Below are positions 1-64,000 of a DNA stretch of 64,000 nucleotides, piece by piece. Every line of letters begins with the position of its first letter. Positions within the stretch are counted from its first letter, which is position 1. Origin of the DNA: Hemicentrotus pulcherrimus (Eukaryota > Echinodermata > Echinoidea > Camarodonta > Strongylocentrotidae); contig BEXV01000867.1 in assembly GCA_003118195.1 (NCBI GenBank), positions 48,902 to 112,901 on the forward strand, given 5' to 3'. The notes beneath the pieces were generated by a model. That model had not been told where the DNA came from and ran no database searches. It was given only the letters and a program-made list of their open reading frames with translations. A program made the position numbers and the translations under genes.

Positions 1-174
1 ACTATGATTGAGTGTTATTAAGTTTGTATGCCGTGTATATTTGTTTATACAATGTATTTGTTTTTGTATGTGTTTGTACTTCAGAACCTGAAGAAGGCCT
101 CACAAGCCGAAAGCTCGCAATAAACTTGTAAAGTACAGCTACATCTCACGTTCCTAGACCATTTTCTTCACGCT

Positions 175-209
<35 letters not shown>

Positions 210-423
210 TCTATTGCATTTTATACAAAGTATCAGCACATCGTTACCCCATCTGCAGCTGAGCAGCCATGATAAAGCACTAAAGCATATTCTAGGAGTT
301 TCTTTCTACAGGATACTCATTTACTTCACCTGGGTGGAGAGTGGCAAATGTAAATTAATGTCTTGCAAAATCTCTCTTCCTGTCAAGCACACTAGAATGA
401 AACTTCATGGTGGGCCGGCTTAC
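1..423. other. Intron sequence with a retroelement-like 3' tail and TA microsatellite
   Basis: At 75-137 there is a short structured motif (CTGAAGA, a small GGC/GCC stem, GAAA, then AATAAA at 119-124) resembling the tails of Penelope-like or LINE elements. A (TA)n run follows at about 174-208. No dynein exon is visible here. Confidence 0.5.
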
Positions 424-576
424 CTGAAGGAATTTGAGTCTAGTCAAGAAGTCATTGACGTAGCTGCCAAGAGGTTTGAGTGAGGGGTAAGATTTGTTCA
501 TCCACATTCCTGGGATCCTACCCTTCAAGATGCTGTTAGCCACATCCTCAAGCTCTGAAGACATCACCACCAGACC
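424..576 (-). CDS. DNAH7: DNAH7 exon, 51 codons: C-terminal domain, last exon in window
   Basis: Encodes [20 protein letters not shown] and [20 protein letters not shown], ending LKFLQ before gtaagc. The following exon, expected to begin near WYEVG, is not visible in 1-423, so the gene continues to the left. Confidence 0.96.
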
Positions 577-3500
577 CTGAGATACACCAGACACAAAGAC
601 ACAGAAAAAAAAATATATATCTTTAATGTTGAAAATTATATCTTTTTTGCAACTACAGAAGAAAGCAACTGTTTACATAATTACATGCATGACAATAAGT
701 TTTGTTTTTTGGCTGGGTCAAGCTAATACTGTGAAAGATTATCATGCAAAAGCCAAAGTTTGTTTATACTGATGACAGAGGGACCGCATGCATGTTCTCA
801 AAACCTCTGGTAAAGGTGTACTTTTTTGCTTGACAAAGTCCTGTCTGACATTGACTTTCACACCAGATATCAGGGGGGGGGTGCTTTCAAAAAGAGGGAA
901 CATGCATATGTAACGCGTACCCTAAATAACACTGAGTGGGGGGGGGGGAACCCTACCCCAACCTTATATCTGTGACAAGGCTATCCATAGCAAGTGCCCC
1001 CAGACAAATGTGAGAGCACCTAATATAATATTGCATTATACACCTATAATCTAAAGTAAAATGAGCAGCAAGGCTGTGAAAGAGAAAACGTACCTTGATA
1101 GCTTTCTGGATGTTGATGATACTTGATCGTACCACAGCCAGGAGGTTGTTAAACCTTCCCATCTCCTGCACCAGGACAGTGTTCATACTCTGAGTGTAGG
1201 TGGTTGGATACTTGCGTAGTCCAGCCTCAATGTCAAACAGTGATGGTAGCTTGGCCAAGATGTCAGCTGCAACATCATTGACAATGTCATCGTTGGACTT
1301 GGCACCACCTCCAGAAGAACGAGACTGTGGAATCACAAAGAAAAAGTTTTAACATTAGTTGGTAACACAACATTCCTACCATCTTCGAGTTATTCCATGC
1401 GACTACTATCATTTATAGCAAATGAACTGAATGAAATCTGTATGCATATAAACAGAGCTAGAAAACTTTAATTCTAATGAGAGTATGCTCTGTAACATTT
1501 GGTAAAATTGTCATCTTAAGACAGTTACTTTCATATTTTTTTTTCCTTTAATGGAGCGCAGTCTTACATGAATTTGTACCAAAAGCAGCTAATTAATAGA
1601 TTAGTATACATGCCATGCATTGCTTTTAAAATTTCACATCACTCGTCTTGGGCAAATAACATTTGTCACATTTTAGTTACTGTTTTTTCTTGCATTCATA
1701 AAATATGTTGGAATGTTCAAATATTTTTTAGACGTGCACCTTTAACTCATATTTTTGCCATTGCAATTTTTTAATGATTCCCAAATTCATATGTAATCTG
1801 GTGTTTGCTTAATGCATAACTTAGTGTTAGACATAAAGTGCAGACATGTGAACATCAATTTTATTATACATTTTTTTGTGAGCAAAGCTAAAGTGTAAAT
1901 ATGTGTCACAATAAACTTGTATTAGTATGGGACAATCAAAACATTAAAAAACAGTCATACATGAACACCCAAATTACATTTTGACAGAATTTAAATGAAT
2001 TCAGATTGTTTTGATATTATTGAATCAAAAATGTAGCAGCTTTTGTTGCAAAAAATCCTTCAATACATAAAAAAGTTGTTTATAATTTGACATCCAACTA
2101 CTCATAATTGATATGAGCTGAGAGCCAGAAGGGTATTAACTCTTAAATTATAAAAGTTAACGTCCTTCTGGAGTCAATATCAAGAGACGGTGCAGTAGGT
2201 GGTTACCAAGATAAACAGTGTATAAAAAAAGTACCATGGTAACCGTGTTCTTTTTGTCCAAATTCCCATTCACTATGGTAACCATCATGGTTATCATGGT
2301 ACCAAAACAATGAAATACATTGTTCAATGACCCAATATATTTTAATGTTTTGGTACCATGACACCATGGTGGATGGTAATTTGGACAAAAAACCATGGTT
2401 ACCATGGTTACCATGGTATTTTTTTGTAAGGGATTACATTTTCATTAACTTGCTCCAGCATCAATGTGCATTACCATGTGCCACACAAATCCCACAAAAC
2501 AAAATTCAGTGCTTCGTTAAAAACATTATAAATTCACTTTCATAATGGAGTAACCAAAGATTCTAGAACAAGTCCGAACAAGTAAAAAACAAAAATAATA
2601 AGGTGCAAAAAAGTAGTGGTAATATTGTGAGTTTATCTCCAGGGCATTATGCAGTTTGCATGTTCCTTTCCTTATACAAGAAATGATTTGTACTAAAATG
2701 ATCAGATAATACACTTTCTTGTTTTTAACATTATAATTACCGGTACAATAAAAACATATCTTTGCTTTGCTGTGAGGGGTCAGGCTCAACTAGATGTAGT
2801 GCATACAATTATCTTTCCCCTCTAACAAACCAATGTTAAATATTTTGATATGAAAATGTATTGTATTCATTTTCTGTTTGTAAACAACTCGATAGATAGT
2901 TGACTGATTAATGCCTTTCAGTTATTTTTTTCAAACTTTAAAAATGACCCTCCCATGCAATATTAGGTAATTAGTCCCTTCTCAATTCTGATTGACGATG
3001 CCACATGTATATTTCCCATGCAATTAGAATAAAGCTTTACAAAATAAGCCTTTACAAAATGTAAAAGGTTAGCTCAAACGTTGGTTGTTAGTATTCAAGG
3101 CATCTAAAATAAAACCATCACCATACATAACCAAGTGTAAATCAGATATCTTCTTCATTACAAATAGAGATTAAAAAAACCCATCACACCCGAGATCTCA
3201 AAACATCATACAATACCTGAGCCTGATGTTGAGAATATGGGGTTTGGATTTATATAGTCCATGACAGGCAGGGTCAGGGGTAGGGATGGGGGCCGGCAGA
3301 GAAGGGTCATTTCACACAGGCGGATCACACAGTAAACCATGCATATAAACCATGTGTTTATGATAAGAAGTGGGGGGGGGGAGGGGGCGTGGAGCATGAA
3401 TAAAATGGGAAAAGGGGAAACAAATGAAGTGAACAAAAATTAACATTTATGAACACTTTTTCTGCAATGAGATAATCTGTCACAGTGTAGAGTTTAGAAA

Positions 3501-4555
3501 ACTTGCCTCAACACAACTCAAATCTCTTGAATTTAAACCATGAGAAGATATTGTGTCTTGAATTGTTTGCATACTTGGATGCACACATCATCTTCATAAA
3601 AAAGTAATCTTAAGTTTTTATTAGCATCAATCAAGCATGTTTTCAGCAAAGAATACCTCAGTATTTCCTTCACATCTTGGGCAAGCAAACCATTTAGGAA
3701 CACAATATCTTATAGGGGATAATTGTAAAACTGACTTTCATTCATGAACATATCAACATACAATGAAAATAGCTAGTACACACAAGTTCATAGGAAAGGA
3801 ATTTCCGATGTCTGAATAGGTTCATCACATGAAAAAAATATGAATTATCAGTCCTACAGTTACAAAACACATTTACAGGTGTACTGCTGATATCCTTAAA
3901 TACTGTGAGATAACGATTATTGCACATTTATGTCCAATATATTCAAAATTTGCTTCAAAAATATAAAATATGGTGACGTACCAGTGGGAGTAAATAGTAT
4001 ATCATCTCTTAAATACTTGGTGCACAAAATATGGAACAAGATATTGTTGCAGTAATATGGATTATATTGTGCATTTGGTTTACATATCAAGTTTGGGCTT
4101 ATTTTTTAAATGAAGTGCTCCTTTAACAGGTTATACATTCAATAATAAATATTTGATATCAAATTTCTCAATACACACTGCCTTTAGGCATGTTACATAA
4201 TACTATGACCTATCCATATTGTGAAAAATCAAAGGGGAAATAAAAATAATGCATTCCTTTGACAAGCTATCAGATAAATTAAATTTGAAATCATTAGTAA
4301 GAAAATAAAAGGAAAGCTGCATAACGATTGATAATGAAATAGAATAAGTCAAAAAAAGAAAAGATGAAATATTAGTTCAAAGCACAATAAATGTGGGTAA
4401 GAAAAATTGTTCATGATTCTGAACAAATATGTTAGTATCGAGATGTCAAATAAAGATATGATATTAATAGCCCAGTGGCAAAAGAATGTAAAGAAATATA
4501 AAGATGAATAGATGGAAATAGAAAGAAAGACACACAGAGAGGGGGAGGAAGTAAT

Positions 4556-4589
<34 letters not shown>

Positions 4590-7500
4590 GGGGAAGAGAA
4601 GATAAAAGACTACCAACCCGTTGTTGCTGTTGTTGATGAGATGATTTAGTCAGAGGGGTGCAGTTGGAGGTGATTATAGCAAGCAGATTGTGATGTGATG
4701 TGAAAAGGGTATATAGATGAAACATCATACATGTGGCACAAGAACATATATGCAAGCAAGAAATTAGCAGACAGAGAAAGATAGAGAGACAATTTGAAAA
4801 AATGACAGTTATGGGTACATGTGCATAAAAGATATGAATATTTAAGAATAAGAATAAATAGTAGGAGACGGATGAAAAGAGAAATGCTAGGAAAAATTCA
4901 CATAATGATATGACACAATTGGATGGTACAATTAATCAATTAATAAGCACAAAGAAGAAAGTTATAAAGGTAGTATAAGAATTTTTGAAAGACCTGGAGA
5001 CAGCCATCAGAGTAGGTACACATATATGAGACTAGATACATGTATAAGACAGGATGAAAGGAAAATTAAGTTCATATGCAGCATTTACAAGATTTTAGAT
5101 CAAGATTGTTAGAGGGGACTTATTTTAGACAGTGTTCCTAGGACTTTAGATATTCCAAAGTAAGATTAAAAAAAGATCCTAAACAGGGCTTGAAGAAGAG
5201 AACTAAAGAAAAAAAGATTAAGATTAACTGATTTTAAGCATGGCTAATCCTGCAGTATTCTCAACTTTTGACTAAAAAGGTTGAATGCGCTTTATATCAT
5301 CTACCAGCATGCTCATTGGGTTGATTCATGATCTGTTGGAGAAAGATCTATCTCAGTATACCAATCAATTTGTTTTCTATTTTTGAAACTAGAGGGAACA
5401 TTTATACTAGCCGTGCATTAATTCTTACCTGAGTAAGAAGGATGTTATCAAACAAGAGTTTTGTCTCGGACTGATCCTTGGTGATATCAGCGTTGGCGTG
5501 CATACCAAACACCTCCGGGTGAGGAATGATGGGAAGGTTCTTGGTGAAGGTCAGGTAGCTTTCATACTAGATGTAGGAAAATCAACAAACATTTATAGAG
5601 AAAATAAATAATTGTCAGCTATTATCATTAGAGGAAAAAAAAAAACAAGAAAGAAATATTTGCTTTGAAAGTGCTTGATTTCATAAAACGGACTTTAATA
5701 CTGGTCATACATGACAAGCATGTGAATTTAAAGATTTTTGCAATTTATTTTTTTGTTTTTGCCTTTTGAATAATGAATGCTAACAAGACATTTTCTTATC
5801 ATGCCACCTTTCTAAGCCTTGAGCTACCAAAGTTACAGAAGCTTGAAAATACAAATGAACTTACAATGAGCAATAAATATGAATGCATGCTGATCTACCA
5901 AATTGAGGTCAATTGCTCAAAGATTGAATCATTAGATATACCATTGATATGAATGTTTCATGTTATGCTGTATTCATTTATCAAAACCATTTTTGTGCTG
6001 CACGCTTTTTTGAAAACTTTAAGCAAATAGTAACAATAGCAGGATATAATGATGAAAAACTCACATCTCCAGTTGGAGGGGCATAGTACGTTCCACTGGA
6101 ATCAAATTTATAAGAGTCATCTACGATATTTGGTACGTAGAACTTATCCAAGATGGTATGAAGTGTGCGACGATCACGATCATCTGTCACACGACCACCG
6201 TAGTTACATTCGCCTGTCAGGTAGGTCAACGCATCGTATGGGATTTCCTATATATGAAAAACAAATGTACAAATTAATCATAGAAATGAACAACCAATGT
6301 AGTTTTAAAAGGGGCTCAATTAGTAAATATCACTTAATGCATCTGCTAGCATGGTAGATCATCAAACATTTCCTGAAAAACTAATGAATAGTTCATCTGA
6401 GAATATATCAAATTATGTCATGATCAAATTGAATTATTTTAAAAGCAATAACACGTATTCATGTAATAGAAATTGCAAACAATACAAAAAATAATGTGAT
6501 GCCTGCATGCATCAAATGGAGACAAATAATCAATAAATGCAAATAATTTGAACATTTTAGATCTGTATACAATTCTCACCTCATACTCATTGAGGAACAT
6601 AGCAAGCTGCCTGACGCTGATCCTAAGATCAGTTTCGTTGAACTCATATGGGATGTTCCATCCTAAGGGGCCAAACTTACGTCTCTCTTGCACCAAGGCA
6701 TGGAAGAAGCACAGCCCGTAAAGCATCTTCTTAAAAACATGCTGTCATTGGAAACAAGGATAAAATATGATTATTTCCTCTTCTCTCAAAACCTTTCATC
6801 ATCAAATTGCTGATTTTATTGGTCCTCAGTAAATCCTTGATCAGATTAGATTGAACTGAGATCAATATCAAGTAAACTGCAAACTTAAATACATTCCACT
6901 GGTTAACACTGGCATCTAGAAATTATGAACGGTGCACAGATGTGCTATCTCCCATTCAAAAATATAACATGAAAAAACAATATTGTCCAAGGTAGGATCC
7001 AAGATTTCTTTTGCTGATACAAAAAAATGTTGCTTCAACATCCCCTTTTTTTATTGAGCATTCCTTTACGGTAATACAAATTTGTTTGAAACAGTTTGGT
7101 CTTATAGCATTCAATGGAAATGATTTTGAGCTTTAATACGATGTACATATAAACTTAAACTTATTGTTTTCTATAACTCTGTTCAGCAGATAACAAGGAC
7201 TGTAATCAAACTAGCTTCAAGGAAGCATTGCAAGAAACACTCAGAGAAGTTTGTTTTTACTACTTACCTGAGCCTAGGTATAGTAAGAGGATGTTCACAG
7301 CATAACAGATGGCAGATACAATAGAAAGGAATGGAAATAAAAGGGAAAGAAATGGCATTAATAATCATTTACAAAAGCATTGTGCTATTAATACAACTTT
7401 AAAAAACATAAAGAATATACACATATGTATAGGGACTATCAAGTACATGTAGCTCATTAATTATACTTTTTGAGATGAGGATGATAAAAACTGCTCCTCA

Positions 7501-10500
7501 GTTTAGCATGAATAAATCAATCTTTGAAGGATGATCTATTTCAAACTGGACTGCATGTATGAGTGTCCTCATTTGTCAAAAGGAGAAACCCTTTGATTTT
7601 ATGTAAGTTTCTCGTTAACCTGCAGAATAAATAGACTAGGAATTCCTTGCTTCATCAATAAAGTTGTATCAAGAGCATCATATCAGGTTGTCTTATGTAA
7701 ACTTTTAGATTACCCTGCGTATTGCTTTAAAACCATTACTTGATGTTTTAATGAGTTCTATATTCTTAATTCATCATATTCTACTTATGCAAATTATACT
7801 CTAAAGTCGTCAATCATATTCTACATCTGTGTTGTCTTGCTTCCCCCTATTCCTCCACTCTTCTATTCTAATCTAATTCTATATTGTTGGGTCAGGGAAA
7901 TATATCTTACATTGTCCCCTTTCACAACTTAGAATTAAACTAATACAATAAGAAATCAAGACGATTTGTTACCTTTGATTCGATCATTCATGGTTTATTA
8001 TATCAATTCGATCAACCCGTTGGAATTAGGATATTCCGAATCATATAATTTGCATATTCGTAACAAAATTCATTCCCACAACTCAAAATTGCACCTGTAC
8101 AAGTACATTGCATTTACAGCACCCTATACATATGTGGGAATATATATTGTAAGTTGAAGTTTAGGAAGACGGGGGTTTACATATCTTTTGTGAAAGAAGA
8201 TGACATTTGAGAGTGAACTAGCATTATTCACTGCATTTTAAAAGATGCTTAGAAATGCATGTATTACTTACCTCGTCCTTGACGCTTGTGAAGAATTCTT
8301 GATCTGAGATGGGATCACTAAGATATGACTGGATGATGTTAGCCCTAAGACCCTTAGGAGGCTCATTGGTCATCTTGACCCCGTTCTGTAGTACGGCCAC
8401 AGGGAAGTGAGGGGATGGGTAACTGGTCAGCCACAGACGGAAGTCTGGATGGACAGCCTCAGGATTCAGTTCCTGCAAGAAAAAGGAGTTTGATTGCACA
8501 GTGTTAAGCCCTTGGCAATTTCATATCCCATACGAACAAATCAAACATATGTCTAAGCAGTCACACAGAGTCTTAGCCTTTCATTCAAAGTCTGCAGGAG
8601 GCAATACAGGTATCCACAAACTAAGATATACAACCCTGCTCCACAAACTCTGCTTCACAAACTGAGTTTGAATTTAACAACTCTAATAAGAAACTCCTCA
8701 TCCTCCGGGCATTTATTAAAAAGTACATACCGGTAATTATATTGAAATTGCTGATATCTTCCATCTGAGCAATATTTCTGACAAAAGGCAGATCAAGAAA
8801 ATTGAGAGAAATCCCTCTCATCATTGAATCTTTTTTTTGTTCCAACTGGTATCCTTTTTTGTTTTCTCATTGCCTTATGCTAAATACAGGAACCACCAGG
8901 CCAGTTTTCACAGACAGCTGGTTAGATTCTATCCATGATGGTCTTACCTCACAGATTTTCTCAAGGGTAGACATCCAGGAGACGGCCAAGTGACAGTTCT
9001 GAAGCAGGACCCAGGTACCTTCCTTCACACCTTTCTCTATCATGCTCATAGCAATAGGACCTTGTCCCTGACCTAGCGACAGGGAGGCCAGCTTGCTACC
9101 TCCAAAGCCCTGTGGGGATAGACCATTCCAAGAACATGAACATGTCATTTGTGTTATAATTGAAGTAGGCAGTTGTTGGTCTTTCATGGTGATTGCCATA
9201 GAAATGTTTTCTTCAATGAAATTGTAATATAAACGCACCTTGCAAATTCACAAAGGTCAGAAGAGTAATCTATAATAGATATCAAAACTTTCACATGAAT
9301 ATGAGCTTTTATCTAACTTTCAAATCAGTTATATCTTTATCAATTCCCACTAAAAAGGTGTTTGAATAAGGTGAAATACCCTTTACATGTTTAATTGTTA
9401 TAGTAATGAAATGAGAAAAGATTATAACAAATTGTATGGCCATGTTTTGTTACGTAATTCATGTACTGTACCTTTGATTCATTGTGTATCTCATTTGAAA
9501 GGAACTTGGGTAAAGGTTCCCCCTTTTGTCCATTTATAAATCTTATCATTTTAGTTGCTGTTTAGAGGTTAGTAACTGAGACAAAAGGATTTTGTTGATT
9601 ACCTGATCATCAGCAAACTTGAGGAGAGCAGCAGTAGGGTCACTACCAGGTGAAAGGATGAAGATGAGAGGGGCACAGCAATGACTGTCATTGAACGCCT
9701 TGCCAAGGTCAAACGGTGGAGGTTCAATGAACTTTCTGCCCAGTTTCTGGGTCACAAAGTCCTGAACGGCGGGCACCACCTGGCAGCAAAGAAGAAGGAA
9801 AATGTGTAAAATGACGTAAAACACAAACTCATAAATTTTATAACCTTATATCAAAGAGCAATAGAAAATATTAAAATAACTTTCGAAACACTTTGTAGCT
9901 CATGAGGTTTGTGCCAATTACAGCTGGATAGATACGAGACCAAGCTTTGAACAGCAGTAAACTCCACTTACATGTATGTGTGTTAAATAGACCTATTTCA
10001 GGACACATTTTCAAATGAAGGTGGTTTCACTTATTAAATGTCCTAACCATTAAATTTGAGATAAATCAAGTAATCTGTCTTTATACACATCAGACGATGG
10101 AGAAGATTATACGGTAGCTTGTATACCCCAAAGAAGTTTCTTTTTAAAATAAAAGTGAAGTATCCAAAATACTCAAACCAATTATCAAGTAATTGACCAT
10201 AACCCAACATATGTGGCATTTAATCCCTCACCTTATCTGGTCGCAGACACCTGATGATAATGAGCTTCTGGAAGAGACCTAGACTCTCCTCCCAGTCACT
10301 TGGCAACTTTTCATTTTGTGGTTCCTGAAAATAGATGAAAATATATAAAAATATATAAACATATATTCTCATGTATACTGTCATGTAATATCAACTGAGT
10401 AGCAACAATACTTAAAAGAAATCCCTTATGAATCTACATGTCTGTGATGTCTAATAAAACGAACATGTGTAAGTAATGGGATTAACCGTAAAAACTAGCA

Positions 10501-13500
10501 ACAAGCAAAGGAAAAATTACTACATTCACAAAGATATTTTATTGGTGCAATAAAGTGCTAGAATAATTTAAACTCCAGAGCTTGCTCAGTCTTTTGACAT
10601 CATACAATTTGGGAATTCGTGATAGAGTTAACTAGTTTACACAAGTTAACTAACAAACTTACACCACTGTCATAGAGAATCTTCCAGCCCTCCTTCTGTG
10701 CTGGGAACTTCTTTCTGATGCCACTGAAGTTTGGCATCTCATCAGCACGGCAGATCTCATCCCAGGAGGCCGAAGGTAGCCAGGAGGTAGGGTTAGAGTG
10801 AGGGTTGTCCAGACCTACACCTCCAGTCAGTAAGAAACGCCATTCCTCGTCCCTCACCTCACCAGTGTGTTTTAGTAGGTTGGTATTGAGGATGAAGGAG
10901 AACAACAGCTGTATAGAGAGAGCATTATTTGTTAATATAGTCGAGGCACTTTAATACATGTACAAGTTTTTTTACACTTATCAAGGCCTGCATATTTTTT
11001 TTCTACAATTATCATTTTAGAATTAAAACAAAATAAATTCTTCATTGTAATATTTCACATGTTGGCCTTCAACCAACAAGATTTCTCTTCAAACCTTGAT
11101 ACAATTGGATAAAATGCTATATATTGCTGTATATTGGAATTAATCTAAGGTGACACTCTATTTTCAGTGCAGACAGATGCATCTGAAGAGGCCTGAAGGT
11201 CCATCTATATTTTACCTTGTCTTTCTCAAAGAGAGAACGGCAGATGTTGCAGTAGAGAGAGTAGGTGAAGTAATCCCTCAAGTTCTCAAGACGCTTGTCC
11301 AGATTGTCAGATTTCTCAGAGTTCTCAATGGCATTGATGAACAAGTTGACAAACCTGGAAGATTGAAGAGAAATGTAGATACAGCCATATCATGAGTTTG
11401 TAAATGAGAGAGCTTCATACATGGCATCTCAGTGTACAGCATTATACAGAAATGATTTTGAAATTTAGTCCATCTTTGCAAAGCAATTGTTGGATGCTGG
11501 ATGTTAGATGAAAAATTATTGAGTTCCTAAGCAATTTTACAGAGCAAGTACACAACATGGGCTTCAGCTTCAGCTTATCCTGCCTCTAGCAATGGTTCTA
11601 AGGAAATAATCACTTACCATGTAAGAGAGTACTGATACATAGGTTCAATGTTAGCCAGGTCAGCAATGGTGAAGAAGAAGCATTATACAGAAATGATTTT
11701 AAACTTTGGTCCATCTTTGCAAAGCAATTGTTGGATGCTGGATGTTGGATGAAAAATTATTGAGTTCCTAAGCAATTTTACAGAGCAAGTACACAACCTG
11801 GGCCTCAGCTTATCCTGCCTCTAGCAATGGTTCTAAGGAAATAATCACTTACCATGTAAGAGAGTACTGATACATAGGTTCAATGTTAGCCAGGTCAGCA
11901 ATGGTGAAGAAGAAGCATTATACAGAAATGATTTTAAACTTTGGTCCATCTTTGCAAAGCAATTGTTGGATGCTGGATGTTAGATTAAAAAATTATTGAG
12001 TTCCTAAGCAATTTTACAGAGCAAGTACACAACATGGGCTTCAGCTTCAGCTTATCCTGCCTCTAGCAATAGTTCTAAGGAAATAATCACTTACCATGTA
12101 AGAGAGTACTGATACATAGGTTCAATGTTAGCCAGGTCAGCAATGGTGAAGAAGAAGCATTATACAGAAATGATTTTGAACTTTAGTCCATCTTTGCAAA
12201 ACAATTGTTGGATGCTGGATGTTGGATGAAAAATTATTGAGTTCCTAAGCAATTTTACAGAGCAAGTACACAACCTGGGCCTCAGCTTATCCTGCCTCTA
12301 GCAATGGTTCTAAGGAAATAATCACTTACCATGTAAGAGAGTACTGATACATAGGTTCAATGTTAGCCAGGTCAGCAATGGTGAAGAAGAGGATACTAGA
12401 ATGGGTAGCGATGGGCTTGTATCCTAGACGAGTCTTGTTAATCATCTTCTCCGTCTTATCTGCGACCGCTTGCTTCTCTGAGATCTCATTGGCAAGGACT
12501 TTAGAAGAGGACAGGACCTTGATGGCTGTCTCGTCTTCCAGGATGTTGCCTTCAGATGATGAGAGCACCTCCAAGATCTTGTTCTCAATTTCGTTCAGTT
12601 GCCTGGTGAAAAGGTCAAAGGTCAAAGGTTAGCACTCAGATGTAGACTACCTTATCCTTGACAAATTTGGGGTGTATGTTTTAACAATAAAATCTGTTGC
12701 CTCTTCAAGTCTCATATATAAAAAATCAAAAAGTATAAAATATTGTGATGGCATAGGTTTTTTCTGAGTTTGTACTGTAATCACCACTGATATAAAATTC
12801 ATTAAAAAAAGAGAGATACTTCAAACTGCTTCCAGTAGAGACTAAAGCAACAACAAAAAGTTGGTCCGACAACATTCTCTTCAACCAATCTGAAAGATAT
12901 TCAAAAAATTCAAAGTTGATAAAAAGTTCTCATTTTCTTGGGAATGGCATACCTCTTGTTGTCAGCACTCTGGATGATGAGGGCGTTTCTCTCTTCCTCC
13001 AGCTCAGGACGTTCCTTAGCAACCACAATACCCAACAGCTGGTCTTCTAGACCCTCAGGAGTGATCATGAAGTTCAGCAGGGTCACCTACAGATTGTTAG
13101 AAATTGTGGGAGTTAATCCCAAGCAGTCTAATCAAAACACCCATGTAGCATTCATGTAAAGGTTTAATTGATATGTCATCAATCCTGTTGTAGTACAATT
13201 CAAGATAGTGCCTTTGATTGTATTTAAACATATAGCATGACCCATTTCCCAAAATAATTTGACTGCAAAAACAAAATCTATCTCACAATCATAGCTTGAA
13301 ATTTAGTTACTATTGACAATAATAATAATAATATTCCGCTTTTACATAGCGCAAATACATCTACGATGTCTCTAAGAGCTTTACAGATATATATAAGGTT
13401 ATTGAGTAGTAAAAACATTTAAAAACATTTGTAATGTTATGAACACTGATTTGTAAATGATCAAGTGTGTTGACTTTCTCAAAACTTAAACAAAATATAA

Positions 13501-16500
13501 AGTGGAAAGTTCATATCTACAGTAGATGTAAAAGTGCTCCCATATTGTGATGTAAGCTCAATTTATATCTCTCTTCTTGAATTTGTAGACGATTGGTGCA
13601 CCAAAGAAGTATGCAACGGTAACAAGTTAAAAAATATTAATACTATCAACATTTCAAAATGGCTGTGCAAGTTTAAAGAAGCGATGTAAGAAGGGATTCA
13701 ATACTAACAACACCATCAAAGCTTGGTTCTCAAAACATGTTTGTTGTTGAAAGTTCAACAAATCATTAGTGTCAAAGGTCATATATACTTAGGGTTTCTA
13801 TTTCTTTAAAGGAGTGAGAAAGCTAGGTCATACCTTGACTGAAGTCTCAGGCAGGTAGTGCGGGTTTCTGAGCTTGGTAGTGATGTAGAAACGGAAGTCA
13901 TGGGAATACTCTATGGTACTGTCTCCTAGACGGATACAGATGGCTCCTCCAGACTTGAAGGTCTGCTTCAGGAGCAACGGCTCCAGGATGGGATCCAGCT
14001 CCTCGGCTACATTCTCAAGCAGAACCTGATTGGTGGAAAATGTAATTAAATGGCATGCCCTAATGACAATGTTTTGACATCAATGAAATTGATATCCTTT
14101 TTCCCCTACTGATCAATAATGTATCCTAGTTTCCATAGTTTCAGCTATATATTCTGTTACTGCTCTGAATTTCCTGCTTACCCTCTGCTGTCTCTCTACC
14201 ACATACATTTTGCATCTTGTCTGAACATACATGTATACTAAAATGCAATAACACCAACACAAGACCCCATTCAATGTGTTGACAGAAAAAAAAATATATA
14301 AATACATATACAAGTGTAAATTAATTAATCTTTCATATATGTTTCTCTCTCTCAGCCCTCAAAAACACTTCAATTACAACCTGTTTATCTATCCAAGGCT
14401 ATTTAATAAAAAACTGGAGCAAATTTCCTGTTCCGTATAATTTTCTTATTCACTCTCCCATGTTTTGGAATGTTATTACAATTTCATACGCTCGTTGTTT
14501 GTCAGGCACATACCTCAATAATGAATTAGGTAAGCATGAGAGCGTAGGCAAAGAGAAAGGTCTTTGTAATTGCCTTGGTTCCAATGTCAGGATATCATGA
14601 CCAGTATCTATTCAAGCAGTTCTCAAATAAGCTTTCAACGAGTCTGTCATAACCCTAGTAAAATCACCATTACACTAGGATGAGGAGGATCGCTAAAGAA
14701 AAAATGTCTTTCAATAACGTAATTACAAGGATTATGTCATGAGTTTACATTTGACTTTCATCTAACCCCTAAGCTCCACCTTTTAATCTGCCAATTATTA
14801 CTTCAGGGGTGATGTTGAGCACTCCTTTTTTTCCCCAACCACCCCCCTCCTTGTTTTTGGAAAAAATGGCATCTAACAACGTTCCCCGCCTTTTGAGTAA
14901 GAAAAATTGGTTGCAAATAGGAAAGAAAAGGGAAAATAAGGGAAAATCAGGAAAATAGGGGGAAAATTGGGAATGAAAAAAAAATTGGTAATTTTTTTTT
15001 TAAATAGGAAAACCGATTTAAATAGGGTAATTATCAGGCCTGTAATACTTACAGGAGTCCCAAACTGGACACAGTTCTCCAGAGTCCTCACAAAGTCACC
15101 ATCGGTAAGCTTGATGACATGAAGGTTGTTGGCTTTCTCCATGTTCTTGACCCACTTATTAGCTTGACCCTGGGGATCAATCATGAGAGGCCATCGACGG
15201 GCATTGCTATAGGAAACAAGAACAAATTTGCAAAACTCCTTATACTTTGTTTGTTGGTATTGGTGACATGCATAGTATATATCTTCAATTCCATGTTCAG
15301 GTCATGCAATAAAAACGAGGCAGGATCAGCTTTCAGTGTTAATTTTTACAAAAAGGGTTACCAATTAGAATTCAAGTCTCTGAAAAAAAAGAAAAAAAAA
15401 TTATCTACCGGTACATCTTATGTGGAAAAAGCTTGAAATGTGCTCAATAGTTAAATTGTTAGGGCTGGAAGTCAGGTTTTTACCTCACTGCAAAAAAGGA
15501 CCGACACCCTTTTTCATTCCCATTTTCTTTTTTCATCTTCTTAGAGGTGAATAAAGGTAATAGCAATATTAAATTTTGAATCATTTTGTTTTGAAATCAC
15601 ATGTTAGAAGTAGCAATATTTTCCACATCGTCTTTTAATCCCATAATCCAATCAGGGGGTATATATTCAAATTTGTGCTGAACTTAAATTGTAGATTCTT
15701 ATCTTGGCAACTAAGACCACCAGTATTGAAATGAGAGCAAGGGATTTGAAGAGGATAAATTGATTGATATACAAAGTGAGTAGTTAACGAATAGGAGTGG
15801 AAGAGAATGACAGAATTAATTCATATTTGTAAAAGTAAATGCCCTAGCTGATGTAATAATAGGATTATGTCCGAGTAGTTTATGAAAAGGAGTGAAAATT
15901 AATAACAAAATTACTTTCATTTAAGTAAAGAAGATAACCTGTTTCTATGGAACCTTTTAGAAAACAGGGACCTGAGTAAAACCTTTTTTTTTCTAAACTA
16001 ATAGAATATAATAAGTCAATGTACTTTTACATCTAGGGCAGGCAATTGCCTGCTTTATCAGACGATGAAGCATTGTCTTTTATTAATGTGCCATTGTGCC
16101 TCCAAAAAAACACATCAATAATTCAATCCTTGCTACATGTATGTGTAGTGAAATGTAAAGGAATAACAGGATATTCAATTCATCTAGGGAAATAATTTTA
16201 AAGTGCTACGGTAATATTAGTTTAATCTCATGTTCACTCAATTCAATTAATTAATGGATGTGAAGTGCATGTGCAACACACCGTATCCTTCCATAAATAC
16301 TTGAATTAATGAATAAAATATTGTATCATCAACTGAGCCTTACATGCACTTGATGAAAGGGCCATTTGCAATCTCATATTGAAATATCTCATTGGCAATA
16401 TCCCTTTGGCATTAATGAGCATCAAATTAATCAACCTTTTTTTTAATCTGTCTAGGATCATTCAAAGCTAAATAATAGAGATTAATCTTCTCTTTTTTTG

Positions 16501-19500
16501 TTTTTTTACTTAACTCCATTATGAGCATACATTTTCTTCATGTAAGAAATATATTATGCAAAGGGTCACCATTTCTAAAGAAAACTATACAATATCGTGC
16601 TAAAGATTTAGTTTCCTAAAGACGAAAGCCTCCACCTGCAGCACAAATCCTGTCATAATAGTGGTGTGGGCATATTGAGCTGATACACATAAGAGCACAA
16701 AAATATAATGAATAGAAAGACTATACGGCTATTAAAATTGATAGGAATTAATAGTCCATCCATACAGCTGCTTCTTGGTTTGATGGCGATATTTCTTATC
16801 ATTCAATGCACCTGTCTCGGGTTGATACACTAATCATTCATAATTTGATGCTTTGTTGAAAACACAAGGGGCAAATCAAATCAAATCAAAATCATATTAA
16901 ATTAATGCTGACTATGTGTCTCCTCCTCTCTGTATACTTAATGATGTGTACAGGCCATTATGACCACCAATATATTTTACAACTAAAATCTAAGGAACCC
17001 CATTCTGTTTTGAAGACTTACAATTAAAACCTGATATCATTTTATTACTAACTTGTAAAAAAGTTGATAAATACTAGTCATTCAATGTTGACTAATGTTT
17101 AATCAGAAGGCTTTAAAAGATTTAAAATAATCAAAATTATTCTTTCAAGTCTAAATAACATTGGGGGGATTCGAGGCAGCTCACAGCATTAAATGTGCAT
17201 GAGGCTCAACAATGGATAATGTGGTTCATTGTAAAATGCCCTTAATAACCAAATTTCCTGACTCCTTTATTTTTAATGAAAGCACTTACCTTCCTCCACA
17301 TACACACACCCACACAAAAAACTGATCTTGAATGCCCACGGGCAGTTACTTTATAACAAAATCCACAGCAGATGGTTCACTTGAAATGATAAATTATGTC
17401 CAAGAAGGTAATTTAAGATGAAGGAGACCCTTGAAATCTTATGACAAATTAGTCCTGCTTTCCTTCCCTGACTAAAGTTCAACGATTTTGCCCCATGAAG
17501 ATGACGAATTAATTCCATAGACATTCGACAGGGAACTCCATCATTCATACATGTATACACTACAAAATACAGACATTAATTTATCATTACAGTTTGATGT
17601 CATCAGTTTCCAGCCCAAAGGATGTTAAAATCTGTGTTAGAATATGTTAACCCCCTTCTAGCTCCAAAGGATCAATCTAGCTATTTGGACTGATGGTAGA
17701 AAATTTGTATTAATTTGAAAGAAAGGATATCTTGAATAATATCGCTAGTGATATTCGTTTGTCTCGTAATGTGGTCAATAAGGGATCTAAAAGACCACAT
17801 TGTGAGACAAACGAATATCACTAGCGATATTATTTTTGATACTACATACGCAATGAGTAATATATTTAGCAAAGGATATCTTGTTGGGAAATTCATATAT
17901 GGGGAGAGGCTTGACCTAGATGCATTTATTCTGTGTGGACTATTTTAGTCTACTACAAGTACTGTTATGATTTTCAAGTACTATCTTTCGGTACTCTGAT
18001 TGCAAGGTTTTGATTAATGGATAACTGAGCAGAAGGTACTAAAAATATATCAAATACCAGTATAATATAACTTACCAATGTAGGTCAGAGAATTTGTTTA
18101 ATAATTTTCTGGAATGAACAAAATTACTAACCTGATAATGATACCATTCTCAACAGAGAAACTGTCTGTGGGTAGACCAGCAATGTTCCAAGCCCTAATC
18201 TGGACCTGGTCTCCGAGTGTGTTACTAAGGGAGAACTCTGTTGATGTTGGAATTCCATTAGTACTGACTTCTCTGAACCACTCTTTGATTTGATCCTGTA
18301 AGAAGAGGAATACAACAAACCAAAGGAATGTTTAGCATTCTTTCCATATTAATTAAGGTGTAGAGAAGATACATGAGCACAGAACTTCATATGTTGCTAA
18401 ATGACATTAAAATAGTTAGGACTAGCAGAACATAGTGACCGTCACCCATTTGCAAATTTATATACTCTGTAGGTAAGGGAGGAGGAAAGATATGATAAAA
18501 CTCATAAATATTAGTGTCTCTCCATCAAAACATGCCTAGTCTTGGCGTGAATCGACAGTTTACTAGAAGAGGGAAAGAAGAAAAACAAAATTAAATCATA
18601 ATGACAGATAAAAATGTGATGTGGTAAATGAAGGCTTGCAAAGAAGTTTAGGGGAAAAGCAGTAAGATATACATGTCTCAAAGAAGTCACCATAATCACA
18701 TCAAGAAGACATATAATCTAGTTGTATCTGATTAACCTCTGACCTTTGACCTTATTATTTTCCTATGGGGATGCATGCTGGTACCAAGTTTGAAACTGTT
18801 ATGGTTCTGGAGAATCTTGGATCATCATAACAAAAATACAATCCTAAATGCTTTAAGTGTATTGACCAATGACCTTTAACCTGACCTTTGAACCAATAAA
18901 TCTATGTTGCATATCTTCCTACGTTGGTTGATGCATAATTGTGCAAAAGTATAAGTAAATACCTCATACAGATGTGAATATAACACCAAAACAACAAAAC
19001 AAAACAAAAAGTTGTATCTATATTCACCCTTGACCTTTGACATTATTCCACCAACCTAGTCAGCTTATCTCCTTATGCAGACGCTGACTATACTACTAAG
19101 TTTGAAGTTCAGAACTCTAATGGCCATTGAGATACCGTGATAGTAATATTTCTTTTAGGGGAGGGGGCATAATTTTATCATAATGACATTTGACCTTTGA
19201 CACATATGAATGGACAACCTGAAGACACATCACTCACATATATGAAAGAAGTGTCAACACTAAATTGGGTCGATTAATCAGCTCATCTGATAACAAAATT
19301 AGGATGGATTTAAAAATTATCAACAAACGATTTACACTGGAAACTTATGCCTGGTGGAGGGAAAGGAAATTGGATGTCGCCTGGGAGGAAAAGCTCAATA
19401 GAAATACGAAGGATAAGAAGACATGATAAAAAGACCACAGTTTAATCTAGAGTAATAAGCTAACATGATAACAAACACACCAAACAAAACAGCCCACATA

Positions 19501-22500
19501 TGCCACGTTAGTACATGGTTAAGAAAGGAGTGATAAAGGCAAGGAATATTACCATCATCCTCATAATTACATAAACTGACACATCAGAAAGAAATATGAC
19601 AGTATAATGAAGAAGAAAAAACACCCATGGATGCCAGAGCAATAATATCAACAGTGTCTTGCCTAAATTGCATCGTCATTAAAGTCAAGCTACAAGAAGC
19701 CAGGTGACATTGTAATTACTAAGAACACGATATTACAAAAAAAAAGGGCTGCGCGACGCTCTTTGGTAAAAAAATCGGTGGGCATGAGAATCGATGGTAG
19801 ACTGGGATCTATAAACAAAATTGATTGGCCAAAACTTGGTGGATTTGACAATGCCGGCAACTACATTAACGATATTTGGACTTGTTTGGGGTTAAATAAT
19901 TGACACACTTTTAAAAGCAACAGATGTATTCTTCTCAACATTCCCGCGATGAGTTACTGCTGAACTACCAATACAGAGTTTTTAGCAGTTTAATTTTTTT
20001 TCAGTCGCATTACACGTTCGATTCGCGACTACTAAGTCTTAGAAGGATTTTCCCTCTCCAAAATCGCTTATAAAGTCGCGATCTAAAGTAATTATCTCTG
20101 TTCAGAAAAAATAACGAATCAGAACGCACTTCATCAAAGCGCGAATAGTAAAAGCGGTGTTTGATGTATTTATATATATTTCCCCCTGAGCACAAGCACC
20201 TGTTGGCATACCCACCCTATTTGTGGTGTGTTTGAGTTGGTTCAATCGCAGCATTCATACCCGTCAAAGCAGACACTCGATGGATGACGTCGAGATAAAC
20301 TTTGATTCCGGGATATCGACGGGCGCCAAAAACGACACTTCACGAGAAAGGATTTGAATCATCATAAACACCATTTTCACTATTTTCCTTGGGGACGTAA
20401 TTTATCAATTTTCGAATGCCATGTTAATTGGCTTTTGTTTACCGTCGACACTTGCAAGAAAACGGAGCGAAACAGAAAACTGATTTTTCATGGCATGCCG
20501 TGTTGGGTCTACAAATCTTATTGAACATACAAAATAACAGCACGTTCTAATCGTTTGTTTATTCACCATTATTTTCTCAAGAACACACAGAATATGCCAA
20601 CTACGTGCATAAATGAAAGGAACCAAACTTCATTCTAGTAAACGTGTTCTTCCTGTACTTCCGAGTCTTTTACAGTTTAACTACTGAACTATCAAGGCGT
20701 GCACCAAACTTTTAAAACATCGTGAAACAGGCGGGTATATATTTTAAAAGCGAATTTCATCGCGACTTTCAACAGATGATCGGATGACAAAATTGACTTT
20801 GGAGTTGACGATTCAGTACCAAAGGTTTGCGCAACGACTGGTGAAAATCAATTCTTCTTTCCTCTGGAAATGGCGGTGGAAGGGCAAAATACGTTAATGC
20901 GTCTTTGCATACGATTGATAATCAATTTCTCTATTTTGAATTTCATTCGTAATTAGTGACGCGTATATAAATAAAATTCAATGCTCCCATTCTAAGAGCG
21001 GCAATCATATTCGCGGTGGTCACCATAGTGATATGTGGTCACCATAGGTGGTGGGTTTGTCACATCAATCAAGCAATTTAACACCAATATGTGAAAGAGG
21101 AGATATCTATTATTCAAACTGCTCTGGATTTATTCGGACATCATCATTGAATAAATACCGGGACCTTTCTACGGACTCGTTCACAATACTCGAAGTTTAA
21201 CAAATGATCAAATGGTCAATTTAATGATTAACAGCAAATTGTTTTCTGGAGACACGATTCTATAGTTCTTTGAGGAAGTATGATGCATTAACAGAATGAC
21301 GGATTAATTGCTTATTCATCAATTCTCGTAGTATCAAACGCTTACACGAGAATTAGATACACATAATTATAAAGGCACAAATCGCACAATTGCATGGATG
21401 AGGGGAGAGCCCTTCGAAAAGGCGGCAAATGAACAAGAAACATGACTGCATGTCTTAAAAGAACAAGGTCTGGGTATGTTCTTTCATCGTTATCATCACT
21501 TCTCGTCCTCAAAGGCCAGTGTGTGTGCTACACCATCACCCATCGGTCGTTCTTTGCACTTAATGCTCCCTTCCTAATTGACAATTATACCCGGTTCAAC
21601 TGAAGCGCGACGAGTTGAAACGGGAGGGGGTTAGCCTTAAGACAATTTTTTTTGTAAGGGGAAAAAGAAATGGCGGGAGCTATGGCTCAAAGTGAAACTA
21701 CTGTAGCAGGTGTTACAATAGACGTGAACATCACTGCTGGAAATGAAGAGGACTTTGAAACTGGACTTGCAGAAGTCTTTGAATCCACATTCCTTATTTT
21801 TGTGTCGATTCTGGGGACATTTGGAAACATTTTGGTGATAGCAGCTGTGCTAAGCACGCCCACTCTCCGGACCCGTGGCAATATCTTCATCATCTTCCTT
21901 GCCATCACGGACCTTATAACAACAGCAATCTTGGCCCCATTTTTTATCTTTACGTTATTGAATGGAGGTTGGCCCTACGCCGAAATATACTGTGATATCC
22001 TAGGGTACGCGGCTCTGATATGTCTGTCGTTATCCGTTATGTCTTTAGGTCTCATAGCCATCACAAGGTACGTCGCCGTTACCCGTCCAAAGCATGTGTT
22101 CCACAAGCAATGTAATGCATGTGTCATTATTGTAGCCTTCAGCGTGTTGGCGACACTCAACTGCCTCATCGTAATCTTGCCCGAAGTGGCGGATTTCGGC
22201 GACGTGGGATACAACTCTGACCTGGGACACTGCTCCATGCTTTGCGAAACAGACAGAGATTGGTGGTACTGCTCGACCTTGTTCCTTGCAGGAGTAGTGA
22301 CCACGATGACCATCACGCCTGCATATTATGCCTTGACACTATGGGTAGTCCGGAAGAGCAGAATAACTGTTGCTGCCATCAACCGCAACAGTGAGAGGCA
22401 TCACTCGACCAGCAAAGGCGTCGCTCCTAAAGCAGGCAATCGTGCCCCCACGCTTAGCCGAGAGGAGATCAGATTGACCAAAAAACTTATGCTCTTATTT

Positions 22501-25500
22501 CTCATTTTCTTCGTCTGTTGGTGTCCTTACTCCATCGTGATCCTGAGCGACAAGAATGGCATCATCCCGACACCCCTGCACCGATTCACAAATCTTTTCA
22601 TATGGGTGAACTCCTGTCTTAACCCATTTCTCTACGCTTGGATGATGCGTTCGTTCCGTAATGCGTACAAGAGCGTGACCAAGTTTAATAAGTGGAGGAA
22701 GTACCTGCCTTGTAAGAAAGTGCGGGAAGAGGTAGACTCTGGGTCATCCATTATTATGACACGAGGAGCAGCGACTCTTTAAGCATACACAAACTATTAC
22801 TGTCGACACAGAAGTGATATAATTATAGAGCAGAACAACAGCTTTTGAATTCGTGTCATAACCAGTGTTCTTTCAAGTGGGTGATTGTTTCATGATTAAG
22901 AATGATGTTGAGAAACTGCTACTTAGCTTTACACATGAACAGAGATGTTTTAAATTACGAGACCTCGCACAGGAGGTCGGTTGTACAAAGTATGGATATG
23001 ATAGTAAAACTTTCACTCATAAATTAATATATAGGCCAGAGATTTTAATAATCACATGTGGTAACATGGAGTGTTCGCCATACAGTAACAAGTGGTGATT
23101 AGTAAGTCAATAAATGTGTCTATATTTGTTTCCTCGTTAGTGTTGAATGAAAACTAAATCAAAAACAAATATTTCGTTATTCGTTTGCCGAAAGGCAGAG
23201 AGCCATTCTTCCTCTCAGTTTGTTATTTTAGAATATTCTATAACAGGTTGGAAAAGTTTTAAAGAAAACCGGAAAATAGATGGATGCTATACCTCTTAAA
23301 ACATGAGCTCTTATCAATTCATATTTTCCCGTTAAAAAAAACGAAATTCATAAATAACCTTAGAATTATGGCAATGTAGTATTTTTTCTATTCAATGAGA
23401 ACAATAAATCATATTCATAATTNNNNNNNNNNNNNNNNNNNNNNNNNNNNNNNNNNNNNNNNNNNNNNNNNNNNNNNNNNNNNNNNNNNNNNNNNNNNNN
23501 NNNNNNNNNNNNNNNNNNNNNNNNNNNNNNNNNNNNNNNNNNNNNNNNNNNNNNNNNNNNNNNNNNNNNNNNNNNNNNNNNNNNNNNNNNNNNNNNNNNN
23601 NNNNNNNNNNNNNNNNNNNNNNNNNNNNNNNNNNNNNNNNNNNNNNNNNNNNNNNNNNNNNNNNNNNNNNNNNNNNNNNNNNNNNNNNNNNNNNNNNNNN
23701 NNNNNNNNNNNNNNNNNNNNNNNNNNNNNNNNNNNNNNNNNNNNNNNNNNNNNNNNNNNNNNNNNNNNNNNNNNNNNNNNNNNNNNNNNNNNNNNNNNNN
23801 NNNNNNNNNNNNNNNNNNNNNNNNNNNNNNNNNNNNNNNNNNNNNNNNNNNNNNNNNNNNNNNNNNNNNNNNNNNNNNNNNNNNNNNNNNNNNNNNNNNN
23901 NNNNNNNNNNNNAAACCCCCCCCCCCCCCCCACTAGTTTTGCCAGGAGAGATTAGACCTCCCTGCATGGTCACTGACCAGCTCTCAATTAACATAAGAAA
24001 AAGGGGATCATTGGGGACCAATGGTCACCAATAAGGCATTGTTAGCTATATAGAGGGCGCAAGTAGCTGTAAGTAGTGCAATGGGGCTTCAAATCATTTT
24101 ATAATATATGACTAACGTCTTTCATGAAAGATTAAAACTAATGTCAAGTGTGAGCTTAATTTTTACAAATTTTAATCATTCTGGAGAAGAAGAAGAAACA
24201 AAGTTGGCAAATTTGCATTTATTGTCAGATGGAATATGAATCGTTCAGAATTGATTTTACATATCATGAATCTTGAAGGTCACAGCTTTTTCCCTTCTTT
24301 AGGTTTTCCATCGGATTCCATTAATCATCTGATAAAGACGTAGCAATATGTATATAGCTACAATGTTTATTGTTACCATGCCATTTCTTCAATTAATCAG
24401 CATTAAAAGCCTCAGAGGCGCTCTTGCGTACGATGAAGGCATGTTTTCATTAATATGTATATAGATAGAAGTAATGGATTCGTTGGGTTGCACAGCATTT
24501 TTAAGAGCTTTATAAACAATTAAAAATATATTTCATAGTATACGAATCGTTTTTTTTCTAGTACATTTTACAAATTAGTAATTTACTCCAGCACTATACA
24601 TAATCGCTTTTAATACTATATGGATTGCGATAGTAACTGTCATGCCTTGAAAATGTTAATATCAAATGGGGTTTTGAAGAAAAAAAGGGACATTCACAAT
24701 TGATTGAAAATTTAACAGCGATGCACTTTGACCATAATTGTTCACAACCAAACCAAATGTACTCTACAATATTAATACACTTTTAAAAAACGCGCTGCCA
24801 TTAAAATGTACCCGAAAAACATGTTAAGTGGTAAATTACTATGTTGTAAACGTTGAAATAAATGAATAAAAAGTGAGATGACTCTAAAATTATTATCGAC
24901 CTTATTCACAGGACATCTGTTCTTATTTGGTTGGGATATCAAACAATTATGTCTGAGTCACCAATCAAATCAAAAGTGCTGTTTCTATTCAAAGTCAGTG
25001 GCATGTTTATTATTCGATGTTGTTGGATTAAAAGGGGGAAAATGTGTTTTCTTCGACATGTTGTTTAATCAAGATATAATGCATGTTATGTCATTTGTGC
25101 ATAAAGTGAAATATCGAACAACGAAATAGCACTACTTCTTGATGGCAAGTTCTTGTGTAAGTCGTGATGACTGAATTTGCAAATGTGAGTTGGGTGCCAC
25201 AGTATTTTGATTCGTAATTGGAAAGTGGTGGCTGATTGATTGTTTGATGAATGACAGATTAACCGATATGAATAGCACTCTGTTTTGAATGACAAGGATT
25301 ACTTGTTGGCATACGCTGTGGATTGATTCACTGTCGTTCAAATTTCCTTTGAGGAATTTGTAAAGTAAAAATTGGTTTGGGGAGGTTTCACACATCTCGA
25401 TATCATTGGTAGAAATATTCCTACTCTTTATTAGGGGGGTAGTATCTATACCACTGAGTTTGCTTTGACGAATTTGTATCGTGGCATGAGTGGCATGGGT

Positions 25501-28500
25501 GTAATGGGTGATCCGGCGACAATCGCTCCAGCTTTATTTTGTGAAAAGTAAATGGTTAGGGTTGCAACTGGATTTTAGATTAGGTTCGGTGTAAGGTACA
25601 GAGTTAGAAAGCGGGTTAGATATATTATTGGGTCCCAGGGGTCTCAGTCATATATAAGTATTATACCCTGCATCAAAAATGTATTGGTGTTTGATTGGTT
25701 AAAGTGTGTCATAATGATAAAAATAAACACAATTTCCAAAGCCGTAAATAGTACATTAACTAAAAGAAATACTTACGGCTGGGCAAATTTATAATTTTTG
25801 TTTTAACAAATTGTAAAATGTTAAGTTTTTGATAAAATAATTTTTTGATATTTTTTTAATGTAATAATTTTTATTAAAATAAAAAATGTTTAGTTATTTT
25901 GTAAAAATAAATTGTTGATATAAAACATAAACCCTGCCTTCTTTTGGAGGTACATGGTTAGAACTTTGGGCTTCGGTAACTTCAATAGTATTAGTACCTA
26001 TTGGAGTCACCTCTTGCCTATAGATTCAACCAGAACCTCTCAAGACTGTGTACATTTGCATACTGTCAAGAAAACGCGTATAAAAGGGTGTTTTTGTTTT
26101 TATAGATACGCGGCCCCAATTCCAGTGCCCCCTTAATGGTTAGGGGGTTAAAAAAATATCTTCTTTTTTTTTTTAAAGGTACATTTTCTAGATCCCAACT
26201 CCGAATTAAAAGCTGGTCGGGAAGCCGGTTGTCTATAATTTTCGGTTACGTCAGCTTGCCAATGTAAAACACAGAAGGATGCCCCTATACTTCGCGTACC
26301 ATCACGCGACACGTTTAGGGTGTGAATTCGGGGAAAACCACGCAAAATCTTCATTTAGGGTGTATTTTGGCTTGAGAAGAAATCCTCGTTTAGGGGGTGT
26401 CAGGACAACTACATGACTGAGAATCATGGGTATTGGATCCAGGGTAGAAGTTAGAAATTCAGTGTGTCGCAGAGGCAAGTGTCGTATAAGTAACTGTGTT
26501 ATGCCCGTTGCACACGAGGCGTTGTTTTGCTGACCTAGGGCTAAAAGCGCTGAATTACTTGCGAACTCTATCATGGGCTTATTTACTGCACAGGTTCGAG
26601 CGTCAATTATAGCGTCACCGCTAAGGCAACGCCCGTTTTTTTCGATTTGTTTCACATTTTGTGCGTCTTAAGGCCCGGTCACACCGCCAGAACTTTGTTG
26701 GAGCATTCCTTGAACGGAAGGGAGAGGGGCCCGAATTTCGACAACGCTCGTCACCGCGCACAAAATGGAAAACAAATCGAAAACACGGGCGTTGCCTTAG
26801 CGGTGCAACGCTGAAGCCGGCGTTGCTTTAGCGTTGGTTTAACGGTAGTGAGCGGTAGCTAGCGTTGGTCCCGCTCCGACACCTCCATACCAACGCCAAA
26901 CCAAAGTTCATCACCGCAATGGATCGCTGCTTCAACGCCCGACACCGTTCCAGCAATCCCGTGTCCGCTCGTAAAACGCTTACAACCGCTCCACCAAAGT
27001 TTGTGCAACGTTTAATTACCGCCCGGGCAAAGCTGGCGAAGCAGCGGTGGTCCAGCGTTCAAGATTTCTGCGTTGGCCTAGCGGACCAAAGCGTCCACGA
27101 ACTTGCATCTAGCGGTGCCAAACTTTGACTGGGCGTTGTTGGAGCGGTGGTGAACTTTGCATGAGCGGAAAATTGCCGGCTCCTCACCGCTCGCAATATT
27201 GTGTGCAGCTCAAAACTTTCGGAGCGGTAGGAGGGACCATCAGCGGTGGCCAACTTCTGTTAAACGGTGGTGAACGGTTACGAGCGGTGATGAATTTTTT
27301 TTCACCGCTCCAGGGCCGCTCCAGCAAAGTTCTGGCGGTGTGACCGGGCCTTTACTAATATCGCGATCCAATCCAATCACCAATTCAATTTTGTTTTTAC
27401 CTCGAAGCTTTCCGCTTGAAAGAGATTCTCATTTAATTCTTTCCAATATGGTTATCAGCATAATTGAAATGAGAATTTATCGTGTTTCTTTTTTTTTTTT
27501 TTTTAATCGCAAATCACACGCACTTTCAGTTGACGACTGCATACATTTCGACATTTCACTTATGAAAATGTATTTTCTGCAGATCAACACCGGCTTACAG
27601 CTTTTCATCACTTTCATTAGAAATTTATGAAAAAAGAAATACTCGACGATTTCTTAAATAAAGGATTGTCATGGTAGTGATCTTCCTTGATAATATGACT
27701 ATCTCAAGCACTGAAACTGCTAATGAATTCCTCATCATATCATTAATCACGTTACGGTAGATTAACGAGTTAACAATGTACATCATCACAACAAATTATA
27801 TTTGTCTCTTAATTGTGGTGTCAGATGCCATGCCGCGGTATCATGTCAAGGTATTGATCGTGGTAATTTCATATATTTTTTTTACATATAGGACAAAATC
27901 TTTATGGAGCACCATCCCAGCACACCTTTCCCCCTCGCACTACCACCCCTTAAACAACCCATGGTGTTTGCACCCTCCTGAATTACGATCTCTACGTATG
28001 CCTCACAGTTTTAACAAAAGGGTACTTGTTGTAGTTGGGGGTGTAATTTTCCCAGTTGTACTTGGTCTAGGGGATAGTTGTCCGGAGGCAAATGATAGTC
28101 ATGTCTCTCTCTCTCTCTTTCAGTGTCATAATCGTTTGACTTTGGCGATCATGCTGTTTCACAACCCTCGGATCCTAGCCTTCTGTATTAGTACCACTCG
28201 CAGTTCTTTCACTCCTCTCTCTTCTAACAATTTCTGCAGACTGTCCATCCAAAGTATCCTCCTTCTTCCCCCAATTTTCCCTGTCAAAGCAAGATTCTCT
28301 AGGCCTTCTTTACGTGTAATTCGTGGTGATTCAAATTATGTATGTAGATTCACAAGCGTTTGGACAGGGGTTGGTCATATACTTAAGACGTACACTATCA
28401 TCAACACATATCATTTTGAGTGACAGGAGCTCAGATATCGAGAAGCTGACAAATCAATTGGGATGATTTTTGTTAAAGGAACTGTTCCCTATAGTATACG

Positions 28501-31500
28501 ACTCCCATAGTGCCCTTGAGTAAAGCTGTATCGATCACCTGGCTGGCTATCTACACGAAACTCCATGAGAATCCCAAGCTTCCGACAGTTAGATTTGCAC
28601 GAACGTAATGAAATAATTGATTGGTCAACAAACCTTATCTCAACAAAGAACACCTTCACAATTTCTGATTTATTGCCGGAACGTTTATGGGCTCTGCTTA
28701 GTTTGACAAGCAGATTAAAACAAACACTGATACAAATCATGAAACCGATGATAATTGAGCGAATAAATCAACTATGACGTCAAGCAAACTAGGTTTTTTT
28801 CTTATGTACATCTACTTTGAAAGGGTCCACTTGATATGATCAGAACATGTTAAAGATACATACAAACAAACGATGATTTAGTTGCACAAGGAGAATTTTA
28901 CCAGTCATTTTCATGACTTAGGCTTGTATCCCACCGCTGCCACCACGACTTTAAAGCAGAATTCTAAAATGATTTGAAATACGATAAGTTTATACATTCA
29001 GAGTTTTAAGACTCATAACCCAGTCCTACTAATGCCTCGTTCATATCAGTGACGTGGTTAAAACAAAGTATATATATAAATATTTTTATAATGAAGTATT
29101 ATTTAAGAGTAATACGCCGCTGCACATTATAGCATAGAGCAAAGTAAATAAGCGCATGACCTTTTTCGCGCATTTGGCATTGATTTACATGTAAAACAAT
29201 ATCCCTGCGGTTTACCACCTCATTTGTGAACGAGCCATAACGAGACCGACACCAGACCGAACTACATTGCCCCCAAAGACTAAGAATAAGGGTTGTTTTA
29301 CAATCAGGGTACACACTTTGTCTCACTTGGGGTGAAAAAAAAAGTTCCTTTGATTCTTCTGAATTGTTAGTTGTTTGTTGTATATAAGTTACTGGTAAAG
29401 TCTGTAAAATTTCAGGGCTAGAAGTGTCAAACTTTTTTTTTCCTTCAAGCATTTACCCTGTCCTTAATGCAAAAAATAGGGTCAAGTGTCACCTGGTGAC
29501 ATTATGCAGAAAAAACTATTTATTATTTCTTTGGGTAAATGTGAATGACATAGTTTGATAACTTGATGATTTGGAGTCAGATACAACTCAATTTTTCAAG
29601 TGCAAAATGCTGTTATTCATGAAAAAATTCAGTTTTGCATCTTTTTACACCACCAAATGATGGCCTGACATCATGAAGTTACCAATAAAAAAAACTCACA
29701 GAGCGATTCGACCCTATATTCTGAACTGCACAGCTACATATGGTAAGGGTGCTTTCGCATACTAACTTCCAGAATAAAAGGATAGATGGTTCTTGAGATA
29801 TGTGGCGTCAAAAAATCGTTCAGAGAGGACTTTTTTTTTTACATGCAGTTGGAACTGCCTGCTACAATTATGATTCATTATTTCATGGCATAAATGAAAC
29901 TGGATATATATTTTATCCCTGTAAGCACCCCATTAAAAAAAATTTTTTAAAAAAAAAATAAGGGAAAAAATATTTCAAAATAGAAAAATAGGGAAGAAAA
30001 AACAAATCTGGATTAAAAAAAAAAATTATCAGGTAATTATCGGGCCTGATAGTTACAAGTTTTTAGGAATAGTTTTTCATATATCAGTGTTTTGGAGATT
30101 TTACATGGTTAACACTAACATTCGGAGAAGACATTATATTTTGACATATGATTGGTTAATGCTCGTAATCCATCTTTACTTATAAACACAACAATGATAT
30201 GTGTGCAACATTAGGTATGTACAATCTTAGACAGAAGTTTTATGTCTCATGAACATAATTTTTGGGCATGCCCCTTATATCACTCTGCCAACTAAACTGG
30301 CAGATATATGCTATACAATATACATGTACAAGGCCTACAATGTTCTCTCCAAAGAAGTTTTCTCTAAATGCAGCAGAGGACTTACTGAAAGTGAGAGTCC
30401 ATCGCAATCATTGTATTGGAATGAAATAATATGTCAGTACCATGTTCTATCTTTAAAAAAAAAATCATTTGCACAATGAATACAACTTTTGTTAAGAAAC
30501 AAGTAAGAAACAACTGTTGCTTGTTATTTTGCAAGAAGCCTAATTTTGAGCTTTGGTAAAGTGGATTGGTAAGACTATAGAGTACCGAAGCTGTGACATC
30601 ATAAAAATCTATTTTTGGAATTACTCAATTTTTTCTTCATTTTCAAAAAGAGTATCAAAAACAATGTCAAAATGTCGAAAAAAAACAATTGAATATGTTA
30701 AGTATTGGCTGAGATATGACCATCTGAAGAAATAGATGTCCTATGGGAACTTAGTGTCATATTGATCTGGCTCATAATGTTACTTCAAAATCAGTGTGAA
30801 TATTAAACAAAACAAAACATTATCTATTGCACATGAAAAAACAATGTTAGGCCTACTAATAGCATAAGTTGGTTTCAAAATGTGGCTCTTCTTGAAGGAG
30901 TGGTGATAAAAAATGTCACTTTTACGGAGAGGACACTTTTTGACACACCCCTGACAAATTTGAAACACGCATTTACCAAAAACTGAGTAAGTGTGGAAAA
31001 AATTAACATAATAATTTTGTAGGATATTAGTGATTCTTTTCAAGGAGGAAAAAATAATTCATTGAGTGCGGTCTTACTGAAATTATAACGCTGATTTCGG
31101 AGAGGACATTTTTTGACACATTTTGCACCTCATATTTGGTGCAAAGCTAAAATGTGTAGATTTGCCAAAACATTAAACCCAATTCAGACCTTACAAAGAC
31201 CCGTTGGAAGAGTTAATTCTGATAGTTCATAATGTTTTTAGGGTACGTATGTCAGATATGCGCATGTTCAAACTTAGCAAAAAATGAAATGAGACAGCAA
31301 AAACTGTGAAAAAACGGCATATAATTACATGTACATATTTTGAAATGTAGTTGGTCGTTTCAAACAATTTCTTCGCTGTTGTAGGTTGATCTAAAGGTGC
31401 AAAATAGTTGACCAAGGAAGATTTTCCTTGGCTGTTCATTGTTTTGTTTTGGCCATCAAGGCGAATTTTTATATTGTGTACCCTGATTGTAAAACAACCC

Positions 31501-34500
31501 ATAAGTCGGTTTGGACTTAGGAGTCCGTCAGGTGTCGGTCTCCTCGTTGCGACTGCAGCTAATGACTGAAAGTAGCCGACCAAAACTAGAAGATAAAACA
31601 ACCACCATGTAACCAATCAGCAGCAACTAAACAGTATATATTTATATATACACATCCATAGGGAAACATAAATAGCAATGGAAAAGGTTATAGGCTGATG
31701 CTTAATGGAGCTTCTAATTGTGGAATGATCATAGCAATCCCTCCCCCTCTCGATAAATGTCGTAAACAGAAAAGAAGAAGGAAATGATGGAGTAAACAAT
31801 GTAAACAGAAGACTTATCCAAATTCCTTCTTTACGAGCCCTTTTCCATTTATTCACCCCCAATAGGCGGCCCCGATTCCAGTGCCCCCTTAATGGTTAGT
31901 TCCGCACTCCCTCTACCACTCCTTCTACATCCACAGCGAGGCGGGAATCCATGTTAAAGAGGCAGTCGAATACGTGTGAACATATACATAATGCAAAGTT
32001 CGTCCTATCATTAGGGGGTTGGAGCTGCCCCACCTCTACTGGGATTGGCGCCACTGAATACCGTTTACCTTCTCCAGCTAATGACTTCGAATCAACAAAT
32101 ATGGTACTCGTTATATCCAAAAGTTACATCGTTAGCTATGTAATCTAAACGCTGTGTAATCTAAACCTTCATATTACACGTACAAGTCAAACAAAGTTCA
32201 AACTCGTGATCAGTGTACATGGTGTACATGACTCGTAATTGTAGATAATTACCTCCACCTTGTGATGACAATAACTCCCGATACACTAATGAGTTTATGT
32301 TTAAATCATCCACGAACAAATATTCGTTGCTAGATCACGAAACCAGCCGGATGCGTCAACACATTCACAAAATCTACTTGAAATGGGTTTGGGGTGGGCG
32401 TTAGGTTAAATGAAGTAGAAAAAAGAGGGAAAAGTAAAATTGTCTTTTTTTTTCTATCCAAATGAAACGCAATGGCCAACGTGAAATAATGATTATTTGA
32501 TAAATGTCATAAATAACATGAAAACAAAACAGTGAACACCTATTAAATAATTATGATCACTGGAGATTCCATATAATTGTGTGGGGGTTTTTTTTCGGCA
32601 CAGAATATGCAGCAGGCAGGTATCCCCCTCAAGCCCTCTAAATGGTGCCTTTAGATATTGTTCATATCGATCCATAGATCAATACATCCATTCATCTCAC
32701 CAGTTGCCATATCTGTTCACAAAAGTTACTTAATGGGAGTACAAATGTCCAATACAAGGACACATCATGGCGTCGAAATTCGGAAGAAAAAAACGTGTTA
32801 TAAACTTTATCTTCATCGAGTGAGAATAGGAGAAAAATCAAGTGCTTTCATTATATCAAATACGTACATACCCTTCAATTAATCAAGTTTAATGTAATTG
32901 TTTACGTCAAATGACTTTTTAAGAAAAATTGTATATTTGAAATGTTTATGACGAAAGGCCATAAAAGCTCAAAAAAAGAAAAAAGGGGGAAAATGTTTCA
33001 CAAGAGTGGGAGTGTGATGGGCTGAAAAGATAAACGACGTTTCATAATGAACGAAGAAACAAGGTTAAAAATAATTACACGTGAAAATTGTTATCAATAA
33101 TCGTGCCGTCGCCACGGAGTGGATGATCAAAGATCACACTCGTGCTGTATTTGCTAAAGAGCATAACTAAACAGGAAGATGTCAGCGTGTACTGTGGCAT
33201 CAAGATAGTAGGAACGTGGTTTGAGTGGAGGAAACTTTGCTCCAGTGTGTGTTGGAAAAAGAGCCTTCAAAGCTGTAATGGTGAGGAAGGAATACGGATA
33301 TCAAATCTGATCTTTTGAAACAGGTCTTCATAGATCATGGCGTAACTGGCGATGCAGCGATTGTAAACTTGAATCCAGTTTGCGTCATCGTATTGTTTGC
33401 CCTCAGACACACCTCCAATATCTTGATATTAGTGCAGCTTTTTTCATCGTGATTCCATAATCTTCCCGTGTCATTACATCATGGCCAGTTTATAAATTCG
33501 AGAAAGTAATGATAGGATAGTTTTATGCAAAATGAACACCACGGGTGATCCTTTTACTGACCACGAATACTCTATGGCGGCTGCAGAGATTGTGGAAGTC
33601 GCCCTTCTTGGACTAGTCTGCGTTATAGGTACAATTGGAAATCTTTTAGTAGTGGCAGCTGTCATAACTACCCGATCCCTTCAAGTCCGACAGAATGTCT
33701 TCATCGTTGTTCTAGCAATCACAGACCTTGTCACTTCGGCAATCTTAACGCCGTTTTTTATGCTTTGCCTTGTTCGTGGTGGTTGGCCCTTCAAAGAAAT
33801 AACTTGTGTGTTCTTGGGATATGTTACAATCTTGAGTCTGACCACGTCAGGTATGACTGTTAACGGCATCGCAGTTTGCCGATACGTTACAGTCGCTTAC
33901 ACAAACCCAGTACGTCGAAAGTTCATACATGGTAGGGTAGTCATCACAGCTTCGGCAGCCCTGATGGTGGTTGCTCTCGGCGCCGTGCTCCCACCCGTCT
34001 TCGGCTTTGGTAATGTAGGTTTAAATCCAAAGCTCGGACACTGCTCGTTAAAGTATGATACTCAGCTCGAATGGTATTACAGTGCCATGATGTTCCTCGT
34101 AGGCCTACTCTTCACGCTTACTGTAGTTCCTATCAGCTACAGCCTTATCTTCTGGATCGTGCGAAAAAGCAGAATATCGATTGAAAACATGACACTGGCG
34201 AGTCGAACTGGACAAACCAGCGATAACTCGATAACTTCGAATGATAAGTCTCCTAAGATCATCCGTCCGCGGAGGAACATGAGCCGCGATGAGTTAAGAC
34301 TTTCGAAGAAACTTCTGCTGCTTTTCGGACTCTTTCTGTTCTGCTGGATACCCTACACCTCGGTTATCCTCGCTGACAGGAACGGGACCGTACCGAAAGA
34401 ATCACATCGCGCAACGAATTTCCTCCTTTGGATGAACGCTTGTTTAAACCCGTTCCTATATGCCTGGATGATACCAACCTATCGACAAGCCTATAAAAGA

Positions 34501-37500
34501 CTCCTCAGCGATTTGTTCTGTCAAAACAAATATCATTGTATTTAACTACCATACGGAGAACCCAAAGGACTCTCTCTCGTTTCCCTACATGTTTAGTAGT
34601 TATTTTCAATAAAAAAATAAAAAACATTCTGTACAAAAACACGATTAAAATATATCAAAGAAAGGTGGTCTTCTAATTGGATGACTTTTTTGCAAGCAAT
34701 CTTCTCCTTACTATTTTTAAATGTCCTAGACATGTATAATGAGGTGGTTTTCTTTTTTTCTTTTTTTTTTTTGTTTCAATGGATATTCGATGCAAAAACG
34801 TTAAATATATATTTTACCACAAAACGGTCTCTTCATCTATCCTACACTTACAGGCAGTACTCATTCAATGAATCAGTATGTTGGTTGGTTCTAAAATCAT
34901 CTTTTGAAGTCAAAGAGAGTGATTTTAAGAGCAGGTGAAATAATATCACTTTCGCCACCAGGTGCTTTGGCATTCTATCTTTTACTCAATTAACTGAGCC
35001 GTGATAAACCGTTATTGTTTGTGTAGGAATGTTTAGTTGTATCAACTCGTTTACACAATGTCATTAAAGTGCATGAAAACTAATAAAGTTGTATATCAGA
35101 CAGGTTCACAATTTGTGGTACGAAGAGTTTTGAAGTAGTCAAATTGAGAGAAGATTGGCTGGAATGCTCATAAGGGAGCTGAGAATGTGCCTACATTTGC
35201 GAGCAAAGAAGTTTGAATCCGATGATTGGAGTGATCTCTAAAGCGCTTAGGGACATAATTTAAGAAATGTCTACAGACCCATCGTAATCGGGTTTAATGT
35301 AAACTGTATGTGGTAACTTCGACACGAACTCATATGGACTCGGAGAGAGTTGCAATTATATACGCCAAATTACGATGTGTGTAATTGAAGGTGACGTGAG
35401 AAGGAAGATACTCTCAAATCTCAAAACACAAGAAAAATACTGAGACAAAAAAAAAAGAGGTTGAAAGATAAACAAATAAAAGCAAATATCAGATTATTGT
35501 CGAGGGTTCCACGCAATATATGCGCGATTTTTTGTTTGTACTTTTTTTGTTTTTGTTTTTTGTTAAAGGAACGGCGAGTGGAGATATTTTTTTTTTANCA
35601 GGGATATTTGTTCAAGCCTATACAGTTTGTACAAGGCCGTTATGTAATCACATGGTTACATGCTTATCAATATTTGAAATAGTCAAGAAGCAAATGACCA
35701 AAGATCACTCTTGGGCTATATTTGCTAGCAAGGGTAATTAAGCAGACAAAAGTTGTTGGCAAAAATGCTGAGACAACAGAGCTTGCAGAGGGTGTGTCTT
35801 TAAGGGATGCGATTCGGGAGGAGCCCTAAAACCACCTAAAACGGAGAATAAATTTTACTCTATCCGTATTCTAGAAAAACTTTATAAAGACTCCAGTTTT
35901 ATGTTTGACGTTTGACTTTCAAGCTCTTAAAAAGTATCGTATAGAATGATGATCAAGGCAAACAACCGTACAAAATGAATACAACAGATGAACCAATTAT
36001 TGAGCAGAGGTATTCCATGAGAACCTCTGAGATTATTGAAGTCATACTTCTTGGACTAGTCTGCGTTATAGGTACGATTGGGAATCTTCTAGTAGTGGCA
36101 GCTGTCATTACTACCCGATTCCTTCAAGTCCGACAGAATGTCTTCATCGTTGTTCTAGCACTCACAGACCTTGTAACTTCGGCAATCTTAACGCCGTTCT
36201 TTATGCTTTGCCTTGTTCGTGGTGGTTGGCCCTACAAAGAAATAACTTGTGTGTACTTGGGATATGTGACGATCTTGTGTCTAACCACGTCAGGTTTGAC
36301 CATTAACTGCATCGCGGTTTGCCGTTACGTTACAGTCGCTTACACCAATCCAGTACGTCGAAAGCTCATGCATGGTAGGGTAGTCATCGCAGCTTCAACA
36401 TTGCTAATCGCAGTGGTTGTTGGAGCAGTGCTCTTACCCGTCTTCGGTTTTGGTGATGTGGGCTTTAATGAAACGCTGGGACATTGTTCATTAAAATATG
36501 ACAACCAGTATGAATGGTTTTACGGTGCACTGTTAATCACTTTGGGATTCGTCGCGACGCTCACCATAGTTCCCATCACCTACAGCCTCATCTTCTGGAT
36601 CGTACGCAAGAGCAGGAGGTCCGTTGAAAGCACGAGCATGGCAAGTCGAACCGGACCGAGCTCTAGCGTAGAACATTCAACAAAGCAAAACAACAGGTCT
36701 CTTAAATCATCAAGGACCAAACATCCACGAAGGAACATTACTCGAGATGAACTGAGGCTTTCTAAGAAACTACTGAGTCTTTTCGGGGTCTTCATCTTGT
36801 GCTGGATACCCTACACTGCTGCCATCGTTTCGGACAGCAATTTAACCGTGCCACAACAAGTTCAACGCGCAACAAACTTTCTCATCTGGATAAACCCATG
36901 TTTAAACCCATTCCTCTATGCCTGGATGATACCAACATATCGGCAAGCATACAAAAGAATTTTTAGTTATATGCTTTGTCGGAAACAGTCTTGTTTTCTG
37001 TAAACTACGATTTCAAAAAATATCCAAAGTGACTGTTGGTACTCTGCAAAATATATTGATTGGAATATACTTCTTTCTTTAAAATTTCATGAACATGTAG
37101 TTCTTACTCTTGTGATGTAACCTTTTTTTTTTTGAATGATATAACATTAGCATACATCCGATCGATTTAAATATAAGTTATTAGATGCAAAGGACTTTTG
37201 TAGGCCTGCACTAAACAATCCAAACGGGGTTGTATATATCAAAATAATATATATATTGATTAAATAATAAAAAATATAATATTTTTAACCGCATTCGAAC
37301 ATATTATTACACCGGGTTTCATATCCGATGTTGATTATTAAATCGATATATCTTTGGACGAACATGTTCAATATGCGAAAATCATAACAAAAGTGTTCTA
37401 ACTTTGTTAAAATTGTCCCTTTTCGGATCATGAGAATATATTTTCAAATGTGTCACTTGATGCATCACTGCACGGAAATTGGTATTGTATTTGAATTTTG

Positions 37501-40500
37501 TATTTATTTATTTAACCATAAAAATAACATCAAATGAAAACAATAACAATATATCAATTTAAAACAGTAAATAAAATTATCGTTTAGAACAACGAAAAGA
37601 AAAATGCTTGTAACATGGTATCCCAAAATAAGAAAAAGTGGAAAACATTTAAAGATTTAAAATTTTAAGAAGTTTGATCGAGCAAAAGAATCAAAACTAC
37701 ATGTGAAAGAAGCTCGTTATACAACTACACAAATCGTTTAATTGCCCTCTAATATATGTCTTTTCAAATAAGTTATATTTATCTATCTTTCGTTTTGCAA
37801 GAAGACACACATGAACAAAGAGAACTATCTCTATTAATTAAAGTAAATAAGTTAGTACTATCAATTTGGAAGGAGTTATTTTGAGCTGGAAAACATGTCC
37901 GATGAGATTTAACAAGATACTGCGAATTTACAAACGACTCATGGATTACGTGGATATAGTAAACATGTACGCTATAATTATCACCTAACATCAAACGGCA
38001 TATTAGCTCGATACACCGCCGGTAGTCAAGGAAACCAAAATCGACAAGATGAATACTGTGTTCCTATTTATTGTGTTTGATAGACAGAAATATAACGATT
38101 TTTACATAATAAAGCTTTAAATTCGTGCCTCTACTGTTTGTTTCTGTCACTAGTGGATATGAGTATGGATGATATGATATGGGCTGCTATTAATGAATGT
38201 CTGCTTTTCGAAACTGAGCTCACAGCAAATACGTAACATGTATGTCATTCATAGAGTGTACATTGTAAGTACTGAAAACGTATGTACACGTGTAACTATG
38301 TAAAGAATCTTAATCGAAAATGCATGGATGAATGAAACAGATGAACAATCGATATAACTGCTGACATACAAGAATGTTTAAGAAAGACTAAAATGAGATA
38401 ACAAAACCATGGGTCCCAATACTAATATACAGTTCGTATATTGCAAATAAAATGTTTAAAGCTCGTCTTTATATTTCTCATCGAATTCGATATTAACATA
38501 GTGGTCGATTTTGTCTGACGTTTAATAGACCATTTTCGTAATGTAATCAAATTTGATAAACAAATCTTTGTTAAGTGCCATTTTACAAATCATCTAATTT
38601 CCCCTTGTTTTTCAAAAGTCAGAATGTGAATTCCGTACATTAATTGTTGCTAGGTAGGGCAAACATTACGGCTTGTCCTACCAAACCGCATGTGTTAAAG
38701 ATTTATGCAATTCGCAATCTGACCTATTGAAATACAAATATTCAAAGCAGGTGAATTAAATCATTTATAACATGGCATTTAACGAAGATATGTGCATTTA
38801 ATTTGATTACATTACGAAAATTGTCAATTAGTGGAATTGGAGTAAATTTGAAAATCTCTTTAATAAACCAAAGGGGATTTCTCTCCCATTTGTTTTAAAA
38901 ACGACTGAACATCCCGACAATTAATAACATTTCGTGACGAATTTTTTAAGCTCATTAAACGAAAGCTTGTAACCAGAGGCTGGATAATGTTGGTAAGATA
39001 TTAATCCCAGTTCAATGCCAACCTAATTGCTTTCCCAACGCACTTCGAGACTGGCTCCGTATCTTATTTACATTCTCTACTGTATTGTTGATAATTGAAA
39101 TAGTGATGAGTCCTCCAGAGTACTGACGATGCTCTATATGTTATGCTCATTTGCTTATTACAACTGATTAAATAATATATTTCAATATGCCATCATCACA
39201 TATTTCATTTTTGTTTCTTTATTAATTTATCTTTCTTTTTTTTTTTAATCATTCCTATTTTATTTTATTTTTTTTTGGGGGGGGGGGGGGCTCTAAAAGC
39301 ATAATGTACATTCAAAACTCCATTGTGTCTATAAAATCGTGGCAAGATACTTTAAGAACCAAAATCAGGAGCCTGTTTAAAAACAGATATCCACGTATAT
39401 GGAACCTTATCAAGAAATAAGTTTTTACTTCCAAAGAATAATTATTTCACATTCAGACATCGATAAACTAAGCATTAAATTAAGATATTATCCCACGAAT
39501 CCGGGTTTGTCGGCTAATTTACCTTAAAAAAAAAATTGAGAATGCCTCCTTTGGCGACCTTTAGAAGCTGATGGCTGACGAACTCTTGTAGGACAAGAGC
39601 TTTGTCAACATTTACTCATGATAATGACAGACGCCTAGGATAACTACCAAAGCTTGTTATAGGTAAAATTGGTCTAGAGGGTATACATCACACTGCCGAT
39701 TGGAAGATGTTGTCCATAATCTATACTTTGTTTTCATTTGTAATCATATGGAAAGTGAGATTGAAAATAGAAAGAAATACATGTATCGTATTTCCGTAGG
39801 TAAAATAAAATGTAGAGGATAGCGGAAGGACTAGTCCGACTCTACTTCATTTTTTGCTTGACTCTTTAAAAAGAAGTTTGGATATCAAAATTGTATTTTC
39901 TATTTCATCGGTTGCTTGCTAGATCGTGTCTATTTTGCATCACATTTTCCTCAGACGCAACGGAAGAATATATCAATTCGACTCTACCAGTTCAGGAATA
40001 AATGAGATAAGTACATCTCTATAGAATGATCTAAGTTGTTCTTAAGCTCACAAATTAATGTGTAACACCATGACATTTAACTATATCACATATTATTTAA
40101 CAGACAGATTAATCATTACAATTTATATTAAAAAAATCTTTTCCTTGTTCCCAAAGAAAAAGCAATACAAAATCCACCCACGACACGGGAACCAAAGTTG
40201 TATCAAGTACTTAATAATTACCAAAGTACATACATGTATGTACATCTACCGGTACTCAATAATTTACCTGTAAAACTTAATTGAGTCCTGAGATAATTAC
40301 GAGCACCCGCTAATGTTTTTTCTTTTAGCTGCACTTCAATCAAGTTTGATAGACGGTCATAAATGATGCCAAATTGAAAGCAAATGGTCATCTACAAGTA
40401 CGTCATGCACAAAAAAATTATTTAAAAAACTTGATTATATGGATGTATATTGTGAAGTGTGAACACCATGACAACATTAATTACCGGTAAGTACTTTTGC

Positions 40501-42886
40501 AGAGATGATAGTGAATGCCCATTTGTTGACCTCGTCAATGATAAATTGATACAAGCGATGTGATGGTGGACATATGAATATAGGATGAAGAATCATCATA
40601 AAAAGGGGTGACTCAAGGATCTATTTATAGACATTTTACAAACTTAATAAGTATTGAAAAAAAATGGGAGCTCTAATCAACATCATGTACTAACAGTATA
40701 ACAAAAGGGTTTAACAGGAAATCCTACACAGATGTCGGCCGGGTGGCAAAAGGGCGTTAGCGCATAAGCAACTCGAAACTACTTTTCGAATTATTCGCAT
40801 TTAAAGATTTGTTTTATATTTAAACTGCTTTCCGTCCCCAAAATTGGTTTAAAACATTGAAGACTAATGTAAATGTTGAAGTAGAACACGGCCACAATTT
40901 TTTTCTCGAAAATAAGTCAGTATTATTAAGTTTGAGGCGATTGGCAATTTAGTGCTAACGTCTTTCTGCTTTAAGTTTCATTATTGACCTGAAATTTGAG
41001 CAAACGCCCTTCTGCCAGCCAGGCGACGTACTACTCTCAAAGAAAGCAGAAAAATAAGAGAAGCAAACTGATGAAAGTTTCAATTAAATCTGGCAAAATA
41101 TAAGAAAGTTATAAACTGTTGAAAGTTGTAATCACTTATGGGCAATTCAAATTGGCTGAAGCAGTAGTGTCAATGTGATGTAGTGCTGGACTACTTTCCC
41201 ATCTGTTCCAACATATAAAATGACTAACATTTAAATTTTTCAAAAATGTATTGCTCAGGACGGTCTATTATTTTTAGAGGACCTATAATATATTTTGATT
41301 AGTGACCCAAGGGAGAAGGAACTTACGGGAAATCAGATATTTTTGTAAACAGCAAATGGGTGAGTTATCCACGTCCTACATTACAAGGGATGAATTGCAC
41401 TTTAAGCTCTTTTTCTTTTTAGAGGGTGAAGATTACATGTTTTTTCCTTTCAAAGTAAACTTTCTTATTTCAGTAGAATTTAATATTCCCATGTTGTGGT
41501 TGGTGGTTGGGGACCGAGCAAAAGCATCACTCAAAACCTGTGGAACTCATACCAATGTAGCTGATGTTATTTTATATGGAGAGGAGAACTGAAGTATCAA
41601 TTAATTTAATCATAATGAAAATAGGTTTCATCAATATTGATGTGTTCGTGTATGCCTTAATTAGACTTCAACAAACTCTCATATATTGACCGACCATCGA
41701 TACCAGGTCTCCCTGTAGCCTTGAATTTTCTGCCTATTCACCAACGAAGGATACTACCTTGACGTGGTTCCTAACAAGCGCAATAAATGTATTTACGGCT
41801 AATAGGCACAATAATACACAAAGCCAAATTCACAGGCTCTTTTGATGGTCAGATGATGATATAATTCACTCAATAATATATTTGTTTACAATAAATAAGT
41901 TCAAATTGTGTTTCTTTCAGCCTCAACTCCTTCATTTCTTGTTCTTCCTGTTGAAATGTGACCCATTTAATATTTTATTATCTTTCTTCTTTGTTGAGAT
42001 AACACATTTCCAAATACAAAATGCAAAACACTCTTAATTTAATCAGTTTGTATGGTAAAGGGGGGGGGGTAAAACATATAGGATGGGTTAAATCTTTCAA
42101 TAGATCTGAGAAAATTTAGGGCTGTGATTTTAAAAATGACTGTTATCATATCAGCATTCCATTGACCAAATTCTTAATGTTAAACATCTATTTACTTTCA
42201 GTTGAGTTTCAATTCTCAGTGTAATGTTTCATCAATTCAATAAATTGAAAGACAATCAGTGCCATAACGTGTTTTATCTGACTGAACATGGTATCAACAA
42301 TTCCATGAGCCTTATACCATATCAAACAGCTACGCTTAGGTTAACATGTTTAAATAAATCAATTTTTTTTAATTCCACTCCTGAAAAATATACTCCACGA
42401 CCAAACACTGTGGTTGAGAGTTGTGCAACTGGTCAAACAGAGTGGGTTCAAAGTCCTCTCATAAATGGCATGGGATAAATCTAAACCCCACCTTTGGCTT
42501 TCCTCCAGCTTTTTATGACTGATATCATTGATTGCCCCCTCCTGGTGATTAACACAATATCAGGCCAAGGCCATTTACAATCACTCTATTTACTAACATG
42601 TCAACAGGTGTCATTTACGAGATAAAGAAATTGGGTTATTAGATTGGTTTAACTATTTGATGAGTTCATAAACTTAAAATAAGAGATATTAAAAGGGCTC
42701 TTTTTTAATCCTTATGGACAAAAATACCAGTTTAACTTCATACCACCAAGAGATTAAGTGAATGAGTAGGAGGATAGAGGTAGGAAATGAAGGAAGGAGG
42801 GAAGGAAGGAGGGAGGGAGGGACTGAGGGAGGGAGGGAAGGAAGGAGGGAGGGAGGGAGACAGGAGAGAGAGAGTGAGAGAGAGAA

Positions 42887-42919
<33 letters not shown>

Positions 42920-45900
42920 CAGAGACAGAGACAAACAGACAAATAGAGAGACATAAGNGAGGGAGGAGAGAAGGGAGGGAGGGAGGAGAGAAGGGAGGGA
43001 GGAAGGGAGAAAGGGGAGCAAGGAGTAAGGAAGAAAGGGTGGTAGAAAGGTATATGGAATTAAATTAATGTAAATTAGTTCTATTTATGTTTTATGATAT
43101 CAGTTGATTTTTAAAGCTTTTTCCAAAAAAAACACACTAACCACGATTTATTTCTTAAGAATTTAGAGAAATCTATTAAGTTCACATTCTAAAAAATAAT
43201 TAACAACTGAAAAAAAATTTGGATTCCTTGAAACAAATGATAAAAATTAAATGGTCAATTTGTCAAAGATGATATCAAAAACTTAAGAACTTGAAAATAA
43301 AACACAGTTCTCTTTTTAGCTTGGCAAACTGTACACTTTGTCTAATCTTACAATCATTATTTTCTTTAAATACAAAGACCCTGCCGCATTAAGAGCAAAG
43401 TTCTTAACCAGAATGAGATCACTCCCCACAATGTCTCACATATTTGATCATGAGAGAAGGGCAAGCTCTACATGGCAAATAAGATATATCGACCACTTTG
43501 TAAGCAGTTTCAGGGACTAATGTGCCATTTACTTGATTGATTAACTAAATTCCTTCACAATGCTAAACTAAAGCACATGATTGGGCTCCTGATCAAACCA
43601 TAAATTGGATGAATATTGTAAATGTATGTACATGATAACAGCGTCACAACTATTTGGATGTAGGCTTAATGAGGAGTGGTGTTGTAATATCATCCACTTT
43701 AGAATTGAGATGCAAATACAAGAATCTAGTCTGCCCTAACGACAAAGGATTTTTATTCCTATTTCCTCTAATCCCTTGTTAATGAAAATCCATTTATCAC
43801 ACACTCTGAAGATGTAAAATTGGCCCCGTAATTGACGACAATGTTGACATTTTGGGAAGAGCCTGTCAAGTGCTGCAATTAATTGAGGAAATGAGCAAAG
43901 ATAACTCATGGAGAATGGGAAATATTTAAAGCAATTTCTAAAGGGAAAAAACAAGAATGAGGACAAATTTCAATACAAATATTTGTATTTCATGTACCGC
44001 TTTATGCACTAAACATCTAGCCCCCCAAAAGGCTTAATGATGTATTTGGCCATTTGAATAGTAAATTACAGAAATGGACTAATGATAATCATTATCCTCC
44101 TCCCTAATTCTTCCAATTTTCCCCTCCTTCTTCCGTCATTCCAACCTTCTTTAACACAACTTTCTACTCCTCTAAGCCATCTTCAGTCCATTTCAACTAT
44201 CTACAAGCGAACAGAGTGCATTTTATGACCTCTCGTTACATGGCAACAGCAAAGAAACTATTGCATAGAGTTTTTTAAAGGCAGGGAAAAAACACAATAG
44301 CAATGTGATGACAAAGAGAAATTACCATGAATTAAGACACTAACAATGCTTGAGGTTAATGTACAGCTAAAATGAAAGACTACCAAAAAAAATTAAAAAT
44401 GATGAGAGAGAAGTTTAACAAAGAAAGATCAGAAATTAAAGAATAGTCATGATATAAACTGTGTTGATAATACTTTGTCAATAATAATAATAATAATAAT
44501 AATATAAAATCCGCTCCAAATTTTATCATGTTAAACCAAAAATGGAAATTCTTTTTGCCCAATTGATTGTAAGCCCGGCAGCCACTGAGCAGCGCCAGAT
44601 CAACGTTGCTCTATCCCTTATATTGTTGAAAGCAAACAAGGTAGCAGCAACTCCCGTCTTTAACGTCTTTTGGTATGACGCAGCTGGGGTTCGAACCCAC
44701 GACCTCCCGGTTGTGAGGCGGACGCTCTACTGACTGAGCCAATGATAATAACATTTCTATTCAACAGTATAAGCAACAAATGAAAGATTTCAAATTTGTG
44801 ATTTGTTCAGTCAATCACAAGTTTGTCTACAAGGAATCACTTTGTTGCTATTTGTGACATATCTCTCCAATTGTAATGAATTCAAAAATTCAAGGTACAC
44901 ACGTCCGAACAATCATACATGCATACATACAAACATATATACACCTTCTCATTAAAAAAAGTACTGGAATGTATATAGGATGCATGCACAAAGTTGAACA
45001 CATTGTTAGTTAAATCATCAGATGATATTTAGTAACTCCATTAATGATAAAATTGAACTTAATTCCTCAGAAAATGTATACCGGTATACCACCAATGACT
45101 GATTTGAAGGTTGGTTAACTAAACAATAAATGAGCCTTCTTTCAACAGGTACAAAACTCATGAAAAAAACAAGAACTCATGAAAATTTTCAAGCAGACTT
45201 AAGGAAACCAGTTACTTTCAACCTGCCATGGTGGTGCTATATATAACAAGGATCAACATGTGGAGTAATGTTTCAAAGACCATGCAATCTAGAGAAGAAC
45301 AAAATACCAGATCATACAGATGCAGCCCACTTTCAACACACATGTAGTCTGATGGCACAGACTATTATTCTACACTTCAACACAAGTCCATGATGTCTCT
45401 GGTTATGTCAAACAGAGCAGCTACCATACAGTGCCTATTGACTGCAGCCTCTGAATAGCCTTCTAGTTCAGACCCTCTGTTGTGCATTATGACCAACGAG
45501 GGTTCGTCCCTGAAAACTACTGTCAACAAGCAAACCATCCATACATCAACAAAGTGAGAAAAGATTGAGGTAAGCTAACACAAGAGATGTGGGTTAAACC
45601 AACCCAGGAGTTTACTCATGCACTCAAATAAATCAACAGCTCATCTTAATGTCTCATAAAATGAAGAGGACTCATGGAGCGGGAAAAATGCATGAATGTA
45701 ACAGAGATGAATTGCATGAGTAGTGTAGCGATCTCTTTGTTCAGGCAAAACATAGCAACAAATGTGTGACAGACTCGTTTGTAAATAAGATAATACCAAT
45801 GATGCTAAGCAATTAAAAAACAATGCTAGATAAATATTAATGATAAAGTTAGATGACTTGAACATTGATGATATAACAATTACAGCAATTAAAGAACTTT

Positions 45901-48900
45901 GCATTCAAATGGAACATTAGAATGCTGTTCCAAAAGGCTGAAAACTTTTTCAAACTTCTATCTAAAAGTGGCTAGGAATAACACAAGATGTTAGACCTGA
46001 AAGAAAAAATGCAATATCATAGCTTCCTATTAGACATGAAACAATGGCTGCTTTGGAATCCATGACTTGCTTATTCTTCCACTGTACTCCGTTAAATTGA
46101 TTAGCTACTTGAGTTGTTTGAACTTCTACTAGGGTTCCAAGTTGTGGGTTTGAAATTGAACAGAACCCTGATGAATATGAATTAATATGAAGATTTTGTT
46201 TTATGTTCAATTTTATCGAAGGCATTTGCTAACATGCAGTTTCTTTATATAGAGTAAATATATTCCTCCCTTAAGCTGTGATAGCTTGAACAGTTCACTC
46301 TTCAAGTCCACTTATAATGAATCCATACAAGTAATTTCCAAAGCTTTCTGATCTTTAAAGCTTTTGCTTTGATAAATGCACTTTTGTATCTATTGAATAT
46401 CTTCCTTTTTTACAGTGAACCCAAACACCAAGGTATTAAACTCTGTGCAACTTACAAAATGTATGGATTAATCATTCAATTCTCTTCAATGACATTGTAC
46501 TTAATTGGATTGCAGTTGTAATTGCACTGGTAGGCAAACATCAGGCATGGCAACTTTGGTAGTCATAGCAACCTTTGTGAATACAGTTTGCATTCATTAA
46601 GACTCAATTTGTGCCCTACCTCTTTCATCTTGTGTGTAGACTATTCACCAAAAGTTGATGGCTACCAATCAAGGCTACAGCAACAGAACATCCATACTAT
46701 ATCATATGTTATATACCTCATTTTAAGATTCTTTACTAATCCTGTCTTGTGATTGGTTGAAAATGCAGTCATGTTCTTAACCATGCCCGCTAATTGAAAT
46801 TCATAGTCATTTTTCCATGGCTCTACCGGTTTATATCCATTTTTATAGCACTTTTTCCATGGCTGTCAAACGTGACGTCATTTTGCTGCGATTCCCATTT
46901 TGGTTTACGTGTTATACCATATTAGTTTCTTTTTTGCGATGACCGATGCGCAATACCGTTAACGGTGTTTGAGTGCAATTCGATTTTGGTCGCTGCATTT
47001 AGGCGACGAATCTACCAATCCACGCAGCGCAGACGACCGATCGCCATTTTGTGTACTAGTCTCGATTGCAAAATACTGGGGTTTTTAGTTTCCAATTTTT
47101 TGTCAATAAAGAGGCAAAATGGAGGACACAGCTATGCCAAGATTTCAATTTATGGAAACCTAAATAGGTGAGTCAACATTTTCCCCTTTTTCGGTATATA
47201 AAATATATATTGACTGCTTTTAATATTCGAGGCATAGTTGTTTCTAAAGGGTCTCGGGAAACTCACAACCTGCTATGACCCCGCAGCGCAAGCGCCTTGG
47301 GGTCATAGCAGGTTCTGAGTATCCCTTGACTCTATAGAAACCACTATGCCTCTCAAAGCAGTCAATATATCCTTTATATAGTAAAAAGATTGTGCTAGTT
47401 TTAACTCACCAGTCTGTAGGCAGAAGTGAATGCACCTAGGTATGCGACCAGACCAGAAGAAATGAGCACATCACCAGTCAAGTTGATGTAGAGTTTTCCA
47501 AGGTCAGCAGCTGATTGGTTCCATCTAAACAACAAAGAATGTTCAACCTTGTTAAACAAATTAACCGTAATCAGTTTTTTACCATTGAGGTACTGGTATG
47601 TTAAATGATTCAATGCTTGATTAGAAATATGGAATATTCAGTGCATCAATTCATTTCATTGAATTACTGAAGGTTAACCGGTGGAGAGTCAAATACTTAG
47701 CATAACAAATTTATACAAACAGCAACTAAGCCTGAAATCCCATTAAAAATATACAGTAGCCTATTGTATATAATATGAGTTTAAGTAAAAGAGGGGTATA
47801 TCATTAAGAGCTTGCAAACTATATTAATAACAAGAACTTTAAAATAGCTATAGGGGTCAATTAAGCACCTAATCTTAAAGCAAACAGGCTGCTTTGTGAA
47901 CTGCCCTATTTCTGACTACATGAATAACAGACTATTATAGAGATATGAATATATCGTGATAAAGTAGAGTTTTAAAAATAACATAAGTGTATTGTTATGC
48001 CTCTGACACCATCTTCAGTGGGCAGAGACATAAAACAAAATTCCAAAATTTGAATCCATGACCCACTAAATGTACACCCCGAGGATAAACCACTACACTA
48101 CATGCTACATTAGTCTGTCTGACCTGTCTTTCTCTCCTCCTAGTCCACCAATGACCCACTAAATGTACACCCCAAGGATAAACCACTACACTACATGCTA
48201 CATTAGTCTGTCTGACCTGTCTTTCTCTCCTCCTAGTCCACCAATGACCCACTAAATGTACACCCCAAGGATAAACCACTACACTACATGCTACATTAGT
48301 CTGTCTGACCTGTCTTTCTCTCCTCCTAGTCCACCAATGACCCACTAAATGTACACCCCAAGGATAAACCACTACACTACATGCTACATTAGTCTGTCTG
48401 ACCTGTCTTTCTCTCCTCCTAGTCCACCAATGACCCACTAAATGTACACCCCAAGGATAAACCACTACACTACATGCTACATTAGTCTGTCTGACCTGTC
48501 TTTCTCTCCTCCTAGTCCACCAATGACCCACTAAATGTACACCCCAAGGATAAACCACTACACTACATGCTACATTAGTCTGTCTGACCTGTCTTTCTCT
48601 CCTCCTAGTCCACCAATGACCCACTAAATGTACACCCCAAGGATAAACCACTACACTACATGCTACATTAGTCTGTCTGACCTGTCTTTCTCTCCTCCTA
48701 GTCCACCAATGACCCACTAAATGTACACCCCAAGGATAAACCACTACACTACATGCTACATTAGTCTGTCTGACCTGTCTTTCTCTCCTCCTAGTCCACC
48801 AATGAGCCACTAAATGTACACCCCAAGGATAAACCACTACACTACATGCTACATTAGTCTGTCTGACCTGTCTTTCTCTCCTCCTAGTCCACCAATGACC

Positions 48901-51900
48901 CACTAAATGTACACCCCAAGGATAAACCACTACACTACATGCTACATTAGTCTGTCTGACCTGTCTTTCTCTCCTCCTAGTCCACCAATGAGTTGCTCAG
49001 CTCTTTCCAGCTTCTTAGAACACAGGCCCACTTGATTCTCAAGATCTAGCTTCTTCTTCTTGTTAGCTTCAAGCTTGTCCTGGTAAAAGAATTCAACGAT
49101 TTGTTCTCATAAATAGCCATTGGCAACAGTATTATATGACTCCATACATGCACATGTAGCAGAGTACCAGCAAACCCTAGATTGATGTCTTGTCTTGTAC
49201 TAGGCTGACACACAAACATGGGATGCCATTTGTGTGATATTCACATCAAGTCTTGGTGAAACTTAATGTACACTTGCAATATCAAAGATCAAAGAACTCA
49301 TTTGAAATGTTAGGTTCAAGAAAGAGTGTGAATGTTCTGGGAAAAAAAACACACACAATATTTTCCACTGACACAGGACTATTTAATATCAAAATCTAAA
49401 GGCATGGCATATCAATAGTGCACTTTGATGTTTATTACTAGTCATCTGATGCCATAGAACTTATAGTAGCATTATCCATATAATGTTTGATAAACCATAC
49501 AACAATATTTGAAGCATTGTTGGTAACAAGCAGGAACAACAAGAACTCCAGGGATTCAAAATCTGGTTTCGGAGCACAAATTGACATCTACAGGTTGAAG
49601 CGCACAAAATTGTGTAAGTGAATTATAATAATAGGTTACAATGCCCTGCTGCACACAGTAATCAATAGTAACCAGATATGAATTTCTCACAATTTTAAGG
49701 CAATCAGGTTTCATCTGTCATTAAAATAGTATTGTAAATCCTGGGCCAGTCTTTTAAGAGTTGTTATTGATTACAACTTATTTGCGATTAATATCAATTG
49801 AAACTATTTTCATGAGGGATACGAGACAGCAAAATTGTGATTGATTGGAGGACTTGAAATTGATTTGGATCAATCGCTACTCTAAGATAGGGAACTGATT
49901 AGCTAATAGGCTCTCTATTCGATTGATTGAAATCCCTGTTTTAATGCATAAAAGGGACCCCTGACACAGCATGACCAGAAGTTTCCTGATCCCACTTACT
50001 TCAAGCTTCTTGAGTTTGTCCTGGACCTCCTTGAGAGCTGCTCGTTTCTTCTCCAGGCTTCCCATGGCTACCTTGAGCTCACCCTCAGCAGCGGCCAAGG
50101 CTTCCTGCTTGGGGGCTACCACTTTAGCCACTCTGAAGATTTGAAAGACATCACACAAGTGTTTAATACAGAGGAATCACTGAATACTTACAATATTCTG
50201 TCTCTCTTTAAAGAGGGTACCCATCTTTTGTGATATTAATCAAAACTGTCATTTTAATAATGAGATCATGAATGAGATAAACAGAGAGACAGAAACAGAG
50301 CATTAAAAAGGAAATAATGCTTGTAAATTTCCTCCTGTTCCTCTTACCTATTTGAGCTTTTTTGAGCTTTGAATAAGATTTTTAAAGAAGAGTTGCTATG
50401 ATGAACATATTTCTGAAAATGGAAACTCATGTTGCCAGCATGTTACCAGTGATGACCTCATTACGTTATCTTGGTATCCCCAAATCAAGATGTTACATGT
50501 GATCACAACAATATTTTTGCCACATCTTCACTGCTTCATATGGTTTCCAGACTCATTCAGTAATAGTAAATCTTACTGGTCATATGATTCCATGGCACGA
50601 CACCACTTGCAGAGACCCTCGCAGGCTGTAGAGGCTTGTCGGATCTTAACAGGATCAAAATCTGGGTTGGGGACGTACTTGGTACGAATTGTCTTTATGA
50701 TGTTGGCAGGAATGTTATCCTACAAAGAAAGAAAGAAATATTCATGAAACTTTAATGACGTCACTGTACAGTAGGATTTGTATATAGCTGAGCTGGTGAG
50801 ATTCTTGCACAGGTTTTCTTTAACATAATTTAGATTTTAAAAAAAGATGATCTCTTTCTCATTCTTTAAAAAAAAAACTCATTATCAATTACTTGTCTTG
50901 TCTCCTTTATGTTCAATTCAATTCAATTCAATTCATTAATTTTTCCTCTTTCAATCGTTCGATGATGGTACATTTTAACATATTTTCATATTTATATACA
51001 TATAGATCAATTTGCAATGTTCTGTCATTGCTGCCTTATACCCCATCCTACCATCATCCTCATCCCCCTTCTCAATTGTATACATGTTCACATCCATCCC
51101 ACTCAACACATCTTCATTATCCCAATATCACATACCTGCCAACATCTGAAAATAAAATTAGGAGTTTCTAGCAGGGTTCGCACTGCCTTACCATGGAGAT
51201 TTCAAAATTGTGAAAAATCTGAATATTCCAAATTTTTAGGTCCAAAAAAATCCAGACAATCTGAATATTCTGGATAATTTGGAAGGGTAGGCAGGTATGT
51301 TATCACCAGACAACTGAACTCACCTTGTCGTACTCATGGAGACTCTGCAAGAACTTCATGTCTCCGAGCATCCTCTTGGATGGGCCCCAGAAGTCTTCAA
51401 TCTTCTTCCCAGAACCTCCTGGATCTGGGATCCTGTCAGGTTTGATTCCTTTCAAAATACAGACGGCTTCCATCACAAGCCTTACACCAGCAGGGGGGCT
51501 CTTCATAGCCTTTACTACAGTGATATCCTGCCATTCAAAAGTTATATTCAAACCATAAGAAATTACTTGTAATGCATGGGAAAATGATAATACTACTAAA
51601 AAACACACATATATCATCTGCCTAAAACTGCATTTCAAGGCGCCATAGTACTGACATCTTAGTCTGTGTGTGTGTATGGATCGATTACGCCTTCTGCTGG
51701 AGACACAATATAAACCAAACTCAAAAATCACACATGACACACTTATGTTGAAATTACTAGTTATCATTCATTTAACTATTTAATTCTTTTTGACATCCAT
51801 TGCTTATTTGAGGAATGACATTGCTCCTGTTGGCAATGATTTTGAGAGATAATTAGCAAAGTTTGGAAAAAGAAATCAGAGTGTTTTTAGGTAACAAAAC

Positions 51901-54900
51901 AAACTTGTTCAGACCCTAAAACCTCCTGTAATAGCATGTGAATGTTGGTCCAACCCTGATTCTTACCTGTGGTGTGAGAGTGTTAAGGGCTGATAGAGCA
52001 GACTCCAGGATGGGAAGAGCTACAGCTAGATCCGCGTCGCATTCATCTTTGATTGCCTTAGCAGCCATGGCTTGCTTGTTAGCCACCTCCTCATCAGCTT
52101 TCACAATCTAGTCAGATATAAATTTTCACAAATGAGAATATACTTACATCGACTTAATATGAGGCTGATCATGCGTCACACACTGAAGGTGGCAGATATA
52201 ACAGTGCTATACAAGACATCATCATCATCTTTAATAATATTATATTTCAAAATAAAAAAATTATTCAGTATGTGCAGCACCTTGATACAAAGTTTTTGTT
52301 ATAATTATTTTGATAATATTAGGATATCATTTATAAAGGTCTTCACTTTTTAATACTCCAAAACTTTGAAAACTTCTTGTGAGGATTATTAATTTTGCAT
52401 TCTTTTCACGTCATAAATTCCTTCATCATTTTTGTGTTAAATAAGATAGGTATACTAAGCGACTAAGCACTCAGTTTTAATGGTTGGGTTGTATGTCACT
52501 GGTCTTATGAAAACCTTTTGAAACTGTTACCTTCTCTGTCTTGGCAACCTCGATAGACTCCTTCTCGATGACCACCATGATTTCATCGACTTCCTTGCTA
52601 GCAACCACCAGCTGAGGTTGAAGCTCCTCAAGCTCCCCCTGCATAGTAGAGACCTGTGAGGCGGCTGACTGGAGCTTCTCAAGACCAACCTCATATCGAC
52701 GCTTGTTACGGTACACATCCCTGCAAATAAAAAATCAACCAGGCCTTGTGTCATGTGACTGTGATGGACGCTCATAGTTCTATAACCTAATCTTAATTGA
52801 GCATGGTCATTTTGTAGGGTCAACAGCAAAGACTGAATTTTCAATACAGCCAATCTCCTGGCTGCCGTTTTTTGTATCTATTCCAACACACCTCTTTGAT
52901 ACATACATAACTGCTATGCTATACACTGATTAAAGATTATTGTTGGCATCTGTATATTTAAATAGACAATGAAGTTCGCACTGTTAGTTAGTCAAAAAAC
53001 TTTTAGTTTAATTTTGTAACCTTTAATTTACTCTCCAGCTTACCTACTATGGATGTACAATGCAAATCTTTAAAAAAGATGCTGACATAAAAATAATGGT
53101 AACTCATGAATGAAGTATTACATTGAAACGGAAACATAATCATATGTGCTAATAAAAAACAACAATGACAAACGAATCATAAAGGCAGAACTGAACCAAA
53201 CTTTCAGACAACTTACATTCTCTTCTTGTTGAGTAGAGTCTTGAATGTATTGATCAACTCCAGGTAGGAGGTGGGAGTCACGTAGTTGTGCCTCTCCAGC
53301 TCATCCTTGAACTTCTGAGAGAGGGTACGGGTGGTGGTGTGGAACAGCTTGCACATGTTGATGCAGCCCGATTTGATGTCATCATCCATCTCAACATCAT
53401 CCAAGAAGCGGGATGCAACAGCCTGCAGAGCATCTTCAGGCCACGACTATAATAGAGAATAATTAAGATAAATCAATCCCTTTTCCCCCACTTATTTGCT
53501 ATTCTACATATCCATAAGCCCTAAACCAATAGCTATGCTCAAGGTGCCAACATAGTACTCATTTAAACCCCTAAAGATAGCAATTATATTACCTGAAAAT
53601 AAGCATAAAATCAGAATCTACATTTAAATGATACCTATAATATCTCAGATACTGTATAATAGTCATTCATGACCGAGATAACAAATCCAATTATATAAAT
53701 GTTATTTCTCTACAAGCAAATTAACAATAAATGTCTCTACATCTCCCAACTCTTTTCTGTCATCATATGACATTAGAAACAGAGGCATTACTAATTGACC
53801 AACAGTTGTATATATTTGAATTTAACTTATTGTTTTGTTCCTTCAAACTATTTATAAGCTCTCAACATATAAAAAATTCTTGAAAATCTTTGAAAGATGA
53901 ATTAAGAGGGCAGATGTACCTGGAACCAATCGATGGTACAACAGTTGACAAGAGAAGGGAACTTCCTGAGTCTGTTCCTGAAGGCATCTCCTATAGGACT
54001 CATTGCCAGCACCACATGGAGCTGCTCTCGCACACGCTCAATGAAGAGATTGAATAGTTGAATGGGAGAGCCATCAGTCTGTTTGGACTTGTCACGTTGC
54101 CTGTCATAAACAAACATTTATCCATTAACCTTGGCTGTATAGATAGAGCTAACCATGCCATTTGGTTCTTTTCTTGTCTTTTAATGAATTGAAATATCTA
54201 CCTACATGTATACAACCAACAAAAACATCAACAAAAGTAATTTGAGGAGAAAGTTTCATGATTATAGCACCCTCGCTAGTCCTATTTGAGCCGAAAAAAT
54301 CCAGTATATACACTTTATATGACATAATGTTTGATAATTCTGCCATTTCAGTTCAACCTCTGGCCGCACCGATGATTCCTTTCCATGAAAGGTAACTGTG
54401 TGTAAGAGATTCATCAATTATCTAGTCAGATCAAGTGACATCCTTGAGACAATACAAGATTGATGTCGATACAGACACATTCATCAAGTTTGTTTTGTCC
54501 TTTGCAATATTTCACATGCAGAAACTTAGGGTATAACTGAGAGTGAGATACTACATGTACTTGTACAATGCTGCAATCTGAATCTGATTAATGGATTTGA
54601 CTTTCTATGACACTAGAGTTTGCTATTTACATTTCTGAGCCATCAAAGCAGCTGGGAAAATATTGGGTTTGGAGAGTTCATTGGTGCTTGAACTGGCAAG
54701 CTTGCATGTGCTCTCTTCCAATGTTTGTATAATATAATCCTAATATTTGATCTACATGTACATATACTATGCAAGGCTAAATTATTATATATCTACATGT
54801 ACATGTAAGATTATAATAATTACCAGGCTACATGTTAACAAAAACAAAGAGGAGTGAATTTTGAAAGCAAATAAAACTACAGATAAATATTGAAGGTTAT

Positions 54901-57900
54901 ATGACATTTATAGACATTTGTATACTGATTTGTGTTGAAAGAAAGAAATAATTCCACACTAATCATCATAGGGATGATGTATTGGGAGAAGCAAAGGAGA
55001 AAATCTACTGGGTACTGATAATAATCTCTGCAGATTATACTACAGATATAATTAAACTCATTACATATTATGAATACTAACAATACTTCCATACAAGTGA
55101 CAACGATTGAAACAAGATTAAATGCATTATAACATGTAGTGCATAATACATACTTTCTGCCAAGATAATGATGATGGAGTCCATTACAAGGAGTGAGATA
55201 GATATCATTGTTACTTAAAATCAAATAGAGTATATTACTGCACATTTGTTAGTAAGTTATTCATCCAGTATGCATTATTCAAAGCACTGTCCCGTTTATA
55301 TTGCGAGTTTGTGGCATACTTCATTCAACACAAATATCTAAGAGAATATTATAGCTATGGTCAAAGTTAAAAACAGGAAATCCAAAAACATCTTAGATTA
55401 TCAGAAAACAATAAGTGTCCATCACATTTCATGCATGTATTTATGGGATTCTAGGTACTAATGAAATTGGGAAATGACTCAAAAGAGGAGAGCAGTGCCC
55501 CATCTTACAAAGAGTTGAGATTAATTGCAACTTATTTACGATTGATATCAATTGCAACCATGTACATAGGAGATAGGAGGCTGCAAATTTGCGATTGATT
55601 GGAAGACTTGTGATTAATTTGGATCAATCGCAACTCTTTATAAGTCAGGTCTAGAAGTCCCTTTATTTCACACTTTTTTTTCTCTCCATCAATAGTACAG
55701 ATATCACTGTTAACTATCACCATCAATTAGGCATGGTTGATTTGCATGGTAGATGATGTTTAAAATCAAAGGGTATTGAGCACAAACCTGTCTACGATTC
55801 TCATCTTTTCACAGATTTCTGCCTTCTCATCTGTTGCAAAGAGATTGGGAACTTCACCAGCATTGAGAAGGTTATTGATGTCCTCAAGGAATGATTCTTG
55901 CTTGATCTGAAACAATGAAAGAGACACAAATATATGGTTAGTACTGGATTTGGTCTAATGAAAAACAAAATGTTGTTCATTTACACACATATCAATGCAA
56001 ATTCAAGTATTCTTTTGTTATTCAAAATTTTCAAATCTACCAAAATCTTGTATTTGGTTCAAGCACAGGAATGAGAAGGTTGTTTGTGTCTTCCACGGGA
56101 TGACCTTTCATGAGTAATAAATTTGTGTGACAATCAATGGGATAAAACACAGGTAATATTTGGTGTAATCAATGAAATGAAGCAGGCAAAATACTTTTCT
56201 TACTTAGTACCTCATTTTGACTTATGTAAGAAATGAAATAAAATATACAGGGAAAAAAAATGTAAAAATGGGGAATGAAACTTATTGTATTTTACATACA
56301 GATACGTGACATACATGTACAAGTCGGAATAATTAGTTTAAGAATAATTAAGAGTAGAATTGAGGAATGAAGAAAGGCAACTAGGACCAAGCTTACCTGT
56401 GTATCAGAGAATAAGAATACTCCATGTTGATCTCCCTCTGTTGATTTCCTCAAGATGACCTTCAGGTCCTCATGCCATTCAACAGATGTGTAATTCTTGG
56501 AGATCTCAACCTGTCATATCAATCAATCACATTCACAAGATTGAATACATCAACATTTCATACATAAAGCACCTTTTCATAAGATACAGAGCATTTAAAA
56601 ATAAAACAAAATAACCATATTATATGGAAATTACATTGATTACAAACAATAAGGAATATTTAGAGAAATTAGAAAAAATGTGTTTTTAAACACCTCATGA
56701 ATTTTTTTTTTTTTTTTTTAAATAACATGTGAAATTTATGTGTTATTTGACCTGTCTTTGATTACATTAACAAGTAACGTTTGATAGGTTAATGATAAAC
56801 ACATAACATCAAAACATTAAAATTATGAAGACATGTACATGTATATTCCTATCGCAACTCCAAGAATATGAGCACACTTCAATGATACTACTGAACATAT
56901 ATGTACAGGGAAGGTTTTTGCAAAATGACATTGATAGACAAGGTAGATTATGTGAAACTGGTGTAATCTGTTCTGAGTTGAAATATAATGTATGTCACTT
57001 AATTGCTCTTTGAGGCATGTGTTAACTTTCAAAGGCTTGCCACTTCCAATTTTCTTCTTTGTTTATTACTTCTGCTACCAATTTTTCTACCAATTTCTTG
57101 GTAACACCGATTTATATCATTCACTAACCTCAAAGAGTTCATAGTCGGCCATATGGCTAGCCAGATGGGTCAAGGAGTGACGTCCGCTACCACCAACACC
57201 TACAAGAAGACAGTGACCCTTAGGCTGCTTGATCACACGAGAGATCCTGGATACATGCTCAATAGCAAACCTTTATAGAGAGAGGAACACAATAGTAAAC
57301 TTGAATTACAAAATCAATTAAAAGTATTTGTAACATGAGCCCTTGAGAAACAAAATGATTGAATAAAGTGGCGAGAAATTACTACATTTTTCGCAAAACA
57401 ACTCCTCAGAACATAATGATTTACATACATCCAAGCATTCAAATTTACTTAGAAGCATCTTTTTTTGCTTTTAAAAGACAAACATTAGCAACATTTAAAG
57501 AATTACTAGTAGAGCTTGTATTGATAAGAGTCTGAGGTAGAGCTGCAAAAGACAAAATGAGCAACATATCCACCTGAAAATCCACAAGTGTTCTTCATTT
57601 TGTCTTTTGGCGCATTGATACCTCCACTGTTTTGCCTGTATCTTGACCCTCTTAAACCTACCTGAACATAACCAAGTTCATTGGCTTCTTGCTCATGGCA
57701 TTGAACTCTTCCAAGTGGCTTTCCACAATCATCCTCAACTTCTCCACATCCAGCACCTCGATGTAGTTCTTGTTCTCGTTCTTCGCATCGGTGAAGTCGC
57801 AGAACATCAAGCTGCGGAGGTCATCCTCCTCCACTTTCCCATCCGAGTTGGAGTCGAGATGAGCAAAGATGGTGTGGAAGTTCTCCTTCAGGTGGCTTTG

Positions 57901-60900
57901 CATGATATCCATCACACAGTTCACTGTCCATTTGCGATCATTGTCATCAATAAGACGATCATAGTAGACTCGGAATATCTGCAGAAATGTTATGGAGATA
58001 ACTACCATCAATAACATTCCTTACAAATGACATTCCTATTATAATTTTCCTATATTAACAATGCCACACATTTAGCCACTGATCAATTCAACCACTGAAT
58101 TTTAGATTTAAAAAAAAACTAAAAACAATAAGAGTTTTATTCTTATCTAAGATGTCCAAAGGCCTATTGATACACTTAAAACCTGAATTGAAACAACTTA
58201 AGAAAAGATATGTCTCACCAAGTAGGGCATGCCACAGACCTTAAAGTGTATAATATGCTTCCTGTATAGATGTTCTTTTAAAATTAAAATTATTTCTTAT
58301 CCAAATACTGCACAGCATACAGTCATGTATCTGTACATAATTTTTTCTTCTAACATCAATACCATGACTGGCAATCTCTCTTTTAATAATCCTTAATTCC
58401 TCTGTAAACCAAAAGACCTCTCTACATGACTTCAACCAACTTACCTCATGGACCCAAAGTCTCTTCATAACAGCTGGGGTCTCACAGTAGTCCGGTATGG
58501 AGAGCAGCACACCCTGGATCACACGGGCAAAGTCTCTCAAGTTGAACAGGTAATGAGACTTAGCTGGCGTGGGCAGAAGGTTGGACATGGTTGCCTTGTA
58601 CACCTCTGCAGTGGCTGATACAATCTGGTCTACAACCGGCTCAAACGCCTTGGAGAAATCCCTGAAGTGCGCACAAACATACAAAACATGAAATGTATAA
58701 TACAATCAGAATATCAAAAGACCCAATCTCCCTTAACTTGAGAATGAGTAAAAGCACAATCTACTCTTTAAAGATCTGTAGTGATAAAATAAGTATAGAC
58801 AGTAATTAGTTTTTAAATCTGATGCAGATTTTACTTTGAAACATTTGATGTTTTCAGCAATTCTGTGTCATGTGTCCTGTATGACATTTTTATGCTATTT
58901 TTTTCATTTCATTAAAAGTCTAAATGACATTTCCACTGAATAATGTTAGTGATACCAGAAAAATCATTGACCAATAAATATGTTGAACGATATTAATTTT
59001 TGGATGAAATAAATGGATTTTAGTCATACAGGACACATTGCTTAGAATTGCTCTATTTAACTTGTTGTATTTCATAACTTCATATTCAGAAAGGGTATTA
59101 TAAGGTAGTTTCCCTGATCATAAAACACATTCTGGCTGGTTATATTTCATTAAAAAGTCCAGTAGCTCCATTTTCCCTAAGATGATTAATGAATGAACCA
59201 TCAGTAATTCGATCATCCTCTTATTACAACAATAATTCCTATCTATTTAAGGTCATTGAGTGTGGTTGATTCATCATTCAGCCAGATTCTAGTGACATGC
59301 TTGACAGGAAAACTGAATTCATATTTTCATGGTGCTTTGATGTACTTGTGTGCAGTATAATTGGAATCCTAGTTTTAACAGAGTAACATTGTCATGCAGT
59401 CACAAAACTGCTTTGAAATCCAAAAACTTTCTTTGCACACATAAAAAAACAATAACAAAAATATGTATTCTTGAAGAGATATATGGCCATGGAATATCGC
59501 AAAAATCTAAGAGGGACATAATTATACGAGAAAGACAAAATTTTTAAAACCTGATTTGTTATACAGGTTTTGCAGATTTTCAAATCCAATTCATATAACT
59601 ATATATGTGCTCATAAGTACATACTACGGTATTGCATTTAAACAGAAAACAGGAAGGGGGGAACTTGGGATTAGAAAACAAGAAAAACTAAAAACATTTT
59701 TGCAAAATGTTACTAGAGTGATAATGAATGCTGAATAACAATAAAACATTCTACAAGAAAACATTTAACAGTTTGAAATGTGTGAACCATAACATGTAGT
59801 GCATGATACATACTTTCTGCCAAGGTAATGATGATCGAGTACATAACAAGAAATGAGAAAAATATTATTATTACTTAAATTTCAAGCTTTATATATCTCA
59901 AAATCTAAGCTTAAAAGACCGAATTACAAATAGCAAAAATTGCTGGTCTAAAAGGACATCTTTGGCTTGATTTTTAGTACTATATTTTACTTTGCCTTTA
60001 CGTGATATGTCAAAAGAGGTATTAATGGAATGAAACCCAAGCCATGCCTAGTATAGGTATTACTTAGATTCAATAAATGTTATTGATGGTATCCCTAAAA
60101 TCTGAATATAGAAGTAACACTTGAAAAGAGCTTCTTCATGAATTTGTGTTCTACCAACTCCCAACAAGTTCTATAATAAACAGATAGACTTCTTTTAAAA
60201 TACTCTTAAGATTGTCTTGAAATAGGCATTACATGGAATAGTTCTTAAACAGCTGTGCTCTGTACTGAGGCAACGGAGTGGTAAACCTACCTAGCAGAGA
60301 TGTGCCAAGTCATGATCTTACTGAAGATGGCTACCATAGTAGAGTCATCAAACTCATTGATTGTCATGGTGTTGAAGTGACGCAGGAATCGTGGGGTAAT
60401 CTGGTTACGACCACCACCTGATGGCGAGAACAAAAGAAATAAGATAGATATTATGGAGAGAGTCAGATTTGTTGGAAACGGTAACAACTTATTTTCATTC
60501 AAGGTAACTAATTTCACTGCCTTTATCTTTGACAGTTAACTATGTTAATCATATCAGTCATTTTAATTTCCAAAGCTCTTTGGAAGCAATAGAGACTAAG
60601 TATTATGCACTATACAAGAACGGACTATTATTATTATTATTCAAGGAGGGTAGCCCAAGTCACAAGGGATAGAAGTGGATGCACGTAACAGCATCTCATA
60701 AATACCACTTACATGTCAAAATTACGAAGTACAAGATGTCAACTCTTACGCTTTGAACACCTCTTTATTTTCAATAAGATGTATACATTTCATAATCTGT
60801 TATTCAACTCTAGTGATCTATGAGAAGTATGTTACCTGGGGGTCCCATGGCAGCCATGATCTGAATATCAATCAGCTTCATGGCTGTACAGTCCTTGAGA

Positions 60901-61411
60901 TCATACCAGTTCCAATGGTCCAACCACTGACGTAGTAACTCTATGGGAGGCTGGGCTCCATACACCTCTCTGGCAGGCATGTTCAGATCATCAACAAACA
61001 CAATCTAATACACACACACACACAGAAAGAAGGAATATCAAGAACTGAAACATTCTATGTACGGTCATATAATGATTATTCATGAGATCATTACAGGCAT
61101 ACGTTGACAAAATACATGTAATTTCTTTGGATTACAAAAAATCATATTCCAGTTAATTTAATAACTTTTAATAAAAATTGAAAACTAAACAAAAGGCACA
61201 CTAAAATGTCTATAACATAACTTATACATTTAATTTCTTGAGACTAAAAGGAACAACAGGACTTAACCTATCTCACTATTAAACACTGAACATGACACTT
61301 TAAATTACATTATGGAGGTCATATCCCTTTAATTAATCAAATCAAAATAAATCAGTACAGTGCAATTGTCCCTCCCCCCAAAAAAAAAAAATAAATAAAT
61401 AAAATAAAAAA

Positions 61412-61474
<63 letters not shown>

Positions 61475-63927
61475 ATAGATAAATGAATATATAAATAAAT
61501 AAATAAATAAAACTTGTTAATGATAGTATAAGTAATTATTCAGCTATTATATTACATGTGACCGAATGTGTCTACTAGAGTGCCTTGACAGGAATGACCT
61601 CTCAACAATTCCACAAACTTACCGTCTTCTTGCCAAAGGGTGGTCCAAAGACTCCCTTCCTACGCTTGTCCAGTTTGGACATGATGATGTCTTGGGTCTG
61701 ATTGGCAGACGTCTGGGCAGAGAAGTTGATGATGTTGGGTTTGTACAATTCCTTATCCAGATTGTTCAGCAAGAATTCCTGTAGGAAAAACAATTGATTG
61801 ATATATGATGAATATCACCATAAACAGTTGGAGAGTGAAACGTTATAAAGAGCAGCATCTAATTGATCTATTTTCTGAGTACATGTAAACTATCTATAAC
61901 AATATCTTTAAAAAATTGTTTGATTGATTCTGAGCTTACCGTAATGTAGACTGACTTTCCAGTACCGGTTGGACCAACAAAGAGGCAAGGCTTTTGATGG
62001 CTAACCAGCAGCTTCATCAGGGCAGTATAACGGACTGTGTCAATAGTTGGCACAATGATGGAGTTGACTGCAGCATCTTTAGGAATGGGTGGGGCTTCCT
62101 TTATCTCCTCTACCCACAACTCCCATCGACCAAGATCCTAATGGAGAGATCACGTGGCATTGCAAGCTTTTGAAATTTAAAGCGATTGTCACTCACAAAA
62201 TAACTTGAATTTTCTGATAATTCAATTTTTAATATTTAAGTTTTGAAGATAGTCTTTTGAGCTAAAGATGTACAAGAAGTGCCCACTTGTACAGTTCAAA
62301 ATGCTCTCCGAGTATCATCTTCCCACTTCAAAAACCAAATTGTATGTAAACTGTGATATTTAGCTTACTCTTCCAATCAAAATGTGTGTGTTCTATTGTA
62401 TAATTAATATAACACAAGTAAATTGAACCAATAGTAACTCTAGTAATATAATAAGAATATAGCACTTTATAATTATGCTGCATTATTGTAGAGCGCTTAG
62501 AGACTTCTGACAAAGTAAGTGTTAGGCGATATATAAGCAATGTAATTATTTATTATTATAATTGTACAGTATTTATGATTATATTTTTGATCAATGAAAT
62601 CCTGTTCAGTGATTGGTCAACATAGCATCACATGACCAAACATAACATTGCTATGATGTAACCATGACGTCATCTATGTTATAGTGCGCTATACCACGGC
62701 GCTATACCATGGATGACGTCATATATATGCGATCAATCAAGATCAATGTGCTATCGGTCCAATGCGCACTGCTCCCACTGCACTCTTCACTACGTCAGTG
62801 ACAGTATTATTATTGTTATTATCATTATTATTTTTTATGAAGGTTGATTTGAAAAATATATCTTGCACTATTTCAAGCCACTAGTGAAATTATGGATTCC
62901 TCGGCACTATTTTCGTTGGGGCGTACTATTCCTGCCACCTCGATCCATAATTTCAACTAGAACCTCTCAGTGCATGGTATATTTGTTTAATATCATAGAG
63001 TCAAATGTTCAAACGATGTATCTATTACCACTAACATGTACATAAAACTTCTCAATCATCGTTGTCTGTTCACCTCTTTGATAAATCTGTAATCATAGAT
63101 GCTGCCCTCTTTGGGAAATGGCATTGTAAACGGCTTGATGGGCGGATCAACAAACTCAATGAGACGGAACTTGCTTCGCGATTCTTCTGAGAGTCCTCCA
63201 GCTATCAGCTCTCGGAGTAGAAGATCAAACTTGATTCGACCCTCACCAGAGATGCTGGCACCAATAGACCACACGTAGGAGAACAGGTAGATGCCCTATT
63301 GATTATAAAAATGTGTAAATACATGTTATATCAATATCCAAAACAAAAAAGTATATGTATTGAATATAATTGATATTTTTACTCTAAAGCAAACGAACCA
63401 TAAAAATGTGGTGCATTAATATGTACAATGTATGGCTATGCATTCTGTGTTAGAAATATTCCTAAGGCAGCCATGAAATTTATTCCAAGGAAAAGGAGAA
63501 ATTAAGTATTTGTGGTTCATTTGGTTTTAATCTTTATTACATGTATGTCATATTTTTTTCAATAAAACAGTTGTATTTGGTATTTATATGAATATATATA
63601 TGTACATGTATATGAGTTCAAGCTTACTCTCAAAAAACTCTGCAAATAGGTGACAACAAATTTATATACATAAGAAAGTAAAATTTTATACACAATTTAT
63701 CATACCAAGTTGTCTTTTTCTCCAAAAATAATGACACACTCCAAAGTTTAAAAAGAGAGGATGGGAATTTGACAAACCAAAGCAGCGAACCATACCTCAA
63801 TCCATCCCACCACTGCGCGTTCATCCATCTTGGCCACGGCGCCATCCTCCTGGAACTCATCAAAGAGACTGTCCATGAGATTCATGAGAGACTTGACCAG
63901 GTTGGTGTCGTTGGTTGGTGACAGTTC
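424..63927 (-). CDS. DNAH7: Axonemal inner-arm dynein heavy chain 7 (DNAH7 ortholog), 36 internal exons, both ends off window
   Basis: This is a force-generating ATPase of the ciliary inner dynein arm (single-headed type). Spliced from right to left, 36 exons give 2057 uninterrupted codons: the linker before AAA3, AAA3 with Walker A GPTGTGKS and Walker [10 protein letters not shown], an EF-hand between AAA3 and AAA4, AAA4 with a degenerate P-loop GVGGSGRHS (R in place of K), the stalk coiled coil CC1, the microtubule-binding tip, CC2, AAA5, AAA6 and part of the C-terminal domain. Every intron has GT/AG ends on the minus strand and phases match throughout. Order and spacing of motifs agree with vertebrate DNAH7 as I know it, including the EF-hand; DNAH3 and DNAH12 are the nearest alternatives. 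The N-terminal half lies right of the window, and about 165 C-terminal residues lie left of it. One intron of 29.1 kb contains three GPCR genes on the other strand. Confidence 0.96.
577..1093. other. Intron, two poly-G runs
   Basis: DNAH7 intron. The only landmarks are runs of 9 G (873-881) and 11 G (938-948). Nothing coding was seen on either strand. Confidence 0.8.
1094..1324 (-). CDS. DNAH7: DNAH7 exon, 77 codons: C-terminal domain
   Basis: Encodes [20 protein letters not shown], then [19 protein letters not shown] and NIQKAIK. Acceptor cag, donor gtacgt. Confidence 0.96.
2222..2430. repeat. Foldback element, about 80-bp imperfect inverted arms rich in CCATGGTAAC
   Basis: The left arm (2222-2308) and right arm (2347-2430) are imperfect reverse complements around a 38-base centre. 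Each carries several copies of the palindromic CCATGG within GGTAACCATGG-like words and a TTTGTCCAAAT block. Its size and structure suggest a nonautonomous foldback transposon or MITE; no clear target duplication was found. Confidence 0.75.
4557..4587. repeat. (GA)n microsatellite
   Basis: About 15 GA dinucleotides in an intron, followed by a short G-rich purine stretch. Confidence 0.9.
5429..5566 (-). CDS. DNAH7: DNAH7 exon, 46 codons: C-terminal domain
   Basis: Encodes [20 protein letters not shown] and [20 protein letters not shown], ending NILLTQ. Acceptor tag, donor gtaaga. Confidence 0.95.
6065..6247 (-). CDS. DNAH7: DNAH7 exon, 61 codons: C-terminal domain
   Basis: Encodes [20 protein letters not shown] and [17 protein letters not shown], ending YYAPPTGD. 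Donor gtgagt. Confidence 0.96.
6580..6741 (-). CDS. DNAH7: DNAH7 exon, 54 codons: C-terminal domain
   Basis: Starts [20 protein letters not shown] and contains [20 protein letters not shown], both highly conserved. Donor gtgaga. Confidence 0.96.
8272..8472 (-). CDS. DNAH7: DNAH7 exon, 67 codons
   Basis: Encodes [20 protein letters not shown] and [19 protein letters not shown], ending [12 protein letters not shown]. Acceptor cag, donor gtaagt. Confidence 0.96.
8948..9109 (-). CDS. DNAH7: DNAH7 exon, 54 codons: AAA6
   Basis: Encodes [20 protein letters not shown] and [20 protein letters not shown]. The LSLGQGQGP and VLLQNCHL motifs are diagnostic for dynein heavy chain C-terminal regions. Confidence 0.96.
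9603..9779 (-). CDS. DNAH7: DNAH7 exon, 59 codons: AAA6
   Basis: Encodes [20 protein letters not shown] and [20 protein letters not shown], ending KFADDQ. The LSPGSDP stretch is the AAA6 signature of dynein heavy chains. Confidence 0.96.
10232..10324 (-). CDS. DNAH7: DNAH7 exon, 31 codons
   Basis: Short exon encoding [14 protein letters not shown] and [17 protein letters not shown]. Acceptor cag, donor gtgagg. It was found by extending the homology; no long open frame marks it. Confidence 0.94.
10663..10908 (-). CDS. DNAH7: DNAH7 exon, 82 codons: AAA6 region
   Basis: Encodes [18 protein letters not shown], then [15 protein letters not shown] and [19 protein letters not shown]. Donor placed after GGT (gtaagt) because this keeps phase 0 with the next exon. 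Confidence 0.94.
11216..11354 (-). CDS. DNAH7: DNAH7 exon, 46 codons: AAA6 region
   Basis: Encodes [20 protein letters not shown] and [18 protein letters not shown]. The first G completes Trp TGG from the previous exon, which identifies the splice partner. Confidence 0.95.
11440..12390 (-). repeat. Tandem array of about 240-bp units, each carrying 61 bases of exon 3' end plus splice donor
   Basis: Units start at 11440, 11681, 11916 and 12158 (spacing 241, 235, 242). Donor-containing junctions lie at 11616, 11851, 12093 and the genuine 12328. Each copy contains the last 61 coding bases of the exon 12330-12602 followed by intron. Copies 1 and 3 share TTCAGC insertions, while copies 2 and 4 share ACCTGGGCCTC, so the array arose by duplication of a dimer of about 477 bp. 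The copies lack an AG acceptor directly before the exon fragment, so they are not complete exons. Confidence 0.93.
12330..12602 (-). CDS. DNAH7: DNAH7 exon, 90 codons with split ends; 3' end duplicated in the downstream intron
   Basis: Encodes [20 protein letters not shown] then [14 protein letters not shown] and a split Trp codon. The last 61 coding bases with the donor gtaagt recur three more times in the intron (see tandem array). Using any later donor would read TGG TAA, an immediate stop, so this donor must be the one used for a full-length product. Confidence 0.95.
12953..13086 (-). CDS. DNAH7: DNAH7 exon, 44 codons plus 2: AAA5/AAA6 linker
   Basis: Encodes [20 protein letters not shown] then [20 protein letters not shown]. 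Ends with AG of a split Arg codon before gtatgc. Confidence 0.95.
13318..13390 (-). repeat. SINE 3'-tail fragment with (ATT)n
   Basis: Read on the minus strand: AAAGCTCTTAGAGACATC, then GCGCTATGTAAAAGCGGAA, then ATT repeats. Two plus-strand relatives lie at 60571-60643 and 62487-62562, and the full SINE at 44481-44746 ends in the same kind of tail. Confidence 0.65.
13834..14025 (-). CDS. DNAH7: DNAH7 exon, 64 codons: AAA5
   Basis: Encodes [20 protein letters not shown] and [19 protein letters not shown] followed by TSVK. Acceptor cag, donor gtatga. Confidence 0.95.
15053..15206 (-). CDS. DNAH7: DNAH7 exon, 51 codons: AAA5
   Basis: Encodes [20 protein letters not shown] then [20 protein letters not shown] and TP. 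Donor gtaagt sits a few bases from a dispersed repeat in the intron. Confidence 0.95.
15207..18131. other. 2.9-kb DNAH7 intron, mostly featureless, with a perfect-type hairpin
   Basis: AT-rich throughout. Landmarks are a short (AAATC)n-like run near 16873 and the hairpin element 17735-17834. No coding signal was seen. Confidence 0.75.
17735..17834. repeat. Hairpin element, 42-bp inverted arms, 16-base loop
   Basis: The left arm 17735-17776 and right arm 17793-17834 match at about 40 of 42 positions. Each arm contains CTAGTGATATTCGTTTGTCTC or its complement. The short direct word AAAGGATATCTTG lies just outside on both sides (17722 and 17872). It looks like a small MITE; both strands give similar short spurious reading frames because of the symmetry. 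Confidence 0.85.
18132..18295 (-). CDS. DNAH7: DNAH7 exon, 54 codons plus 2: AAA5
   Basis: Encodes [14 protein letters not shown] and [20 protein letters not shown]. It continues the previous exon in phase across the giant intron, and the residue spacing around the junction matches vertebrate DNAH7, which argues that the long intron is real rather than a mis-join. Confidence 0.95.
18296..21669. other. First part of the 29.1-kb intron: TGACCTTTGAC repeats, then upstream region of GPCR gene 1
   Basis: About 18720-19215 contains degenerate units of roughly 130-165 bases, each opening with TGACCTTTGAC-like words. From about 19740 the sequence is richer in CpG words than its surroundings, and it probably holds the 5' UTR and promoter of the GPCR gene at 21670, but I cannot fix a start site. 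No other coding gene was recognised. Confidence 0.6.
18720..19215. repeat. Degenerate tandem units opening with TGACCTTTGACC
   Basis: TGACCTTTGACC-like words occur near 18738, 18867, 19030 and 19190, spaced about 130-165 bases apart. They are followed by similar text such as ATGC, ACCAAGTTTGAA, and GTTCTGGAGA or ATTGAGATA. This looks like an old, diverged tandem repeat. Confidence 0.6.
21670..22782 (+). CDS. Class A (rhodopsin-type) GPCR 1, intronless, 370 aa
   Basis: A plasma-membrane seven-helix receptor. Class A landmarks: N53 in TM1 (GTFGNILV), D81 in TM2 (LAITDL), cysteines C108 and C188 for the TM3-ECL2 disulfide, TRY at 132-134 in place of D/ERY, CWCP at 283-286 in TM6, and NPFLY at 318-322 in TM7. 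There is an N-glycosylation site NIT at residue 20, and the basic tail ends with CKK and a Ser-rich stretch. ATG context is good (G at -3, G at +4); a second Met lies at residue 5. The gene lies on the strand opposite to DNAH7, inside its largest intron. The sequence resembles moody/Tre1/GPR84-like or echinoderm-expanded orphan receptors, but the ligand is unknown. AATAAA at 23109 may serve as polyadenylation signal. Confidence 0.93.
   Translation: MAGAMAQSETTVAGVTIDVNITAGNEEDFETGLAEVFESTFLIFVSILGTFGNILVIAAVLSTPTLRTRGNIFIIFLAITDLITTAILAPFFIFTLLNGGWPYAEIYCDILGYAALICLSLSVMSLGLIAITRYVAVTRPKHVFHKQCNACVIIVAFSVLATLNCLIVILPEVADFGDVGYNSDLGHCSMLCETDRDWWYCSTLFLAGVVTTMTITPAYYALTLWVVRKSRITVAAINRNSERHHSTSKGVAPKAGNRAPTLSREEIRLTKKLMLLFLIFFVCWCPYSIVILSDKNGIIPTPLHRFTNLFIWVNSCLNPFLYAWMMRSFRNAYKSVTKFNKWRKYLPCKKVREEVDSGSSIIMTRGAATL
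23109..23114 (+). terminator. Possible polyadenylation signal of GPCR 1
   Basis: AATAAA located 327 bases after the stop codon of the receptor gene, followed by GT-rich sequence. It is the first clear signal downstream. Confidence 0.4.
23423..23912. other. Assembly gap, 490 N
   Basis: A run of N, followed at once by three A and a run of C to 23931. Reading frames that cross it are artefacts. Its true size is unknown. Confidence 0.99.
26600..26812. repeat. Inverted repeat overlapping the MITE left end
   Basis: The segment 26600-26663 (CACCGCTAAGGCAACGCCCG and following T-rich stretch) is the reverse complement, with few mismatches, of 26758-26812. The second arm lies inside the MITE and the first outside it, so two related elements are probably nested or a partial inverted copy sits next to the MITE. 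Confidence 0.75.
26671..27351. mobile_element. 681-bp MITE with 34-bp terminal inverted repeats and TTA target duplication
   Basis: The ends AGGCCCGGTCACACCGCCAG and its complement extend about 34 bases with one mismatch (left 26671 onward, right ending 27351). TTA flanks both ends (26668-26670 and 27352-27354). The GC-rich interior is full of GCGGTGG/CCACCGC words. The 3-bp TWA duplication suggests mobilisation by a PIF/Harbinger-type transposase, which is not encoded here. Confidence 0.85.
28159..28323 (-). mobile_element. Decayed LINE fragment: C-terminal end of a reverse-transcriptase polyprotein
   Basis: The minus-strand frame reads [19 protein letters not shown], then [15 protein letters not shown], and stops at 28159. 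The LENLxLTGKIxGxR...WxDSL arrangement is typical of the C-terminal tail of endonuclease/reverse-transcriptase proteins of non-LTR elements. The usual RGRQR stretch is shortened and no RT core is present upstream, so this is a 5'-truncated relic. The overlapping plus-strand 215-codon frame is its shadow. Confidence 0.65.
29242..31542. repeat. Inverted pair of 70-80-bp repeats 2.2 kb apart, possible nonautonomous element
   Basis: GAGACCGACACC (29242-29253) and a 26-base block (29290-29315) recur as reverse complements at 31531-31542 and 31475-31500; the 26-base block is identical. Between them, words like GGAGAGGACATTTTTTGACA recur at about 29820, 30910 and 31095. No transposase reading frame was seen. 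Either this is a transposon with long ends, or two unrelated inserted copies of one repeat. Confidence 0.55.
33122..33182 (+). promoter_or_regulatory. Upstream block shared by GPCR 2 and GPCR 3 (copy 1)
   Basis: About 60 bases, 350-410 upstream of the GPCR 2 ATG, align with 35693-35755 upstream of GPCR 3 (core CAAAGATCAC, then TATTTGCTA and TAA). Conserved text outside the coding region may be promoter or 5' UTR carried along by the duplication. Confidence 0.45.
33532..34545 (+). CDS. Class A GPCR 2, intronless, 337 aa
   Basis: A seven-helix receptor with N37 in TM1 (GTIGNLLV), D65 in TM2 (LAITDL), disulfide cysteines C92 and C171, CRY at 116-118 in place of D/ERY, CWIP at 271-274, NPFLY at 306-310 and a short tail ending in Cys-rich CQNKYHCI. 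N-terminal N-glycosylation site NTT at residue 2. The third intracellular loop is Ser/Asn-rich with PRR. It is a close paralog of GPCR 3, 1.4 kb downstream (nearly the whole transmembrane core matches), and a more distant relative of GPCR 1. ATG has A at -3. Polyadenylation signal AATAAA at 34608. Receptor family is certain; ligand is not known, but moody/Tre1/GPR84-like or echinoderm-specific orphan type is likely. Confidence 0.94.
   Translation: MNTTGDPFTDHEYSMAAAEIVEVALLGLVCVIGTIGNLLVVAAVITTRSLQVRQNVFIVVLAITDLVTSAILTPFFMLCLVRGGWPFKEITCVFLGYVTILSLTTSGMTVNGIAVCRYVTVAYTNPVRRKFIHGRVVITASAALMVVALGAVLPPVFGFGNVGLNPKLGHCSLKYDTQLEWYYSAMMFLVGLLFTLTVVPISYSLIFWIVRKSRISIENMTLASRTGQTSDNSITSNDKSPKIIRPRRNMSRDELRLSKKLLLLFGLFLFCWIPYTSVILADRNGTVPKESHRATNFLLWMNACLNPFLYAWMIPTYRQAYKRLLSDLFCQNKYHCI
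34608..34613 (+). terminator. Possible polyadenylation signal of GPCR 2
   Basis: AATAAA 63 bases after the stop codon, in an A-rich stretch. Confidence 0.45.
35693..35755 (+). promoter_or_regulatory. Upstream block shared by GPCR 2 and GPCR 3 (copy 2)
   Basis: Counterpart of 33122-33182, here 220-280 bases before the ATG. The shorter distance shows that sequence between block and gene has changed while the block was kept. Confidence 0.45.
35975..37003 (+). CDS. Class A GPCR 3, intronless, 342 aa
   Basis: Tandem paralog of GPCR 2: residues 24-132 are almost the same (N37, D65, C92, CRY 116-118), then C171, CWIP at 276-279 and NPFLY at 311-315. N-glycosylation sites at N2 and N165 (NET). Differences concentrate in the extracellular N-terminus ([11 protein letters not shown]), the second extracellular loop, and the third intracellular loop, which is five residues longer and Ser/Lys-rich. 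The C-terminal tail ends CRKQSCFL. No frameshift or stop, so both copies are probably functional. ATG has A at -3. The ligand is unknown. Confidence 0.94.
   Translation: MNTTDEPIIEQRYSMRTSEIIEVILLGLVCVIGTIGNLLVVAAVITTRFLQVRQNVFIVVLALTDLVTSAILTPFFMLCLVRGGWPYKEITCVYLGYVTILCLTTSGLTINCIAVCRYVTVAYTNPVRRKLMHGRVVIAASTLLIAVVVGAVLLPVFGFGDVGFNETLGHCSLKYDNQYEWFYGALLITLGFVATLTIVPITYSLIFWIVRKSRRSVESTSMASRTGPSSSVEHSTKQNNRSLKSSRTKHPRRNITRDELRLSKKLLSLFGVFILCWIPYTAAIVSDSNLTVPQQVQRATNFLIWINPCLNPFLYAWMIPTYRQAYKRIFSYMLCRKQSCFL
38530..38824. repeat. Inverted-repeat element, arms about 69 bp
   Basis: The arm 38530-38599 (CATTTTCGTAATGTAATCAA onward) is an imperfect reverse complement of 38753-38824. The 153-base centre is noncoding. 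Structure and length fit a MITE. Its target duplication is unclear. Confidence 0.75.
40734..41027. repeat. Inverted-repeat element, arms about 30 bp
   Basis: The left end GTCGGCCGGGTGGCAAAAGG followed by GCGTT pairs with the right end, whose complement reads GTCGCCTGGCTGGCAGAAGG followed by GCGTT. About four in five positions agree. The centre is noncoding; likely a MITE. Confidence 0.6.
42776..43050 (+). repeat. Long purine tract (GGGA/GGAA and GA repeats)
   Basis: About 270 bases with hardly any pyrimidine on the plus strand, made of GGAA, GGGA and GA runs, with one ambiguous base at 42958. Open frames here come from the simple repeat only. Confidence 0.92.
44481..44746 (-). mobile_element. 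tRNA-derived SINE with (ATT)n tail
   Basis: On the minus strand the head at about 44746-44680 contains an A box-like GGCTCAGTCAGTAGAGCG and the B box GGTTCGAACCC, with CCTCACAACC in the anticodon-arm position. A body of about 170 bases follows, and ATT repeats end it at 44481. It is not a true tRNA gene, since the body continues without terminator and the acceptor stem is not formed. RNA polymerase III transcription would use the two boxes. Confidence 0.8.
47195..47380. repeat. Large hairpin, arms 82-88 bp, next to a splice donor
   Basis: The left arm 47195-47282 and right arm 47299-47380 are reverse complements with a minority of mismatches (both contain TATTGACTGCTTT, GAGGCATAGT and CCTGCTATGACCCC on the same reading). 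The loop is 16 bases. In the DNAH7 transcript the hairpin would begin 27 bases after the donor that opens the 29.1-kb intron. Confidence 0.88.
47410..47524 (-). CDS. DNAH7: DNAH7 exon, 38 codons: end of CC2 / start of AAA5
   Basis: Encodes [20 protein letters not shown] then [18 protein letters not shown]. The next exon of the transcript is 29.1 kb away at 18295. Donor gtgagt; a large hairpin starts 27 bases into the intron. Confidence 0.95.
47525..48054. other. Intron sequence beyond the 93-bp array
   Basis: The 3' part of the intron between exons 48961-49079 and 47410-47524, AT-rich, without further landmarks. Confidence 0.7.
48055..48991 (-). repeat. Ten-copy 93-bp minisatellite made of exon 3' end, splice donor and intron
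   Basis: The unit boundary word TAGTCCACCAATGA recurs at 48141 and every 93 bases to 48978. Each unit is 31 bases of the CC2 exon end, the donor GT (10 copies: 48122 to 48959) and 62 intron bases. Copies are nearly identical (one A/G change at 48078, one C/G at 48805), so amplification or homogenisation is recent. A 311-codon minus-strand frame through the array is a by-product of the unit length being divisible by three. Confidence 0.97.
48961..49079 (-). CDS. DNAH7: DNAH7 exon, 39 codons plus 2: stalk CC2; its 3' end is the unit of a tandem array
   Basis: Encodes [20 protein letters not shown] and [19 protein letters not shown] plus AG. The last 31 coding bases and the donor gtcaga recur nine more times downstream in the intron at 93-base spacing, so this is the first donor of ten in transcript order. 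Only this one continues in frame with the next exon. Confidence 0.95.
49754..49887. repeat. Small MITE, copy 1 of 2
   Basis: About 134 bases that align over their whole length with 55504-55644. Ends carry AAGAGTTG and its approximate complement. This copy is more diverged at the ends. Confidence 0.7.
50000..50132 (-). CDS. DNAH7: DNAH7 exon, 44 codons: stalk CC2
   Basis: Encodes [20 protein letters not shown] and [13 protein letters not shown], coiled coil returning from the stalk tip. Acceptor cag, donor gtaagt. Confidence 0.95.
50577..50719 (-). CDS. DNAH7: DNAH7 exon, 47 codons plus 2: microtubule-binding domain end
   Basis: Encodes [20 protein letters not shown] and ends [11 protein letters not shown] with a split Gln codon, the second half of the tip domain returning to CC2. 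Two residues shorter than vertebrate DNAH7 near its start. Confidence 0.94.
51130..51300. repeat. Element with ACATACCTGCC ends
   Basis: ACATACCTGCCAAC at 51130 and, inverted, at 51287-51300 (13 of 14 match). The interior contains the word ATCTGAATATTC twice. Probable small MITE, 24 bases before the acceptor-free end of the exon 51324-51527. Confidence 0.6.
51324..51527 (-). CDS. DNAH7: DNAH7 exon, 68 codons: microtubule-binding domain
   Basis: Encodes [20 protein letters not shown], then [20 protein letters not shown] and HEYDK. This is the first half of the stalk-tip domain that contacts tubulin. Acceptor cag, donor gtgagt. Confidence 0.96.
51967..52107 (-). CDS. DNAH7: DNAH7 exon, 47 codons: stalk CC1
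   Basis: Begins [20 protein letters not shown] and ends [13 protein letters not shown], leading into the microtubule-binding domain. Acceptor tag, donor gtaaga. Confidence 0.96.
52531..52720 (-). CDS. DNAH7: DNAH7 exon, 63 codons: stalk CC1
   Basis: Encodes [20 protein letters not shown] and a long heptad-like stretch ending [12 protein letters not shown], the first half of the antiparallel stalk coiled coil. Confidence 0.95.
53217..53446 (-). CDS. DNAH7: DNAH7 exon, 76 codons plus 2: AAA4 to stalk base
   Basis: Starts [20 protein letters not shown] and ends [20 protein letters not shown], the conserved entry into the stalk. A split Met codon joins it to the next exon. Confidence 0.94.
53920..54100 (-). 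CDS. DNAH7: DNAH7 exon, 60 codons: AAA4 sensor region
   Basis: Encodes [39 protein letters not shown] and [13 protein letters not shown], all strongly conserved in dynein AAA4. Acceptor cag, donor gtacat. Confidence 0.95.
55126..55225 (+). repeat. Dispersed repeat, copy 1
   Basis: Aligns with 59790-59885: both contain AACATGTAGTGCAT, ATACATACTTTCTGCCAAG and TAATGATGAT, followed by similar AT-rich text. The family was not recognised. Confidence 0.75.
55504..55644. repeat. Small MITE, copy 2 of 2, with 14-bp inverted ends
   Basis: Ends CTTACAAAGAGTTG and, inverted, CTTATAAAGAGTTG (13 of 14). The interior GATTGATATCAATTGCAA and GATTGATTGGAAGACTTG match copy 1 at 49754-49887. Confidence 0.75.
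55788..55906 (-). CDS. DNAH7: DNAH7 exon, 39 codons plus 2: AAA4
   Basis: Encodes [20 protein letters not shown] followed by [15 protein letters not shown], a conserved AAA4 loop. It ends with AG of a split Arg codon before gtttgt, a slightly unusual donor. Confidence 0.93.
56397..56510 (-). CDS. DNAH7: DNAH7 exon, 38 codons: AAA4
   Basis: Encodes [20 protein letters not shown], then [18 protein letters not shown], which is the AAA4 core including its Walker B-like FLFSD. Acceptor cag, donor gtaagc. Confidence 0.94.
57129..57270 (-). CDS. DNAH7: DNAH7 exon, 47 codons: AAA4 P-loop
   Basis: Begins [19 protein letters not shown] and carries GVGGSGRHS, a Walker A-like loop in which the catalytic lysine is arginine, as in vertebrate axonemal homologs. 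Ends MADYELFE before gttagt. Confidence 0.95.
57662..57978 (-). CDS. DNAH7: DNAH7 exon, 105 codons: EF-hand between AAA3 and AAA4
   Basis: Starts [17 protein letters not shown] and includes the 12-residue loop [12 protein letters not shown], with acidic or oxygen ligands at loop positions 1, 3, 5, 9 and 12, the usual glycine at 6 and a hydrophobic residue at 8. This is a good EF-hand, so calcium binding in the motor ring is plausible. It ends [13 protein letters not shown] and splits an Arg codon. Confidence 0.95.
58445..58661 (-). CDS. DNAH7: DNAH7 exon, 72 codons: AAA3 C-terminal subdomain
   Basis: Contains [19 protein letters not shown], a hallmark of dynein AAA3, and ends MKRLWVHE. The first G completes the Arg codon of the previous exon. 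Donor gtaagt. Confidence 0.95.
59790..59885 (+). repeat. Dispersed repeat, copy 2
   Basis: Second copy of the repeat at 55126-55225, same orientation, with scattered differences. Confidence 0.75.
60291..60417 (-). CDS. DNAH7: DNAH7 exon, 41 codons with split ends: AAA3 sensor region
   Basis: Encodes [20 protein letters not shown], the conserved stretch after Walker B, and ends TWHISA plus AG of a split Arg codon. Donor gtaggt. Confidence 0.94.
60571..60643 (+). repeat. SINE 3'-tail fragment with (ATT)n
   Basis: AAAGCTCTTTGGAAGC, then ATGCACTATACAAGAACGG, then ATT repeats; related to 13318-13390 on the other strand. Confidence 0.6.
60836..61004 (-). CDS. DNAH7: DNAH7 exon, 56 codons plus 1 base: AAA3 Walker B
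   Basis: Begins [20 protein letters not shown], containing the Walker B acidic pair, then [15 protein letters not shown] and [10 protein letters not shown]. The last G is split across the intron and restores GGGRN in the next exon. Confidence 0.96.
61376..61512. repeat. (AAAT)n microsatellite
   Basis: About 135 bases of AAAT repeats with a few interruptions, preceded by poly-A, in the intron between two AAA3 exons. Confidence 0.95.
61623..61778 (-). CDS. DNAH7: DNAH7 exon, 52 codons: AAA3
   Basis: Encodes [20 protein letters not shown] and then [16 protein letters not shown], the stretch between Walker A and Walker B of AAA3. Acceptor cag, donor gtaagt, phase 0 at both ends. Confidence 0.96.
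61940..62137 (-). CDS. DNAH7: DNAH7 exon, 66 codons: AAA3 Walker A
   Basis: Starts [20 protein letters not shown], continues with [11 protein letters not shown] and ends with the intact nucleotide-binding loop GPTGTGKS followed by VYIT. Acceptor tag, donor gtaagc. AAA3 is a regulatory nucleotide site in dyneins. Confidence 0.96.
62487..62562 (+). repeat. SINE 3'-tail fragment
   Basis: GTAGAGCGCTTAGAGACTTC, then GGCGATATATAAGCAATGTA and a TTA-rich end. Same tail type as the copies at 13318 and 60571. Confidence 0.6.
62664..62722. repeat. 59-base imperfect palindrome with ATGACGTCAT at both ends
   Basis: Arms starting ATGACGTCAT pair around CGCTATACCACGGCG. ATGACGTCAT is also a perfect CRE/ATF-type site, present twice here. 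A hairpin element is the simplest reading. Confidence 0.65.
63074..63295 (-). CDS. DNAH7: DNAH7 exon, 74 codons: AAA2/AAA3 linker
   Basis: Acceptor tag before GGC and donor gtgaac after GAG. It begins [14 protein letters not shown] and ends [16 protein letters not shown], both typical of inner-arm heavy chains just upstream of AAA3. Phase 0 at both ends. Confidence 0.92.
63796..63927 (-). CDS. DNAH7: DNAH7 exon, 44 codons: segment before AAA3
   Basis: The exon starts with GAA after a cag acceptor and ends GAG before gtatgg. It encodes [17 protein letters not shown], a conserved DNAH7 stretch between AAA2 and AAA3, followed by an acidic FDEFQEDG stretch. It is the most 5' exon I can place; I see no exon in 63928-64000. 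Confidence 0.9.
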
Positions 63928-64000
63928 CTGCACAAGGATACAATAACAGAGATAGTAAATGACGCCTGGCTGGAATGCTCCCCAGGGAGTGGAGAGCTTG

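What the first reader, a model, noticed from the sequence alone, without database searches (positions are those of the whole stretch)
11440..48991. Two introns of one dynein gene carry tandem arrays grown from the exon end plus its splice donor
In the AAA6-region exon (12330-12602) and the CC2 exon (48961-49079), the last 61 and 31 coding bases respectively, together with the GT donor and adjacent intron, are repeated downstream in the intron, 4 and 10 times. The arrays differ in sequence, unit length (235/242 versus 93) and age, so the process acted independently twice in the same gene, both times with the array placed immediately after the real donor. Only the first donor in transcript order preserves the frame. 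I infer a recurrent mechanism of minisatellite birth at exon-intron borders, or tolerance of repeated donors because the first one wins. I do not know a described name for this class.
Basis: partly seen in the sequence, partly recalled or inferred. Interest (0 to 1): 0.85.

Follow-up and report, generated by a model that had tools for sequence, protein, structure and literature searches.

The report
Tandem repeats spanning splice donor sites
In a sea urchin dynein gene, two tandem repeats each begin inside an exon and copy its end and splice signal into the next intron; the same has happened in other genes of this genome, by a rough count about as often as random duplication would give, so it looks like tolerated accident rather than a special mechanism.

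Summary
The gene is a sea urchin DNAH7, minus strand. Array 1 (11438-12390; 4 copies, spacing 235/242/235) and array 2 (48058-48991; 10 copies of 93) begin 61 and 31 bases before the ends of exons 12602-12330 and 49079-48961. Every copy carries the donor; reading past the first donor meets a stop. Neither unit was found elsewhere, apart from paralogous dynein exons.

It is not peculiar to this gene. Donor-motif searches gave 17 places, array 1 included; of 15 read by eye, 10 clearly and 1 probably start at a real exon end. A paralogous dynein has the mirror case at an acceptor.

Donor-directed birth is not supported. Donor-motif arrays lie on 11 contigs; two same-composition control motifs give 20 and 25. 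Anchored arrays (6-7) match the control rate, given an assumed donor count. In 203 kb of dynein stretches 2 of 6 arrays are donor-anchored (0.57 expected, p = 0.10).

Best reading: ordinary tandem duplications across a donor, tolerated because the outermost donor still gives normal mRNA. Splicing is untested.

The parts
12330..12602 (-). DNAH7 exon whose last 61 bases (12330-12390) are the first copy of array 1
   Evidence: Spliced alignment to P0001; open frame ...[19 protein letters not shown]
12324..12329 (-). Real donor of array 1, ATG|GTAAGT; read-through meets TAA at once
11438..12390 (-). Array 1: 4 copies (1 starting in the exon + 3 in the intron), spacing 235/242/235, short and long copies alternating as a 477-bp doublet
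11355..12329 (-). Intron 55 of the model, 975 bp, most of it array 1 (about 263 bp without the 712 bp of extra copies)
48961..49079 (-). DNAH7 exon (...[20 protein letters not shown]) whose last 31 bases (48961-48991) begin array 2
48955..48960 (-). Real donor of array 2, CAG|GTCAGA; read-through meets TAG after five further codons
48058..48991 (-). Array 2: 10 copies of 93 bp (1 starting in the exon + 9 in the intron), 99% matches
47525..48960 (-). Intron 49 of the model, 1436 bp (about 599 bp without the 837 bp of extra copies)

Best explanation
Two ordinary, independent tandem duplications whose segment happened to run from inside an exon, across the splice donor, into the intron, and which later grew by unequal exchange or slippage. 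They could be fixed because the copy that joins the exon body keeps the real donor in place. If that outermost donor is used, the mRNA is unchanged and every extra copy is removed as intron; use of any later donor retains an in-frame stop. The same has happened at other genes of this genome, at about the rate expected for randomly placed tandem arrays. Shown: anatomy, recurrence, no excess of the donor motif over two control motifs. Inferred: the duplication mechanism, neutrality, and that the first donor is the one used.
For: Anatomy and read-through stops. Units not found elsewhere except in short paralogous dynein exon matches, so no dispersed repeat was inserted (the tool warns that a missing match is no proof of rarity). 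Bases shared just before the copied segment are few: 2-3 in array 2; 5 in array 1, counted from a tag that itself starts 5 bases inside the array. Donor-motif arrays on 11 contigs versus 20 and 25 for two control motifs; anchored arrays 6 clear + 1 probable versus 4.6-7.6 expected for an assumed 15,000-25,000 true GGTAAGT donors. Placement model on this gene's introns: 2 donor-anchored of 6 arrays, 0.57 expected, p = 0.10; 3 boundary-spanning, 1.13 expected, p = 0.08. An acceptor-side mirror case exists in a paralogous dynein.
Against: Both window arrays being donor-anchored has probability about 0.01 under the placement model (post hoc), and both ratios in the dynein sample lean above expectation. 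The donor motif lies in fewer arrays than the controls (p = 0.02), so backgrounds differ between motifs; a third control, the reversed form of the second, gave 798 hits, again showing how uneven motifs are. Acceptor-motif arrays outnumber their reversed control (57 versus 13 hits) and could not be classified. From recalled splicing work, not checked here, the intron-proximal of two equal donors can win, so use of the first donor is not guaranteed.
Confidence: 0.75

Rival explanations
1. Arrays are born preferentially at splice donors, for example through transcription- or U1-linked breakage or R-loops at the exon-intron border.
For: Both arrays with units above 30 bp in the window, and 10 clear + 1 probable of 15 donor-motif places read, are donor-anchored.
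Against: The places were found with a donor motif, so the search itself favours anchoring. Donor-motif arrays are on fewer contigs than control-motif arrays, and an acceptor-side array occurs too.
Confidence: 0.1
2. The repeated donors have a function: alternative splicing into stop-containing isoforms, or U1 recruitment that protects the long transcript from early ending.
For: Donor copies within each window array are identical. In array 1 exon-derived columns vary less than intron-derived ones (1 of 61 versus 17 of 182, Fisher p = 0.05). The 1995 interferon-gene title speaks of multiple splice donor sites in a transcript.
Against: Array 2 and the C148 and C1025 arrays show no such contrast (four arrays tested in all), and two distal C1025 copies have changed the donor (GTACGT, GTTAGT). 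Recent copying alone keeps copies alike.
Confidence: 0.1
3. Assembly artefact: copy number inflated or collapsed by the assembler.
For: Copies are 95-99% alike; the assembly has 4189 contigs and N runs, one of 490 bases in the window.
Against: Variant copies occur in a fixed order (short/long alternation in array 1; single-base variants in the second and last of the ten copies of array 2), no N lies inside either array, and both join unique flanks. Exact copy number may still be off.
Confidence: 0.05

Closest known systems
[quoted passage not shown] seen only as a title in reference lists; paper not held). That the gene is 6-16/IFI6 is recalled.
   Same: By its title, a tandem array that supplies several splice donors to one transcript.
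   Different: Here the units are 31-242 bp, most with longer exon pieces, in unrelated sea urchin genes; whether several donors are used is unknown here. The 12-bp unit of the human case is recalled, not read.
Internal tandem repeats at exon-intron boundaries of human duplicated genes (De Grassi and Ciccarelli 2009, PMC2812944; outline and passages read)
   Same: Expanding tandem repeats across an exon-intron boundary.
   Different: There they vary between paralogs and can form novel introns or alternative transcripts; here the intron is already needed by the gene and the real acceptor lies outside the array.
Intron gain by tandem genomic duplication (review PMC3443670 and Lehmann et al. PMC2891723; passages read)
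   Same: Tandem duplication that copies a splice signal and is tolerated by the splicing machinery.
   Different: That needs duplication of an exon-internal AGGT so that a new intron appears; here an existing intron is lengthened.

Membership tests
Minisatellite (unit 15-100 bp, as given in the abstract of PMC3618361 shown in listing) | Tandem units of 15-100 bp | tested here: met
   Array 2: 93 bp x 10. Array 1, with 235/242-bp units, exceeds this range, so for it the feature is not met.
Donor-providing minisatellite (interferon-induced gene type) | A real exon's donor lies inside the array and the copies carry donors | tested here: met
Donor-providing minisatellite (interferon-induced gene type) | More than one donor copy is used in transcripts | not testable with these tools
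   No RNA data
Intron gain by tandem genomic duplication | A new intron bounded by the two copies of an exon-internal AGGT | tested here: not met
   The acceptors of introns 55 and 49 lie outside the arrays, 83 and 533 bp beyond their ends
   11 versus 20 and 25 contigs; 6-7 anchored versus 4.6-7.6 expected with an assumed donor count; small unselected sample leans up without significance
Dispersed or mobile repeat | Unit present elsewhere in the genome | tested here: not met
   only C866, plus 56-63 bp matches to two paralogous dynein exons for unit 1

The most novel reading that the evidence does not exclude
In this sea urchin lineage, exon ends with their donors are repeatedly copied into introns by a process that favours transcribed donor sites, giving many genes a row of like donors of which only the outermost makes protein: a natural series for how the spliceosome chooses among equal donors, and a route by which introns grow out of coding sequence.
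Probability: 0.1. Interest if true: 0.7.

Novelty: new member of a known kind. Interest (0 to 1): 0.42.

Why it matters
These loci are a ready natural experiment on donor choice: rows of 4 to about 32 similar or identical donors after one real exon (the longest at C500, 31-bp unit), where in the two dynein cases only the first can give full-length protein. They also show how existing introns can lengthen with exon-derived sequence, and they warn gene predictors, since copies of true exon ends with intact donors look like exons. No new molecular mechanism is needed to explain them.

Tried and rejected
Insertion of a dispersed repeat: rejected, no copies elsewhere found. Coding repeat inside the exon: rejected for both arrays, since the dynein frame stops just after the first donor. 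Donor-targeted birth: not supported. Acceptor counterpart by motif: 57 hits on 12 contigs versus 13 reversed-control hits; no letters were left to classify them, so donor-versus-acceptor asymmetry is unresolved. Two-copy 9-mer search: 3 hits versus 3 control hits. Spacing 215-245: 16 hits on 4 contigs versus 27 control hits, contigs not listed. Spacing 75-105: 45 hits on 11 contigs versus 58 control hits, which one search places on 20 contigs. Literature searches for duplicated donors and donor competition returned no paper; the one sea urchin search listed one unrelated paper. Two papers read in passages for intronic minisatellites did not bear on it.

Weak points: the number of true GGTAAGT donors in the genome is assumed (7 of 65 mapped DNAH7 donors, times a recalled intron count). 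7-mer frequencies come from 202,597 bases of dynein-rich stretches. The two control motifs differ 1.75-fold in rate, and the reversed form of the second gave 798 hits. Places are counted as contigs. The placement model treats duplications inside exons or across several boundaries as not tolerated, uses DNAH7 introns for arrays from three contigs, and gives two unresolved exons 150 bases. Reading of loci was by eye. Of 17 distinct contigs were read; C447 and C961 were not; C257, C369, C2506 and C2657 were read as not anchored. A looser self-comparison listed 10 clusters in the dynein stretches: 3 boundary-spanning, 1 holding a whole exon, 6 inside introns.

Full report
What the window is. The window is G000:C866:48902-112901 of a 414-Mb, 4189-contig assembly. 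A protein search with joined reading frames gave 4095 hits among 7948 scored candidates (120 listed), the best being Strongylocentrotus purpuratus DNAH7, P0001. Its exon matches on this contig, most at 90-100% identity, run in order on the minus strand, so this is a sea urchin close to S. purpuratus and the gene is axonemal dynein heavy chain 7. I resolved 65 introns by splicing against P0001, median 498 bp; two junctions could not be resolved.

The observation. Array 1 starts 61 bases before the end of exon 12602-12330 and runs to 11438; array 2 starts 31 bases before the end of exon 49079-48961 and runs to 48058. The donors ATG|GTAAGT and CAG|GTCAGA are identical in all 4 and all 10 copies. 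Continuing in the dynein frame past the first donor gives a stop at once (array 1) or after five further codons (array 2), so only the outermost donor can yield full-length dynein. Without the extra copies the introns would be about 263 and 599 bp, ordinary for this gene.

Composition and age. The 298-bp query from array 1 matched array 1 (four places) plus 56-63 bp of two paralogous dynein exons; the 224-bp query from array 2 matched only array 2. Array 1 is a doublet of short/long copies, which points to at least two rounds of duplication or exchange. Its exon-derived columns vary less (1 of 61) than its intron-derived ones (17 of 182, Fisher p = 0.05), while array 2, C148 and C1025 show no such contrast. 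Few bases are shared just before the copied segment: 2-3 in array 2, 5 in array 1 counted from a tag that starts 5 bases inside the array.

Is it special to this gene? No. Genome-wide pattern searches for repeated donor motifs gave 17 distinct contigs, this window's array 1 among them as a positive control. I read 15 by eye. Ten are clearly anchored at an exon end: C148 (about 10 copies of 80 bp, 74 exonic + 6 intronic), C1025 (88-bp unit, 11 full copies in the stretch held), C1150, C423, C583, C2129, C500 (31-bp unit starting at the donor, about 32 copies by TRF), C866 itself, and two-copy cases at C1124 and C42 (old; its exon resembles a GalNAc transferase, recalled, not searched). C2853 is probable. 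C257, C369, C2506 and C2657 are not anchored; C447 and C961 were not read.

How sure are the exons? Of eight exon peptides scanned against Pfam, one passed its cut-off (C148, G8 domain, E = 1.5e-14); C1150 gave a haem-NO-binding match below cut-off (E = 0.03); the rest gave none above cut-off. Against solved structures C1150 matches H-NOX proteins (E = 1.1e-4), C423 matches heparan-alpha-glucosaminide N-acetyltransferase (E = 0.013), and C583 gave nothing meaningful. For C583, C2129, C1025, C500, C1124 and C42 the exon call rests on an open frame ending at the donor.

Is it more than chance? The motif search favours real donors by design, so I compared contig counts with two control 7-mers of the same composition at the same spacing: donor motif 11, reversed motif 20, permuted motif 25. 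In raw hits the donor motif gave 45, the reversed motif 58, the permuted one 89, and the reverse of the permuted one 798 (contigs not listed), so motifs vary widely. The donor motif lies in fewer arrays than the two counted controls (p = 0.02; p = 0.21 against the first alone). At the pooled control rate, 15,000-25,000 true GGTAAGT donors would give 4.6-7.6 anchored arrays, 6 clear plus 1 probable were seen. The donor number is an assumption from 7 of 65 mapped donors and a recalled intron count.

A sample not chosen by motif. The held dynein stretches (202,597 bases without N) contain 6 arrays with units of 40 bp or more: 2 donor-anchored, 1 acceptor-anchored at C1079:88742-89196, where about 29 bases of exon start plus acceptor recur upstream, and 3 inside introns. 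A placement model on DNAH7 introns expects 0.57 donor-anchored (p = 0.10 for 2 or more) and 1.13 boundary-spanning (p = 0.08 for 3 or more). Both lean upward, neither is significant; two of two in the window has probability 0.01, but that was chosen after the fact. A looser self-comparison listed 10 clusters, 3 of them boundary-spanning and one holding a whole exon.

Reading. The simplest account is random tandem duplication plus tolerance. A duplicated segment that starts in an exon and ends in the following intron leaves the exon and its donor whole and pushes the copies into the intron. That anchored arrays are not fewer than the control rate predicts suggests the cost is small. The unproved step is donor choice: from recalled work on duplicated donors, the intron-proximal site can win, so these genes must favour the outermost donor by some means (exon definition is my guess). 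Only RNA data can settle that.

Known precedents. [quoted passage not shown] paper not held). Repeats at exon-intron boundaries in human duplicated genes were surveyed in 2009 (PMC2812944, outline and passages), and tandem duplication of splice signals is described as a genuine route of intron gain (PMC3443670, PMC2891723, passages). One full-text search for this in sea urchins listed only one unrelated paper; it covers open-licence papers only. So this is a new and multi-locus example of a known kind.

Noticed in passing
window 21658-22782, 33496-34545, 35945-37003 (+): Three intronless rhodopsin-family GPCR frames (Pfam 7tm_1, E 1.3e-37 to 8.3e-39) on the opposite strand inside the 29-kb intron 50 (47409-18296) of DNAH7.
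   Followed up: partly
G000:C1079:88742-89196 (L022): Mirror case in a paralogous dynein: exon start plus acceptor repeated upstream in the intron, 168 bp x 2.7.
   Followed up: yes
G000:C2959:10982-12066 (L026): Tandem duplication at offset 543 bp, 542 bp at 100% identity, containing a whole dynein exon: a very recent exon duplication or an assembly error.
   Followed up: no
L036:1427-2223 (C148) and L046 (C1025): Strongest further donor-anchored arrays: about 10 copies of 80 bp after a G8-domain exon, and 11 full copies of 88 bp in the stretch held.
   Followed up: partly
L042:1478-2481 (C500): About 32 copies of a 31-bp unit beginning right at a real donor, most carrying GGTAAGT or a close variant.
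   Followed up: partly
window 44683-44741 (-): Marginal tRNA-like Rfam match (30 bits against a cut-off of 29), perhaps a degraded copy.
   Followed up: no
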